From the IMG/VR virus record IMGVR_UViG_3300022751_000034, positions 1 to 34,761 of that record: a stretch of DNA of 34,761 bases; one strand, written 5' to 3'. Both the position numbers and the translations under genes were made by a program. Source of the DNA: a virus. Position 1 is the first letter of the stretch; every line of letters starts with the position of its first letter. Below the pieces are notes generated by a model. The model worked only from the letters and a program-made list of their open reading frames with translations. It was not told where the DNA came from and did no database searches. This document shows positions 1 through 34,761 of this stretch, piece after piece.

Positions 1-327
1 ATCAGCATAAGTTCCCGATGTAGTCCAAGTACCATTCGTTAATAGATTAGCTGTTACTATAACCCCACCAGCAGTTTTAGGACTTTCGTAAGTCGGTTTA
101 TTCGAGCCATTAATCTTTGAAAGAATTGAGTTACCCGATAACCCAAATTCCCCTGCGTTGATAGTTGCTCCTGTAGGAATTGTGAGGCTTCCGCTTGTTC
201 CTGACACAATCTCATAATATGTAATTTTGTAGACATTATTCTCAAGTTTTGTTATACGCGAATTAGTAGACGTTAAGTCTGTAGCAGATTTTTGTGATAT
301 AATCTTCTTTTTACTAAAATGCGTCAT
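1..327 (-). CDS. Partial virion protein, tail-fibre-like N-terminus
   Basis: An open frame starts with ATG at 327 and runs without a stop off the left edge of the window; 109 codons are visible. The N-terminus is basic (MTHFSKKKII), followed by a short heptad-like stretch (DLTSTNSRITKLENNVYKI) and then Gly/Ser/Thr-rich beta-type sequence. A short coiled coil leading into beta repeats is common in phage fibre and head-fibre proteins, so an appendage protein is likely but not proven. The start lies 5 bases after the stop of the upstream gene (333-725), so the two are probably co-transcribed. An open frame in another register (57-245) overlaps it and is not a gene. Confidence 0.7.
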   Translation of the reverse strand, partial: MTHFSKKKIISQKSATDLTSTNSRITKLENNVYKITYYEIVSGTSGSLTIPTGATINAGEFGLSGNSILSKINGSNKPTYESPKTAGGVIVTANLLTNGTWTTSGTYAD

Positions 328-332
328 GATTA

Positions 333-725
333 TTATTTACCGTAATATTCTATTGTTATTGTACAAAATAAAGCATCAGTAGCTATTAATTTAAGATTAA
401 CTACGTTAGTATTATTGTTTATCTCAAATAAATCTCCATCTCCCATCCACATACCTTTTGAAGCTGCTACAGGAGTGTCACCTACCTTTTGAGTATATCT
501 TAATAAATAAGTAGCATCTGTAGGAGTTCCTATTTTTTTAACCTTAATAATAACTCCACCAATATCCGCCGATGTAATACCTGATGGTAATATAGCAGAC
601 GTAAATGGTAAAGGTAATGCAGCAGACGTAAGAGTTAAATCTTCTGTACCTAAACATATCTTATCTGATAATTTACTATTAGTTTCTTTTATAGCTCTAA
701 TAATCTCTAATGTATCCTTGTCCAT
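333..725 (-). CDS. Small predicted virion protein (130 aa)
   Basis: I do not recognise the family. Residues 1-22 (MDKDTLEIIRAIKETNSKLS) form a short predicted amphipathic helix. The rest is beta-rich, with hydrophobic/Thr/Ser alternation and a C-terminal EYYGK. It lies between two virion-type genes, downstream of a terminator (751-789) and 5 bases before the fibre-like gene. That position suggests a small accessory tail or fibre-attachment protein. The ATG at 725 follows an AT-rich stretch with a TATAAT-like box close upstream, so this gene and the fibre gene may form their own transcription unit. Confidence 0.65.
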   Translation of the reverse strand: MDKDTLEIIRAIKETNSKLSDKICLGTEDLTLTSAALPLPFTSAILPSGITSADIGGVIIKVKKIGTPTDATYLLRYTQKVGDTPVAASKGMWMGDGDLFEINNNTNVVNLKLIATDALFCTITIEYYGK

Positions 726-750
726 TTTATTATATTTTATGTATCAAAAA

Positions 751-789
751 TAAATAAAAAAAGGGCTAGTTTTTTACGCCAGCCCTTTT
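751..789 (-). terminator. Intrinsic terminator after the 530-aa virion gene
   Basis: A 9-bp inverted repeat (AAAAGGGCT at 759-767 with AGCCCTTTT at 781-789) encloses a 13-nt loop. On the minus strand the stem is followed by a run of U. It lies 20 bases downstream of the stop at 810 and separates that gene from the next minus-strand unit. Confidence 0.85.
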
Positions 790-809
790 AATTTGTAATT
801 AATTATTTA

Positions 810-2402
810 TTAGTATTTCCATTTAGTAGTTGGTAATGCCATAATCTCATTTAATACTAAATCAGGGTCACCTGTAGACACATTTGCGTAACGTACAAAT
901 GGTATCATAATGTCAGTTGCATCGAATATTAAAGGAGTTGTACCTACTGAATAAACAGGATAAGTAACATCATTTAATTTACAAGTAACCACTCCGTTTT
1001 GAGCCACTAATACTTCTACTGTTACATAAGCTGTATCTGTTGGTATAATACCTGTAGATGTAGATACTGTCGCAGCATTATTTAAAATACCTTGAGTAGT
1101 AATTAAATCACCATTAGCTGCTAATGTACCTACTGCTGCTAAGTCAGTATAATCATTAAAATCAGCAGTATGAGCCGCTTTTCTACGGAAACCTACTAAC
1201 CATGCTGCATCTGTATAATCAGCCGCTTTTACACGAGCAAATACAGAGAATGGAGTTTTGCCTACAGTAAACTCTTTAGGACAATTAGTAAATAAATTTG
1301 GCGTGTATTCCGCACCTTCAGTATCAGCTAAATCTTGATCTAAAATTAAACCGTCATTTCCAGGAGTTGGAGTTGTTAATGTTTGAGAACCAATTTGAGT
1401 GTAAATCCACTTAGCATCTGAATACATTTTATTAGCTCCTGTAGCAGTTGGAACAGCACCAGCAGCACCTTGGAAAAAGATACCATTACTAAAGAAATCA
1501 ACTTGTGCAGATGGGTCTTGGTCAAAACGATTAGAAATACCTCTGTGCATAGATGATTCAAAAGCGATATAACCAGCTAAGTTAGTAGTAGTTGTTCCTG
1601 CTCCATTATCAACAAATACTTGTTGAGTTTTTACTAAGAACACTCTTGCAGCACCTTGAAAAGCTGTTGGTAAAGCTGTATCTTGTAAATAAGAGAAAGA
1701 GAACATATTATATTTCTGTCCGCTTACTGGCAAACCTCCTGTAATAGTTTTAGGAGCATCAATTTCACCTGAAATTAAGTTACCTGTCATGAAGTCATAA
1801 ACAGGAGCGTTATTTAACAAGATTAATCCTGTACCTGATTCGTAAACAGCAGGAGTAGTTAATACATAGTTAGTAGCCGCGAAACCACTTCCATCTGAAT
1901 TTGCTACAGGTTTAACAACAGAAGCACCTTTACGGTTATTCATTCCTTGACGATTGTAAGGGTAATAAGTAAGGTCATCTGTTACCGTAAATCCATTGCC
2001 TGAACCTAAACTAGCTGCAATAACGTAATTAGACGCTAAAAGATTAATCTTAGCTACTATTCCTAATGAAATTGCTTCACGTTGAGCAGCAGCATTACCT
2101 AATGTTGTTACATCAGCAGGGGTAGTAAACGAGTAAGGCTTAAGATTTTCTGTATAACCGTGATCCACTCTGTTGTTATCCCCTATTAAAACTGTATAGG
2201 TAGTGTCTGACGTAGGAGTATACGAGGTTGCACCAATTGTTACTACTTGCGCTACTTCCGCGCGATAATTGATTTGTGAGAAGTCTATGATTCTCGTTTG
2301 TTTCATCGGGTCTAATCCTGCAATTAGGATGTCGCCGCCACTGTACTGTACATCTGAACTTAGAGATGTTGTTAACAATACTGATTTGCCTTTCTGTGAC
2401 AT
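810..2402 (-). CDS. Putative virion structural protein (530 aa)
   Basis: This large protein is rich in Thr, Ala, Gly and Asn, with no signal peptide or membrane segment. It begins MSQKGKSVLLTTSLSSDVQY and ends LPTTKWKY. Its composition (beta-rich, repeated Thr/Val stretches) and position downstream of the head genes fit a virion component such as a tail, collar or decoration protein. I recognise no specific domain. The leader reads AAAACCAAATAAACAATG, the same type as at 5268 and 16070. A host-type box TACATTTG lies at 2442-2449 and the terminator at 751-789 follows, so it can be transcribed alone or with the 270-aa gene upstream. Confidence 0.75.
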   Translation of the reverse strand: MSQKGKSVLLTTSLSSDVQYSGGDILIAGLDPMKQTRIIDFSQINYRAEVAQVVTIGATSYTPTSDTTYTVLIGDNNRVDHGYTENLKPYSFTTPADVTTLGNAAAQREAISLGIVAKINLLASNYVIAASLGSGNGFTVTDDLTYYPYNRQGMNNRKGASVVKPVANSDGSGFAATNYVLTTPAVYESGTGLILLNNAPVYDFMTGNLISGEIDAPKTITGGLPVSGQKYNMFSFSYLQDTALPTAFQGAARVFLVKTQQVFVDNGAGTTTTNLAGYIAFESSMHRGISNRFDQDPSAQVDFFSNGIFFQGAAGAVPTATGANKMYSDAKWIYTQIGSQTLTTPTPGNDGLILDQDLADTEGAEYTPNLFTNCPKEFTVGKTPFSVFARVKAADYTDAAWLVGFRRKAAHTADFNDYTDLAAVGTLAANGDLITTQGILNNAATVSTSTGIIPTDTAYVTVEVLVAQNGVVTCKLNDVTYPVYSVGTTPLIFDATDIMIPFVRYANVSTGDPDLVLNEIMALPTTKWKY

Positions 2403-2441
2403 TGTTTATTTGGTTTTGTGCCTTTCGGCTGGTTTATAGTT

Positions 2442-2449
2442 CAAATGTA
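2442..2449 (-). promoter_or_regulatory. Bacteroidota-type -7 box TACATTTG
   Basis: On the minus strand TACATTTG matches TANNTTTG and lies about 40 bases upstream of the ATG at 2402. The preceding sequence (TATTGAAATAATATT) resembles that before the identical box at 5293-5300. No clear -33 TTTG at canonical spacing is seen, so the assignment is tentative. Confidence 0.5.
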
Positions 2450-2469
2450 AATATTATTTCAATATGAAT

Positions 2470-3282
2470 TTACTTACTCTCTTTTTCTACAAAAGCAGAA
2501 TTTTCAAAAGAACCTACTACTCCTAATAATATCTCAGCAGCCATTTTAGCTAATTCATCTTGACATTTCTCAGGCATATCAGTAGTAGTTGTATTAGAAG
2601 CTAATATTACTTGTCCGCTTGTTAATGTAGTTGTTACAGCCGCCGTGAACTGATTTCCTGGTTGATAAGTAACGCCATTTTGAACGCTTAACTCTATGGC
2701 TATATAAGACAAACCTGTTGTCAAAACACCTGCTCCTGCATTAATGTATTGATTTTCTGCCCCCATATTAAATACGGCAGGTTGTTTTATATAGTCTAAT
2801 TTTGGAGATGTTATAGCACTTCCTATTCCTCTATACACTAAAACTCCCGTTGCATCTTCTAAAAAGAAAGGTTTTTTGTTATTAGGTTTTCTAAATGAAC
2901 AATCTAATTGTGGTCCACGAGTGTTATAAGTCATATTATCTCTCACATAAGTAGTTTTGTTATCTATCGTTACTGTTAAGGCAGCGAATGTTTGATAATC
3001 AGCGGGATAGTTTATATGGTCTATTGTAATATCATCGTTGTATAATCCTATGTTAGTCGCCGCCGTTGTGCTAGTCTTTAATAAAGTATATAACTCATCT
3101 CTGAACTTTTGTATTCTATCTATACCACTTAATTGATTTTGTTTAGCTGTATCCGTAATGCTGTCTATCTTTTTCATAATAGCATCATTCATAGCTTTAT
3201 TCTTTTCTATATTGTAGAAACGAGATGTATGAGTTAAATTAGTGTAAAAGTCTATTGCGTAACCTATTTGTATTGCATTCAT
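2470..3282 (-). CDS. Putative virion protein (270 aa)
   Basis: I do not recognise the family. The N-terminal 80 residues (MNAIQIGYAIDFYTNLTHTS and following) are helical and charged. The rest is beta-rich with many Thr and Asn residues, and the C-terminus (residues about 237-270) is helical and acidic. Mixed helix/beta architecture and the position between other virion genes suggest a structural or assembly protein. It starts about 100 bases from the divergent plus-strand gene at 3383. The upstream minus-strand transcript ends at the 4075-4111 terminator, so this gene needs its own promoter within 3283-3383. Confidence 0.7.
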   Translation of the reverse strand: MNAIQIGYAIDFYTNLTHTSRFYNIEKNKAMNDAIMKKIDSITDTAKQNQLSGIDRIQKFRDELYTLLKTSTTAATNIGLYNDDITIDHINYPADYQTFAALTVTIDNKTTYVRDNMTYNTRGPQLDCSFRKPNNKKPFFLEDATGVLVYRGIGSAITSPKLDYIKQPAVFNMGAENQYINAGAGVLTTGLSYIAIELSVQNGVTYQPGNQFTAAVTTTLTSGQVILASNTTTTDMPEKCQDELAKMAAEILLGVVGSFENSAFVEKESK

Positions 3283-3325
3283 AGTGATAATTTTTAATAA
3301 AAGTAAATAAAAAAAGGCTTTGTAT

Positions 3326-3354
3326 GTAACCTTTTTGATTTATATGAGTTAAAG
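3326..3354 (+). promoter_or_regulatory. Phage-type promoter GTAACCTT-N15-TTAAAG
   Basis: GTAACCTT at 3326-3333 is followed after 15 bases by TTAAAG at 3349-3354, and the gene start is 28 bases further on. The stretch from here to the start codon is closely similar to that before the other plus-strand cargo gene (5329-5385), including TATTATTAACCAATTAAAAA just upstream of the start. Confidence 0.7.
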
Positions 3355-3382
3355 CCTATTATTAACCAATTAAAAATATAAA

Positions 3383-4072
3383 ATGGGAGCATCTACGCCA
3401 AAACATTTTGACAGCAATGTTAAAAAAATAGGAACATTCGCAAGTTTTATTGATAATTCAGAAATAAAAAAAGAGCCAATGTTCTTTAATAGTGATTTGG
3501 ATTATGCTTATAATAATGGAGGTAAAATAACAAAATCATTTATAGATAATTTACCATTAGATTGGACTGAAAACTCTGTATTTGATAGTAGGGTTCATAT
3601 GCTAATGCCAGGTTGGTATCCTGCAATTCCTGGGTGGCATCATGATGATGTTCCTCGCCCCGAAATACCTACAGGACAACATTTTATTACCGCAGGTCAG
3701 CCAGACTATGATAATACTAAATATAAAAGCGAACATATATTAGGCTTAGTTAATGCTGATATATGTCCTACTGAATTTGCAACAGGCTCTTGTGTAATGC
3801 CCGAAATACCTGATGGAGAATTAATATATAGAAAATGGCATGAAGAGGTTAATCATCTTATAGCATTTGATAGATTAAATAAAATTAAAACAGAAGATAG
3901 GGCATTATATCAGTTCGATTGGCAAACTTTTCATAGCGGAACAAAGTGTGTTACTAATGGATGGAGATGGTTTGGAAGAGTTAGTAGAAATACAGATAGA
4001 GTAAACTCAATAACCAATGAAATAAGAGTTAATTGTCAGGTTTATTTAGAGTTTCCAATGGAAGGATGGTAA
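3383..4072 (+). CDS. Candidate 2-oxoglutarate/Fe(II)-dependent oxygenase-like protein
   Basis: The 229-aa protein contains GWHHDD (H86, H87, D88, D89), which can supply the HxD iron-binding motif. A distal FHSG (H184) and arginines R195/R199 are placed like the second His and the 2-oxoglutarate-binding Arg of the cupin-fold oxygenases. The preceding MLMPGWYPAIPGWHHDDVPR also resembles that fold's metal strand. Other possibilities are a non-oxygenase cupin or an unknown fold. It is a lone plus-strand gene inside minus-strand virion genes, with its own promoter (3326-3354) and terminator (4075-4111), so it is a cargo (moron) gene. Substrate unknown; the genome also encodes a cytosine methyltransferase (23294-24649), but no link is shown. 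Confidence 0.6.
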   Translation: MGASTPKHFDSNVKKIGTFASFIDNSEIKKEPMFFNSDLDYAYNNGGKITKSFIDNLPLDWTENSVFDSRVHMLMPGWYPAIPGWHHDDVPRPEIPTGQHFITAGQPDYDNTKYKSEHILGLVNADICPTEFATGSCVMPEIPDGELIYRKWHEEVNHLIAFDRLNKIKTEDRALYQFDWQTFHSGTKCVTNGWRWFGRVSRNTDRVNSITNEIRVNCQVYLEFPMEGW

Positions 4073-4074
4073 TT

Positions 4075-4111
4075 AAAAAATCCCTTAGTAAATTAATGCT
4101 AAGGGATTTTT
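4075..4111. terminator. Bidirectional terminator between convergent genes
   Basis: AAAAATCCCTTAG pairs with CTAAGGGATTTTT (13 bp, 10-nt loop), with A-runs and T-runs on both flanks, so it can end both the plus-strand gene (stop 4072) and the minus-strand gene (stop 4129). It is nearly the same sequence as the terminator at 5693-5728, with one compensated stem pair changed from T-A to C-G. Confidence 0.9.
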
Positions 4112-4128
4112 CTTTTTGTGTTTAGTTG

Positions 4129-5268
4129 TTATTGTTTTGCTTCTGCTTCTTCTACTAGTTTAGCTAGTGTTTCCTTTTTAATCTTAGGCAAAGCGTGTGA
4201 AGATACTTTAAGCTCTTTAGCTCTTGCTCTTAACTCTATCATTTCAGGGTCTTCTGATACTTTACTTGCGCCTTCTTCTTTTTCATCCGCAGGTATCATT
4301 TCTTCAAAAGGAGATTTAAAATCTTCTACTTTCTTAGTCTTAGCTAATTCAGCTTCTAATTCCATTACTTTTCTCTGTAAATCAGCTTCTTTATTAACTG
4401 TTATCTGAGGTGTATTAACAGTCATAGATACTTTACTTTCCGCATCTTCTTGATTACATTTCATTGTAATTGCCGTTGCGATACCCGTATTATTAATTAA
4501 GAATTGAATTGCCATTTCTTCATTATGCCCCATAGGCATATTGCCATAGATATAAGTTCCTGTTGAACCATCAAATGTAATTTTACCTTTTGCTATTCCG
4601 CGTTTTAATACAGAAATAAACTCTCTCTTAGGGTCATTATGTAAGTCGATAAACTTCTTAGGGTCTAAGTCAATATGTCTTTGTAACTCATCTGTTAACG
4701 TAAATATGCTTTGATTAGCCGCCACATTAATACCTAACATTAAAGCCATGTCTGTTAAAGCAGGTCCTTTTAATGTTTCTAAAATATCCTCAGCTTTACG
4801 TCTTAATGTACGCTTATCAATATTCTTATGAGCTATTACTTCTTTATCAATTACTTTCCAAGTGCTTCTACCTTGTTGATTAGGGCTTCCTTCGATATAC
4901 TGACTATTCTTAATAATATGCCATGCAATAGCCTGGTCAGGAATAGATAAGTCAAAGCTCATCTTATCATCAATCCAAAAAGCTTTCCATTGAAGTTCTT
5001 TTGTTTCAGGATTCACCGCTACGGGTACTCCTATGTAAAGGTTTGTTTTCTTATCGCGAACTCTACGAACCATTTTAACATTTTCATGTTTGTTGGAACG
5101 CTTCATACATTCGATTTCGATAAATCCTTTACGGATACAGATGTCGGGATTTGCTAAGTTAACGATTTTCGTCTCAGCGCCATTGCCATCTTTTACAACG
5201 ACATAATCAATGCCCGCCGTAAGTGTCTCACTTACATTTTGCAGGTCTGTTAGATTAAATACATTCAT
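4129..5268 (-). CDS. Putative virion-associated or assembly protein (379 aa)
   Basis: I do not recognise the family. The first roughly 90 residues look beta-rich (VRDKKTNLYIGVPVAVNPET). The middle is mixed, and the C-terminal third (from about residue 285) is a charged, Glu/Lys-rich likely coiled coil (KEADLQRKVMELEAELAKTK), with a short positively charged helical end. It lies directly downstream of the capsid gene, but a terminator (5693-5728) and a plus-strand gene intervene, so it has its own promoter (box at 5293-5300). An abundant virion or capsid-associated protein is plausible from position only. Confidence 0.65.
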   Translation of the reverse strand: MNVFNLTDLQNVSETLTAGIDYVVVKDGNGAETKIVNLANPDICIRKGFIEIECMKRSNKHENVKMVRRVRDKKTNLYIGVPVAVNPETKELQWKAFWIDDKMSFDLSIPDQAIAWHIIKNSQYIEGSPNQQGRSTWKVIDKEVIAHKNIDKRTLRRKAEDILETLKGPALTDMALMLGINVAANQSIFTLTDELQRHIDLDPKKFIDLHNDPKREFISVLKRGIAKGKITFDGSTGTYIYGNMPMGHNEEMAIQFLINNTGIATAITMKCNQEDAESKVSMTVNTPQITVNKEADLQRKVMELEAELAKTKKVEDFKSPFEEMIPADEKEEGASKVSEDPEMIELRARAKELKVSSHALPKIKKETLAKLVEEAEAKQ

Positions 5269-5292
5269 TTTTATTTGGTTTTAATATTTAAA

Positions 5293-5300
5293 CAAATGTA
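5293..5300 (-). promoter_or_regulatory. Bacteroidota-type -7 box TACATTTG
   Basis: On the minus strand TACATTTG matches TANNTTTG and lies 25 bases upstream of the ATG at 5268. The palindrome at 5307-5324 abuts it upstream, where it could act as an operator or activator site. Confidence 0.5.
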
Positions 5301-5306
5301 ATAAAA

Positions 5307-5324
5307 TTATTCAAAGTTGAATAA
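5307..5324. promoter_or_regulatory. Palindromic element TTATTCAA-AG-TTGAATAA
   Basis: Perfect 8-bp inverted repeats around a 2-base centre; one of seven copies in the window. The loop is too short for a hairpin, so a site for a dimeric DNA-binding protein is more likely. It lies between the divergent promoters at 5293 (minus) and 5329 (plus). Confidence 0.75.
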
Positions 5325-5328
5325 AAAT

Positions 5329-5357
5329 GTAACCTTTTTAAATTACATACGTTTAAC
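5329..5357 (+). promoter_or_regulatory. Phage-type promoter GTAACCTT-N15-TTTAAC
   Basis: GTAACCTT at 5329-5336 and TTTAAC at 5352-5357 precede the gene at 5386 by 28 bases. It shares its downstream leader with the promoter at 3326-3354. Confidence 0.75.
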
Positions 5358-5385
5358 GCTATTATTAACCAATTAAAAATATAAA

Positions 5386-5688
5386 ATGAAAGAGATTATC
5401 GGAATTGTTATTTGTAGCATATTGCTTGGAGGATGTTTAACCTTTGGAATCGCTTATGAATTTGGTAAACAAAGTCAGAGTGATAGACTAGAAGCAATAA
5501 CAACTTCACTTGATGGAATAGAAAAAGATATATATACACAAATGGAATACGCGTATTTTGAAGGTCAAAAAGATGCTATTGAAGGTAATCTGAGAATTAA
5601 AAAAGTAGATAGTTGTTACGTTTGGACAAAATCAACTTGGGATAATTGCAATAAACCCAACACATATATTATTCCTTGTAATAACTAA
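5386..5688 (+). CDS. Small membrane protein or lipoprotein cargo gene (100 aa)
   Basis: Residues 4-24 (IIGIVICSILLGGCLTFGIAY) form one membrane segment, with LLGGC resembling a lipobox. The remainder is hydrophilic with two cysteines near the C-terminus. It is a lone plus-strand gene among virion genes, with its own promoter (5329-5357) and bidirectional terminator (5693-5728), the same cassette design as the gene at 3383. Envelope-located morons often alter the infected cell surface, for example by superinfection exclusion. That role is only a guess here. Confidence 0.65.
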   Translation: MKEIIGIVICSILLGGCLTFGIAYEFGKQSQSDRLEAITTSLDGIEKDIYTQMEYAYFEGQKDAIEGNLRIKKVDSCYVWTKSTWDNCNKPNTYIIPCNN

Positions 5689-5692
5689 AATA

Positions 5693-5728
5693 AAAAATCC
5701 CCTAACAAATTAACGCTAGGGGATTTTT
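5693..5728. terminator. Bidirectional terminator after capsid gene and cargo gene
   Basis: AAAAATCCCCTA (5693-5704) pairs with TAGGGGATTTTT (5717-5728) around a 12-nt loop. It serves the plus-strand gene ending at 5688 and the minus-strand capsid gene ending at 5750. It is homologous to the terminator at 4075-4111. Confidence 0.9.
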
Positions 5729-5749
5729 ATATGTTCTTTGAAATATTGA

Positions 5750-7225
5750 TTAAGCCGATTTACGGATTATAATCCATTTCTTCGTATCGTAGATAACAAG
5801 TAAGTCTTGTTTTAAATATGCACACTTCCACGCGTCCTCTTCTGTAATAGCCTCGCCAGGAAGTCCTGTCATACCATTAATAGTAGTCATAACGTTAGAA
5901 CGATTAGTGCCATAAGCACCTTTAGGTATAATCTCAATGTTAGCATCCATGAATGTTCCTAAATCACCACCAATATAAGTACTTGACATAATTAACTGAC
6001 CATCATTACCTCTCTCAGGGAAACGTAACTCATCATCAAATAAAGGATGTTGTACAAATGATACTGAACTTCCTGCGAAATTCATTTTAGTGATATGGTA
6101 TCCTACTTCAATTTCAGCACCACCAGTTACATTTTGCATTAACTGAGCGTTTTGAGCTAAGATGAAACGAGCCATCTTACGTTGAGCATTATAGTAACCA
6201 TCAATACCTGTCATGAAGATAATATTCACGCCTGTAGAGCTTGTAGAAGATTGTTTAGTTAACAATTTCATACCGTCGATAAAGTCATCTTCAGTAGCTT
6301 CACCGTTCACGCCTGAACCGTAAATTTCATTACCTCCTGAGATTTGTTCTTCGATACCATCACCCATTACGATGTAGTTACCTGTTTCGTTATCAATTAA
6401 GTTAGATTGACCTGCGCGAGAACCATCAGCGTTTTTCATAGTAGAAATACCGAAGATTTTAGCGTACTCATTTTCCATAGCCCATTGAGCTTCAGCTTGA
6501 CGTACTTTCTCGAATTTCCATCCTTTTACTGGTCCATTAGAAGACATATATTCATACCATAATACATCTGTTGCAGCATCTCCTGAGATAGCTACTGTCT
6601 TACGCTGAATAGTCATATCCACGATGAAAGTATCAGGGAATTGGTCACGACCATATCCTTTTAAAGATTTCTCTCCGTAACCTGTTGTAGAAGGGAAACA
6701 AGTATAAGTTCCTGTTCCTTGAGCCGCTACGTGTGTTGCGAATACGAATAACTCTTTTTGAGGATGTTGGAACGTATATAACCATCCTGCTGCTACCTTA
6801 GTAGGTTCAGCCATAGTCATTGCAGAGAAACGATTACCATAGAAAACAACAATCTGACCTTTGTAGATATAGTTGTCTTTCATGATTAATTGGAAAGTTC
6901 CATCTGCTTGCGTAGAACCAACTTGAGAGATAATAGTAGATGCTTTTTGGATACGTCCCATTACGTTAAAACGTAAAGCAGAATCTCCAATAGCTTGACC
7001 TTCTTTAATCTTACCGAATTTAGTAGGTTTCTTTAAGTCAATTCCATAAGGACCTACTGCTCCTGATGTTAATAAAGTTGTTAATTGACGTTGATCTACA
7101 CGCTCAAGCATTTGGCGAATAGCTGGGAATTTTTGCTGATTTCTTACTAAATCAGACTCTAAAGTACAGTCTGCTGAGAATGTACCTCTTACTAGGTTTG
7201 TTTGACCTGGATTTAAAGTTGGCAT
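5750..7225 (-). CDS. Major capsid protein
   Basis: The 491-aa protein follows portal and scaffold-like genes in the order expected for a tailed-phage head module, and its length fits an HK97-fold capsid subunit. The N-terminus (MPTLNPGQTNLVRGTFSADC) is followed by a helical region with conserved-looking QMLERVDQRQLTTLL, then mixed alpha/beta sequence ending KKWIIIRKSA. No signal peptide or membrane segment is seen. The assignment rests on size, gene order and general sequence character; I cannot align it here. It lies 42 bases from the scaffold-like gene and ends before a strong terminator, as expected for the most highly expressed late gene. Confidence 0.8.
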   Translation of the reverse strand: MPTLNPGQTNLVRGTFSADCTLESDLVRNQQKFPAIRQMLERVDQRQLTTLLTSGAVGPYGIDLKKPTKFGKIKEGQAIGDSALRFNVMGRIQKASTIISQVGSTQADGTFQLIMKDNYIYKGQIVVFYGNRFSAMTMAEPTKVAAGWLYTFQHPQKELFVFATHVAAQGTGTYTCFPSTTGYGEKSLKGYGRDQFPDTFIVDMTIQRKTVAISGDAATDVLWYEYMSSNGPVKGWKFEKVRQAEAQWAMENEYAKIFGISTMKNADGSRAGQSNLIDNETGNYIVMGDGIEEQISGGNEIYGSGVNGEATEDDFIDGMKLLTKQSSTSSTGVNIIFMTGIDGYYNAQRKMARFILAQNAQLMQNVTGGAEIEVGYHITKMNFAGSSVSFVQHPLFDDELRFPERGNDGQLIMSSTYIGGDLGTFMDANIEIIPKGAYGTNRSNVMTTINGMTGLPGEAITEEDAWKCAYLKQDLLVIYDTKKWIIIRKSA

Positions 7226-7267
7226 AATTGTTTGTTTTTATTTTTATGGTTTAAGTTTTAATTTAAG

Positions 7268-8440
7268 TTAACCATTCAAATTAGTGTCGCCGTCAAGTAA
7301 TTCAAAATTTCCTGTTTTGTGTTGTGTCATTTCTGTTCCTGATAATCCAGTTGTTTTAGGCGGTACATTAGCAAGTTCTTTAGCTATTTCGAGTTTACCT
7401 TTATTGTAGCTCTTAGCTTCAATATTTTTAACGTCTTTCTCTCCTAACTCTATAAATGTGATAAACTTTGCTCTCATGTCAGGATTGTCAAACATTTGGT
7501 TGTACTTACCACTGTTAAACCTGTCAGTTAAGCCTTTTATAGTCTCAGGAGCAAGAGGTGAACCCATAAAATCTTTTATCTCATTCAGAGATTTAATTAC
7601 AGATTCAGTTTGTTCTTTACTCTTTTGAGCTATATGGTTATCTTTATTCGCTTTGTATTTATCTATAACATACTGTTGATAGTCTTTATGTTCTTTTTCG
7701 CCTTGGTCTAAGATTAACATCAATTTTTTATAATCGTGGTTAATCTCTCCGCTTTCTACTTTCTTTTCAATGTCTGCATCAATAAAAGACTTATCTTCTT
7801 CACTTAAGTTTTCTGTTCCGCGCAAAGCCATCATTTTATCAGTCATGTCGAATCTAACTAACTCTACAGGATTCATTGCTCTAAACTTAGCTATGTTTTC
7901 TAATGGAGCTTTTATTTCTTCATAAGACAATCCTGCTTTATTTAGCTCGATCTCCATTCTGATTTGAGGGTCTACTTCTGTTAAGTAGTCTTCTACTTTG
8001 GCTGTTTTAGCTTGTTCTAATTGTTCAACATAAGGCTTGATTAAAGCTTCTTTATAGGCTTCAGGAGTATCTTCATTAATCTCTAAATTCTGAGATTTAG
8101 CTAATGCAATCCAACTATCTTCTTTCACCTCATTAACTACTTCATCATCTAAAGTTAAAACATCCTCTACAGGCTTTTCTTCTTTAACTTCTTCTTTAGT
8201 AGTTTCTTTTACTTCTTCCTTAACCTCTTCTGATTGTTTTTCTTCATCTAATTTGATTTCAGTTTCAGTAACTTCTTCAGGCTTGTTTTCAGTTTTAACC
8301 TCTTCTTTGATTTCTTCTTTTGGAGCTTCTACGTTTCCGTTTAAAGTAGCATCAGTAGACAATAAATCAAAATTGGGTTTGAATGTAGCAACCTCCGCCT
8401 CTCGCGTAGTATCTTTTGCTATTGTTTCAGTATTTTCCAT
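7268..8440 (-). CDS. Putative head scaffolding protein, Glu-rich (390 aa)
   Basis: Residues about 38-110 are a low-complexity Glu/Lys/Val stretch (EVKEEVKETTKEEVKEEK). The rest is charged, helical and Lys/Glu-rich with no obvious catalytic motif, and the C-terminus is GNFELLDGDTNLNG. Highly charged helical proteins encoded between portal and capsid genes are typically scaffolds. No separate protease gene is evident. It lies 25 bases from the portal gene upstream and 42 from the capsid gene downstream. The antisense frame at 8253-8456 only reflects the Glu-rich repeat. Confidence 0.7.
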   Translation of the reverse strand: MENTETIAKDTTREAEVATFKPNFDLLSTDATLNGNVEAPKEEIKEEVKTENKPEEVTETEIKLDEEKQSEEVKEEVKETTKEEVKEEKPVEDVLTLDDEVVNEVKEDSWIALAKSQNLEINEDTPEAYKEALIKPYVEQLEQAKTAKVEDYLTEVDPQIRMEIELNKAGLSYEEIKAPLENIAKFRAMNPVELVRFDMTDKMMALRGTENLSEEDKSFIDADIEKKVESGEINHDYKKLMLILDQGEKEHKDYQQYVIDKYKANKDNHIAQKSKEQTESVIKSLNEIKDFMGSPLAPETIKGLTDRFNSGKYNQMFDNPDMRAKFITFIELGEKDVKNIEAKSYNKGKLEIAKELANVPPKTTGLSGTEMTQHKTGNFELLDGDTNLNG

Positions 8441-8465
8441 TTTGTTGTATTTTTAGTCAAATATA

Positions 8466-10685
8466 TTAAATATTCTCATTGTTTAGATTTTCAGCCTCTA
8501 TTTTATGAGCGTTTTCTGTAATTTTATTTCCTGCGGCGGCGGCCTGTACTTTTATATCAACTTCACCTTGCAAAATAATATTGTCTTTTTCGTTCAATTG
8601 ACGGTCCTCGCGGTCTTCTCTTGCTAATTGCATTTGCTGTTCTAATTGAGCTTGTTGCATTTGCTGTTGATTTGTCATCTGAGCTTGTTGGTTTTGACCT
8701 TCAATCTCTTTAATCTTAGCCCAACCATCTCTTAAGATAGCTTTTTGCTCTGTTGCTATATCTGACCACATAAATGCTAAAGCGTCTTCAGGACGTATCT
8801 CCTTAGCGTTAAGTGAAGCGTTTAACTGATCTCTCATAAATCTCATAATCTCAGCATAACGTCCACTATCTTCCAAGTGTACACCATAATCTTTAAATCC
8901 GATTAACTGAGTTACTTGTAGAAATTTATACTTACTTATTCCTAATATTTGCTCTCCTTTTTCCAATTTATAAAACGCCCAAGTTACCTTAGTACTCTCT
9001 ACAATCTTAGTTAAAGTTTTATTGATGTATTGGTATACTCCGTAAAAGAAAGGCTCTGTTATTGTCCTAGAAGCTTGAATAGCTGAATTAGTATTAGTTG
9101 CAGTTGCACTAGCCTGTATTTGTCCTTCTCTATCATTGTTAATACCTGTCATTCTATCCATCATGACTAGAATGTCGTTTTTAAATTGTACTAATGCGCC
9201 GAATGACTGACTTAATCCTAAATCATAAGTTTGTAAAATGTTATTTAAGCTTACATCTCTACCATGAAAGTTACCGCTTGCTGATGTATCATAAGTTACA
9301 AATCCATCATTTACAATATCATAGTTAATTTCTTTAACCGTTTTCTTTGCTCCTAACGCCGCCGTATTAAATCCTAAAATTGTTCCTTTATGTTTATTTA
9401 CATCTTTTAATATCTGATACATTACAATATCAAATATGTTAGACCAATTCTCCATTTCATTCATTAATGAGATACGTTTTCCGTCAACCGTTCCACATAA
9501 ATATCCTGTATATGAACCACTAAATATCTTAGTTGGGTCATCTACTCTTCTCATTTGGAACTGAGCTCGGCGCATATTAGTATCTAATTCCATCATTCCA
9601 CCTATACGAGTTGCTTCCCATAAGTCTTCTGTGTACCTTACTTCTATTTCGTATTTACCTTTTTCTACTTGCTGTTTATGCCAATCTGCGTTTTTCTCAT
9701 AAGCTTCTATATCCATTTGAGTAAATATATATTTCTCACTCGGGTCAAATGCTAATTGAGTTTCAGTTTTCTTAACTTTTTTAAAGTACATTGGACGTAC
9801 TGACTTCCATTCAATATGTATAACTTCTACTACTAATCCTCCTGATGGAGCGTACTTCATAGATGTTCCATACTGTTGAGAATAACTTTGTGGATTACTT
9901 GCAGCGTCTTGTAATTTATTAATTTGAGCCGTTGTTAATCTATATCTTCTTAATACTTCGTGTACAGACATCCATTGTCTGCATCCCATAATAGGGCTTT
10001 TTTCTAAGTAAGCATCTCCTTTTATTTCTTCATAAATAGCATCTCTAGGGTCAATACTTATGTAGTCAGTTTCACCTTCTCCATCTCTTTCTATTTTACC
10101 AAATATAATTGAGGTAATAGAACAGTTTAATAAGTCATTTGAGAACTTTTGCTTTAAATCTAATGAAGGTATTTGTTCATTAAGAATTATCTGCATGATA
10201 GTTTCTTCCTTATCTTTAGGAGACATCTTTTCAAATATTGGGTCTTCTTCGCTATCAGGTATCGGCGCTCCTTGCATTACATCTACACCTACTTTATCTC
10301 TTAGTTCAATTAACTCTTTCTTAGCTATCATAGCACCATACATAAAGCCCATCTTGTCCATTTTTTCGGACTTAGCATCTCTGTTTATAGTTTCTACTGT
10401 AGCGTTTAAAGGACGAGTCAAGAACTCTCCAACCATTAACTTAATCTTAGTGGAGTGTGCGCGGTAATCAACAAATTTAGAACGGTTTTGTCTTCCGTAT
10501 GTTTTAGTTAAGTAAAGTAAACTTTCTGGTCTTTTTACACCATTGTATGATTTAAAAGATTCATCCATTAAAGTTCTATTATAATCAGAACTTCTTAATA
10601 ATTGTTGTGCATAATCTAAATGTAGACGAACCCAATTATCGTTCTTATCTTTCTCTGGTAAAATTTGCGAAGGAAATTGCTTCAT
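8466..10685 (-). CDS. Portal protein
   Basis: The 739-aa protein lies directly after TerL and before the scaffold and capsid genes. Its portal-like features include MTGINNDREGQIQASATATN (the Gly/Ser/Ala-rich segment before the long clip/stem helices), then a helical region (SRTITEPFFYGVYQYINKTL), and a Gln-rich C-terminal coiled coil (QQAQMTNQQQMQQAQLEQQM). Size and architecture fit the large portals of Bacteroidota podoviruses. It forms the dodecameric DNA channel at one capsid vertex. Family recognition is by pattern and gene order. Confidence 0.85.
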   Translation of the reverse strand: MKQFPSQILPEKDKNDNWVRLHLDYAQQLLRSSDYNRTLMDESFKSYNGVKRPESLLYLTKTYGRQNRSKFVDYRAHSTKIKLMVGEFLTRPLNATVETINRDAKSEKMDKMGFMYGAMIAKKELIELRDKVGVDVMQGAPIPDSEEDPIFEKMSPKDKEETIMQIILNEQIPSLDLKQKFSNDLLNCSITSIIFGKIERDGEGETDYISIDPRDAIYEEIKGDAYLEKSPIMGCRQWMSVHEVLRRYRLTTAQINKLQDAASNPQSYSQQYGTSMKYAPSGGLVVEVIHIEWKSVRPMYFKKVKKTETQLAFDPSEKYIFTQMDIEAYEKNADWHKQQVEKGKYEIEVRYTEDLWEATRIGGMMELDTNMRRAQFQMRRVDDPTKIFSGSYTGYLCGTVDGKRISLMNEMENWSNIFDIVMYQILKDVNKHKGTILGFNTAALGAKKTVKEINYDIVNDGFVTYDTSASGNFHGRDVSLNNILQTYDLGLSQSFGALVQFKNDILVMMDRMTGINNDREGQIQASATATNTNSAIQASRTITEPFFYGVYQYINKTLTKIVESTKVTWAFYKLEKGEQILGISKYKFLQVTQLIGFKDYGVHLEDSGRYAEIMRFMRDQLNASLNAKEIRPEDALAFMWSDIATEQKAILRDGWAKIKEIEGQNQQAQMTNQQQMQQAQLEQQMQLAREDREDRQLNEKDNIILQGEVDIKVQAAAAGNKITENAHKIEAENLNNENI

Positions 10686-10724
10686 GGATATTAATTTTAC
10701 TCAAAAATAGTAAAAATAAGATAA

Positions 10725-12755
10725 CTAACTACCAAATCCTTCATAATCTGTTTCAGGATTAATAGGTCTTGTAAATTCTCCTACTGGAACTACATTACCA
10801 TTTTTATCTTGAGTCCATCCGCCGAGACTAAAAGGGTCTTCTTTCTCTTGGTAAGTATCATCTCTTGGCGCTGCTGTTAAGCTAATAGATTGCATCAAAG
10901 CAATACCATAAGCATCTGCTAAGTCATTATCACTTCCTATCTCTACTTCATCAAAGTTACCTAATTGATTAATTAATTCAGGAAACCAAATATTTTGAAT
11001 ATAGTCATGTATAGAAGATTGCATAGCCCCTACCATTAAAGGACGGCTATAGGCGTTTAATGACACCCAAAATTCATGTGACTGCTCACTATTCATACTC
11101 TCAAACTTAGTAGGTCTTGGAGCTAAATACTTCATGCAATTACTATCCTTGTACCAATTAATAATACCTGAGCTACTAGCCTTATCTCCTAATGTATTTC
11201 CCACTAAATCATAATAAATAGATAGCTTTAAACACATATCAAAGAATATTTCTTTTCTTTTAGGTCTCGTAGATATAACTGCTACTGGCATATTAAAAGG
11301 AACTCCGAATGGATTGGCTCGTGTTATTACACACATAGCTCCTAATGATTTAGAAACACCTTTATCCTGATCGTAAGGGTCAATTCCAGCTACATATAAA
11401 TTTTTATACTTCTTATCAGGATGGTATTCATCAAGTATTAGGATACAATCTCCTTCATCATCTGTATCTTTCGCTGGAACAGCTTTTACTCTTAGTGGAT
11501 TCAATCTTTCTAATGTACCTTCTTTAGTTACCCACTCTAGTTTCCACTTTGAGTATTTTGACTTACTTACAGTTATTTGGTCCTGTTGCTCATTAATTTT
11601 CTGTATATCGAAGTTGTTACTAAACATCTTTCTAAATATCTCTGCCTGTGTAAGTGGATTATTCTGTAAGTGTTCCAAATAAAGCTTCAACTCACCTTTT
11701 TTTAGTTCTTCACGTTCTTTTAAAATATCTGCCTTAGCCGCTTCTAAATCTTCGCATCCTACTAATTGGTAAGGTTTATAAATCTTAGATAGATTCGGCG
11801 TTATACCAATTACTTTTCCTTTTCTTGTGGCTCCACCATAATAAGGTTTCTTAAATCTCTCTCCTGTTAATACAAACATAATTGCATTAAAGTCTTTCAG
11901 ATTCTCTACTAAGAATTTAAAATCTTTTGAGCCTTTATTAATATTACCACCTGTACCAAACATATACATTACACCTACCTGAACTCCGCCGTCTGTTAAA
12001 GCATCTTTTGTAGCTGAGTAAAACTCTTTCCAATTTTCAAACTCTCCTGTTTCTTCACATATAACATCATTCAAATATGTTCCCTTTAATATATTAGGGT
12101 TGTTATGCGCAGTTCTTATGTATATCTCACTCTTTATTCCTTTCTCTACGTCTTTACCATTCTCTACTACTATATATCCTGAAGTAATTTCTTCTTCATT
12201 CTTAGTCAACTGATTAAGTTTAAATTCAGGTACTAATAAAGATTCTGATATTTTAAGCTTCTTAATGAAGTCATCTGCATAAGTCTTCTTTCCTGCTGCT
12301 ACACCTGCATGGTAAGCAGGCATGAATCTATAACCATAATCGACTACTGCTTTCTGAAAGAACTCTGATACACCTGCTCTACGCTTCTTAGGTAGAACTA
12401 AGTTTAAGTTATTGTCTTTACAGAAGTCTACTATATAAGCCATCTGTAAGTGCATATCACAAAAGTCAGGAGTTATTACACCTGATACAGTAGCCATAGA
12501 GTTAAAATTCATGTAATAATAGAATCTCCCTGGTAAAAATATACCTCCTGTTTGGTAGCCATTAATACATCTGTACAACTGCTCGGTCCAATATTGTTCA
12601 TATTCAGGAGTGCCTACACATTTAGGGTTTCTTACACTATCTGCGTATTCAGGTATACCGTATACTACTACGGGGTTGCTGCAAAAATTTTTCCCTTTGA
12701 TATATGGAATTTGCGGTATCGGCAACTCTTCTATTCGTTTTCCTGCGTAATTCAT
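10725..12755 (-). CDS. terL: Terminase large subunit (TerL)
   Basis: ATP-driven packaging motor with nuclease, 676 aa. A Walker A-like segment is PKKRRAGVS (residues 122-130), a deviant P-loop of the kind seen in terminases. Walker B is LNDVICEETGEF (228-239) with the D230...E234/E235 acidic cluster. The RNase H-like nuclease domain shows YVAGIDPYDQD (D459) and a distal SDNDLADAYGIA (D611/D614). The start at 12755 is 2 bases after the stop of the candidate small terminase (12758), so the two are translationally linked. The portal follows after 39 bases. Host-range and packaging type cannot be read from the sequence. Confidence 0.9.
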   Translation of the reverse strand: MNYAGKRIEELPIPQIPYIKGKNFCSNPVVVYGIPEYADSVRNPKCVGTPEYEQYWTEQLYRCINGYQTGGIFLPGRFYYYMNFNSMATVSGVITPDFCDMHLQMAYIVDFCKDNNLNLVLPKKRRAGVSEFFQKAVVDYGYRFMPAYHAGVAAGKKTYADDFIKKLKISESLLVPEFKLNQLTKNEEEITSGYIVVENGKDVEKGIKSEIYIRTAHNNPNILKGTYLNDVICEETGEFENWKEFYSATKDALTDGGVQVGVMYMFGTGGNINKGSKDFKFLVENLKDFNAIMFVLTGERFKKPYYGGATRKGKVIGITPNLSKIYKPYQLVGCEDLEAAKADILKEREELKKGELKLYLEHLQNNPLTQAEIFRKMFSNNFDIQKINEQQDQITVSKSKYSKWKLEWVTKEGTLERLNPLRVKAVPAKDTDDEGDCILILDEYHPDKKYKNLYVAGIDPYDQDKGVSKSLGAMCVITRANPFGVPFNMPVAVISTRPKRKEIFFDMCLKLSIYYDLVGNTLGDKASSSGIINWYKDSNCMKYLAPRPTKFESMNSEQSHEFWVSLNAYSRPLMVGAMQSSIHDYIQNIWFPELINQLGNFDEVEIGSDNDLADAYGIALMQSISLTAAPRDDTYQEKEDPFSLGGWTQDKNGNVVPVGEFTRPINPETDYEGFGS

Positions 12756-12757
12756 TG

Positions 12758-13303
12758 CTAGTTTCTTTTAGCTGTTACTGCGTAAAACATTTTCTGATTA
12801 GACTCCATTTTTTCTAACCAACTTATCTTTACATTACCCTTTAGTTCGCCGTCCATTAGTTTTTCTTCAACTATCTCTTCTTCTATACTTCTAATGGCTT
12901 TTCTGAATCTATCAATGCTGTCCATAGCATTCTTAATGCCATTTGTAGTACTGTCTTCTTCTAGTATTTGAAGTAAGGAGTCAATCTTCTTATTATACAT
13001 CTCTACTAATTCAATATTTCTATTGTACTGTAAAGATTTATAGGCTTCTATGGCTTTTTTTAGTTTCTGAGGGCGTTTATCTTCATCAAGTATGTTAGGC
13101 ATATTATCTTGCCATACATGCCATATAGACTTTGATACTCTTTGTCGCTCAGGGAATTGTCGGTAAATTGAATTGTAATCGTAACAAAGTATGACAAAAA
13201 GTACTTCTTTGTCTGTTAGTAGTCCTAATTCAGGACTCAACTTAACGCAATCACTATGCAGTAAAACGTTGTTTTTTTGGTCTATATAAAATAAATACGA
13301 CAT
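12758..13303 (-). CDS. Candidate small terminase or packaging accessory protein (181 aa)
   Basis: The protein is mainly helical and charged. Residues 95-165 contain a long likely coiled coil (YNKKIDSLLQILEEDSTTNG and SIDRFRKAIRSIEEEIVEEK). It is encoded immediately before TerL (2-base gap), the usual place of a small terminase, and coiled-coil oligomerisation would fit. I see no clear DNA-binding helix-turn-helix, so a different packaging factor remains possible. The HNH gene ends 1 base before its start (stop at 13305). Confidence 0.55.
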   Translation of the reverse strand: MSYLFYIDQKNNVLLHSDCVKLSPELGLLTDKEVLFVILCYDYNSIYRQFPERQRVSKSIWHVWQDNMPNILDEDKRPQKLKKAIEAYKSLQYNRNIELVEMYNKKIDSLLQILEEDSTTNGIKNAMDSIDRFRKAIRSIEEEIVEEKLMDGELKGNVKISWLEKMESNQKMFYAVTAKRN

Positions 13304-13304
13304 A

Positions 13305-13832
13305 TTATAATAATTTACAATTTATCCTGTTTCTCTTTTTACCACTTAGCATTGCAGCTACATACGTATGGCTTAACCCAAGCTCTTTTCTTAAATCACT
13401 TATACATTCATAAACCTTTCCATTAACAGTATTTATAACTTGTTTTGATAATTTATGATTTAACCCTTTCCTTAATTTATTTCTAGCTACTGTTAAACTT
13501 ATCGCTTTTTCCGAAACTTTTAATAATCCAGTCCTATATGCATGTATTGCGTTTTCAGACATGGTACACCATTCTAAATTAGAAACATGATTATTTAACT
13601 TATTACCGTCTTTGTGATTAACCTCTGGCTTATTCTCAGGATTATTAATGAATGCAATAGCAACTAATCTGTGTAGACTATAGTTTTTCTTTTTACAATC
13701 ACTATATATAGAAACACTCCTGTAGCCATTGTGTCCTATCCACGATTTTATAAAGATGTTGTTTTTTTTACTCCAAACGTCTCCGTTTTCATTTACGAGA
13801 TAATTGCCGCATCCTAAAATTTCTTTCATCAT
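13305..13832 (-). CDS. Free-standing HNH homing endonuclease
   Basis: The 175-aa protein has an N-terminal NUMOD4-like segment (VNENGDVWSKKN), an HNH core (SLHRLVAIAFINN with H54, then EVNHKDGNKLNNHVSNLEW with N72-H73), and a C-terminal NUMOD1-like helix-turn-helix (CISDLRKELGLSHTYVAAML). It belongs to the selfish endonucleases that spread between phage genomes. It is placed between a terminator (13848-13882) and the packaging genes, abutting the next gene by one base. It therefore seems inserted at an operon boundary and is probably expressed at low level by read-through. No intron structure is seen around it. Confidence 0.9.
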   Translation of the reverse strand: MMKEILGCGNYLVNENGDVWSKKNNIFIKSWIGHNGYRSVSIYSDCKKKNYSLHRLVAIAFINNPENKPEVNHKDGNKLNNHVSNLEWCTMSENAIHAYRTGLLKVSEKAISLTVARNKLRKGLNHKLSKQVINTVNGKVYECISDLRKELGLSHTYVAAMLSGKKRNRINCKLL

Positions 13833-13847
13833 ATTATTTCTTTATGC

Positions 13848-13882
13848 AAAAAAGCAACGGTGCAAATCTCTTGCCCGTTGCT
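13848..13882 (-). terminator. Intrinsic terminator before the HNH gene
   Basis: AGCAACGG (13853-13860) pairs with CCGTTGCT (13875-13882), and on the minus strand six U follow. It ends the transcript of the 13900-14085 gene and isolates the late packaging genes from the upstream early genes. Confidence 0.85.
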
Positions 13883-13899
13883 AAATTAAACAATTTTTA

Positions 13900-14085
13900 T
13901 TAATGTTTGTAATTTCTCTTATAAACTACACTTGTTTCCATATATCTCTTAAAGTATTTAGGAGTATCTTGGTATTGTTGGTTATGCTCTTTTAGGATTT
14001 GTTTATCCTCATTAGCTATTACAATCCATGCTATACATCCGCCGATACCGAAAATGAATATACCTTGTAAGATTGTTTTAAGCAT
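13900..14085 (-). CDS. Small single-pass membrane protein (61 aa)
   Basis: I chose the ATG at 14085 (MLKTILQ...) because it overlaps the stop of the upstream gene (14078-14080). An in-frame ATG at 14097 would add four residues inside that gene. Residues 4-23 (TILQGIFIFGIGGCIAWIVI) form a membrane segment; the remaining tail is polar. No family recognised. It is the last gene before a strong terminator. Confidence 0.6.
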   Translation of the reverse strand: MLKTILQGIFIFGIGGCIAWIVIANEDKQILKEHNQQYQDTPKYFKRYMETSVVYKRNYKH

Positions 14086-14392
14086 TTTTATCCGCAAATT
14101 CTTTTGTCATATATTTAGAACCTTTTTCAACAAAATACGTCCTGTTATGTTCCGAATAAAGCCTTTTTCTGAACTTATCCGAAAAATAATCCTGAACTTT
14201 AACTCCATCGCCATCTTCCATATCAATGAATTTGGTCATACTCATATACTCCATATTTGTATATCCTCTATAACCATGTTCTTTTCTAAGTGTTTTTGCC
14301 TCAGCTCCACTTGGCACGTAAACAGTTCCTGTTGTGAATAGCTCCTGTATTGCAGCGTCTATCATTCTTGTTGTTTTTCCTGATCTTCTCAT
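14078..14392 (-). CDS. Small P-loop protein (104 aa)
   Basis: The protein starts MRRSGKTTRMIDAAIQ, with the GKTT of a Walker A motif at residues 5-8 and no room for the usual first glycine. A stop codon lies just upstream in frame (TAA-ATT-ATG), so the start cannot be earlier. This N-terminal arrangement recurs in small phage ATPase-like proteins; I see no Walker B with confidence, so NTP binding without hydrolysis is possible. The palindrome at 14407-14424 lies 15 bases upstream of the ATG, suggesting its own regulation. Confidence 0.65.
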   Translation of the reverse strand: MRRSGKTTRMIDAAIQELFTTGTVYVPSGAEAKTLRKEHGYRGYTNMEYMSMTKFIDMEDGDGVKVQDYFSDKFRKRLYSEHNRTYFVEKGSKYMTKEFADKNA

Positions 14393-14406
14393 AATTTACT
14401 TGTTTT

Positions 14407-14424
14407 TTATTCAACTTTGAATAA
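14407..14424. promoter_or_regulatory. Palindromic element TTATTCAA-CT-TTGAATAA
   Basis: A copy of the seven-member palindrome family, between the stop of the nuclease gene (14429) and the ATG of the P-loop gene (14392). Confidence 0.75.
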
Positions 14425-14428
14425 TTCT

Positions 14429-15259
14429 TTAGAACCACTCATCGTCTACGGTTATTGTTTTAGTTTCTATTACTGTTTCGGCTGTTATGTTAATAGTATT
14501 ACTTAAATCATCTAGTATTTCATCTTTAAATGTAGCTAATAGCACTTCAATGTCGTTTTTAAGATAGTTAACATTTACCACATGGTTCTCAAAACTTACT
14601 AATCTATCATTCTCATCCCACTTTGGAACTATTAAGTCTATGAATAGTCTTTCGCATTTCCGTCCAGTTAATTTTTCAAAATGTCTGGCGTAATAACTTA
14701 ATTGAAAGCTGATTTTCGTAAATTTCGTATTAGGCAGATGTTCAAATGGTGCGTTTAGCCAAGGTTGGTCTTTTACAACTTCAAATAAGCTCGGTAATCC
14801 TTTTTGAAAACATTTCCAATCTCCTTTATGGAATCTACTGTCTTTACGATTAGTTACTATACAAGTTGCATCTGTACTACCTGCCGATCTAGTTTCTAAA
14901 TCATATACTGTAACTTGATTATACACGCTATGATAATCTTTATACTTAGCTAGTACATAAGGTATAAGTTCTTTTAAATCGTCATCAGTAGGTAGGATTG
15001 TAGCTGTTTGCAGGTATCTTTCTAAGGCGTTATCGACTCTTGTTCCTTGTTCTGCCGTCTTAGCCCATTTTGCTTTTAGGTCATCGGCGGATGAAGAACC
15101 ATATTTAGCTATCTGCTTACTTATCTTATCTGCATCAAACTTCTTTACTAGCTTACCATATAAGGCAGAAAATGAGATGTATTGATTACCTTTTGAATCA
15201 AAGTATTTATGCTCATTAGGCTCTAAATACACCTCATTTTTGAATAGATTGTGAATCAT
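14429..15259 (-). CDS. PD-(D/E)XK-superfamily nuclease, RecB/Cas4-like
   Basis: The 276-aa protein has the ordered motifs of RecB-type exonucleases: EQGTRVDNALERYL (residues 70-83, equivalent of the GxxxH helix), GSTDATCI (127-134, D130 as metal ligand), LFEVVKD (158-164, E160 and K163, spaced ExxK instead of the usual ExK) and FQLSYYARHFEKLTG (185-199, the QxxxY motif). Roles in phages include recombination, end processing and host DNA breakdown. Its stop is followed by the P-loop gene, and the gene upstream (15261-16070) is separated by one base, so they probably act together. Confidence 0.7.
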   Translation of the reverse strand: MIHNLFKNEVYLEPNEHKYFDSKGNQYISFSALYGKLVKKFDADKISKQIAKYGSSSADDLKAKWAKTAEQGTRVDNALERYLQTATILPTDDDLKELIPYVLAKYKDYHSVYNQVTVYDLETRSAGSTDATCIVTNRKDSRFHKGDWKCFQKGLPSLFEVVKDQPWLNAPFEHLPNTKFTKISFQLSYYARHFEKLTGRKCERLFIDLIVPKWDENDRLVSFENHVVNVNYLKNDIEVLLATFKDEILDDLSNTINITAETVIETKTITVDDEWF

Positions 15260-15260
15260 A

Positions 15261-16070
15261 TTACTTAGCTAATTTAATAGGTTCTGCTACTCTAAGTTCT
15301 CCTAAAGGAGTTCCTTCAGCATCCGCGAAAGGTGCTTTTAATTTTTCTTTTGCCTCTACATCTAATTCGCTAATATTCAAATCAGCAGGATTAATATCTA
15401 AAACAGGCTTTTCGGTTTCCTTTACCTCCTCTTCATCAATATCATTATCTTCTACTTCATCAGGGCGTATAACTAAGCAACCTAATTTCTCTAATACTGA
15501 TTGACAATAATCTGCGCGATCCTCAGCACTCATTTCATTTAATGCTGTTACATCTACGTTCTTATCCTTACCGTGACGTACATAAGACATCATAATCTCT
15601 TCGTCAGTTACTTTCTTAAGTCCTTTAGCATACTGATCTACTTCTTCTAAGATAGCATCAATAATATTCATTACCGTGTCGTAGTACTCATAAGCATCCA
15701 TTACATCTACTTTAGGCGTAATAAGATTTTGAGTTTTGTTGTCGAATACCGCGCTTGTACACTTAATTTTAAAGAAACCATCCACTCCTTTCTCAAATTC
15801 TAAAGAAACAATGTCGGCTTGTTCTAATAAGGTTTGTTTCTCATGTTTACCTGTACTTTCAGATATTAATCCGCAAATTTCTAAAGCGAAATATCTTAAT
15901 TCTTTGATCTTATCCTCTAAATCTAGGTGGATTGGCGTACGAATTGTATCTTTAAAGGAGTTAATTACTAGTTTGTTTTCTTTATAAACTTCGTATGTAC
16001 CTTCTAGGACTAATCCTTTAAGCCCTGATACATTTAGGCTAATCTTTCTTAACGTGCGTTCTTTTGACAT
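15261..16070 (-). CDS. Unknown protein paired with the nuclease (269 aa)
   Basis: Family not recognised. Residues 1-175 look like a mixed alpha/beta domain. The C-terminal third is acidic and low-complexity (VEDNDIDEEEVKETEKP), as often found in single-stranded-DNA-binding or recombination partner proteins. It is separated by one base from the nuclease gene downstream, which suggests a shared recombination or DNA-processing job (inference). The leader AAAAACCAAATAAATATG matches those at 2402 and 5268. Confidence 0.6.
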   Translation of the reverse strand: MSKERTLRKISLNVSGLKGLVLEGTYEVYKENKLVINSFKDTIRTPIHLDLEDKIKELRYFALEICGLISESTGKHEKQTLLEQADIVSLEFEKGVDGFFKIKCTSAVFDNKTQNLITPKVDVMDAYEYYDTVMNIIDAILEEVDQYAKGLKKVTDEEIMMSYVRHGKDKNVDVTALNEMSAEDRADYCQSVLEKLGCLVIRPDEVEDNDIDEEEVKETEKPVLDINPADLNISELDVEAKEKLKAPFADAEGTPLGELRVAEPIKLAK

Positions 16071-16083
16071 ATTTATTTGGTTT

Positions 16084-16281
16084 TTAGGTTATTACTATTT
16101 TATTTATACCGTTTTCCTTAGTGAATCTATAACCATAAGGTTTACCCATAATGTCGTTGTCGAACATTTGTTTTAATTCCTTCTTATTATTTTTTCTTAA
16201 ATCGGTAAGTATTGCGTTCATTCTATCCTCTTCTGAGGAATTAAAAAACTGCTGTTGCTGATACTCGTCTTGACTTGCCAT
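16084..16281 (-). CDS. Small hypothetical protein (65 aa)
   Basis: Polar and Gln/Asn-rich, with a helical middle (AILTDLRKNNKKELKQMFDN) and a beta-like end (YGYRFTKENGINKIVIT). No recognised domain. It has a 13-base gap to the 269-aa gene and the CCAAATAAG-type leader seen before several genes here, so it is likely the first gene of that set. Confidence 0.5.
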   Translation of the reverse strand: MASQDEYQQQQFFNSSEEDRMNAILTDLRKNNKKELKQMFDNDIMGKPYGYRFTKENGINKIVIT

Positions 16282-16311
16282 GTTTCTTATTTGGTGGCGT
16301 AACCGCCTCTG

Positions 16312-16740
16312 CTAAATTATTGATAATTGTTTTAATAGCCTACTTAATTGTGATTTATTTTTAATTTTTCCTTCAAATATTGTATCTTCCCAATGCACCC
16401 AATTTCCCATTGGCGCATCTTCGCCATATCTTACAATAGTTAAATTTTGATAACATAGTTGTCCACTAATATAATAAACACTATACTCATATCTATTAGA
16501 TTTAGAATCGTACACAAATCCAAAGCTTTCTACATCTTCTCTATCAATATATTTAACCCTAAACTGTTCTGAAAACGGTTCTTCTTCATCCGCGTGTTCT
16601 TGTGTAGAATAAGCTATATTTACTAAGTCTTGGTCACAAATCTGCTTATTCCAAGTTTCTTTTCTTATTTTACATTGCCATTCACATTCAAATCCGACAT
16701 GAAATTCCTCAATACTTGGCGTGTAATATTTATTTTCCAT
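16312..16740 (-). CDS. Hypothetical protein, Bacteroidota-phage type (142 aa)
   Basis: It begins MENKYYTPSIEEFHVGFECE, which I know as the start of a family of unknown function in Bacteroidota phages. The sequence is Tyr- and Trp-rich with two C-terminal basic segments (KIKNKSQLSRLLKQL). The palindrome at 16754-16771 lies 13 bases upstream of the ATG, with AT-rich promoter-like sequence (TTATAATTAGTATATAA) beyond it, an operator-like arrangement. Confidence 0.65.
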   Translation of the reverse strand: MENKYYTPSIEEFHVGFECEWQCKIRKETWNKQICDQDLVNIAYSTQEHADEEEPFSEQFRVKYIDREDVESFGFVYDSKSNRYEYSVYYISGQLCYQNLTIVRYGEDAPMGNWVHWEDTIFEGKIKNKSQLSRLLKQLSII

Positions 16741-16753
16741 ATTTTATTGTTTT

Positions 16754-16771
16754 TTATTCAAGTTTGAATAA
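16754..16771. promoter_or_regulatory. Palindromic element TTATTCAA-GT-TTGAATAA
   Basis: A copy of the seven-member palindrome family, placed between a TATAAT-like box and the ATG at 16740, where a bound protein would block or license transcription. Confidence 0.75.
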
Positions 16772-16772
16772 T

Positions 16773-16931
16773 TTATATACTAATTATAATTCCGTTAAAC
16801 TTTCCACACCAACAGACTACTCTATCGCCTTTTCTGGATTTAATAGGTAAAATATATTTTAAACCTTTCTTTTTCAGTCTATCCTTCATTTTCCTTGAAC
16901 ATCGGCGGCTAAATCTTTTCTTAAATCTCAT
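16773..16931 (-). CDS. Very basic small protein (52 aa)
   Basis: ATG at 16931, stop at 16773-16775. The first 24 residues carry many Lys/Arg (MRFKKRFSRRCSRKMKDRLK), followed by a hydrophobic C-terminus with CWC. It could bind nucleic acid; no family recognised. The start overlaps the stop of the gene upstream (16928), consistent with translational coupling. Confidence 0.55.
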   Translation of the reverse strand: MRFKKRFSRRCSRKMKDRLKKKGLKYILPIKSRKGDRVVCWCGKFNGIIISI

Positions 16932-17110
16932 ATCTCTTTACTTTTTAAATAATACTCATATATCTCATCACTTATCCACTCTAAACTAGCAAATGGAAAA
17001 CTAGTATGACTTATCAATACATAGTCTATATCTTCCATATCATACTCCGAGAAGTAATGAAGTACTATCTTACATGGTGTTATATCTTGTGTTAGTACTA
17101 GCTTAGTCAT
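16928..17110 (-). CDS. Small hypothetical protein (60 aa)
   Basis: I take the ATG at 17110, which forms a TAATG stop/start overlap with the upstream gene; an in-frame ATG at 17119 would add three residues. The sequence is acidic and aromatic (FSEYDMEDIDYVLISH, ISDEIYEYYLKSKEI). Function unknown. Confidence 0.55.
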   Translation of the reverse strand: MTKLVLTQDITPCKIVLHYFSEYDMEDIDYVLISHTSFPFASLEWISDEIYEYYLKSKEI

Positions 17111-17307
17111 TATCTGCATCTCCTAGCTTTAATTTTCAAGGCTTTAGTGTAATTAAAAACCAAGTCATTAAATAGTTGTTTACTCAAATATGTGTCCGCC
17201 TGTTTGCCGTCAATAGTTACATATTTAGTAAAGAAGTAATGCGGATCATTCTTACACAATTCAATTTCTTTTAACATATCGGCGGATAAACCTTCTTCTT
17301 TTCCCAT
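17110..17307 (-). CDS. Small protein with a terminase-N-terminus-like motif (65 aa)
   Basis: Residues 18-37 (CKNDPHYFFTKYVTIDGKQA) follow the pattern C-x2-DP-x-YF-x3-Yv-x-I-x-G found at the N-terminus of T4-type large terminases, but no ATPase domain follows. It may be a stand-alone version or remnant; function unknown. It has its own phage-type promoter (17316-17344) ending 8 bases before the ATG. It is translationally coupled to the next gene by TAATG. Confidence 0.55.
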   Translation of the reverse strand: MGKEEGLSADMLKEIELCKNDPHYFFTKYVTIDGKQADTYLSKQLFNDLVFNYTKALKIKARRCR

Positions 17308-17315
17308 AATACACT

Positions 17316-17344
17316 CTTATACTCTATTTATCTTAAAAGGTTAC
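17316..17344 (-). promoter_or_regulatory. Phage-type promoter GTAACCTT-N15-TATAAG
   Basis: On the minus strand GTAACCTT (17344-17337) and TATAAG (17321-17316) lie 15 bases apart. The ATG at 17307 is 8 bases beyond, giving an almost leaderless transcript. Confidence 0.8.
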
Positions 17345-17346
17345 AA

Positions 17347-17565
17347 TTAATCCTGTAAAATATTTAATTCTTCTGTTAAAGCATTTCTAGTCTTAATCAA
17401 CTCAGATTTCATGCTATCCATTCCGCGCCTTCTCAACTTAGCGTTTATAAGTCTTATCTCAACCCAAATAGCTTCAATTCTATCTTCCTTAACCTTATCG
17501 GCATATTCAGCCATCTGACACATTAAGCAGGGACATCCCTTTATTATCTTATTTTCCTTTCTCAT
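17347..17565 (-). CDS. Small coiled-coil protein with CxxC (72 aa)
   Basis: The N-terminus holds CPCLMC (residues 11-16), a possible metal site. Residues 25-72 are a likely coiled coil (AIWVEIRLINAKLRRRGMDS and following). Unknown function. The stop lies 3 bases from the GTAACCTT box of the next gene. Confidence 0.55.
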   Translation of the reverse strand: MRKENKIIKGCPCLMCQMAEYADKVKEDRIEAIWVEIRLINAKLRRRGMDSMKSELIKTRNALTEELNILQD

Positions 17566-17569
17566 ATCT

Positions 17570-17746
17570 CTAATCAGGCAATTCTCCTGGATATTTTATT
17601 CTATTCTCATTTATATGTTCAAACTGACCTTCTCCAAAATAAGCATCACCTCCTATTAATTCAAATGCCGTACACCACCGTCTCCAATATCCAATAACAA
17701 ACTCTCCATCATACTTCACCCAATAATATCCTTCCTGTCTTTCCAT
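17570..17746 (-). CDS. Small Trp/Tyr-rich protein (58 aa)
   Basis: ATG at 17746 and TAG at 17570-17572. The N-terminal half, with GYYWVKYDGEFVIGYWRRW (residues 6-24), resembles short phage proteins with two beta strands rich in Trp and Tyr. Function unknown. It is packed between neighbours with 3- and 4-base gaps, and codon use matches them, which supports it as a real gene. Confidence 0.6.
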   Translation of the reverse strand: MERQEGYYWVKYDGEFVIGYWRRWCTAFELIGGDAYFGEGQFEHINENRIKYPGELPD

Positions 17747-17749
17747 TAT

Positions 17750-18019
17750 TTATCTTTTTAAATTTTCAATCTTAAAATGAAACTCCCAATCTTTAACAGT
17801 ATATCCCTTACTATAATCCTCGCCTATATAATCCTTCATAAACGAATCTAAGCTACCCCACTTATAAAATGGACTTCTTATAATGTCATTGCCTATGCGT
17901 AAGCTTAATGCCATTCTATCCCATTCATATTCACGTATCCTCTGCTTCAAATCAAATTCCCACATTTGTAATTTATAACCAATCTGACGAAACCTATTAT
18001 CTATTTCTTGCTCTTCCAT
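17750..18019 (-). CDS. Hypothetical helical protein (89 aa)
   Basis: No recognised family. The first half is an amphipathic helix (NRFRQIGYKLQMWEFDLKQR), and the C-terminus is Lys-rich and aromatic. The start overlaps the stop of the 129-aa gene by one base (18019), so they are translated together. Confidence 0.55.
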   Translation of the reverse strand: MEEQEIDNRFRQIGYKLQMWEFDLKQRIREYEWDRMALSLRIGNDIIRSPFYKWGSLDSFMKDYIGEDYSKGYTVKDWEFHFKIENLKR

Positions 18020-18408
18020 TATAAATCTTTTAAAATTAATTCTTCTTTATCTAAAGCATATACTAAATTCTGAATCTGATGAACAAATTCAATATCAACT
18101 TCACGACTATAACTACCAGTTACAGTACTGTCAAATTCTAAACTAACATTAATCCCTTTATCACTTAAAAAAACCTCAATACAACCCATAAAATAGGAAC
18201 CGCCAACTTTCCTAAAACCTAGTCTAATTAACCACTCTTCATTTAACTCTATTCCATTCACATCATCTTGCTCACAAATAAAGGTAGCTTCTCTTAATTT
18301 AACTAGCGTAGTAGTTACTACACCTTCTGCTAAGCCTATAACTTCCTCAATCCTATCACTTACACCATAAACTAAATTACCTAGTCTTAAATCTCTTGTA
18401 TCTACCAT
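18019..18408 (-). CDS. Hypothetical protein of a Bacteroidota phage family (129 aa)
   Basis: It begins MVDTRDLRLGNLVYG and ends with FVHQIQNLVYALDKEELILK. I know this DLRLGN...VHQLQNL...EEL pattern as a frequent family of unknown function in Bacteroidota phages and prophages. It is the first gene of the long minus-strand block, with a phage-type promoter (18424-18453) 15 bases upstream, so it is probably expressed early. Confidence 0.7.
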   Translation of the reverse strand: MVDTRDLRLGNLVYGVSDRIEEVIGLAEGVVTTTLVKLREATFICEQDDVNGIELNEEWLIRLGFRKVGGSYFMGCIEVFLSDKGINVSLEFDSTVTGSYSREVDIEFVHQIQNLVYALDKEELILKDL

Positions 18409-18423
18409 ATCTATTTTTTATAC

Positions 18424-18453
18424 CTTATACGATACCTATTTATAAAAGGTTAC
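18424..18453 (-). promoter_or_regulatory. Phage-type promoter GTAACCTT-N16-TATAAG
   Basis: GTAACCTT at 18453-18446 and TATAAG at 18429-18424 on the minus strand. It is the leading promoter of the minus-strand block. Confidence 0.8.
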
Positions 18454-18613
18454 ATAAATATCTAAATAAATATTATGATTAAAATCTACAACAAAAAATT
18501 TTTATAAAAATAATTTAAGTTACGGTACTATATGGCTTGATTTTGGAAATAGGAATCAAGTTGCCCTAGTGGGGGTAGTCAAATCGTACAGACAAATACT
18601 TTAGGGATTGAAA

Positions 18614-18649
18614 TTAGGAATTTAATTGTGGTTAGGAATTAGGTTGTGG
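18614..18649. repeat. Tandem direct repeat, two 18-bp units
   Basis: TTAGGAATTTAATTGTGG is followed directly by TTAGGAATTAGGTTGTGG (16 of 18 identical). Degenerate related strings (TTAGGGATTG at 18601, ATAGGAATCA near 18550) lie just upstream. Confidence 0.7.
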
Positions 18650-18823
18650 TCCTATTAGAATAGTATTGGTTGTGTTATGTACTCCTATAAAATTAGATAT
18701 ATACTCTCATAGATTTATATTGCTTCTCTCATCCGCCGACCTGCTGCTGCTTATAATTTATAGCTACTCATCCGCAACCATACAAGCCAATCAATACTCA
18801 TCCTAATATAACACACCTCTTTT

Positions 18824-18841
18824 TTATTCAAAGTTGAATAA
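18824..18841. promoter_or_regulatory. Palindromic element TTATTCAA-AG-TTGAATAA
   Basis: A copy of the seven-member family in the middle of the divergent control region. Confidence 0.7.
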
Positions 18842-18866
18842 TTCCAGTATATATTTATCCGATTAT

Positions 18867-18973
18867 CCGACAACAAACGAATAAAGACTACTTACCACTC
18901 ATCATTGATTAATACCGTTTGTGTAATAATTGGGATTTAACAAATTGTGGCATGCTTAACCGACTACAAACGG
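18867..18973 (+). repeat. Iteron-like CCGAC(A/T)ACAAACG repeats
   Basis: CCGACAACAAACGA (18867-18880) and CCGACTACAAACGG (18960-18973) lie here, with a third copy CCGACAACAAACGG at 19974-19987 and a partial inverted copy CCGTTTGTGT at 18915-18924. Copies are preceded by TAT or TAA and followed by AT-rich sequence. Confidence 0.6.
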
Positions 18974-18977
18974 ATAA

Positions 18978-19150
18978 TTAAGCGGTGTAAGTTGGCGGAT
19001 AATATCAATTAGTTCTAATCGCTTAGAATCGCTTATAATATTTCGCCTGTACATTTGTACGGTTTATTCAATTTATAGTCAATTAGGATCATTTGACCAC
19101 TTATAAGAGTATTTTACCGCTTATATGATAGATTATACCACTCGTGTAAT
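18978..19150. repeat. CCGCTTAT-type repeat cluster
   Basis: Related octamers occur as TTACACCGCTTAA (18990-18978, inverted), ATCGCTTAG (near 19018), ATCGCTTAT (near 19028), ACCACTTAT (near 19097), ACCGCTTAT (near 19116) and ACCACTCGT (near 19137). The last three are about 20 bases apart, two helical turns. Confidence 0.5.
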
Positions 19151-19265
19151 TTAACAACAGTAAACTAAATTTGGCACGGCATATTCGGCGGATATTTAAA
19201 CGAAATAAATTACACGAACGGTTTTATAAGCTGATAGAAAACATTATCATTCACTTTAGTATATA

Positions 19266-19273
19266 TATCTTTG
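19266..19273 (+). promoter_or_regulatory. Host-type -7 box TATCTTTG
   Basis: TATCTTTG matches TANNTTTG and lies 43 bases upstream of the ATG at 19317. It is the best candidate for starting the plus-strand early block. No strong -33 TTTG is seen. Confidence 0.45.
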
Positions 19274-19316
19274 AATAAGGAAACAAACTAATATAAACCT
19301 TTAAAATATAGAAACA

Positions 19317-19634
19317 ATGAGCCAATTTAACAAGTACGAGTTTTTAAGAAACTTAAACGAAGAATTAACAAACCAAATCGAAAACGGTAATATTGATAAT
19401 GAGGACCAAATCCAGGAGTATATCGATAGTGAACTGGATAACGCTTGTATTTATTATAGAACTTGTTTTGAGATAGCAATGGAGTTAAATTTAACAGACT
19501 TCACCGACTTTGACATGGGAGAAGCTAAAAATATAAGTCAATTAGCTTATTTTGGTTTATACGAGTTAGTTAATAACGAGTTAGACAGAAGCGAATTAAT
19601 AGAGTTAATTGAACAAAAACAGGAAGAAAAATAG
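19317..19634 (+). CDS. Hypothetical acidic protein, Bacteroidota family (105 aa)
   Basis: Acidic and helical, with IQEYIDSELDNACIYYRTCF (residues 32-51) and ISQLAYFGLYELVNNEL. I recall this pattern (DNACIYY..C...I..L....F) from small proteins on Bacteroidota plasmids and phages, function unknown. It is the first gene of the plus-strand block behind the divergent control region. Its small size, acidity and position suggest an early regulator or host-takeover factor (inference). Confidence 0.65.
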   Translation: MSQFNKYEFLRNLNEELTNQIENGNIDNEDQIQEYIDSELDNACIYYRTCFEIAMELNLTDFTDFDMGEAKNISQLAYFGLYELVNNELDRSELIELIEQKQEEK

Positions 19635-19716
19635 CAGTAAGGTGTCAAACCGCCACCGAGCGAATACCAATGTTTACAGGCTTTTAACATTTTTAACCCC
19701 TTAAAAAAATACGATT

Positions 19717-19953
19717 ATGAAAAATCCACAAATAACCACAAAATTACGTCACATGATGGCGGATGAAAGAAAAGAAAAATTAAGCGTAATTGCTTGTATT
19801 ATAGATGATTACAGGGAAATAGCACCTCATTTAGTTAATGGTGATACTTTTGACGCTTTATACGAGCTAGAAATGTATGAACTAAACGATATTTTATCTG
19901 ATTTAACTTCTGCAATGTTCTGTGAATGCTTGGTATCAGTAGGAAAAATATAA
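19717..19953 (+). CDS. Small acidic hypothetical protein (78 aa)
   Basis: No recognised family. Helical and acidic (ALYELEMYELNDILSDLTSA), ending with two cysteines (FCECLVSVGKI). It follows the previous gene after an 82-base gap that shows no other feature. It ends 20 bases before the third CCGACAACAAACGG repeat (19974-19987). Confidence 0.55.
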   Translation: MKNPQITTKLRHMMADERKEKLSVIACIIDDYREIAPHLVNGDTFDALYELEMYELNDILSDLTSAMFCECLVSVGKI

Positions 19954-20052
19954 TATCCCATAATATAAGCTATCCGACAACAAACGGTTACACTTGGAAA
20001 AGTAATAAGTAATAGGTATAATAAACGAATTAATAATTTAAAATATAAAGAT

Positions 20053-20343
20053 ATGGAAACGATAGTAAAAGGTATAGCATTTAAGCGTATTAAAAGAGAT
20101 ATAAACGGCAATCCTAGGTATGTTACACACTTTCTTAACTTGGTTAATGAACGTGAGAGAGAAGAAGATAGAGCACGTAGAGCTAATACATTTGGTAATA
20201 GTGATTTATATACTGTGGCTATTAAGAGAGCTAATAAACTAGGTGGTAGAAAGTATCATAATAAACAATATGGAGGAGGTATAGTGTTTCAGTCATATAA
20301 CTTAGATGATTTAGCTATACGTATAAAAGAGTCTGTTAAATAA
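20053..20343 (+). CDS. Basic hypothetical protein, Bacteroidota family (96 aa)
   Basis: It contains GIAFKRIKRDINGNPRYVTH (residues 7-26) and KRANKLGGRKYHNKQYGGG (58-76), a pattern I recognise from many Bacteroidota mobile elements and phages, function unknown. The net basic charge suggests nucleic-acid binding. A repeat of the origin-type 14-mer lies upstream (19974-19987), and a GC-rich repeat element starts 4 bases after the stop. Confidence 0.65.
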   Translation: METIVKGIAFKRIKRDINGNPRYVTHFLNLVNEREREEDRARRANTFGNSDLYTVAIKRANKLGGRKYHNKQYGGGIVFQSYNLDDLAIRIKESVK

Positions 20344-20346
20344 TTT

Positions 20347-20436
20347 GGGCGTTACCCTAAAGGGTCGGGCTGTCGCTTCAAGTCCTCGGCTTCGCTTGCT
20401 CTTCGCCTGTGGGCTATCCGCTTGCATCCCTAACGC
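20347..20436 (+). repeat. GC-rich Bacteroidota-type repeat (GGGCGTTACC...ATCCCTAACGC)
   Basis: This 90-bp stretch counts 55 G or C (61%) in an otherwise AT-rich genome. It begins GGGCGTTACCCTAAAGGGTC, contains GGGCTATCCGCTTGCATCCC, and ends in ATCCCTAACGC, with GCGTTA/TAACGC as inverted ends. From memory, very similar elements recur in Bacteroidota chromosomes and plasmids just downstream of genes. Its function is unknown; host-derived transfer is likely. Confidence 0.65.
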
Positions 20437-20509
20437 ATTAAATAGTAAAAAGGAAGTATGATGTTAAATGAGTATTAACCGCCGTTAAATGGCTTAAAAA
20501 TTAGAAATT

Positions 20510-20710
20510 ATGAACTTAATAGAAAATACCAATGGAAATAATATTTGTCAATGTAATAATTGCGATACTGTAATGTTTGACGAGAATCCGCAAATTGGCG
20601 CTAAAAAATATAGCAAGCCTAACAATGTAATAGTTTTCACGATGGAATTTATAGAAGGTATATGCGTTTGTCCTAAATGCAAAACAGATGAATTTTTAAA
20701 GGACTTATAA
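20510..20710 (+). CDS. Small zinc-ribbon protein (66 aa)
   Basis: Two cysteine knuckles, CQCNNC (residues 13-18) and CVCPKC (52-57), should bind one zinc ion in a rubredoxin-like ribbon. Between them lies a beta-rich stretch (GAKKYSKPNNVIVFTMEFIE). Such proteins bind nucleic acid or protein partners; the target is unknown. It is followed 2 bases after the stop by a phage-type promoter (20712-20741). Confidence 0.65.
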   Translation: MNLIENTNGNNICQCNNCDTVMFDENPQIGAKKYSKPNNVIVFTMEFIEGICVCPKCKTDEFLKDL

Positions 20711-20711
20711 T

Positions 20712-20741
20712 GTAACCTTATCAATTAATTAATCGTATAAA
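20712..20741 (+). promoter_or_regulatory. Phage-type promoter GTAACCTT-N16-TATAAA
   Basis: GTAACCTT at 20712-20719 and TATAAA at 20736-20741. The next start is 89 bases downstream (20831), a longer leader than at the other copies. Confidence 0.75.
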
Positions 20742-20830
20742 TAAATCTAAATATTGGCGGTTGTTCTCATTTATGAGTAGCCTTGACACTAGGAGTATTC
20801 GCCGCCGATATTTAATAATAAAATGTAACC

Positions 20831-20956
20831 ATGAGAGAAATACTGCTAAAATCAAAGTATTGGGATAATTTTAACCTCGACTTATACCTCAGATACTTAG
20901 AAAGACAATTAGAATTAGAGGATAGTAATAACAATTTAAATACTGAGAAACCATGA
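20831..20956 (+). CDS. Small protein coupled to the next gene (41 aa)
   Basis: ATG at 20831 and TGA at 20954-20956, which overlaps the ATG of the next gene as ATGA. The sequence is helical and amphipathic (FNLDLYLRYLERQLELEDSN). The 4-base overlap and promoter upstream support it as real. Function unknown. Confidence 0.55.
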   Translation: MREILLKSKYWDNFNLDLYLRYLERQLELEDSNNNLNTEKP

Positions 20957-21429
20957 AACATTTATTTATACCATACGAATTAGCCATTATTGCTAAAGAA
21001 AAAGGATTTGATGAGCCTTGTTTTACTTGGTATTTACGTAATAAAAAAATCCAATTTGGTCTTAGTGATGATACTGGAATTGATACATTCAAAAACTCAC
21101 AAGCTACGTGTCATAATCCTTTATTAGCCGCACCGCTTTATCAACAAATAGTTGATTGGTTTAGAGAAAAACATGGCATTGAGATACAAGCATTTCAATT
21201 ATCCAAAACTCAAGCTGCTTACGGGATAACGTTTATTGAAACGTATCCTGAAAAATATAATGAAAAAGATATGTTTGAGTATACAAACACAACTCAAATA
21301 ATGAATGAAATTGAGTTAAAAGAGAAGAGGGGCATTAAAATTCCATGCGCAAAAGAAATAGCAAAAGAAAATTATACTATTGAAGAAGCATTAAACAAAG
21401 CAATAGAAGAAGCATTTAAACTAATCTAA
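20953..21429 (+). CDS. Hypothetical protein of a Bacteroidota mobile-element family (158 aa)
   Basis: It begins MKHLFIPYELAIIAKEKGFD and contains PLYQQIVDWFREKHGIEIQ (residues 61-79), a pattern I know as a widespread family of unknown function in Bacteroidota phages and conjugative elements. A C-terminal helix carries a repeated IEEALNKAIEEAFKLI. It is translationally coupled to the 41-aa protein. No catalytic motif seen. Confidence 0.7.
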   Translation: MKHLFIPYELAIIAKEKGFDEPCFTWYLRNKKIQFGLSDDTGIDTFKNSQATCHNPLLAAPLYQQIVDWFREKHGIEIQAFQLSKTQAAYGITFIETYPEKYNEKDMFEYTNTTQIMNEIELKEKRGIKIPCAKEIAKENYTIEEALNKAIEEAFKLI

Positions 21430-21440
21430 AACATATAACC

Positions 21441-21725
21441 ATGAAAAACTACACTAAATCAGATCAAATTAATATAGAGGCTTTTAAATCCCTTATTAAA
21501 CTAGTAAATAATGATATAATGGACGTTAAATGCATTTCATCCGCGAATAGTGAACGAGCTAAACAGATTTTTAAGCTATATCAACAGAAATCTAATCTAA
21601 TTGAGAACGCTAAAAGTCATTATCCTGAGATAGACTGGTTGACAATAGCAGTAGGTAGAGAGCCGGAACACGATAAAAGACAATTAGTTAAGGTATTAGT
21701 AGAAACTAAGTTTAATTTTAACTAA
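21441..21725 (+). CDS. Hypothetical protein (94 aa)
   Basis: No recognised family. Helical, lysine-rich, with SERAKQIFKLYQQKSNLIEN in the middle and HDKRQLVKVLVETKFNF at the end. It starts 11 bases after the preceding stop, in the same operon. Confidence 0.55.
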   Translation: MKNYTKSDQINIEAFKSLIKLVNNDIMDVKCISSANSERAKQIFKLYQQKSNLIENAKSHYPEIDWLTIAVGREPEHDKRQLVKVLVETKFNFN

Positions 21726-21768
21726 TATTTAAAAGGAATTATAATATAAATCACTTAAAATCAATATT

Positions 21769-21903
21769 ATGGAAGAGCAATTTAAATTCATGCACCAATT
21801 ATCAGGAATACATTTGGTAATTAAATCAATATCTAAAGACGGCGCAATAGCAATTTTAACAAAAATAGTTACACAACCTAACCATTGGACTTATTATAAA
21901 TAA
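21769..21903 (+). CDS. Small hypothetical protein (44 aa)
   Basis: ATG at 21769, TAA at 21901-21903. The sequence includes LSGIHLVIKSISKDGAIAIL and ends NHWTYYK. It is preceded by the leader AAAAGGAATTATAATATAAA, related to that before 22359. It lies two bases before the next start. Function unknown. Confidence 0.5.
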   Translation: MEEQFKFMHQLSGIHLVIKSISKDGAIAILTKIVTQPNHWTYYK

Positions 21904-21905
21904 CC

Positions 21906-22127
21906 ATGATACACACTATACTTCCATATAATACAGTAATTAAATCTATGACTTACCATAATGAGGTAATAACAATAGAATTTAAGAAACAAAACTATAA
22001 ACGTGTGTATAGTATATCTATGGAACTTGCATACCGATTATTTTATACTAAATCAGCGAGCGAGTGCCTTAAAGTTTACAACGAAATCAAACAAAAATGT
22101 ACAGTATTAACAGTTAAAAACATATAA
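21906..22127 (+). CDS. KTSC-like small protein (73 aa)
   Basis: VIKSMTYHNEVITIEFKKQN (residues 11-30) followed by YKRVYSISMELAYRLFYTKS resembles the KTSC domain (S..Y......l.i.F.....Y.y..v....y..l....S). The match is weaker than for the protein at 34104. KTSC proteins are short, phage-associated and of unknown biochemical role; single-stranded RNA binding has been proposed. Start 2 bases after the previous stop. Confidence 0.5.
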   Translation: MIHTILPYNTVIKSMTYHNEVITIEFKKQNYKRVYSISMELAYRLFYTKSASECLKVYNEIKQKCTVLTVKNI

Positions 22128-22129
22128 TT

Positions 22130-22297
22130 ATGTACGATATAAGAAAATCAATAAAAGGTTACAGTATTGACAAGAAGGAAGGTAATTACTGGATATTTAT
22201 AGCTAAATTTAGTAGTAAAAAAGCCTGCCGTAAGTATATAAATAGCAAGCAACCGCAAAATATTAATCCAATAATCCAACAAACAACACTTTTTTAA
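22130..22297 (+). CDS. Small basic protein (55 aa)
   Basis: ATG at 22130, TAA at 22295-22297. The N-terminus is basic with a beta hairpin (SIKGYSIDKKEGNYWIFIAK), then KFSSKKACRKYINSKQ. Function unknown. The gap to the preceding stop is 2 bases, and its own stop lies 8 bases before the palindrome at 22306-22323. Confidence 0.55.
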   Translation: MYDIRKSIKGYSIDKKEGNYWIFIAKFSSKKACRKYINSKQPQNINPIIQQTTLF

Positions 22298-22305
22298 CCG
22301 CTTTT

Positions 22306-22323
22306 TTATTCAAACTTGAATAA
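22306..22323. promoter_or_regulatory. Palindromic element TTATTCAA-AC-TTGAATAA
   Basis: A copy of the seven-member family, 35 bases before the ATG at 22359. TTTATAAT follows 13 bases after its end, so the palindrome occupies the -35 region. Confidence 0.75.
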
Positions 22324-22358
22324 TTTTAAACAGGATTTATAATTTAAAACTAGAAAAT

Positions 22359-22688
22359 ATGAAAAACAAACTAAAAATAGGTCAAGTTGTTTATGCAGAA
22401 CCCATTAATAATGCAGCTAGATACCATAAAAATATAAAAGAGTTTGTGATAGAATCACTTGGAAATAAATACTTTACAGTTAAAAATGAATACGAGCGTA
22501 CACATAGAAATAAATTTTCTTACGAAACAATGTGTGATGTAACTGGATACTCTCCTGATTATCAAATACATCTTTCAAAAAAAGAAATAGAAGATAAGCT
22601 AGAATATCCAATGATATTAAAATCTATTAATGATAAGTTAAATAAAATGTCAACAGATGAACTTAAAGAAATATTAAAAGAACTATAA
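22359..22688 (+). CDS. Hypothetical protein (109 aa)
   Basis: The N-terminus (LKIGQVVYAEPINNAARYHK) looks like a small beta-barrel opening, and the C-terminus is helical and charged (KSINDKLNKMSTDELKEILK). No recognised family. It has its own operator-like palindrome and TATAAT box upstream. Confidence 0.55.
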   Translation: MKNKLKIGQVVYAEPINNAARYHKNIKEFVIESLGNKYFTVKNEYERTHRNKFSYETMCDVTGYSPDYQIHLSKKEIEDKLEYPMILKSINDKLNKMSTDELKEILKEL

Positions 22689-22690
22689 AT

Positions 22691-22948
22691 ATGGAAACTC
22701 ATTTAAACATATCATTAGAAGGAGAAGAACTGGAATACAAAGTAAGGTATTCAAGGTATAGAGAAACATCGTCAGATGAAGCAGAAATCGTTATAGATGG
22801 AATTTACTTAGACGATAAAGAATTGATGCACTTATTTTCAGATGATGTGATAGAAAATATCAAAGACGATTGTGAACGTCATTATAATCGTATGCAACTC
22901 ATTTGGATGCGTGAACGCGACGATAGATTCTCATCCGCCGATGTGTAA
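22691..22948 (+). CDS. Acidic hypothetical protein (85 aa)
   Basis: Asp/Glu-rich, with a beta-like start (METHLNISLEGEELEYKVRY) and a helical end (DDVIENIKDDCERHYNRMQL). It follows the previous gene by 2 bases. Its last codons (SSADV) contain the ATCCGCCGA motif in a frame that reads Ser-Ala-Asp with rare codons. It is the last plus-strand gene before the convergent junction, where I see no terminator hairpin. Confidence 0.55.
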   Translation: METHLNISLEGEELEYKVRYSRYRETSSDEAEIVIDGIYLDDKELMHLFSDDVIENIKDDCERHYNRMQLIWMRERDDRFSSADV

Positions 22949-22973
22949 TTTTAAAAAGGATTTATAATGCAAA

Positions 22974-23297
22974 TCACTTGATTTTAAACATTATACAATC
23001 AACTTGGTCGAGAGAGCGAAAACCTGCATTTAATATGTGGGTTTTTCCGCTTTTAGCTAATACTTGCGTCTTTACCAAACGTCTTAAGCTAGTAGCTAAT
23101 GTCTGATAAGGCACTCCTAAATCTCTTTCTATCTTTAATCTAGTGTACTTATCTAAGTGGAAGGACCACATGTCATACTTAATAAAAGCTTTGATTAGAT
23201 TTATTTCTCCATCCGCGCGAACACCAAACTGATATGCTAATACTCTTATGAATTGGTCTTCCTTATCTCCTGTTAGATATAATGTTTTAGCTTTCAT
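22974..23297 (-). CDS. Winged-helix-like protein downstream of the methyltransferase (107 aa)
   Basis: I take the ATG at 23297, which overlaps the methyltransferase stop as ATGA; a longer frame from 23336 would reach into that gene. Residues about 30-75 include FHLDKYTRLKIERDLGVPYQ and TLATSLRRLVKTQVLAKSG, which looks like a winged helix-turn-helix with the recognition helix in the second segment. It probably binds DNA. Candidate roles are a regulator of, or specificity partner for, the methyltransferase, or a replication factor. Confidence 0.6.
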   Translation of the reverse strand: MKAKTLYLTGDKEDQFIRVLAYQFGVRADGEINLIKAFIKYDMWSFHLDKYTRLKIERDLGVPYQTLATSLRRLVKTQVLAKSGKTHILNAGFRSLDQVDCIMFKIK

Positions 23298-24649
23298 AAG
23301 TAACTTAATATATGTGAAATTACAGAAATCGTCCAACCATTTCCAATCATCTTGTAACGTTGTGAATCAGAAACATGAGCTGTATATCCATCTTTCATAC
23401 ATTGCAAACGCTCACACTCTGTTGGAGTCAATCGTCGGATTCTTGAATTGTTTAATAAAACTTTGGCTTGTGCATTTTTAGTGGTTAAGGTTTGACTATG
23501 ACCATCTTCATAATAAGCTCTACTATCTTGAGCAAAACCATCCTGTTTATACTGTAAATTATTTACAGTATAAACTAAATTATCCTTTTGAACAGTTGTA
23601 ATACAATTAGTCTTACCATCGTCAGGATTCCTTGGTTCTAACATCTGCTCTGTTGGTAATCCTGATACTCTACTCTTAGGATTTTCCTGGTTACGTCCAC
23701 GCATTGCTACTATTTGAATAAGGTCCATATCAGAATGATTACCTCCTGAATGACCTCCTGCTGTAAAACAACTTGCTTTATCTTGATTAGCTTTTGATTT
23801 ACCGTCTTTATGTCTTATTTGAATTTGTTTGGGCTGCTTATAATCTGTGGCATTTAAACATCCCATTTTACCTTCAGTACCATAAACTTCATCTCTTTGT
23901 CCGATAGTTCTAAAGTATGGAGCTGTGGTTCCAATGACATTGGAACCTTTTATTTGCTCTTTAAATCTATTAGTAACCTCTTCACTTAAATAATACTTTT
24001 CGTTGACATCACTTTCAAGTATATCTCTTAACAAAATACCCTTGTCTTTTGGTTGCTTTATCATACACTTTAAATCTCCAAATAAACCATCTTGTTCTGC
24101 TCCTATGTTAGTCCAATACAAACGTCTGCGATTCTGCGCTGATAATAAAGCACTATTGATTTCTATAGGATTTATGCCAATCGCTTGAGTTAATATCCTT
24201 TGCCATTTCTCTCCCATCATTACGTTTTCTAATAAGAATTTAACGTCATGATTAACCTTTCTTATGTCTGTTAGTATTCTCATATACTCCCAAAATAGGT
24301 ATGACTGTCCTTCAAATTCAAAGTTTTGACTCTTTAATTCCAGGTAATGCTCTAAGGTTAATATCTCGATATTATCTTTAGTACTCATTCCTTTACGTTT
24401 ACCAGCAAAACTGAAACTTTGGCAAGGTGAGCCACCACACAATACAGATATATGCTTTAGTTTACTCACATCAACGTCTGTAACGCTTCCTAATTGGATT
24501 GTGTTAGGATAATTTGCAGTCGTAACAGTAATAGCATATTTATCTATTTCTGAAGCATAATAGTTGTCTACTTTAATGCCTAATCTGTCTAATGCTTGTT
24601 GTCCTCCTGAGCAGCCGTCAAACAAACTCAATACGTTAAATTCTTTCAT
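23294..24649 (-). CDS. DNA C5-cytosine methyltransferase
   Basis: The 451-aa protein has the ordered C5-methyltransferase motifs: I (LFDGCSGG, residues 9-16, SAM binding), IV (GGSPCQSFSFAG, 72-83, catalytic C76), VI (ENV, 141-143), VIII (QNRRRLYW, 172-179), a long variable target-recognition region of about 200 residues, IX (RRLTPTECERLQ) and X (MIGNGWTISV). It makes 5-methylcytosine in duplex DNA, most likely to protect the phage from restriction. The target sequence cannot be read. It overlaps winged-helix genes on both sides by 4 bases. No cognate restriction enzyme is visible, so it is an orphan enzyme. Confidence 0.92.
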   Translation of the reverse strand: MKEFNVLSLFDGCSGGQQALDRLGIKVDNYYASEIDKYAITVTTANYPNTIQLGSVTDVDVSKLKHISVLCGGSPCQSFSFAGKRKGMSTKDNIEILTLEHYLELKSQNFEFEGQSYLFWEYMRILTDIRKVNHDVKFLLENVMMGEKWQRILTQAIGINPIEINSALLSAQNRRRLYWTNIGAEQDGLFGDLKCMIKQPKDKGILLRDILESDVNEKYYLSEEVTNRFKEQIKGSNVIGTTAPYFRTIGQRDEVYGTEGKMGCLNATDYKQPKQIQIRHKDGKSKANQDKASCFTAGGHSGGNHSDMDLIQIVAMRGRNQENPKSRVSGLPTEQMLEPRNPDDGKTNCITTVQKDNLVYTVNNLQYKQDGFAQDSRAYYEDGHSQTLTTKNAQAKVLLNNSRIRRLTPTECERLQCMKDGYTAHVSDSQRYKMIGNGWTISVISHILSYL

Positions 24650-25218
24650 AATTTATTCCTTTCTGATGCTTTAGTTCTTAGTAATTCTTTCTCATATATA
24701 GTGTTTAACTTATCACAATAGTCTGTTAATCCTTTCTTAATCAATTCATTATCTCCATCCGCCGAATCCAAAATAGCCATATAGTCCTTTTGGCAGTTGT
24801 GATGACTAAATATCCTGAAGTTATGTGTATATACCATCATAGGATTAACCATGTAAAAAGACTTCTTTGTGAGCTTTATAAGCATACCTTTCTCTATTAA
24901 TGATATGAAGGCCATCCGCGCATTAGTCATGCTTGTAGTGTATTCTATGCGCTCTTTACCGTATATCTCTATCGCTCTATCAGATGCAGAGTCAAACTTC
25001 CTTAGTAACTCAGAACTATACTTTACTACGTTTATACCATTTGAATAGCCTACGATCCAATTTAAAAGGACGTGTTCAGTAGGTTTAAGGTATAAGCAGC
25101 AATTATTAAAATGGCGAGTAAATCTCTTGTTTAATGAGTGTATAGATAGTGGCTGAGTAATGTATAAGTTCTTTAGCTCGGCGGATTCTACAAGGTGAGT
25201 ATTACCTTTACTTTTCAT
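24646..25218 (-). CDS. Winged-helix DNA-binding protein (190 aa)
   Basis: Residues about 45-125 (LKPTEHVLLNWIVGYSNGIN, SSELLRKFDSASDRAIEIYG, SMTNARMAFISLIEKGMLIK) resemble the winged-helix domain of Bacteroidota plasmid and phage replication-type proteins. YMVNPMMVYTHN fits the typical ending of the wing. It overlaps the methyltransferase start (ATGA at 24646-24649). A role in control of the methyltransferase or in replication is plausible. No lysine/arginine-rich tail is needed for the assignment. Confidence 0.6.
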   Translation of the reverse strand: MKSKGNTHLVESAELKNLYITQPLSIHSLNKRFTRHFNNCCLYLKPTEHVLLNWIVGYSNGINVVKYSSELLRKFDSASDRAIEIYGKERIEYTTSMTNARMAFISLIEKGMLIKLTKKSFYMVNPMMVYTHNFRIFSHHNCQKDYMAILDSADGDNELIKKGLTDYCDKLNTIYEKELLRTKASERNKL

Positions 25219-25417
25219 TTAAAACCTCTTCTTCTAGCCATTTAATACAAGCCTTATAAGTATAATCTTTGGTGTATATTTTAGAGTTTTGGCTCATTTG
25301 TAAATAATTTGATTCATATCCAATACTATCATATTTATCATTCTCATAATAAGTTAAAAACTCAAAAGAACCTTTATACCACACTACAATTAAACACTTA
25401 CTTTTAAATAAAATCAT
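25208..25417 (-). CDS. Small hypothetical protein (69 aa)
   Basis: Aromatic and beta-rich at the N-terminus (CLIVVWYKGSFEFLTYYEND), helical at the C-terminus (YKACIKWLEEEVLNEK). It overlaps the 190-aa gene by 11 bases. A host-type TAAATTTG box ends 4 bases before the ATG. Function unknown. Confidence 0.5.
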   Translation of the reverse strand: MILFKSKCLIVVWYKGSFEFLTYYENDKYDSIGYESNYLQMSQNSKIYTKDYTYKACIKWLEEEVLNEK

Positions 25418-25421
25418 ACTT

Positions 25422-25429
25422 CAAATTTA
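25422..25429 (-). promoter_or_regulatory. Host-type -7 box TAAATTTG, four bases before ATG
   Basis: Minus strand TAAATTTG, then 4 bases, then the ATG at 25417. The spacing implies a leaderless or near-leaderless mRNA. The same arrangement is seen at 31488-31502. Confidence 0.45.
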
Positions 25430-25561
25430 CATTATTTTTATTACTTAATTACTATGTTAGTTAAAACTATACTTTTTGAGTGTTTTTACCTCGTTATCCG
25501 TTGGTATGCTTGGGGTATATTAAGAGTTAAAAGCTTAAAAAGGATATGTTTTTAATTATGC

Positions 25562-25975
25562 TCAGGTGGTTTTTAGGGTTTGTTTACGGTTAACCCATTT
25601 AATAAACTCAACAACACAATCGTAAGTGTGCATTAGCGGATCATCTCCTTCACTATCCTGTCTATAGTGTCCGTCATCTGCTAAATGAATACTAAACTTA
25701 TCGTGAAATTTATCTATATAAAATACAGAGCTATTATCTTTAATGATTTTAATAGCAACTGGCATTAACCAATCCCAAGACTTATGGAAACATAATTCAT
25801 TTAAAGGAATATCACAAATAGCCAATCTGTCTAATTCAGACTCCATCATCTCATTAGGCAAAAAATCTAATCCATTTATATCCCAATCTCCATCACTATC
25901 AAAGTAACCTCCACCCCAAATAGCTGAAATATTCATAAACTCAGCTATTAATTTGTTTGATTCTATTATGTCCAT
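25562..25975 (-). CDS. Hypothetical protein of a Bacteroidota phage family (137 aa)
   Basis: ESNKLIAEFMNISAIWGGG near the N-terminus and CFHKSWDWLMPVAIKI in the middle match a family I have seen in many Bacteroidota phages. Function unknown. The sequence is acidic and rich in Trp. It is the last gene of its set before a 144-base gap with no convincing gene. Confidence 0.7.
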   Translation of the reverse strand: MDIIESNKLIAEFMNISAIWGGGYFDSDGDWDINGLDFLPNEMMESELDRLAICDIPLNELCFHKSWDWLMPVAIKIIKDNSSVFYIDKFHDKFSIHLADDGHYRQDSEGDDPLMHTYDCVVEFIKWVNRKQTLKTT

Positions 25976-25986
25976 ATTATCTGTTT

Positions 25987-26217
25987 TTATTGATTAGCGA
26001 ATCCTAAACTTACTATTACTTCTACGCTTACTACTTTAAGAGGTTCTTTTACTTTTAGTCTTTCTAATTGCTTATTAGCAAATGTAGGGTGGTATAATCC
26101 ATCTGTTTGCTTATACACTACTCCGCGCAATGTTACAAACTCAGCTTCATTCTTTCCTTTAGCTTCTTTTAATAAAAGTGTTAAATTGGCAAATACGATT
26201 TCTTTAGGCTTAAGCAT
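25987..26217 (-). CDS. Hypothetical protein (76 aa)
   Basis: MLKPKEIVFANLTLLLKEAK, then a beta-rich middle (AEFVTLRGVVYKQTDGLYHP) and a basic Leu/Val-rich end. No recognised family. It overlaps the previous gene by 8 bases (26210-26217). Confidence 0.5.
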   Translation of the reverse strand: MLKPKEIVFANLTLLLKEAKGKNEAEFVTLRGVVYKQTDGLYHPTFANKQLERLKVKEPLKVVSVEVIVSLGFANQ

Positions 26218-26566
26218 CTATTTGTTTTAAAGTGATTTCAAATTTATCCAAGAACTTGTCTTTATCTTCCTTATAACTTTTAATCAGTTGGCTTATTACT
26301 ATTAGATCATCCGCCGATGCTGAAGTTAAATTTTCTACTAACCCCTTATAATCTCTCATCAAGTTAACTGTAAATTGCTCATCTACCTCAAATACTTTAG
26401 GTAATTCAATTTTAAGCATCTTTTCTAACTCATTGGATAGATTACATGACAAGTGTTTAATCTGTTGTCTGTACACAGGAGTATCCTTTAAATCCTCCAA
26501 ATAATTAGATAGTAATTCGGTGCATATTACTGTATTAGCGTAAATGAATAGTTGTGTCTCAGTCAT
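26210..26566 (-). CDS. Helical hypothetical protein (118 aa)
   Basis: All-helical in appearance, with SCNLSNELEKMLKIELPKVF and a Lys/Asp-rich C-terminus. It contains ATCCGCCGA as Ser-Ala-Asp-Asp (SASADDL). Overlaps both neighbours by 8 bases. Function unknown. Confidence 0.5.
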   Translation of the reverse strand: MTETQLFIYANTVICTELLSNYLEDLKDTPVYRQQIKHLSCNLSNELEKMLKIELPKVFEVDEQFTVNLMRDYKGLVENLTSASADDLIVISQLIKSYKEDKDKFLDKFEITLKQIDA

Positions 26567-26774
26567 TGTCTTTTAAATTAGGTTTATGTCCATCAATAGG
26601 GTCTACTTCTGTATTGTCTATGAAGGGATTAGGATTATAATACTCATCTAAACACTCCCATTCTTCTTGTTTAGGAGCTAAACTCATTAATAAACAAGAT
26701 ATGCCACCCATTATTAGTGCTATCCACCATGTTTCTTGTATTATTTCTCCTATGTAATATATTGTTTCTTTCAT
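26559..26774 (-). CDS. Small single-pass membrane protein (71 aa)
   Basis: Residues about 16-31 (WWIALIMGGISCLLMS) form one membrane segment; the C-terminal half is acidic (DNTEVDPIDGHKPNLKDND). It could be a membrane-located host-takeover factor; I see no holin-like pair. Overlaps the next gene by 8 bases. Confidence 0.6.
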   Translation of the reverse strand: MKETIYYIGEIIQETWWIALIMGGISCLLMSLAPKQEEWECLDEYYNPNPFIDNTEVDPIDGHKPNLKDND

Positions 26775-26805
26775 ATTTTCCTTTCTTTATCCATTATGGG
26801 TGTTA

Positions 26806-27012
26806 TTAAATAGCTCCTTTGAAAACTAAATTCACGATATGATCCGCTATAAACTGAGCTTTATTATACGGATCAATTGATAAATAAGCTTTTAATGCTT
26901 TGTCTTTCGTGCATCCATATCTCATTACTTCCTTAACCTTATCGTAACGTTCATTTGTAAATAAATCCAACTTACCGTATTCTTTTAAAATTTGCTTAAC
27001 TGTAGTTTTCAT
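26806..27012 (-). CDS. Small basic helical protein (68 aa)
   Basis: MKTTVKQILKEYGKLDLFTN, then KVKEVMRYGCTKDKALKAYL. Helical, lysine-rich, no recognised family. ATGA overlap with the upstream gene (27009-27012). Confidence 0.5.
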   Translation of the reverse strand: MKTTVKQILKEYGKLDLFTNERYDKVKEVMRYGCTKDKALKAYLSIDPYNKAQFIADHIVNLVFKGAI

Positions 27013-27335
27013 CCCTTAAGGTTTTGATTTTTGTATAGGTGGAGTAATTGTGAGGTTGTATAATAATTATCATCTAGTTCTTGGGGATTAATATAATATC
27101 CATTACGAATTGCAGAAGTTTTGTAATTATCTAAAACCCAATTATGAAACCCTATTATGTCTTTATCCTTCTCCTCCAAAGCTGTTTCGTAGCTTTTGAT
27201 TCGCTTAATATTAGCATATTCATCTAATAATTCAATCATTTCTGAATATTCATTATTATCAAAACTGTTTAAATGTTTAGTTTCTCTATTGTTAAAATAC
27301 TGTTCCGCTGTCAGTTCTTCTATCTTATTTTCCAT
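27009..27335 (-). CDS. Acidic helical hypothetical protein (108 aa)
   Basis: Begins MENKIEELTAEQYFNNRETK, an opening often seen in Bacteroidota phage proteins of unknown function, followed by helical charged sequence (YANIKRIKSYETALEEKDKD) and a short aromatic end. Coupled to the downstream gene by ATGA. Confidence 0.55.
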   Translation of the reverse strand: MENKIEELTAEQYFNNRETKHLNSFDNNEYSEMIELLDEYANIKRIKSYETALEEKDKDIIGFHNWVLDNYKTSAIRNGYYINPQELDDNYYTTSQLLHLYKNQNLKG

Positions 27336-27347
27336 TGTTGGGTTGGG

Positions 27348-27515
27348 TTAAATTAAAGTGTAATTATTATGTGTCGGTAAATCATCTGTCAAAAAATCAT
27401 CTAAATGTTTTAAGCATTTACCGAATTGAAATACTTTTTCATTACAGTCTTTTTCGGTACAAACAATAATGCGATTGTATTGATTTAGGTTTTTATCCTT
27501 TACTTTTTTACTCAT
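27348..27515 (-). CDS. Small protein with possible Cys/His metal site (55 aa)
   Basis: ATG at 27515, TAA at 27348-27350. C19, C24, C34 and H37 (VCTEKDCNEK and GKCLKH) could bind zinc. It overlaps the upstream gene by 8 bases, and codon use resembles its neighbours. Function unknown. Confidence 0.5.
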   Translation of the reverse strand: MSKKVKDKNLNQYNRIIVCTEKDCNEKVFQFGKCLKHLDDFLTDDLPTHNNYTLI

Positions 27516-27675
27516 TATTATTTTCAGTTAAATGTAATTTCAATCTTTGTTTTTTAATAGCTTCGTTAACGTCTATTAGCGTTTCGGTTTTCAATCCAAT
27601 TACAGTATGAAGATTACAAATGTAAATTTCAATTTTCTTTAACTGATTATGGTTTATGTGTGGTTTGTGTTTCAT
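27508..27675 (-). CDS. Small hypothetical protein (55 aa)
   Basis: I take the ATG at 27675 (MKHKPHINHNQLKK...), one base past the stop of the 332-aa gene (27677). A longer frame from 27795 would lie inside that gene and is unlikely. The sequence is basic and helical (LKKIEIYICNLHTVIGLKTE). Function unknown. Confidence 0.5.
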   Translation of the reverse strand: MKHKPHINHNQLKKIEIYICNLHTVIGLKTETLIDVNEAIKKQRLKLHLTENNNE

Positions 27676-27676
27676 A

Positions 27677-28675
27677 TTATAAATATCCAAAGCCTCCGCA
27701 AGTTGTACATCCGCATCCCTGACAATTTGGGCAATCGTTTTTACCGTGCCTTTCCATCTTCCCATGTAGGTCGGATAGTTGTTGTTCTGCATCACTACGA
27801 AGGTTTATTTCATTGTTAAATAATCCCCTTAAGTTTTGATTTACGCTAATTGCAGTTGCTAATTCTTCATTAAGTTTATCAATATCATCTTGTTTACCAC
27901 AATTTTCACTATCAGCATCTTGTAGCAGTTTTCTCAACCTATCTATTTCCTCATGTTGATTGGAGTGGAGGGATTGGGAGGGTAACGACTTAAAATAACT
28001 AGCGTGTATATCTATTATTCTTTTATCGTATTCCTCAGTTAAATCTGATTTACAAGCATTATAGCCACCATTCCATAAATTACTAATAAAGTCATGCAAT
28101 TCAATTTCTTTACGACAATATTTTTTGACTAATAAATCAAGTTCTTCAATTCCAGATTCGTATATAATTGGGGTTACATTCTCAATATACCCCTCGCTAA
28201 TTGCTTTCTGTGGGGTGGAGAGGTAGGGTTTAATTAATTCAATTATTTTTTCAGTGATAAAATCACTATTGTTGTTTAATCCACTATCTTTATTTACATC
28301 AACTATATATTTAATATTCTTAGTGATATAGTCCAAATCCACCGCCTTGTTATCGGGTTGGTGGTAGTGTCCTGTAGTAACTTTATCCAAAGTGTCCTGA
28401 GTTTTATTATAGTGCATTCTCCAATAATCACGTTCAGAAACAATATCCTTATTTTTAATTTCCTTATTTGGGTAATTAACAGAAAGTCTTTCATATTCTA
28501 TTAAAGAGGTTCTTTCGCCTCCTTCGCCAATGTATTTAACTCGGGCGTGAAGTTCTCTTAATTCCAGTATTTCACCAAAATGGTCGTTATCTATTTTTAC
28601 TTTATGACCAATTAATAATTGATATTTAAGCCTCTGATCTTTTGTGGATTGCTCCGTTGGTTTGTTGGGGGTCAT
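27677..28675 (-). CDS. Coiled-coil protein with C-terminal zinc knuckle (332 aa)
   Basis: The N-terminus (GHKVKIDNDHFGEILELREL) could be a small beta domain. Residues about 235-310 look like coiled coil (RLRKLLQDADSENC, NLRGLFNNEINLRSDAEQQL), and the last 20 carry CPNCQGCGCTTCGGFGYL, a DnaJ-type CxxCxxCxC-type zinc knuckle. It is the largest protein of this block. A DNA or RNA partner is likely; function unknown. Confidence 0.6.
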   Translation of the reverse strand: MTPNKPTEQSTKDQRLKYQLLIGHKVKIDNDHFGEILELRELHARVKYIGEGGERTSLIEYERLSVNYPNKEIKNKDIVSERDYWRMHYNKTQDTLDKVTTGHYHQPDNKAVDLDYITKNIKYIVDVNKDSGLNNNSDFITEKIIELIKPYLSTPQKAISEGYIENVTPIIYESGIEELDLLVKKYCRKEIELHDFISNLWNGGYNACKSDLTEEYDKRIIDIHASYFKSLPSQSLHSNQHEEIDRLRKLLQDADSENCGKQDDIDKLNEELATAISVNQNLRGLFNNEINLRSDAEQQLSDLHGKMERHGKNDCPNCQGCGCTTCGGFGYL

Positions 28676-28700
28676 TTTATTTATCTAAATTAAATTATTA

Positions 28701-28952
28701 TTAATTACCCCAGTCAGGGAGTTCATCTACTTCTTTTCGGGTCATTGTATAGGTTTTTACTGTAAAACTTATTTCATCATCTAAGTCCAAATCTTCATTA
28801 CCGTACTCTTCTTTTGTTTTCATGTCGTGAAAATCTGACTTTAGCCAATCTAATATATCTTGAAAGTTTTCTGTAATTAAATTTTGATCGCCAAAATCAA
28901 ATTCATAAACCTTCACTTTTGCTTCTGGTATTTTAAATTTTAGTTTTTCCAT
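28701..28952 (-). CDS. Acidic small protein, Bacteroidota phage family (83 aa)
   Basis: The C-terminus ISFTVKTYTMTRKEVDELPD resembles a recurring pattern in Bacteroidota phage proteins (YTMT..E...LP). Acidic overall. Function unknown. Confidence 0.55.
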   Translation of the reverse strand: MEKLKFKIPEAKVKVYEFDFGDQNLITENFQDILDWLKSDFHDMKTKEEYGNEDLDLDDEISFTVKTYTMTRKEVDELPDWGN

Positions 28953-28969
28953 CGTTTCTATTGTTTAAG

Positions 28970-29131
28970 TTATTTGGTTAATAGTTGTAGTTTTGATTTA
29001 ACTTCTTCGTAAAATAATATATTACTTCTAACTATACACTTACTTATTAAAGTATCACATAGTCTTATGCAAGAGTTAATATCATTATTAAATACTGACA
29101 TAAAATATTTTACTTTTTCATCCGCACTCAT
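28970..29131 (-). CDS. Small helical protein (53 aa)
   Basis: ATG at 29131 and TAA at 28970-28972. MSADEKVKYFMSVFNNDINS and VRSNILFYEEVKSKLQLLTK predict two helices. The palindrome at 29155-29172 and a TATAAT-like box lie upstream, an operator-like arrangement. Function unknown. Confidence 0.55.
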   Translation of the reverse strand: MSADEKVKYFMSVFNNDINSCIRLCDTLISKCIVRSNILFYEEVKSKLQLLTK

Positions 29132-29154
29132 GCTGTTTAAAATTATAGGTTTTT

Positions 29155-29172
29155 TTATTCAAAGTTGAATAA
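29155..29172. promoter_or_regulatory. Palindromic element TTATTCAA-AG-TTGAATAA
   Basis: A copy of the seven-member family, between the stop of the 57-aa gene (29178) and the ATG at 29131. Confidence 0.75.
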
Positions 29173-29177
29173 TTTTA

Positions 29178-29351
29178 TTAAATAGTTGGGTCTTTTGAAG
29201 TTGGTTGCATATCTAGGATTAGGTACGTATGACAAATGTTTCGGAGATAATTAGCTACATCACATAACTTATGATCTCCTGGGAACACTAACTCTTGCTG
29301 AGTTTGGTCAAATGCTCTAAATAGTACTTTAATGTTTTTATTTGTTTTCAT
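29178..29351 (-). CDS. Small hypothetical protein (57 aa)
   Basis: ATG at 29351, TAA at 29178-29180. KVLFRAFDQTQQELVFPGDH in the N-terminal half; the rest is mixed. It has its own promoter (29356-29385) ending 4 bases before the ATG, which supports it strongly as a real gene. Function unknown. Confidence 0.65.
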   Translation of the reverse strand: MKTNKNIKVLFRAFDQTQQELVFPGDHKLCDVANYLRNICHTYLILDMQPTSKDPTI

Positions 29352-29355
29352 AGTT

Positions 29356-29385
29356 CTTATACGTTAGTTAATTTAAAAAGGTTAC
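29356..29385 (-). promoter_or_regulatory. Phage-type promoter GTAACCTT-N16-TATAAG
   Basis: GTAACCTT at 29385-29378 and TATAAG at 29361-29356 on the minus strand; the ATG at 29351 is 4 bases downstream, implying a leaderless mRNA. Confidence 0.8.
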
Positions 29386-29390
29386 AATAT

Positions 29391-29561
29391 TTATAAATAA
29401 TATCCTTCTCTGTCATATCTCCATTTATTTATATACTGACTACCGAAGTAACTTTTATTGAATGCTATCCGCCGACTCTCATGGTCCTTATTAGTCTGAC
29501 TCATGTAATCTGTATTACTCTTACTAGGATTTAACTTCTTTCTACTTTTAGTTGGTTTCAT
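29391..29561 (-). CDS. Very basic small protein (56 aa)
   Basis: ATG at 29561; a TTG 21 bases upstream (29582) is an alternative start but lies inside the previous gene. Lys/Arg/Ser-rich (MKPTKSRKKLNPSKSNTDYM), with a Tyr/Trp-rich C-terminus (YINKWRYDREGYYL). Likely nucleic-acid binding; family unknown. It contains the ATCCGCCGA motif in a different reading frame from the Ser-Ala-Asp cases. Confidence 0.55.
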   Translation of the reverse strand: MKPTKSRKKLNPSKSNTDYMSQTNKDHESRRIAFNKSYFGSQYINKWRYDREGYYL

Positions 29562-29565
29562 CTGA

Positions 29566-29745
29566 CTAATCTTTAAATTCAAATTGATCTGTTACATCGT
29601 CATAAACACAATTTTCTAAGTCATTGTAGATAAAAAACACCTTGTCTTTAATTGGAGTTATATAGCCGTTAACGCCATTTATTTTAGTATAGCTAGGTTT
29701 GTATACAAAGAAAAATTCGCCTGAGTTTTTGTGTATTAATTTCAT
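29566..29745 (-). CDS. Small hypothetical protein (59 aa)
   Basis: ATG at 29745, TAG at 29566-29568. A beta-rich start (MKLIHKNSGEFFFVYKPSYT) and acidic end (NCVYDDVTDQFEFKD). It is driven by the promoter at 29780-29809 with a 34-base leader. Function unknown. Confidence 0.65.
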   Translation of the reverse strand: MKLIHKNSGEFFFVYKPSYTKINGVNGYITPIKDKVFFIYNDLENCVYDDVTDQFEFKD

Positions 29746-29779
29746 ATTATATTGTTTTTAAGTTAGTGTTTAATATCAG

Positions 29780-29809
29780 CTTATACTATTTATTTATTAA
29801 TAAGGTTAC
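29780..29809 (-). promoter_or_regulatory. Phage-type promoter GTAACCTT-N16-TATAAG
   Basis: GTAACCTT at 29809-29802, TATAAG at 29785-29780 on the minus strand; it drives the 59-aa gene and probably the following basic protein. Confidence 0.8.
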
Positions 29810-29815
29810 GAAATA

Positions 29816-30163
29816 TTAATAATTTATTACTTTAACTTTTAGATTATGCTTTTTAGCTAAGTCTATCATGTTCTTTGTTCCTTTACTCGCTCCATCCGAA
29901 AATGCGATTAAACCATCTGCATACTCTGCCATTTGCTTATTTCTTATCGGCCCAGCTCCTTTCTTATATTTATTCCAATCCGCCGGAAACTCAGTTAATT
30001 TATAACCTTTCTCTTTAGCATAATCTTCACCTAATTTATCCGCGCCTAATGCTTTACCACTTACTATTTCAATATCAGTTTGTCTAGATAATATTCTATC
30101 ACAACTTTCTTTTAATAATTGGTAGTTATTGAAGTCTCTACCTCCTGCTATTATTACTTTCAT
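29816..30163 (-). CDS. SLOG-superfamily DUF2493 protein
   Basis: The 115-aa protein matches the Rossmann-like SLOG domain of the YspA/DUF2493 type: GGRDF (residues 7-11), SGKALGAD (35-42), then EFPADWNKYKKGAGPIRNKQMAEY and LIAFSDGASKGT (substrate-loop motifs). SLOG proteins bind nucleotides or nucleotide-derived signals; phage versions have no settled function. It is coupled by a 4-base ATGA overlap to the upstream gene at 30160-30354. Confidence 0.85.
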   Translation of the reverse strand: MKVIIAGGRDFNNYQLLKESCDRILSRQTDIEIVSGKALGADKLGEDYAKEKGYKLTEFPADWNKYKKGAGPIRNKQMAEYADGLIAFSDGASKGTKNMIDLAKKHNLKVKVINY

Positions 30164-30354
30164 TTATCAAATATTCTTTTAAACCATATACTTACTTCAA
30201 ATCCAAATGCTGCAAACTTATAACAAAAGTCACATAGCCCAGCCCACCATTCACTTATACCGAAGATAAGTCCACTATTGTTTCTGTGTTTGTCTTTCCA
30301 CTTGTTCTGAAAGTATACTCGCCGATATACTATTTTGTAATTCTTCTTTTTCAT
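30160..30354 (-). CDS. Small aromatic protein (64 aa)
   Basis: MKKKNYKIVYRRVYFQNKWK, then a Trp/Phe-rich C-terminal half (ISEWWAGLCDFCYKFAAFGF). It may be membrane-associated, but no clean transmembrane segment is seen. ATGA overlap with the SLOG gene suggests coupled translation. Confidence 0.55.
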   Translation of the reverse strand: MKKKNYKIVYRRVYFQNKWKDKHRNNSGLIFGISEWWAGLCDFCYKFAAFGFEVSIWFKRIFDK

Positions 30355-30359
30355 AATTG

Positions 30360-30437
30360 CTATATAATTTTATTAATAATCATAAATCTTGTTACTGAGT
30401 TTTTAAATTTCCATGTTTGAGGTTTTATCCGTTTCAT
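30360..30437 (-). CDS. Possible tiny gene (25 aa)
   Basis: ATG at 30437 after a typical AACAATATG leader, TAG at 30360-30362. Basic and hydrophobic (KRIKPQTWKFKNSVTRFMII). Fills an otherwise empty 100-base gap in the operon. Too short to judge from sequence alone. Confidence 0.3.
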   Translation of the reverse strand: MKRIKPQTWKFKNSVTRFMIINKII

Positions 30438-30454
30438 ATTGTTTAGTTTTTAAG

Positions 30455-30883
30455 TTATTGTAATCTTTTGTGTCCTAATATCAAGTGAACGTCTTTTTTC
30501 TTCTTTTTAAACTTATGCTTTTTATTATAATAAGGCGAATAAGCTTTAATATATTCTCTTTCTAAATCTTTTCTTTCCATTGGCGAACCTTCAAATTCTA
30601 ACCATGTAAATTCATTAAAAATCTTCTTCTTTTCTTTTTGATGAGTAACAACTCTTGACATTATGCAGTAACTTTCTCCTACATAAACCATATTACCTTT
30701 ATCCCACAAAAAGTAAATTCCTGATGTGACTAAATCTAAAAAGCCTTTTACGCCTGTGTTTTGTAAATGAATGGGAATAGCCTTTTCTTTTTTAAAATCA
30801 GTTGATTTTTGTTTTTCTGATTTGTAATTATTAGATAAATCTAACCTTGCTAATATTTCCTCTTTCGTTGTTACTATTCTCAT
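30455..30883 (-). CDS. GIY-YIG endonuclease
   Basis: The 142-aa protein has the GIY-YIG core: SGIYFLW (residues 54-60), MVYVGES (65-71), R77 and H81 in SRVVTH, E110 (LEREYI) and N120 (PYYNKK). The tail is lysine-rich (KHKFKKKKKDVHLILGHKR). It is a mobile or repair-type nuclease. It is the first minus-strand gene after the structured non-coding region (30919-31398), so that region may act as its leader. No intron core is recognised around it. Confidence 0.85.
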   Translation of the reverse strand: MRIVTTKEEILARLDLSNNYKSEKQKSTDFKKEKAIPIHLQNTGVKGFLDLVTSGIYFLWDKGNMVYVGESYCIMSRVVTHQKEKKKIFNEFTWLEFEGSPMERKDLEREYIKAYSPYYNKKHKFKKKKKDVHLILGHKRLQ

Positions 30884-30918
30884 ATTCCTTAGTTTATTTG
30901 TTACTACTACTGTTTACC

Positions 30919-31207
30919 TTTTGGTGAAACTCTCTAGACTGTGCAAAGTGAGTTTCCCTTAAAAGCTTATCGCTTAAAAGTTATCACTCACCGCCAAAGT
31001 AGTCTACCTTTATGGAGCCAACCCTCTGAGCTGTGGCTAAGGTCATACAATGAAGTGCCTTAACTTTTACCCAACTTTCAGTCTTTCATCAAACCGCTAT
31101 ATATACAACTCGGTAATTAGTGCCATTGTTTCGCTTTATATAGTCCCTCACAGTAACGAATACAAGTATATTTGCTGCCATCTTTAACCGACCAAATACA
31201 CCCAAAA
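30919..31207. ncRNA. Densely structured non-coding region, possible ncRNA
   Basis: No gene is present, but nested complementary segments are: TAGACT (30935) with AGTCTA (31001), enclosing GTGAGT (30948) with ACTCAC (30986), enclosing AAGC (30963) with GCTT (30972); CCTT (31007) plus AGCCA (31016) with TGGCT (31034) plus AAGG (31039); CTATATA (31097) with TATATAG (31137); and a closing TTTTGGTG (30919) with CACCCAAAA (31199, one bulge). GAAACTC (30926) can alternatively pair with GAGTTTC (30950). Strand is not determined. It resembles no RNA class I can name. Confidence 0.45.
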
Positions 31208-31285
31208 TCAAATAAATCTTCTTAAATCAAATAAACCAAGTATCGTTGCCTTTTTTTATTCTATTAATCAATCTATCTAAAACGA

Positions 31286-31398
31286 AAAAACTCTCAAATC
31301 CTTGCGGACGTAAGAGCTTAATTGGTTGAGAGTTTTTCCTGCCTTGCGGCAAAATCTTTAAAAATGTAATATGTTTTTTTGATAATTAAAGCTCTTAC
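31286..31398 (-). promoter_or_regulatory. Terminator-like hairpin with competing pairing
   Basis: AAAAACTCTCAA (31286-31297) pairs with TTGAGAGTTTTT (31326-31337) and is flanked by T-runs in both directions. On the minus strand, two small hairpins with GCAA (GNRA-type) loops occur, GCC-GCAA-GGC at about 31341-31350 and TCC-GCAA-GGA at 31299-31308. The hairpin loop segment GTAAGAGCTTAATT (31310-31323) can also pair with AATTAAAGCTCTTAC (31384-31398), which would disrupt the terminator. An attenuator for the minus-strand block is possible. Confidence 0.5.
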
Positions 31399-31487
31399 CC
31401 GATAAGTTATCTGCGGTAAAATTACAAATTATTTATTAATCTGCAAATTATTTTGATAAAATATTTTTTTATTTAAAATACTTGTTG

Positions 31488-31495
31488 TAAATTTG
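31488..31495 (+). promoter_or_regulatory. Host-type -7 box TAAATTTG for leader peptide and tRNA array
   Basis: TAAATTTG matches TANNTTTG, with the leader ATG 4 bases after it (31500). A T-run occupies the -33 position instead of TTTG. It is the best candidate for starting the transcript that carries the leader and tRNA genes. Confidence 0.5.
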
Positions 31496-31499
31496 TAGC

Positions 31500-31571
31500 A
31501 TGAAAAATACAAATCTATTTAGCCTATCCTTATGTTATTCGTTGTTAAGCAACGTTAGGGGACGATATTGA
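31500..31571 (+). CDS. Leader peptide of the tRNA array (23 aa)
   Basis: ATG at 31500 and TGA at 31569-31571. Codons 6-17 read L F S L S L C Y S L L S (CTA TTT AGC CTA TCC TTA, then TGT TAT TCG TTG TTA AGC). They use only the amino acids carried by the seven tRNAs encoded 61 bases after its stop. All seven anticodons have a cognate codon here. The peptide ends N V R G R Y. The 3' part of the reading frame forms hairpin 1:2 (31540-31554) and contributes the antiterminator strand (31554-31561). The start is only 4 bases from the -7 box. I infer a regulatory leader peptide, not a working protein. Confidence 0.6.
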   Translation: MKNTNLFSLSLCYSLLSNVRGRY

Positions 31572-31627
31572 TTTATAAATAATATATTTTAAATTAAACC
31601 CTCTAACTAAAAACTAGAGGGTTTTTT
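31554..31627 (+). terminator. Attenuator: terminator with competing antiterminator
   Basis: The terminator is AAACCCTCTA (31596-31605) with TAGAGGGTTT (31615-31624) and T6. Its 5' arm, extended to CCCTCTAAC (31599-31607), can instead pair with GTTAGGGG (31554-31561) inside the leader reading frame: 8 bp with a one-base bulge. CGTTG (31540-31544) with CAACG (31550-31554) is the upstream alternative. The three pairings are mutually exclusive in the order needed for leader-peptide attenuation. Confidence 0.7.
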
Positions 31628-31631
31628 ATTT

Positions 31632-31707
31632 GCCCATTTTGCGCAATTGGTAGTCGCACCTTACTTAGGATAAGGATATGGTGTTGGTTCGAGTCCAACA
31701 ATGGGTA
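31632..31707 (+). tRNA. tRNA-Leu(UAG), unusual short variable loop
   Basis: Acceptor GCCCATT/AATGGGT (G1-U72 wobble), anticodon stem CCTTA/TAAGG with loop CTTAGGA (anticodon TAG, G37 as expected for CUN readers), T-loop TTCGAGT. The variable loop is only 7 bases, unlike the long arm of normal bacterial tRNA-Leu. No encoded CCA. Identity is from the anticodon only. Confidence 0.75.
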
Positions 31708-31723
31708 CAGTTCTTTTAAATAT

Positions 31724-31804
31724 GCGGTTGTGGTGAAATTGGTAGCACACGTAGGACTTAAAATCCTATGCTTAGGCGTGAGGGTTCAAGTCCCTCCAAC
31801 CGTA
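31724..31804 (+). tRNA. tRNA-Leu(UAA)
   Basis: Acceptor GCGGTTG/CAACCGT, anticodon stem TAGGA/TCCTA with loop CTTAAAA (anticodon TAA), long variable arm TGCTTAGGCGTG, discriminator A. All fit class II tRNA-Leu reading UUA/UUG. Confidence 0.9.
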
Positions 31805-31808
31805 CAAA

Positions 31809-31894
31809 GGAAAGCTAAATTGATAGGTATCAATAGCTGTTTGCTAAACAGTATGCACCCTGTGAGGTGTGGGTTTCGAGTACTCAGTTTTCCG
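31809..31894 (+). tRNA. tRNA-Ser(GCU)
   Basis: Acceptor GGAAAGC/GTTTTCC, anticodon loop TTGCTAA (anticodon GCT), long variable arm, T-loop TTCGAGT, discriminator G as in serine tRNAs. It reads AGC/AGU. Confidence 0.9.
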
Positions 31895-31899
31895 CATAA

Positions 31900-31971
31900 G
31901 CGTTGTTAACATAGTGGTCTATGTGACGGTCTGAAAAACCGTAGATAATGGTTCGATTCCATTACTTCGCT
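31900..31971 (+). tRNA. tRNA-Phe(GAA), imperfect acceptor stem
   Basis: D stem ACAT/ATGT, anticodon stem ACGGT/ACCGT with loop CTGAAAA (anticodon GAA), T arm AATGG-TTCGATT-CCATT. Acceptor GCGTTGT pairs with ACTTCGC with two T-T mismatches (positions 4 and 5), and position 73 is T instead of A. It may be degenerate or need RNA repair. Confidence 0.75.
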
Positions 31972-31975
31972 CAAT

Positions 31976-32046
31976 GGCTAGTAACTCAAATGGATTGAGG
32001 TTTGTCTGCAAAACAAAAGTAGTAAGTTCGATTCTTACATTAGCCT
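31976..32046 (+). tRNA. tRNA-Cys(GCA)
   Basis: Acceptor GGCTAGT/ATTAGCC, anticodon stem TTTGT/ACAAA with loop CTGCAAA (anticodon GCA), discriminator T, the known identity base of tRNA-Cys. It reads UGU/UGC. Confidence 0.9.
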
Positions 32047-32049
32047 CTT

Positions 32050-32132
32050 GGAAGGTAGCGTTCATTGGTGAACATCCAGACTTGAAATCTGGCGCGGCGG
32101 TAAAACGTAGGGTTCGATTCCTATACCTTCCG
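32050..32132 (+). tRNA. tRNA-Ser(UGA)
   Basis: Acceptor GGAAGGT/ACCTTCC, anticodon stem CCAGA/TCTGG with loop CTTGAAA (anticodon TGA), long GC-rich variable arm, discriminator G. Class II serine tRNA reading UCA and related codons. Confidence 0.9.
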
Positions 32133-32137
32133 CAAAT

Positions 32138-32217
32138 TGGAGTGATGGTAATTTGGTAAATCAGCAGACTGTAAATCTGTCGTCTCGGCTAAGTAGGTTC
32201 GATTCCTACCACTCCAA
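32138..32217 (+). tRNA. tRNA-Tyr(GUA)
   Basis: Acceptor TGGAGTG/CACTCCA, anticodon stem GCAGA/TCTGT with loop CTGTAAA (anticodon GTA), long variable arm CGTCTCGGCTAA, discriminator A. It fits bacterial class II tRNA-Tyr. Confidence 0.9.
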
Positions 32218-32237
32218 CTTAAAAATAATCACTAAAA

Positions 32238-32255
32238 TTATTCAAACTTGAATAA
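32238..32255. promoter_or_regulatory. Palindromic element TTATTCAA-AC-TTGAATAA
   Basis: A copy of the seven-member family just 3' of the tRNA array, upstream of the next plus-strand genes. Confidence 0.75.
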
Positions 32256-32267
32256 AAAAAGCTATTT

Positions 32268-32308
32268 TTACAATAACTTTCGATTAAGACTCGTCATCTT
32301 TATTGTAA
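32268..32308. repeat. Inverted repeat TTACAATAA/TTATTGTAA
   Basis: Nine-base arms (32268-32276, 32300-32308) enclose a 23-base loop, flanked by T-rich sequence. It may end the tRNA transcript, though the stem is AT-only. A second weak stem AATCCC/GGGATT follows near 32329-32354. Confidence 0.5.
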
Positions 32309-32363
32309 TTTTCTTTCATGTTTTGTGCTAATCCCTCTGTAATACGGGGGATTTGTGCTTTAT

Positions 32364-32393
32364 GTAACCTTTTGATTAGAATATCAGTATAAG
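32364..32393 (+). promoter_or_regulatory. Phage-type promoter GTAACCTT-N16-TATAAG
   Basis: GTAACCTT at 32364-32371 and TATAAG at 32388-32393; the ATG at 32399 is 5 bases downstream, implying a leaderless mRNA. Confidence 0.8.
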
Positions 32394-32398
32394 CCTAT

Positions 32399-32779
32399 AT
32401 GGAACAAGTAAGATACTACGATTTTATAAAACGTATTTGCGAAGACTTTAATTTAGAAATTGATATGGAGTATGTATTGCCACTCCCCGCCGATAAAAAA
32501 TTCATAAAAGGATTTACTACATCAAGAGCAGGTGACATTAGAATCTTTGATGGCGAATTAGAGCATCCTTATATGATGGATAAACATAGTTGTCAAAGAA
32601 ATGATAAAGCGTTTGCCATAGGTAAAGAATTAAGATATAAAGGCACTAAATCAATGGCTGATATTATTAATGAATCAGGAGTTAAATTAGAAACTAAGAA
32701 ATGTAGAATCTGCGAAGGTGGCGGATGGTCATCAGAAGGTACAAGATATATTTACAAGGATATTTACTGTGAGTTGTAA
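32399..32779 (+). CDS. Hypothetical protein (126 aa)
   Basis: No recognised family. Mixed alpha/beta (VRYYDFIKRICEDFNLEIDM), with a C-terminal KKCRICEGGGWSSEG that could bind metal with C68 nearby. First of four genes here that each have a phage-type promoter. Its stop TAA is embedded in the GTAACCTT box of the next promoter (32776-32783). Confidence 0.6.
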   Translation: MEQVRYYDFIKRICEDFNLEIDMEYVLPLPADKKFIKGFTTSRAGDIRIFDGELEHPYMMDKHSCQRNDKAFAIGKELRYKGTKSMADIINESGVKLETKKCRICEGGGWSSEGTRYIYKDIYCEL

Positions 32780-32805
32780 CCTTTTACTTATTTATTACGT
32801 TTAAC
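32776..32805 (+). promoter_or_regulatory. Phage-type promoter GTAACCTT-N16-TTTAAC
   Basis: GTAACCTT at 32776-32783 overlaps the stop codon of the previous gene; TTTAAC at 32800-32805; the ATG at 32823 is 17 bases on. Confidence 0.8.
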
Positions 32806-32822
32806 TACTTAAATTATATATT

Positions 32823-33374
32823 ATGACAGAATCAATAGTACAGAAAGCACTTGAATATGCAGAAAGACAACACAGAATAACTAACCACAAATATGACGGT
32901 AAGCCTTATACAGTTCATTTAGAAATGGTTTTCTACACGGGCATAAAGTTCATTCAACTAGCGCCTAAAGATTGGCACGAAACACTATTAGCAGCTTGTT
33001 GGTTACACGATGTAATAGAAGATTGTAGAATAACATACAATGACTTAGTTGGTGATTTTAATCCTACAGTAGCTAATTTAGTTTATGCTGTAACTAATGA
33101 GAAAGGAAAGAATCGTGCGGAAAGAGCAAACGACACATACTATGAAGGTATTACAAGAGAATCTAATGCAGTATTTGTTAAACTATGTGATAGAATAGCA
33201 AATGTAGAATACTCAAAGGATAGCAGAAGAAATAGTAATATGTTTGCTAAATATGAAAAAGAAAATAAAGAGTTTTTAATTAAACTTGAATTATGGGACG
33301 ATGCCTCAAAAAGATACAATAACTCTTCTTATATAGACATGGCAATTTATTTATCAGAATTATTTAAAAATTAG
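32823..33374 (+). CDS. HD-domain (p)ppGpp hydrolase-like protein (MESH1 type)
   Basis: The 183-aa protein matches the hydrolase domain of RelA/SpoT and the small stand-alone MESH1 enzymes: H32 (YTVHLEMV), H62-D63 with E66-D67 (WLHDVIED) and D123 with N127 (KLCDRIANV), the Mn-binding and catalytic set. No synthetase, TGS or ACT domain is present, and the length fits a stand-alone hydrolase. It should remove the 3' pyrophosphate of (p)ppGpp and so blunt the host stringent response; NADPH dephosphorylation has been reported for the animal homologue. It has its own promoter (32776-32805). Confidence 0.85.
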   Translation: MTESIVQKALEYAERQHRITNHKYDGKPYTVHLEMVFYTGIKFIQLAPKDWHETLLAACWLHDVIEDCRITYNDLVGDFNPTVANLVYAVTNEKGKNRAERANDTYYEGITRESNAVFVKLCDRIANVEYSKDSRRNSNMFAKYEKENKEFLIKLELWDDASKRYNNSSYIDMAIYLSELFKN

Positions 33375-33375
33375 T

Positions 33376-33404
33376 GTAACCTTATTCTTTTTATAACGTA
33401 CAAA
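33376..33404 (+). promoter_or_regulatory. Phage-type promoter GTAACCTT-N15-TACAAA
   Basis: GTAACCTT at 33376-33383 starts 1 base after the HD gene's stop codon; TACAAA at 33399-33404. Confidence 0.75.
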
Positions 33405-33426
33405 AGGTAAATTAAAACAAAACAAT

Positions 33427-33726
33427 ATGAAAGAAAAAATAAGACAAATCATCGCAATATTAAAAGGAAAAGCCGTAAGCGTAGATTACTTTAAAAAAGA
33501 AGTTCTTAAACTTGCTACAATAAATGGCGAAGAAAGATATAATGGAACGAGGGTACAAATATACAAGCATTCTCATCAATCAAAATATGAAACTACTTTT
33601 AGTTGTTATATTGACGGATTTAATCATACTCCTTATTTCGCAACAATAGAAGAGAGTTTAAGTCACATGAGAAATCAAATAAACGCTCCTAATGTAGAGA
33701 AAAAAGAAATTGAAGTTTTACTGTAA
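33427..33726 (+). CDS. Hypothetical protein (99 aa)
   Basis: A basic N-terminal helix (KEKIRQIIAILKGKAVSVDY) is followed by beta-rich sequence (TRVQIYKHSHQSKYETTFSC). No recognised family. The stop TAA lies inside the next promoter's GTAACCTT (33723-33730). Confidence 0.55.
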   Translation: MKEKIRQIIAILKGKAVSVDYFKKEVLKLATINGEERYNGTRVQIYKHSHQSKYETTFSCYIDGFNHTPYFATIEESLSHMRNQINAPNVEKKEIEVLL

Positions 33727-33752
33727 CCTTATCTAAACAAACAACGTATAAA
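33723..33752 (+). promoter_or_regulatory. Phage-type promoter GTAACCTT-N16-TATAAA
   Basis: GTAACCTT at 33723-33730 overlaps the preceding stop codon; TATAAA at 33747-33752; ATG at 33769. Confidence 0.8.
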
Positions 33753-33768
33753 CTAATAAATAACTGCC

Positions 33769-34092
33769 ATGAAAGAAATAGAGCTTAATCAAAAAGACCA
33801 ATTAGAGGTAACTATTAAACAAAAAAAGCAAGTTGAGAAAAAGTTAATCGGCGATATTGTTCCGCACAATGGTCACAAAATTTGGAAAATAAATAAAGAA
33901 ACTTTAGAAGTTGAAGAAGCTAAATATCTTAATACTGCTTTTTATGTTGGTAAAGAAAATAAAAAGGAAATATTAGTTACTGATGGATTTGAATACATAT
34001 CTGCGCTAAACAAAAAGAACGCCTTAAAATTATTTAATAAAGGCAAAGTTGGCGGAAAAGAAATAGATAAAGAACCACTAAAATTAAACTAA
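33769..34092 (+). CDS. Lysine-rich hypothetical protein (107 aa)
   Basis: KKQVEKKLIGDIVPHNGHKI (residues 19-38) then WKINKETLEVEEAKYLNTAF, a pattern I associate with small Bacteroidota phage proteins containing a PH(N/P)GH motif. Basic; function unknown. It shares a transcript with the KTSC gene 11 bases downstream. Confidence 0.55.
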   Translation: MKEIELNQKDQLEVTIKQKKQVEKKLIGDIVPHNGHKIWKINKETLEVEEAKYLNTAFYVGKENKKEILVTDGFEYISALNKKNALKLFNKGKVGGKEIDKEPLKLN

Positions 34093-34103
34093 TAAAATAA
34101 GCC

Positions 34104-34316
34104 ATGATAACAGAACAAGAAGTAGTGAGTAGTCAATTCAAGAAAGTAAAGTATGATAGTGAGTATAAGATTCTAATTATAACTTTCAATAACGACAAGA
34201 GATATGAGTATAAAGATGTGCCTCAGTCTACGTTTGATGGTTTGATGTCGGCAGATAGTTTAGGTTCTTATTTCGGTAAATTCATTAAAGGTCATTTTGA
34301 TTATCGTCCATTGTAA
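34104..34316 (+). CDS. KTSC-domain protein
   Basis: The 70-aa protein has the complete KTSC pattern: VVSSQFKKVKYDSEYKILII, then F-x8-YEYKDVP, FDGLMSADSLGSYFGKFIKG. KTSC domains occur as short stand-alone phage proteins or fused to lysyl-tRNA synthetase-type and RNA enzymes; molecular role not settled. It is the last protein gene before the structured right end. Confidence 0.8.
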   Translation: MITEQEVVSSQFKKVKYDSEYKILIITFNNDKRYEYKDVPQSTFDGLMSADSLGSYFGKFIKGHFDYRPL

Positions 34317-34332
34317 TTAAAATTATTATCAG

Positions 34333-34340
34333 TAAATTTG
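34333..34340 (+). promoter_or_regulatory. Host-type -7 box TAAATTTG
   Basis: TAAATTTG lies inside the first of two TTATCAGTAAA repeats (34326-34336, 34361-34371), with ATTG about 22 bases upstream in the -33 position. It could start a transcript through the stem-loop, the tRNA and the structured RNA. Confidence 0.45.
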
Positions 34341-34365
34341 GACATCGTTCTTTTAAAGTTTTATC

Positions 34366-34429
34366 AGTAAAGCATCCGCAAACTAACTTTTAACAAGTGG
34401 GTTTATTTAAGACAAGCGGATGCTTTACT
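34366..34429 (+). ncRNA. Long stem-loop upstream of tRNA-like gene
   Basis: AGTAAAGCATCCGC (34366-34379) is perfectly complementary to GCGGATGCTTTACT (34416-34429), a 14-bp stem around a 36-base loop, followed by TTTATTT. It may be a terminator, a processing stem, or part of the larger structured RNA that continues to the right. Confidence 0.6.
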
Positions 34430-34435
34430 TTATTT

Positions 34436-34516
34436 AGCAATGATGAGCATATTGGTTAGGCTCAACTCCGTTTAAGGAGTCCTGTAAAGTTGTAGGTTCG
34501 ATTCCTGCCATTGCCA
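34436..34516 (+). tRNA. Atypical tRNA-like gene, anticodon uncertain
   Basis: D stem GAGC/GCTC, anticodon stem ACTCC/GGAGT, T arm GTAGG-TTCGATT-CCTGC and acceptor AGCAATG/CATTGCC (first pair A-C mismatched) are clear. The anticodon loop has only six bases (GTTTAA) and the variable loop eleven. With U33 kept, the anticodon would be UUA (a reader of the UAA stop); with another register, UUU (Lys). It may be a degenerate tRNA. Confidence 0.6.
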
Positions 34517-34520
34517 CAAA

Positions 34521-34724
34521 TTGCAAGGTAACGCTAAAGGCGTAAAATGTGATGCGGTATGCCGTTTTACTTCCTATTAGTCTACAATTGACACTTTCCT
34601 CCATGAGGTTTCAAATGATAAGTGTAAGCGTAGATAACTTGCAATATTTCTTTAAATTCGTTTAGGTAATCGGCGGATGAAAAATAAGACTGAGTTAGGC
34701 AATTATACTCAGGAATAGATTACC
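34521..34724 (+). ncRNA. Structured non-coding RNA at the right end
   Basis: TTGCAAG (34521) closes with CTTGCAA (34638) around ACGC/GCGT, GTAAAA/TTTTAC, TCTAC (34581)/GTAGA (34630), ACACTT (34591)/AAGTGT (34620) and the tight hairpin CCTC-CAT-GAGG (34598-34608). A second domain is GGTAATC (34665)/GATTACC (34718) enclosing CTGAGT (34690)/ACTCAG (34707). No open frame fits. The structure probably continues past the window. Large ornate phage RNAs such as GOLLD lie near tRNAs, but I cannot assign this one. Confidence 0.6.
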
Positions 34725-34761
34725 ATGCACTAATGTTGTTTGTAAGTGGAGTCATAAATGT

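Follow-up and report, generated by a model that had tools for sequence, protein, structure and literature searches.

Genome Features of the Window

The DNA under study, referred to below as the window, is a stretch of 34,761 bp from an IMG/VR virus record with a G+C content of 32%, and it is probably a fragment of a virus genome. Genes of Crassvirales type for the terminase large subunit, portal and major capsid were identified by PHROG family matches (Table 1), in an order which is also found in Cellulophaga phage phi14:2 and in cr115_1. On this gene content the window belongs to a distant crAss-like phage. No family placement is claimed, since its terminase is only 22–27% identical to those of crAss-like and related named phages. 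The start codons lack Shine-Dalgarno sequences and are preceded by A-rich leaders, a context that fits a Bacteroidota host. The exonuclease is predicted to serve the phage in recombination or in the processing of DNA ends.

Within the PHROG 1843 gene, a stretch of 188 bp matches two Aeromonas phages at 75.7% DNA identity; the gene was not found in the relatives searched, and was therefore probably transferred between distant phages. The HNH endonuclease gene is patchily present beside the terminase cluster in relatives and is likely a mobile gene.

Table 1. Genes of the window and sites of the over-represented word (core, CCGCCGA).
Feature	Position	Strand	Remarks
PHROG 1843 protein	3383-4072		
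Major capsid	5750-7225		PHROG family match
Portal	8466-10685		PHROG family match
Terminase large subunit	10725-12755	-	PHROG family match
HNH endonuclease	13305-13832		
Exonuclease	14429-15259	-	phrog_298
C5 methyltransferase	23294-24649		
ATCCGCCGA copy 1	564-572	+	In ORF 333-725(-), Ser-Ala-Asp (TCG GCG GAT)
ATCCGCCGA copy 2	10817-10825	+	Terminase gene, Gly-Gly frame
ATCCGCCGA copy 3	14037-14045	+	Short conserved ORF 13900-14085(-); kept in G003, G008, G015
ATCCGCCGA copy 4	15084-15092	-	Exonuclease gene, Ser-Ala-Asp (TCC GCC GAT)
Core, flank G	16902-16908	-	
ATCCGCCGA copy 5	17279-17287	-	Ser-Ala-Asp, ORF 17110-17307(-)
ATCCGCCGA copy 6	18731-18739	+	Intergenic
ATCCGCCGA copy 7	19185-19193	-	Intergenic
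Core, flank G	20802-20808	+	Intergenic
ATCCGCCGA copy 8	22933-22941	+	Ser-Ala-Asp, ORF 22691-22948(+)
ATCCGCCGA copy 9	24757-24765	+	Ser-Ala-Asp, ORF 24646-25218(-)
ATCCGCCGA copy 10	25178-25186	-	Ser-Ala-Glu, ORF 24646-25218(-)
ATCCGCCGA copy 11	26309-26317	+	Ser-Ala-Asp, ORF 26210-26566(-)
ATCCGCCGA copy 12	29467-29475	+	Arg-Arg frame, ORF 29391-29561(-)
Core, flank C	32487-32493	+	ORF 32399-32779(+)
ATCCGCCGA copy 13	34670-34678	-	Intergenic

Over-Representation of a Short Word

A first-pass annotation of this DNA had reported a strongly over-represented 9-mer, ATCCGCCGA, and all 13 copies that it listed were found to be exact (eight on the plus and five on the minus strand); this is the top 9-mer of the window. 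The expected number for the 8-mer within it is 0.16 by dinucleotide shuffles, none of 100 of which reached 13, and the Markov check that had been proposed agrees, a second-order model predicting 0.15 copies of the 8-mer and 0.05 of the 9-mer. A maximal-order Markov model is uninformative, as it is built on the word's own sub-words. The 8-mer is preceded by A in 13/13 copies, and that A by C or T in 12/13 (the exception being 25178), exactly as described. Three more copies of the core have another flank, the reversed control word has zero copies in the window and one-mismatch copies of the core are nearly absent from it. The word is scarce in the virion genes, as had been noted, with no ATCCGCCGA between 573 and 10816. 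Four of the 16 sites are intergenic, which does not amount to an intergenic preference (p = 0.27); the copies described earlier as non-coding (18732, 19185 and 34670) are intergenic by the ORF call made in this analysis.

The strongest null used was a synonymous-codon shuffle, in which the proteins and codon usage are held fixed. It gave a mean of 0.05 copies and a maximum of two in 1000 runs, compared with 10 observed in coding sequence. The use of rare codons in Ser-Ala-Asp, to which the first-pass annotation had pointed, extends to the motif-rich phages as a group, where TCC GCC or TCG GCG is present at 30 of 61 distinct Ser-Ala-Asp/Glu sites, in either orientation, against 0.4 expected. 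The same codon pairs occur at 2/18 such sites in motif-poor relatives (p = 0.005), and at 11/226 places where Ser-Ala is not followed by Asp or Glu (p = 4e-15). The tripeptide itself was counted 84 times in motif-rich proteomes (49 expected) and 23 times in motif-poor ones (37 expected), homologues not being merged in these counts. In this group of phages, selection for the word acts on the DNA itself, at many scattered places, and persists where it imposes rare codons.

The Word in Related Phages

Relatives were collected by terminase searches of viral contigs, which gave 31 and then 63 loci, and whole records or long stretches of these were compared. CCGCCGA ranks first or second among the 7-mers of the window and of G003–G009, G015, G018 and G019, with 5–18 copies observed against 0.2–1.5 expected (a ~10–41-fold excess in the relatives). 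Enrichment in relatives, which the first-pass annotation had set as a check, holds for these phages and fails in the group with ~60% terminase identity (G010–G014, G017 and G023–G025), where no comparable enrichment was found. The 9-mer is not the form kept among relatives; the conserved unit is the 7-mer CCGCCGA with a flank specific to the lineage. The 5′ flanks are ATCC-, GCC-, ACC- or TCCC-, the full forms being ATCCGCCGA (window, G003, G006, G008 and G015), GCCGCCGA (G003, G005 and G007), ACCGCCGA (G009), TCCCGCCGA (G018 and G019) and CCCGCCGA (L080). Across the wider clade the variants CCGCCGT, CCGCCAA and CCGCCGC are mildly enriched. CCGCCGA is not enriched in the named phages phi14:2, FpV4 and cr115_1 (49–50 kb of each).

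Gains and losses of sites are seen throughout the aligned relatives. At the place of window position 15084, G003 and G015 hold the word in the opposite orientation, Ser-Ala-Asp being coded both ways, and at the place of copy 2, G001 (terminase 91% identical) has ATCCGCCTA. The word is absent from the G001 contig, but since most of that contig consists of virion genes, this is weak evidence of loss.

More distant relatives have strong words of their own, which proved to be of different kinds, namely a tandem repeat in L088 and a palindrome in L104. Another word, GCCGATG(AA), is enriched in L081, several of its copies lying at apparent gene starts. Among the relatives, G007 (IMGVR_UViG_3300020492_000001; 76.3 kb) has a 99-bp terminal direct repeat, by which this member of the clade is probably circular and complete. 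G006 encodes a RusA-like resolvase and a helicase gene (L042:5736-8360) with an intein carrying a homing endonuclease domain, the aligned G007 protein being shorter.

Placement and Direction of the Sites

The sites were found to be concentrated on one side of the terminase gene. In seven relatives, 61 copies lie in the 67.6 kb upstream of terminase (up to 12 kb each) and 6 in 64.4 kb downstream, with densities of 0.84–1.0 per kb within 12 kb upstream and 0.09 per kb downstream. In the stretch from -12 to -6 kb the copies divide 27:0 between the strands, with TCGGCGG on the sense strand of terminase; the 10 copies of opposite direction between -6 and 0 kb represent a few sites common by descent. 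When homologous sites are merged by hand, the approximate count over the whole 12 kb is ~20:3 (p = 0.0005). This bias is present whether a site lies in a plus gene, in a minus gene or between genes, and sites along and opposite to the direction of the gene are about equally frequent. In the near relatives G006 and G007, which are full-length or near-full-length, direction differs between the halves flanking the presumed origin, placed by us from gene divergence and GC skew (p = 0.013 and p = 0.022, respectively).

The window shares the clustering of its relatives upstream of terminase, with 14 copies on the 22 kb that lie upstream of its start (~0.6 per kb) and two in the 12.8 kb from there to the left end (p = 0.07), without their shared direction, its counts being nearly balanced (10:6 for all cores, 8:5 for the 9-mer). 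In the distant group of G018 and G019, sites are present on both sides of terminase and the upstream clustering is weaker.

Occurrence in Bacteroidota Genomes

CCGCCGA was counted in 395 Bacteroidota genomes against two controls, first its reversal and then the permutation ACCGCCG, equal to it in composition and CpG number. No comparable enrichment was found among these genomes, CCGCCGA reaching at most ~2.2 times ACCGCCG in tables read by eye, and the true host may not be among those sampled. In host candidates with high counts (e.g., G398 and G351), the word is not top-ranked in the small stretches read; the reads for G122, G355, G111 and G209 covered 4–11 kb. One alignment scan for the phage terminase in bacterial genomes recovered no relative.

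Four of the Bacteroidota genomes (G078, G175, G215 and G349) show an extreme word avoidance, with not one CGNCG in the 400 kb that were read (564 expected for CGCCG/CGGCG and 220 for CGACG/CGTCG). CCGCCGA counts in the whole genomes, of 4.2–4.3 Mb, were 0, 0, 0, and 1.

A Chi-Like Signal as the Best-Fitting Explanation

Among the candidates listed in the first-pass annotation, a Chi-like signal read by a host enzyme of the AddAB/RecBCD type fits best and remains the leading reading, at a probability of roughly 0.4. The match rests on over-representation of a short and asymmetric word, a G-rich strand, density, clustering at terminase and a mostly uniform direction in relatives. A helicase-nuclease of this type, most likely that of the host, would enter a free end of the phage DNA, arising for example from the packaging cut by terminase or from a broken fork. 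On the G-rich strand the word, 5′-TCGGCGG(AT)-3′, would act as the Chi site, at which destruction of the DNA would cease and the end would be passed to recombination. Oriented TCGGCGGAT sites would presumably protect linear DNA from AddAB, and where they are dense by the terminase and packaging end, little DNA would be lost. Within this scheme we infer the enzyme, the direction of packaging and the tracking of host Chi differences by differences in the flank.

Several observations weigh against a Chi-like role. Chi works in one direction only, whereas direction is nearly balanced in the window, and at one Ser-Ala-Asp site the direction of the word differs from relative to relative. The weaker upstream clustering in G018 and G019 and the exonuclease that the phage itself carries are also counted against Chi, and the origin on which the test of G006 and G007 depends was of our own placing. 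The host scan, too, weighs against the reading and gives it no support, yet is compatible with it, because E. coli Chi is just ~2.3-fold over-represented in its own host (PMC3784561) and the true host may be unsampled.

A precedent comes from E. coli phages without recombinases, in which Chi is over-represented, its density in the host being 0.2 per kb (Bobay et al., 2013; PMC3784561). The word resembles Chi of these phages in being short, asymmetric, G-rich on one strand and over-represented in phage, with sites gathered by the packaging end in some members and a similar density per kb. It differs in its far greater excess over expectation in an AT-rich genome, in a flank that varies by lineage and in the balanced direction of the window. 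The Chi of Bacteroides fragilis AddAB has been stated to be unknown (PMC4027173), and phages that rewrite their codons offer a concrete, testable candidate. Tentatively, CCGCCGA (TCGGCGG) could be the first candidate Chi for a Bacteroidota AddAB, exposed by the phages that depend on it, in which case the flank variants would be host Chi dialects. Lineage-specific words selected in phages would then be a route to further Chi candidates.

Alternative Functions

The word may instead be recognized by a sequence-specific protein which the phage encodes and which would compact, partition, mark or regulate its DNA, the flank co-evolving with that protein. This is a serious rival, somewhat less probable than the Chi reading, as the sampled Bacteroidota genomes show no comparable enrichment. 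A core kept with lineage-specific flanks, the loss of the word in some relatives and, in the window, the near lack of one-mismatch copies and the nearly balanced direction would all suit such a protein. However, simple binding does not need the uniform direction seen in relatives, and no gene with a recognizable DNA-binding domain is present in all motif-rich and absent from motif-poor phages, among contigs that are incomplete; nor was a convincing correlation found between the word and any one gene. Were the reader a phage protein, the word would be a new genome-wide phage DNA signal of evolving specificity. On present data, nucleoid, partition and replication-protein sites, which had also been suggested, cannot be separated from Chi.

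The DNA uptake sequences of Neisseria offer a parallel to the flank variants, having a conserved core with lineage-specific dialects and being heavily repeated, also inside genes; they differ in lying in bacterial chromosomes and in being read by pilin. We know of no use of this type in tailed phages.

It is unlikely that the word is a replication signal, recognized by the primase of the phage or by a different replication protein and running in the direction of the fork, even though direction in G006 and G007 follows position relative to the presumed origin and not the genes. Forks must cross the 12 kb downstream of terminase, which are almost without sites, and direction is balanced in the window. 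In addition, a word of 7–9 bp exceeds the known primase sites in length.

Stoperator-like operators, at which an asymmetric repressor bound to dispersed sites blocks transcription elongation, are known from Cluster A mycobacteriophages, and share with the word their asymmetry, genome-wide dispersal and group-specific sequence (PMC6550527, PMC9283540). Stoperators are 13 bp and follow the direction of transcription, of which the word is independent, and this reading is quite improbable given also the lack of intergenic preference in the window and that no repressor or integrase was recognized among proteins scanned by profile, in a scan that was not exhaustive.

A methyltransferase target had been proposed as well, and the window does encode a C5 methyltransferase; a target of restriction is a related reading. 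Both are very improbable, as homologues of the enzyme do not co-occur with the word, being found among the sequences searched only in motif-rich G008, motif-poor L081 and, weakly, L085, and as restriction leads to avoidance of a word rather than its enrichment. Finally, the notion that the word simply follows from the protein sequences, from codon usage or from the base composition, to which the many copies coding for Ser-Ala-Asp/Glu might point, is refuted by the synonymous shuffles; the copies in Gly-Gly and Arg-Arg frames and in intergenic DNA also speak against it, in line with the first-pass annotation.

A Putative Phage Promoter

The Bacteroidota -7/-33 promoter consensus is no more frequent in the window than in shuffles. 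A separate repeated sequence, TGTAACCTT, has eleven copies there (at 3325, 5328, 17337, 18446, 20711, 22155, 29378, 32363, 32775, 33375, and 33722), most of them with a CGTATAA-like sequence ~15 bases further along, and is enriched in G007 too. Together the two elements are likely to form a phage-specific promoter.

Follow-up and report, generated by a model that had tools for sequence, protein, structure and literature searches.

For decades there has been debate over the purpose of phage tRNA genes, with compensation for codon usage on one side and the replacement of tRNAs cut by host defences on the other. The locus described here raises a narrower question, namely whether a phage tRNA array can be controlled by a leader peptide written in the codons of its own tRNAs. 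The window (the whole stretch of 34,761 nucleotides analyzed) is a 34.8-kb virus record of a deep-branching crAss-like phage; it encodes a crass-type capsid protein together with portal and terminase families, and its terminase has only about 25% identity to known Crassvirales. Judging from comparative sequence analysis, we consider it very probable (roughly 0.9) that the leader acts on the tRNA array behind it as a ribosome-mediated transcription attenuator.

Layout of the locus and codons of the leader

The locus, at 31488-32218, consists of a TAnnTTTG box, an ATG opening a 23-codon ORF, an intrinsic terminator and then seven tRNA genes, with the following features:

31488..31495, + strand: promoter-type box TAAATTTG, a -7 box of the Bacteroidota type (TAnnTTTG), read from the sequence; putative promoter function and start site
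31500..31571, + strand: leader ORF MKNTNLFSLSLCYSLLSNVRGRY, 23 codons, stop codon at 31569-31571; from the sequence, the homologue in L294/L339 and the in-frame signal across loci
31515..31544, + strand: control codons 6-15, CTA TTT AGC CTA TCC TTA TGT TAT TCG TTG (L F S L S L C Y S L); from the homologue comparison and the ribosome model
31540..31554, + strand: small 1:2 hairpin CGTTG/CAACG, overlapping segment 2 by one base; role uncertain
31554..31561, + strand: segment 2 (GTTAGGGG), within the last leader codons, antiterminator partner of the terminator 5' arm
31598..31607, + strand: segment 3, the terminator 5' arm (ACCCTCTAAC), common to antiterminator and terminator
31598..31627, + strand: intrinsic terminator (3:4) with T6 tail; from sequence and fold
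31632..31708, + strand: tRNA-Leu(UAG); ARAGORN default, Rfam
31724..31805, + strand: tRNA-Leu(UAA); ARAGORN default, Rfam
31807..31896 (approximate), + strand: tRNA-Ser(GCU); ARAGORN relaxed
31900..31972, + strand: tRNA-Phe(GAA); ARAGORN default, Rfam
31976..32046, + strand: tRNA-Cys(GCA); Rfam, ARAGORN relaxed
32050..32133, + strand: tRNA-Ser(UGA); ARAGORN default
32138..32218, + strand: tRNA-Tyr(GUA); ARAGORN default, Rfam

The 23-codon ORF that an earlier note had placed between a promoter-type box and a terminator was read directly in the sequence. ARAGORN called five tRNAs at default settings, Rfam added tRNA-Cys, and relaxed ARAGORN thresholds recovered all seven, in the order and with the anticodons that had been proposed. 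Only 4 nt separate the TAAATTTG box from the ATG at 31500, so that the mRNA of the leader probably has little or no 5' untranslated region. The terminator ends 4 nt before the first tRNA, thus array transcripts from this promoter must all read through it.

As claimed, codons 6-17 of the leader are confined to the five amino acids that the array serves (Leu, Phe, Ser, Cys and Tyr), and none of the seven tRNAs is without a matching codon there. These five amino acids account for 23% of the residues in the phage's own proteins, a frequency at which a run of 12 is expected by chance with a probability of about 2e-8 (the earlier estimate, for even codon use, was about 4 in 10 million, and its point that such a run is improbable stands). 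None of 6,097 12-residue stretches in the genes of this phage was composed solely of Leu, Phe, Ser, Cys and Tyr, the longest run being 6, and shuffling the dinucleotides of the ORF 20,000 times never reproduced the 12-residue run.

One homologue of the array was found, in L294 and L339, which are identical to each other here and 87% identical to the window. Compared with the window, all four of its changes in codons 6-15 are synonymous, and codons 16-20 differ in the amino acids they specify; the changes in its control codons are synonymous third-position or Leu-codon changes. Its small 1:2 hairpin carries a compensatory change (CGTTG/CAACG to CGTTA/TAACG), and its antiterminator is built from other bases, AGAGGG with CCCTCT as judged by eye. 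The array was absent from relatives (73% terminase identity) having a comparable sequenced region, and therefore it is not conserved across the whole lineage; most other terminase relatives were fragments. Searches by means of the HD protein returned distant relatives only, and those with the left-neighbour gene returned none. Neither the leader peptide nor the leader DNA had a homologue among 50,697 phage records, where matches were promoter-like only, and neither the exact leader word nor a leader-shaped pattern gave a match in viral contigs. Several candidates were discarded: cr108_1 has a promoter match ahead of a tRNA-Asn but its leader is not Asn-rich, LR745206 has a promoter match only, and the feature tables of FpV4, cr115_1 and cr3_1 contain no comparable array.

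Elsewhere in the window, a degenerate tRNA-like gene (34436-34516; 22 bits, below the Rfam threshold) lies where relatives have one or two tRNAs. Behind the KTSC-domain gene comes a tRNA or tRNA-like gene, and then a stretch (34517-34761) with a pairing of the ATTGCAAG...CTTGCAAT type; this stretch, also found in two relatives (L113 and L114, 73% terminase identity), has no Rfam match and is possibly a conserved structured RNA.

RNA structures and the position of the ribosome

In the terminator hairpin, 31598-31605 pairs with 31615-31622 (-10.4 kcal/mol), with the T6 tract at 31622-31627; a generic terminator scan missed it because its loop of 9 exceeds the limit of the scan. The 2:3 antiterminator is formed by 31554-31558 with 31603-31607 and 31559-31561 with 31599-31601, leaving one bulge, and the 1:2 stem by 31540-31544 with 31550-31554, base 31554 being the only one common to both. 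The earlier note described the three stems as mutually exclusive, which was borne out for 2:3 against 3:4 and had to be given up for 1:2 against 2:3, since the predicted fold of the naked window RNA holds both. A 1:2 stem that protects by excluding 2:3 when no ribosome is present was thus not found in the window. With the antiterminator present in naked RNA, the default without a ribosome may be read-through; across loci, an antiterminator of 4 or more pairs was predicted in the naked RNA of 21 of 48. Protector stems 1:2 are known from trp and are absent from some attenuators, and the missing exclusive protector is not essential to the ribosome-stall logic.

The effect of a ribosome was modelled assuming free RNA from 13 nt past the A site. 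In silico, the leader RNA of the window folds into the full antiterminator with A-site codons up to 14, into a partial one at codon 15 and into essentially none from codon 16; under the same 13-nt assumption, segment 2 is free with the ribosome at the control codons and covered with the ribosome at the stop codon. Hence the control run first proposed as codons 6-17 is shortened by this model: codons up to 14 are predicted to be effective and codon 15 marginal, codons 16 and 17 coming too late.

Leaders and arrays across viruses and bacterial chromosomes

Viral contigs were searched with a pattern holding no codon content, made up of a tRNA T-loop, a T-run and a promoter box, to which an ATG at 4 nt was later added; the leader was taken from the first ATG after the box, with the spacing fixed at 4 in the final scan. 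Leader ORF, terminator and tRNA array were present together in 56 of the 65 viral matches of the last scan, and 52 of these 56 showed a codon match (at least 40% of core codons), figures that apply only to loci with the searched spacing. The same box, at a spacing of 2-10 nt, lies upstream of most other leaders. Leaders are 15-28 codons long across 48 distinct loci, the stop codon lies 19-28 nt from the terminator in nearly all of them, and a module measures about 130 nt. As examples, arrays EYQFH, ELLWCR, YNQEF and PQHR have leaders reading MKTQNQYEHFFNYSS..., MNKLRTLLERCLWLE..., MKTNQSYQFNFNHE... and MKTIKNNIQHLPQR..., respectively. Some leaders contain codons outside their array, in part because some arrays are truncated where the contig stops or some tRNAs escaped detection.

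Covariation between leader codons and array content, which the earlier note had suggested looking for, was observed between phages as well as between modules within one phage. The same note had named as contrary evidence homologous arrays whose leaders lack matching codons or the alternative stems; instead, homologous and unrelated arrays alike have leaders, with the antiterminator complementarity kept in different sequences.

For the statistical analysis, near-identical leaders were removed and arrays were permuted among the remaining 48 distinct leaders in 20,000 trials. The fraction of core codons belonging to the own array was 65% vs 41% permuted, coverage was 93% vs 63%, and in small arrays 97.5% of the amino acids were present in their own leader vs 63%; for each measure, 0 of 20,000 permutations did as well. 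The association was strongest for His, Gln, Pro and Trp, the values for single amino acids being W 2e-7, H 7e-8, Q 1e-7, P 2e-7, R 1e-5, F 2e-5, C 5e-5 and Y 7e-5. The signal was confined to the reading frame of the ORF (0.585 vs 0.311), the remaining frames lying at null, and within that frame to codons 7-14; both earlier codons (1-6) and later ones (from 15) were near null. Where the array has only Arg(ACG), Arg in the control region is encoded by 17 CGN and 0 AGR codons, compared with 1387:2339 in genes of the same loci (p 5e-8), and leaders whose array has only Leu(UAG) use CTN in a ratio of 12:3; leaders therefore tend to track the encoded isoacceptor, beyond the amino acid. Isoacceptor matching was not seen for Ser codons across leaders.

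The RNA structures were compared across the same loci. The 3' end of the leader pairs with its own terminator arm at -13.0 kcal/mol, compared with -8.5 (sd 0.34) when arms are swapped. For a ribosome placed at codon 10, the antiterminator is predicted in 47 of 48 loci, a number that drops to 24 when the spacers are shuffled; once the ribosome is well past codon 15 or near the stop, it is predicted in few loci or none. Codon matching disappears at the same codon position as the antiterminator.

Large arrays are composed of two to four modules, each with a leader, a terminator and a set of tRNAs. In L243, the leader of set WFC contains TFCWF, that of KVRMGEMIA contains IRIIAMVGGTEK, that of PDNTQH contains TNNHTTNQPNPQD and that of LLYS contains SLYSYLYLSLS. 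Over 11 arrays with 27 modules, 75% (0.746) of leader codons 4-18 fell in the own tRNA set vs 10% (0.103) in the other modules of the same phage; about seven of these 27 leaders, missed by the box-plus-ATG rule, were picked from ORFs that stop ahead of the terminator, two of them having a hand-chosen GTG start, and modules lacking a plausible leader, such as two in L176, were excluded. The true assignment of leaders to sets was the best one in 11 of 11 arrays. This comparison, being made within each phage, removes phage-wide composition as a cause.

Within a module, the tRNAs tend to be alike in the first letter of the codons they read (U: Phe, Leu, Ser, Tyr, Cys, Trp; C: Pro, Gln, His, Arg, Leu), which could reflect a modification at position 37 that they have in common, or nucleases that target them together. 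On a 152-kb contig (L008, 16560-18600), a leader ending in ...ITILVLCLLSSVVLL is followed by Cys and Val tRNAs and later by one more Val and four Leu tRNAs; box and ATG are farther apart here (31 nt).

The cultured Cellulophaga phage phi17:2 (KC821609) has three modules. Set PEQHLLR lies behind MKIQRLHLQELEQPIISGGTGV, set YSSNWF behind MKTNYCTYNNSNWSFSY..., and the second tRNA set of this phage is preceded by the annotated gene gp077. In all likelihood, this 'hypothetical protein' (L423 10443-10562; KC821609 88442-88561) has no function as a protein and represents the leader of the second module. A few chromosomes of Bacteroidota/Chitinophagaceae carry one module, with tRNA-Trp, tRNA-Phe or mixed arrays; two from Chitinophaga (L412 4129-4654 and L381 6162-6459) have five and three tandem tRNA-Trp genes, respectively, behind the leader SYSNSWSWC with its two Trp codons, adjoining gldB and NAD synthase, possibly a host use of the same switch. 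The idea that the module is common in bacterial chromosomes was rejected, as the pattern with the searched spacing occurred in 3 of 299 Chitinophagaceae and 1 of 395 class members. Since modules are present in cultured phi17:2 and in a few bacterial chromosomes, experiments are feasible now.

Proposed mechanism, alternatives and known systems

Architecture, codon-to-array match, reading frame, position and antiterminator are all evident from the comparison of sequences. The reading put forward in the earlier note, a leader of cognate codons controlling the array, is supported by codon covariation, by the kept antiterminator and by the position of the matching codons; the locus has a short ORF between promoter and terminator, control codons for the product of the operon, and mutually exclusive 2:3 and 3:4 pairings. 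Indirect signs that the leader may be translated are the synonymous nature of the changes in its control codons and the restriction of the signal to one frame. In the proposed mechanism, the transcript would start at the ATG or immediately upstream of it, with a ribosome trailing the polymerase; to get through codons 6-15, this ribosome would require precisely the tRNAs that the array encodes. With charged tRNAs plentiful, the ribosome would reach the stop codon and cover segment 2, the terminator would form and the array would be off; with any one of them scarce, it would stall at codons up to about 14, leaving segment 2 to pair with the terminator 5' arm, and read-through would allow the tRNAs to be made. 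This would amount to a negative feedback delivering tRNA supply on demand. We infer that read-through changes in this manner in the cell, the natural signal presumably being tRNA shortage during infection, caused by turnover of the host's tRNAs, by heavy demand or by defences that cut tRNAs. As the product is tRNA, its shortage would be a more sensible signal than that of an amino acid, and host defences destroying tRNAs (PMC10264068, PMC11555353) would be a fitting source of it. As a counterpoint, stalling by plain amino-acid starvation would also turn the array on, though extra tRNA would be no help.

That signal is the core of one alternative, in which the leader senses amino-acid starvation by responding to charging and the tRNAs serve otherwise, e.g. 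by competing for scarce amino acids or resetting host translation. The anatomy is the same as in the trp, his, leu and phe attenuators and Ser codons do not follow the isoacceptor, as this alternative would have it; nevertheless what is produced is tRNA rather than an enzyme, the codons for Arg and Leu do follow the encoded isoacceptor and the module sets track the tRNAs in detail, so we hold it to be unlikely, with some weight left to it. A mere timing device, coupling transcription to translation to delay or limit the tRNAs with no sensing, has in its favour that terminator and leader alone could set a low basal level; it leaves the codon-tRNA match, and its limit to codons before 15, unexplained, and we think it very improbable.

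Equally slight is the probability we assign to direct, T-box-like sensing, with uncharged tRNAs binding the triplets and no ribosome taking part. Triplets matching the anticodons would serve that purpose too, yet they are in frame with an ATG 4 nt after the box, the stop lies at a fixed distance from the terminator, and the changes in the homologue are of the synonymous third-position or Leu-codon kind; moreover, no T-box stem I specifier or T-box sequence was found at the locus, where only tRNA families, and no other Rfam family, scored above threshold. Chance or composition would require a T-rich stretch yielding Leu, Phe, Ser, Tyr and Cys codons ahead of an array that happens to read T-first codons. 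Most of the seven window tRNAs do read such codons and many arrays are grouped by first codon letter, but wholly different sets (PQHR, YNQEF, EYQFH, PDNTQH, KVRMGEMIA) also have matching leaders, and the permutation, frame and within-phage module tests exclude chance, to which we give next to no credence.

If the leader is an attenuator of its own tRNA array, the phage would regulate each set of tRNAs by its own shortage, which bears on the reason why phages carry them, and the leaders would name the tRNAs expected to run short. Such compact multi-codon modules can be tested with reporters, and could be used as biosensors of tRNA supply or to find new arrays. More tentatively, and with somewhat less than even odds, they may constitute a general phage tRNA-rescue system, in which leader-gated modules replace, set by set, tRNAs that the host destroys (anticodon nucleases, retron/PARIS-type defences) or undersupplies.

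Phage tRNAs acting against tRNA-cutting defences are described in PMC11555353 and PMC10264068, T5 tRNA-Tyr against retron-Eco7 and tRNA-Lys against PrrC. These anti-defence arrays are alike in that phage-encoded tRNAs replace lost host tRNAs; in the system of PMC11555353, a strong promoter drives the tRNA, and PMC10264068 does not mention a leader peptide or attenuation. T-box riboswitches resemble the present modules in sensing tRNA status to control tRNA-related genes, but they work without a ribosome, and no T-box or specifier structure is present here.

Leader-peptide attenuation is known for amino-acid operons (trp, his, leu, thr, ilv) and for a synthetase operon (pheST). No description of attenuated tRNA genes was found in the open-licence literature, prior work elsewhere being possible, so that leader-peptide attenuation of tRNA genes by way of the codons which those tRNAs read, with modules arranged in tandem, appears to be new. 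The modules share with the trp, his, leu, thr, ilv and pheST attenuators a short, putatively translated ORF with control codons, an arm common to antiterminator and terminator, and a stop codon placed so that the terminating ribosome would cover segment 2. Unlike in amino-acid operons, the start codon lies directly behind the promoter box, the 1:2 protector is weak or not exclusive, one to about ten amino acids are addressed at once, several modules may stand in series and the system is phage-borne; above all, the controlled genes are tRNA genes and the control codons are those of the tRNAs themselves.
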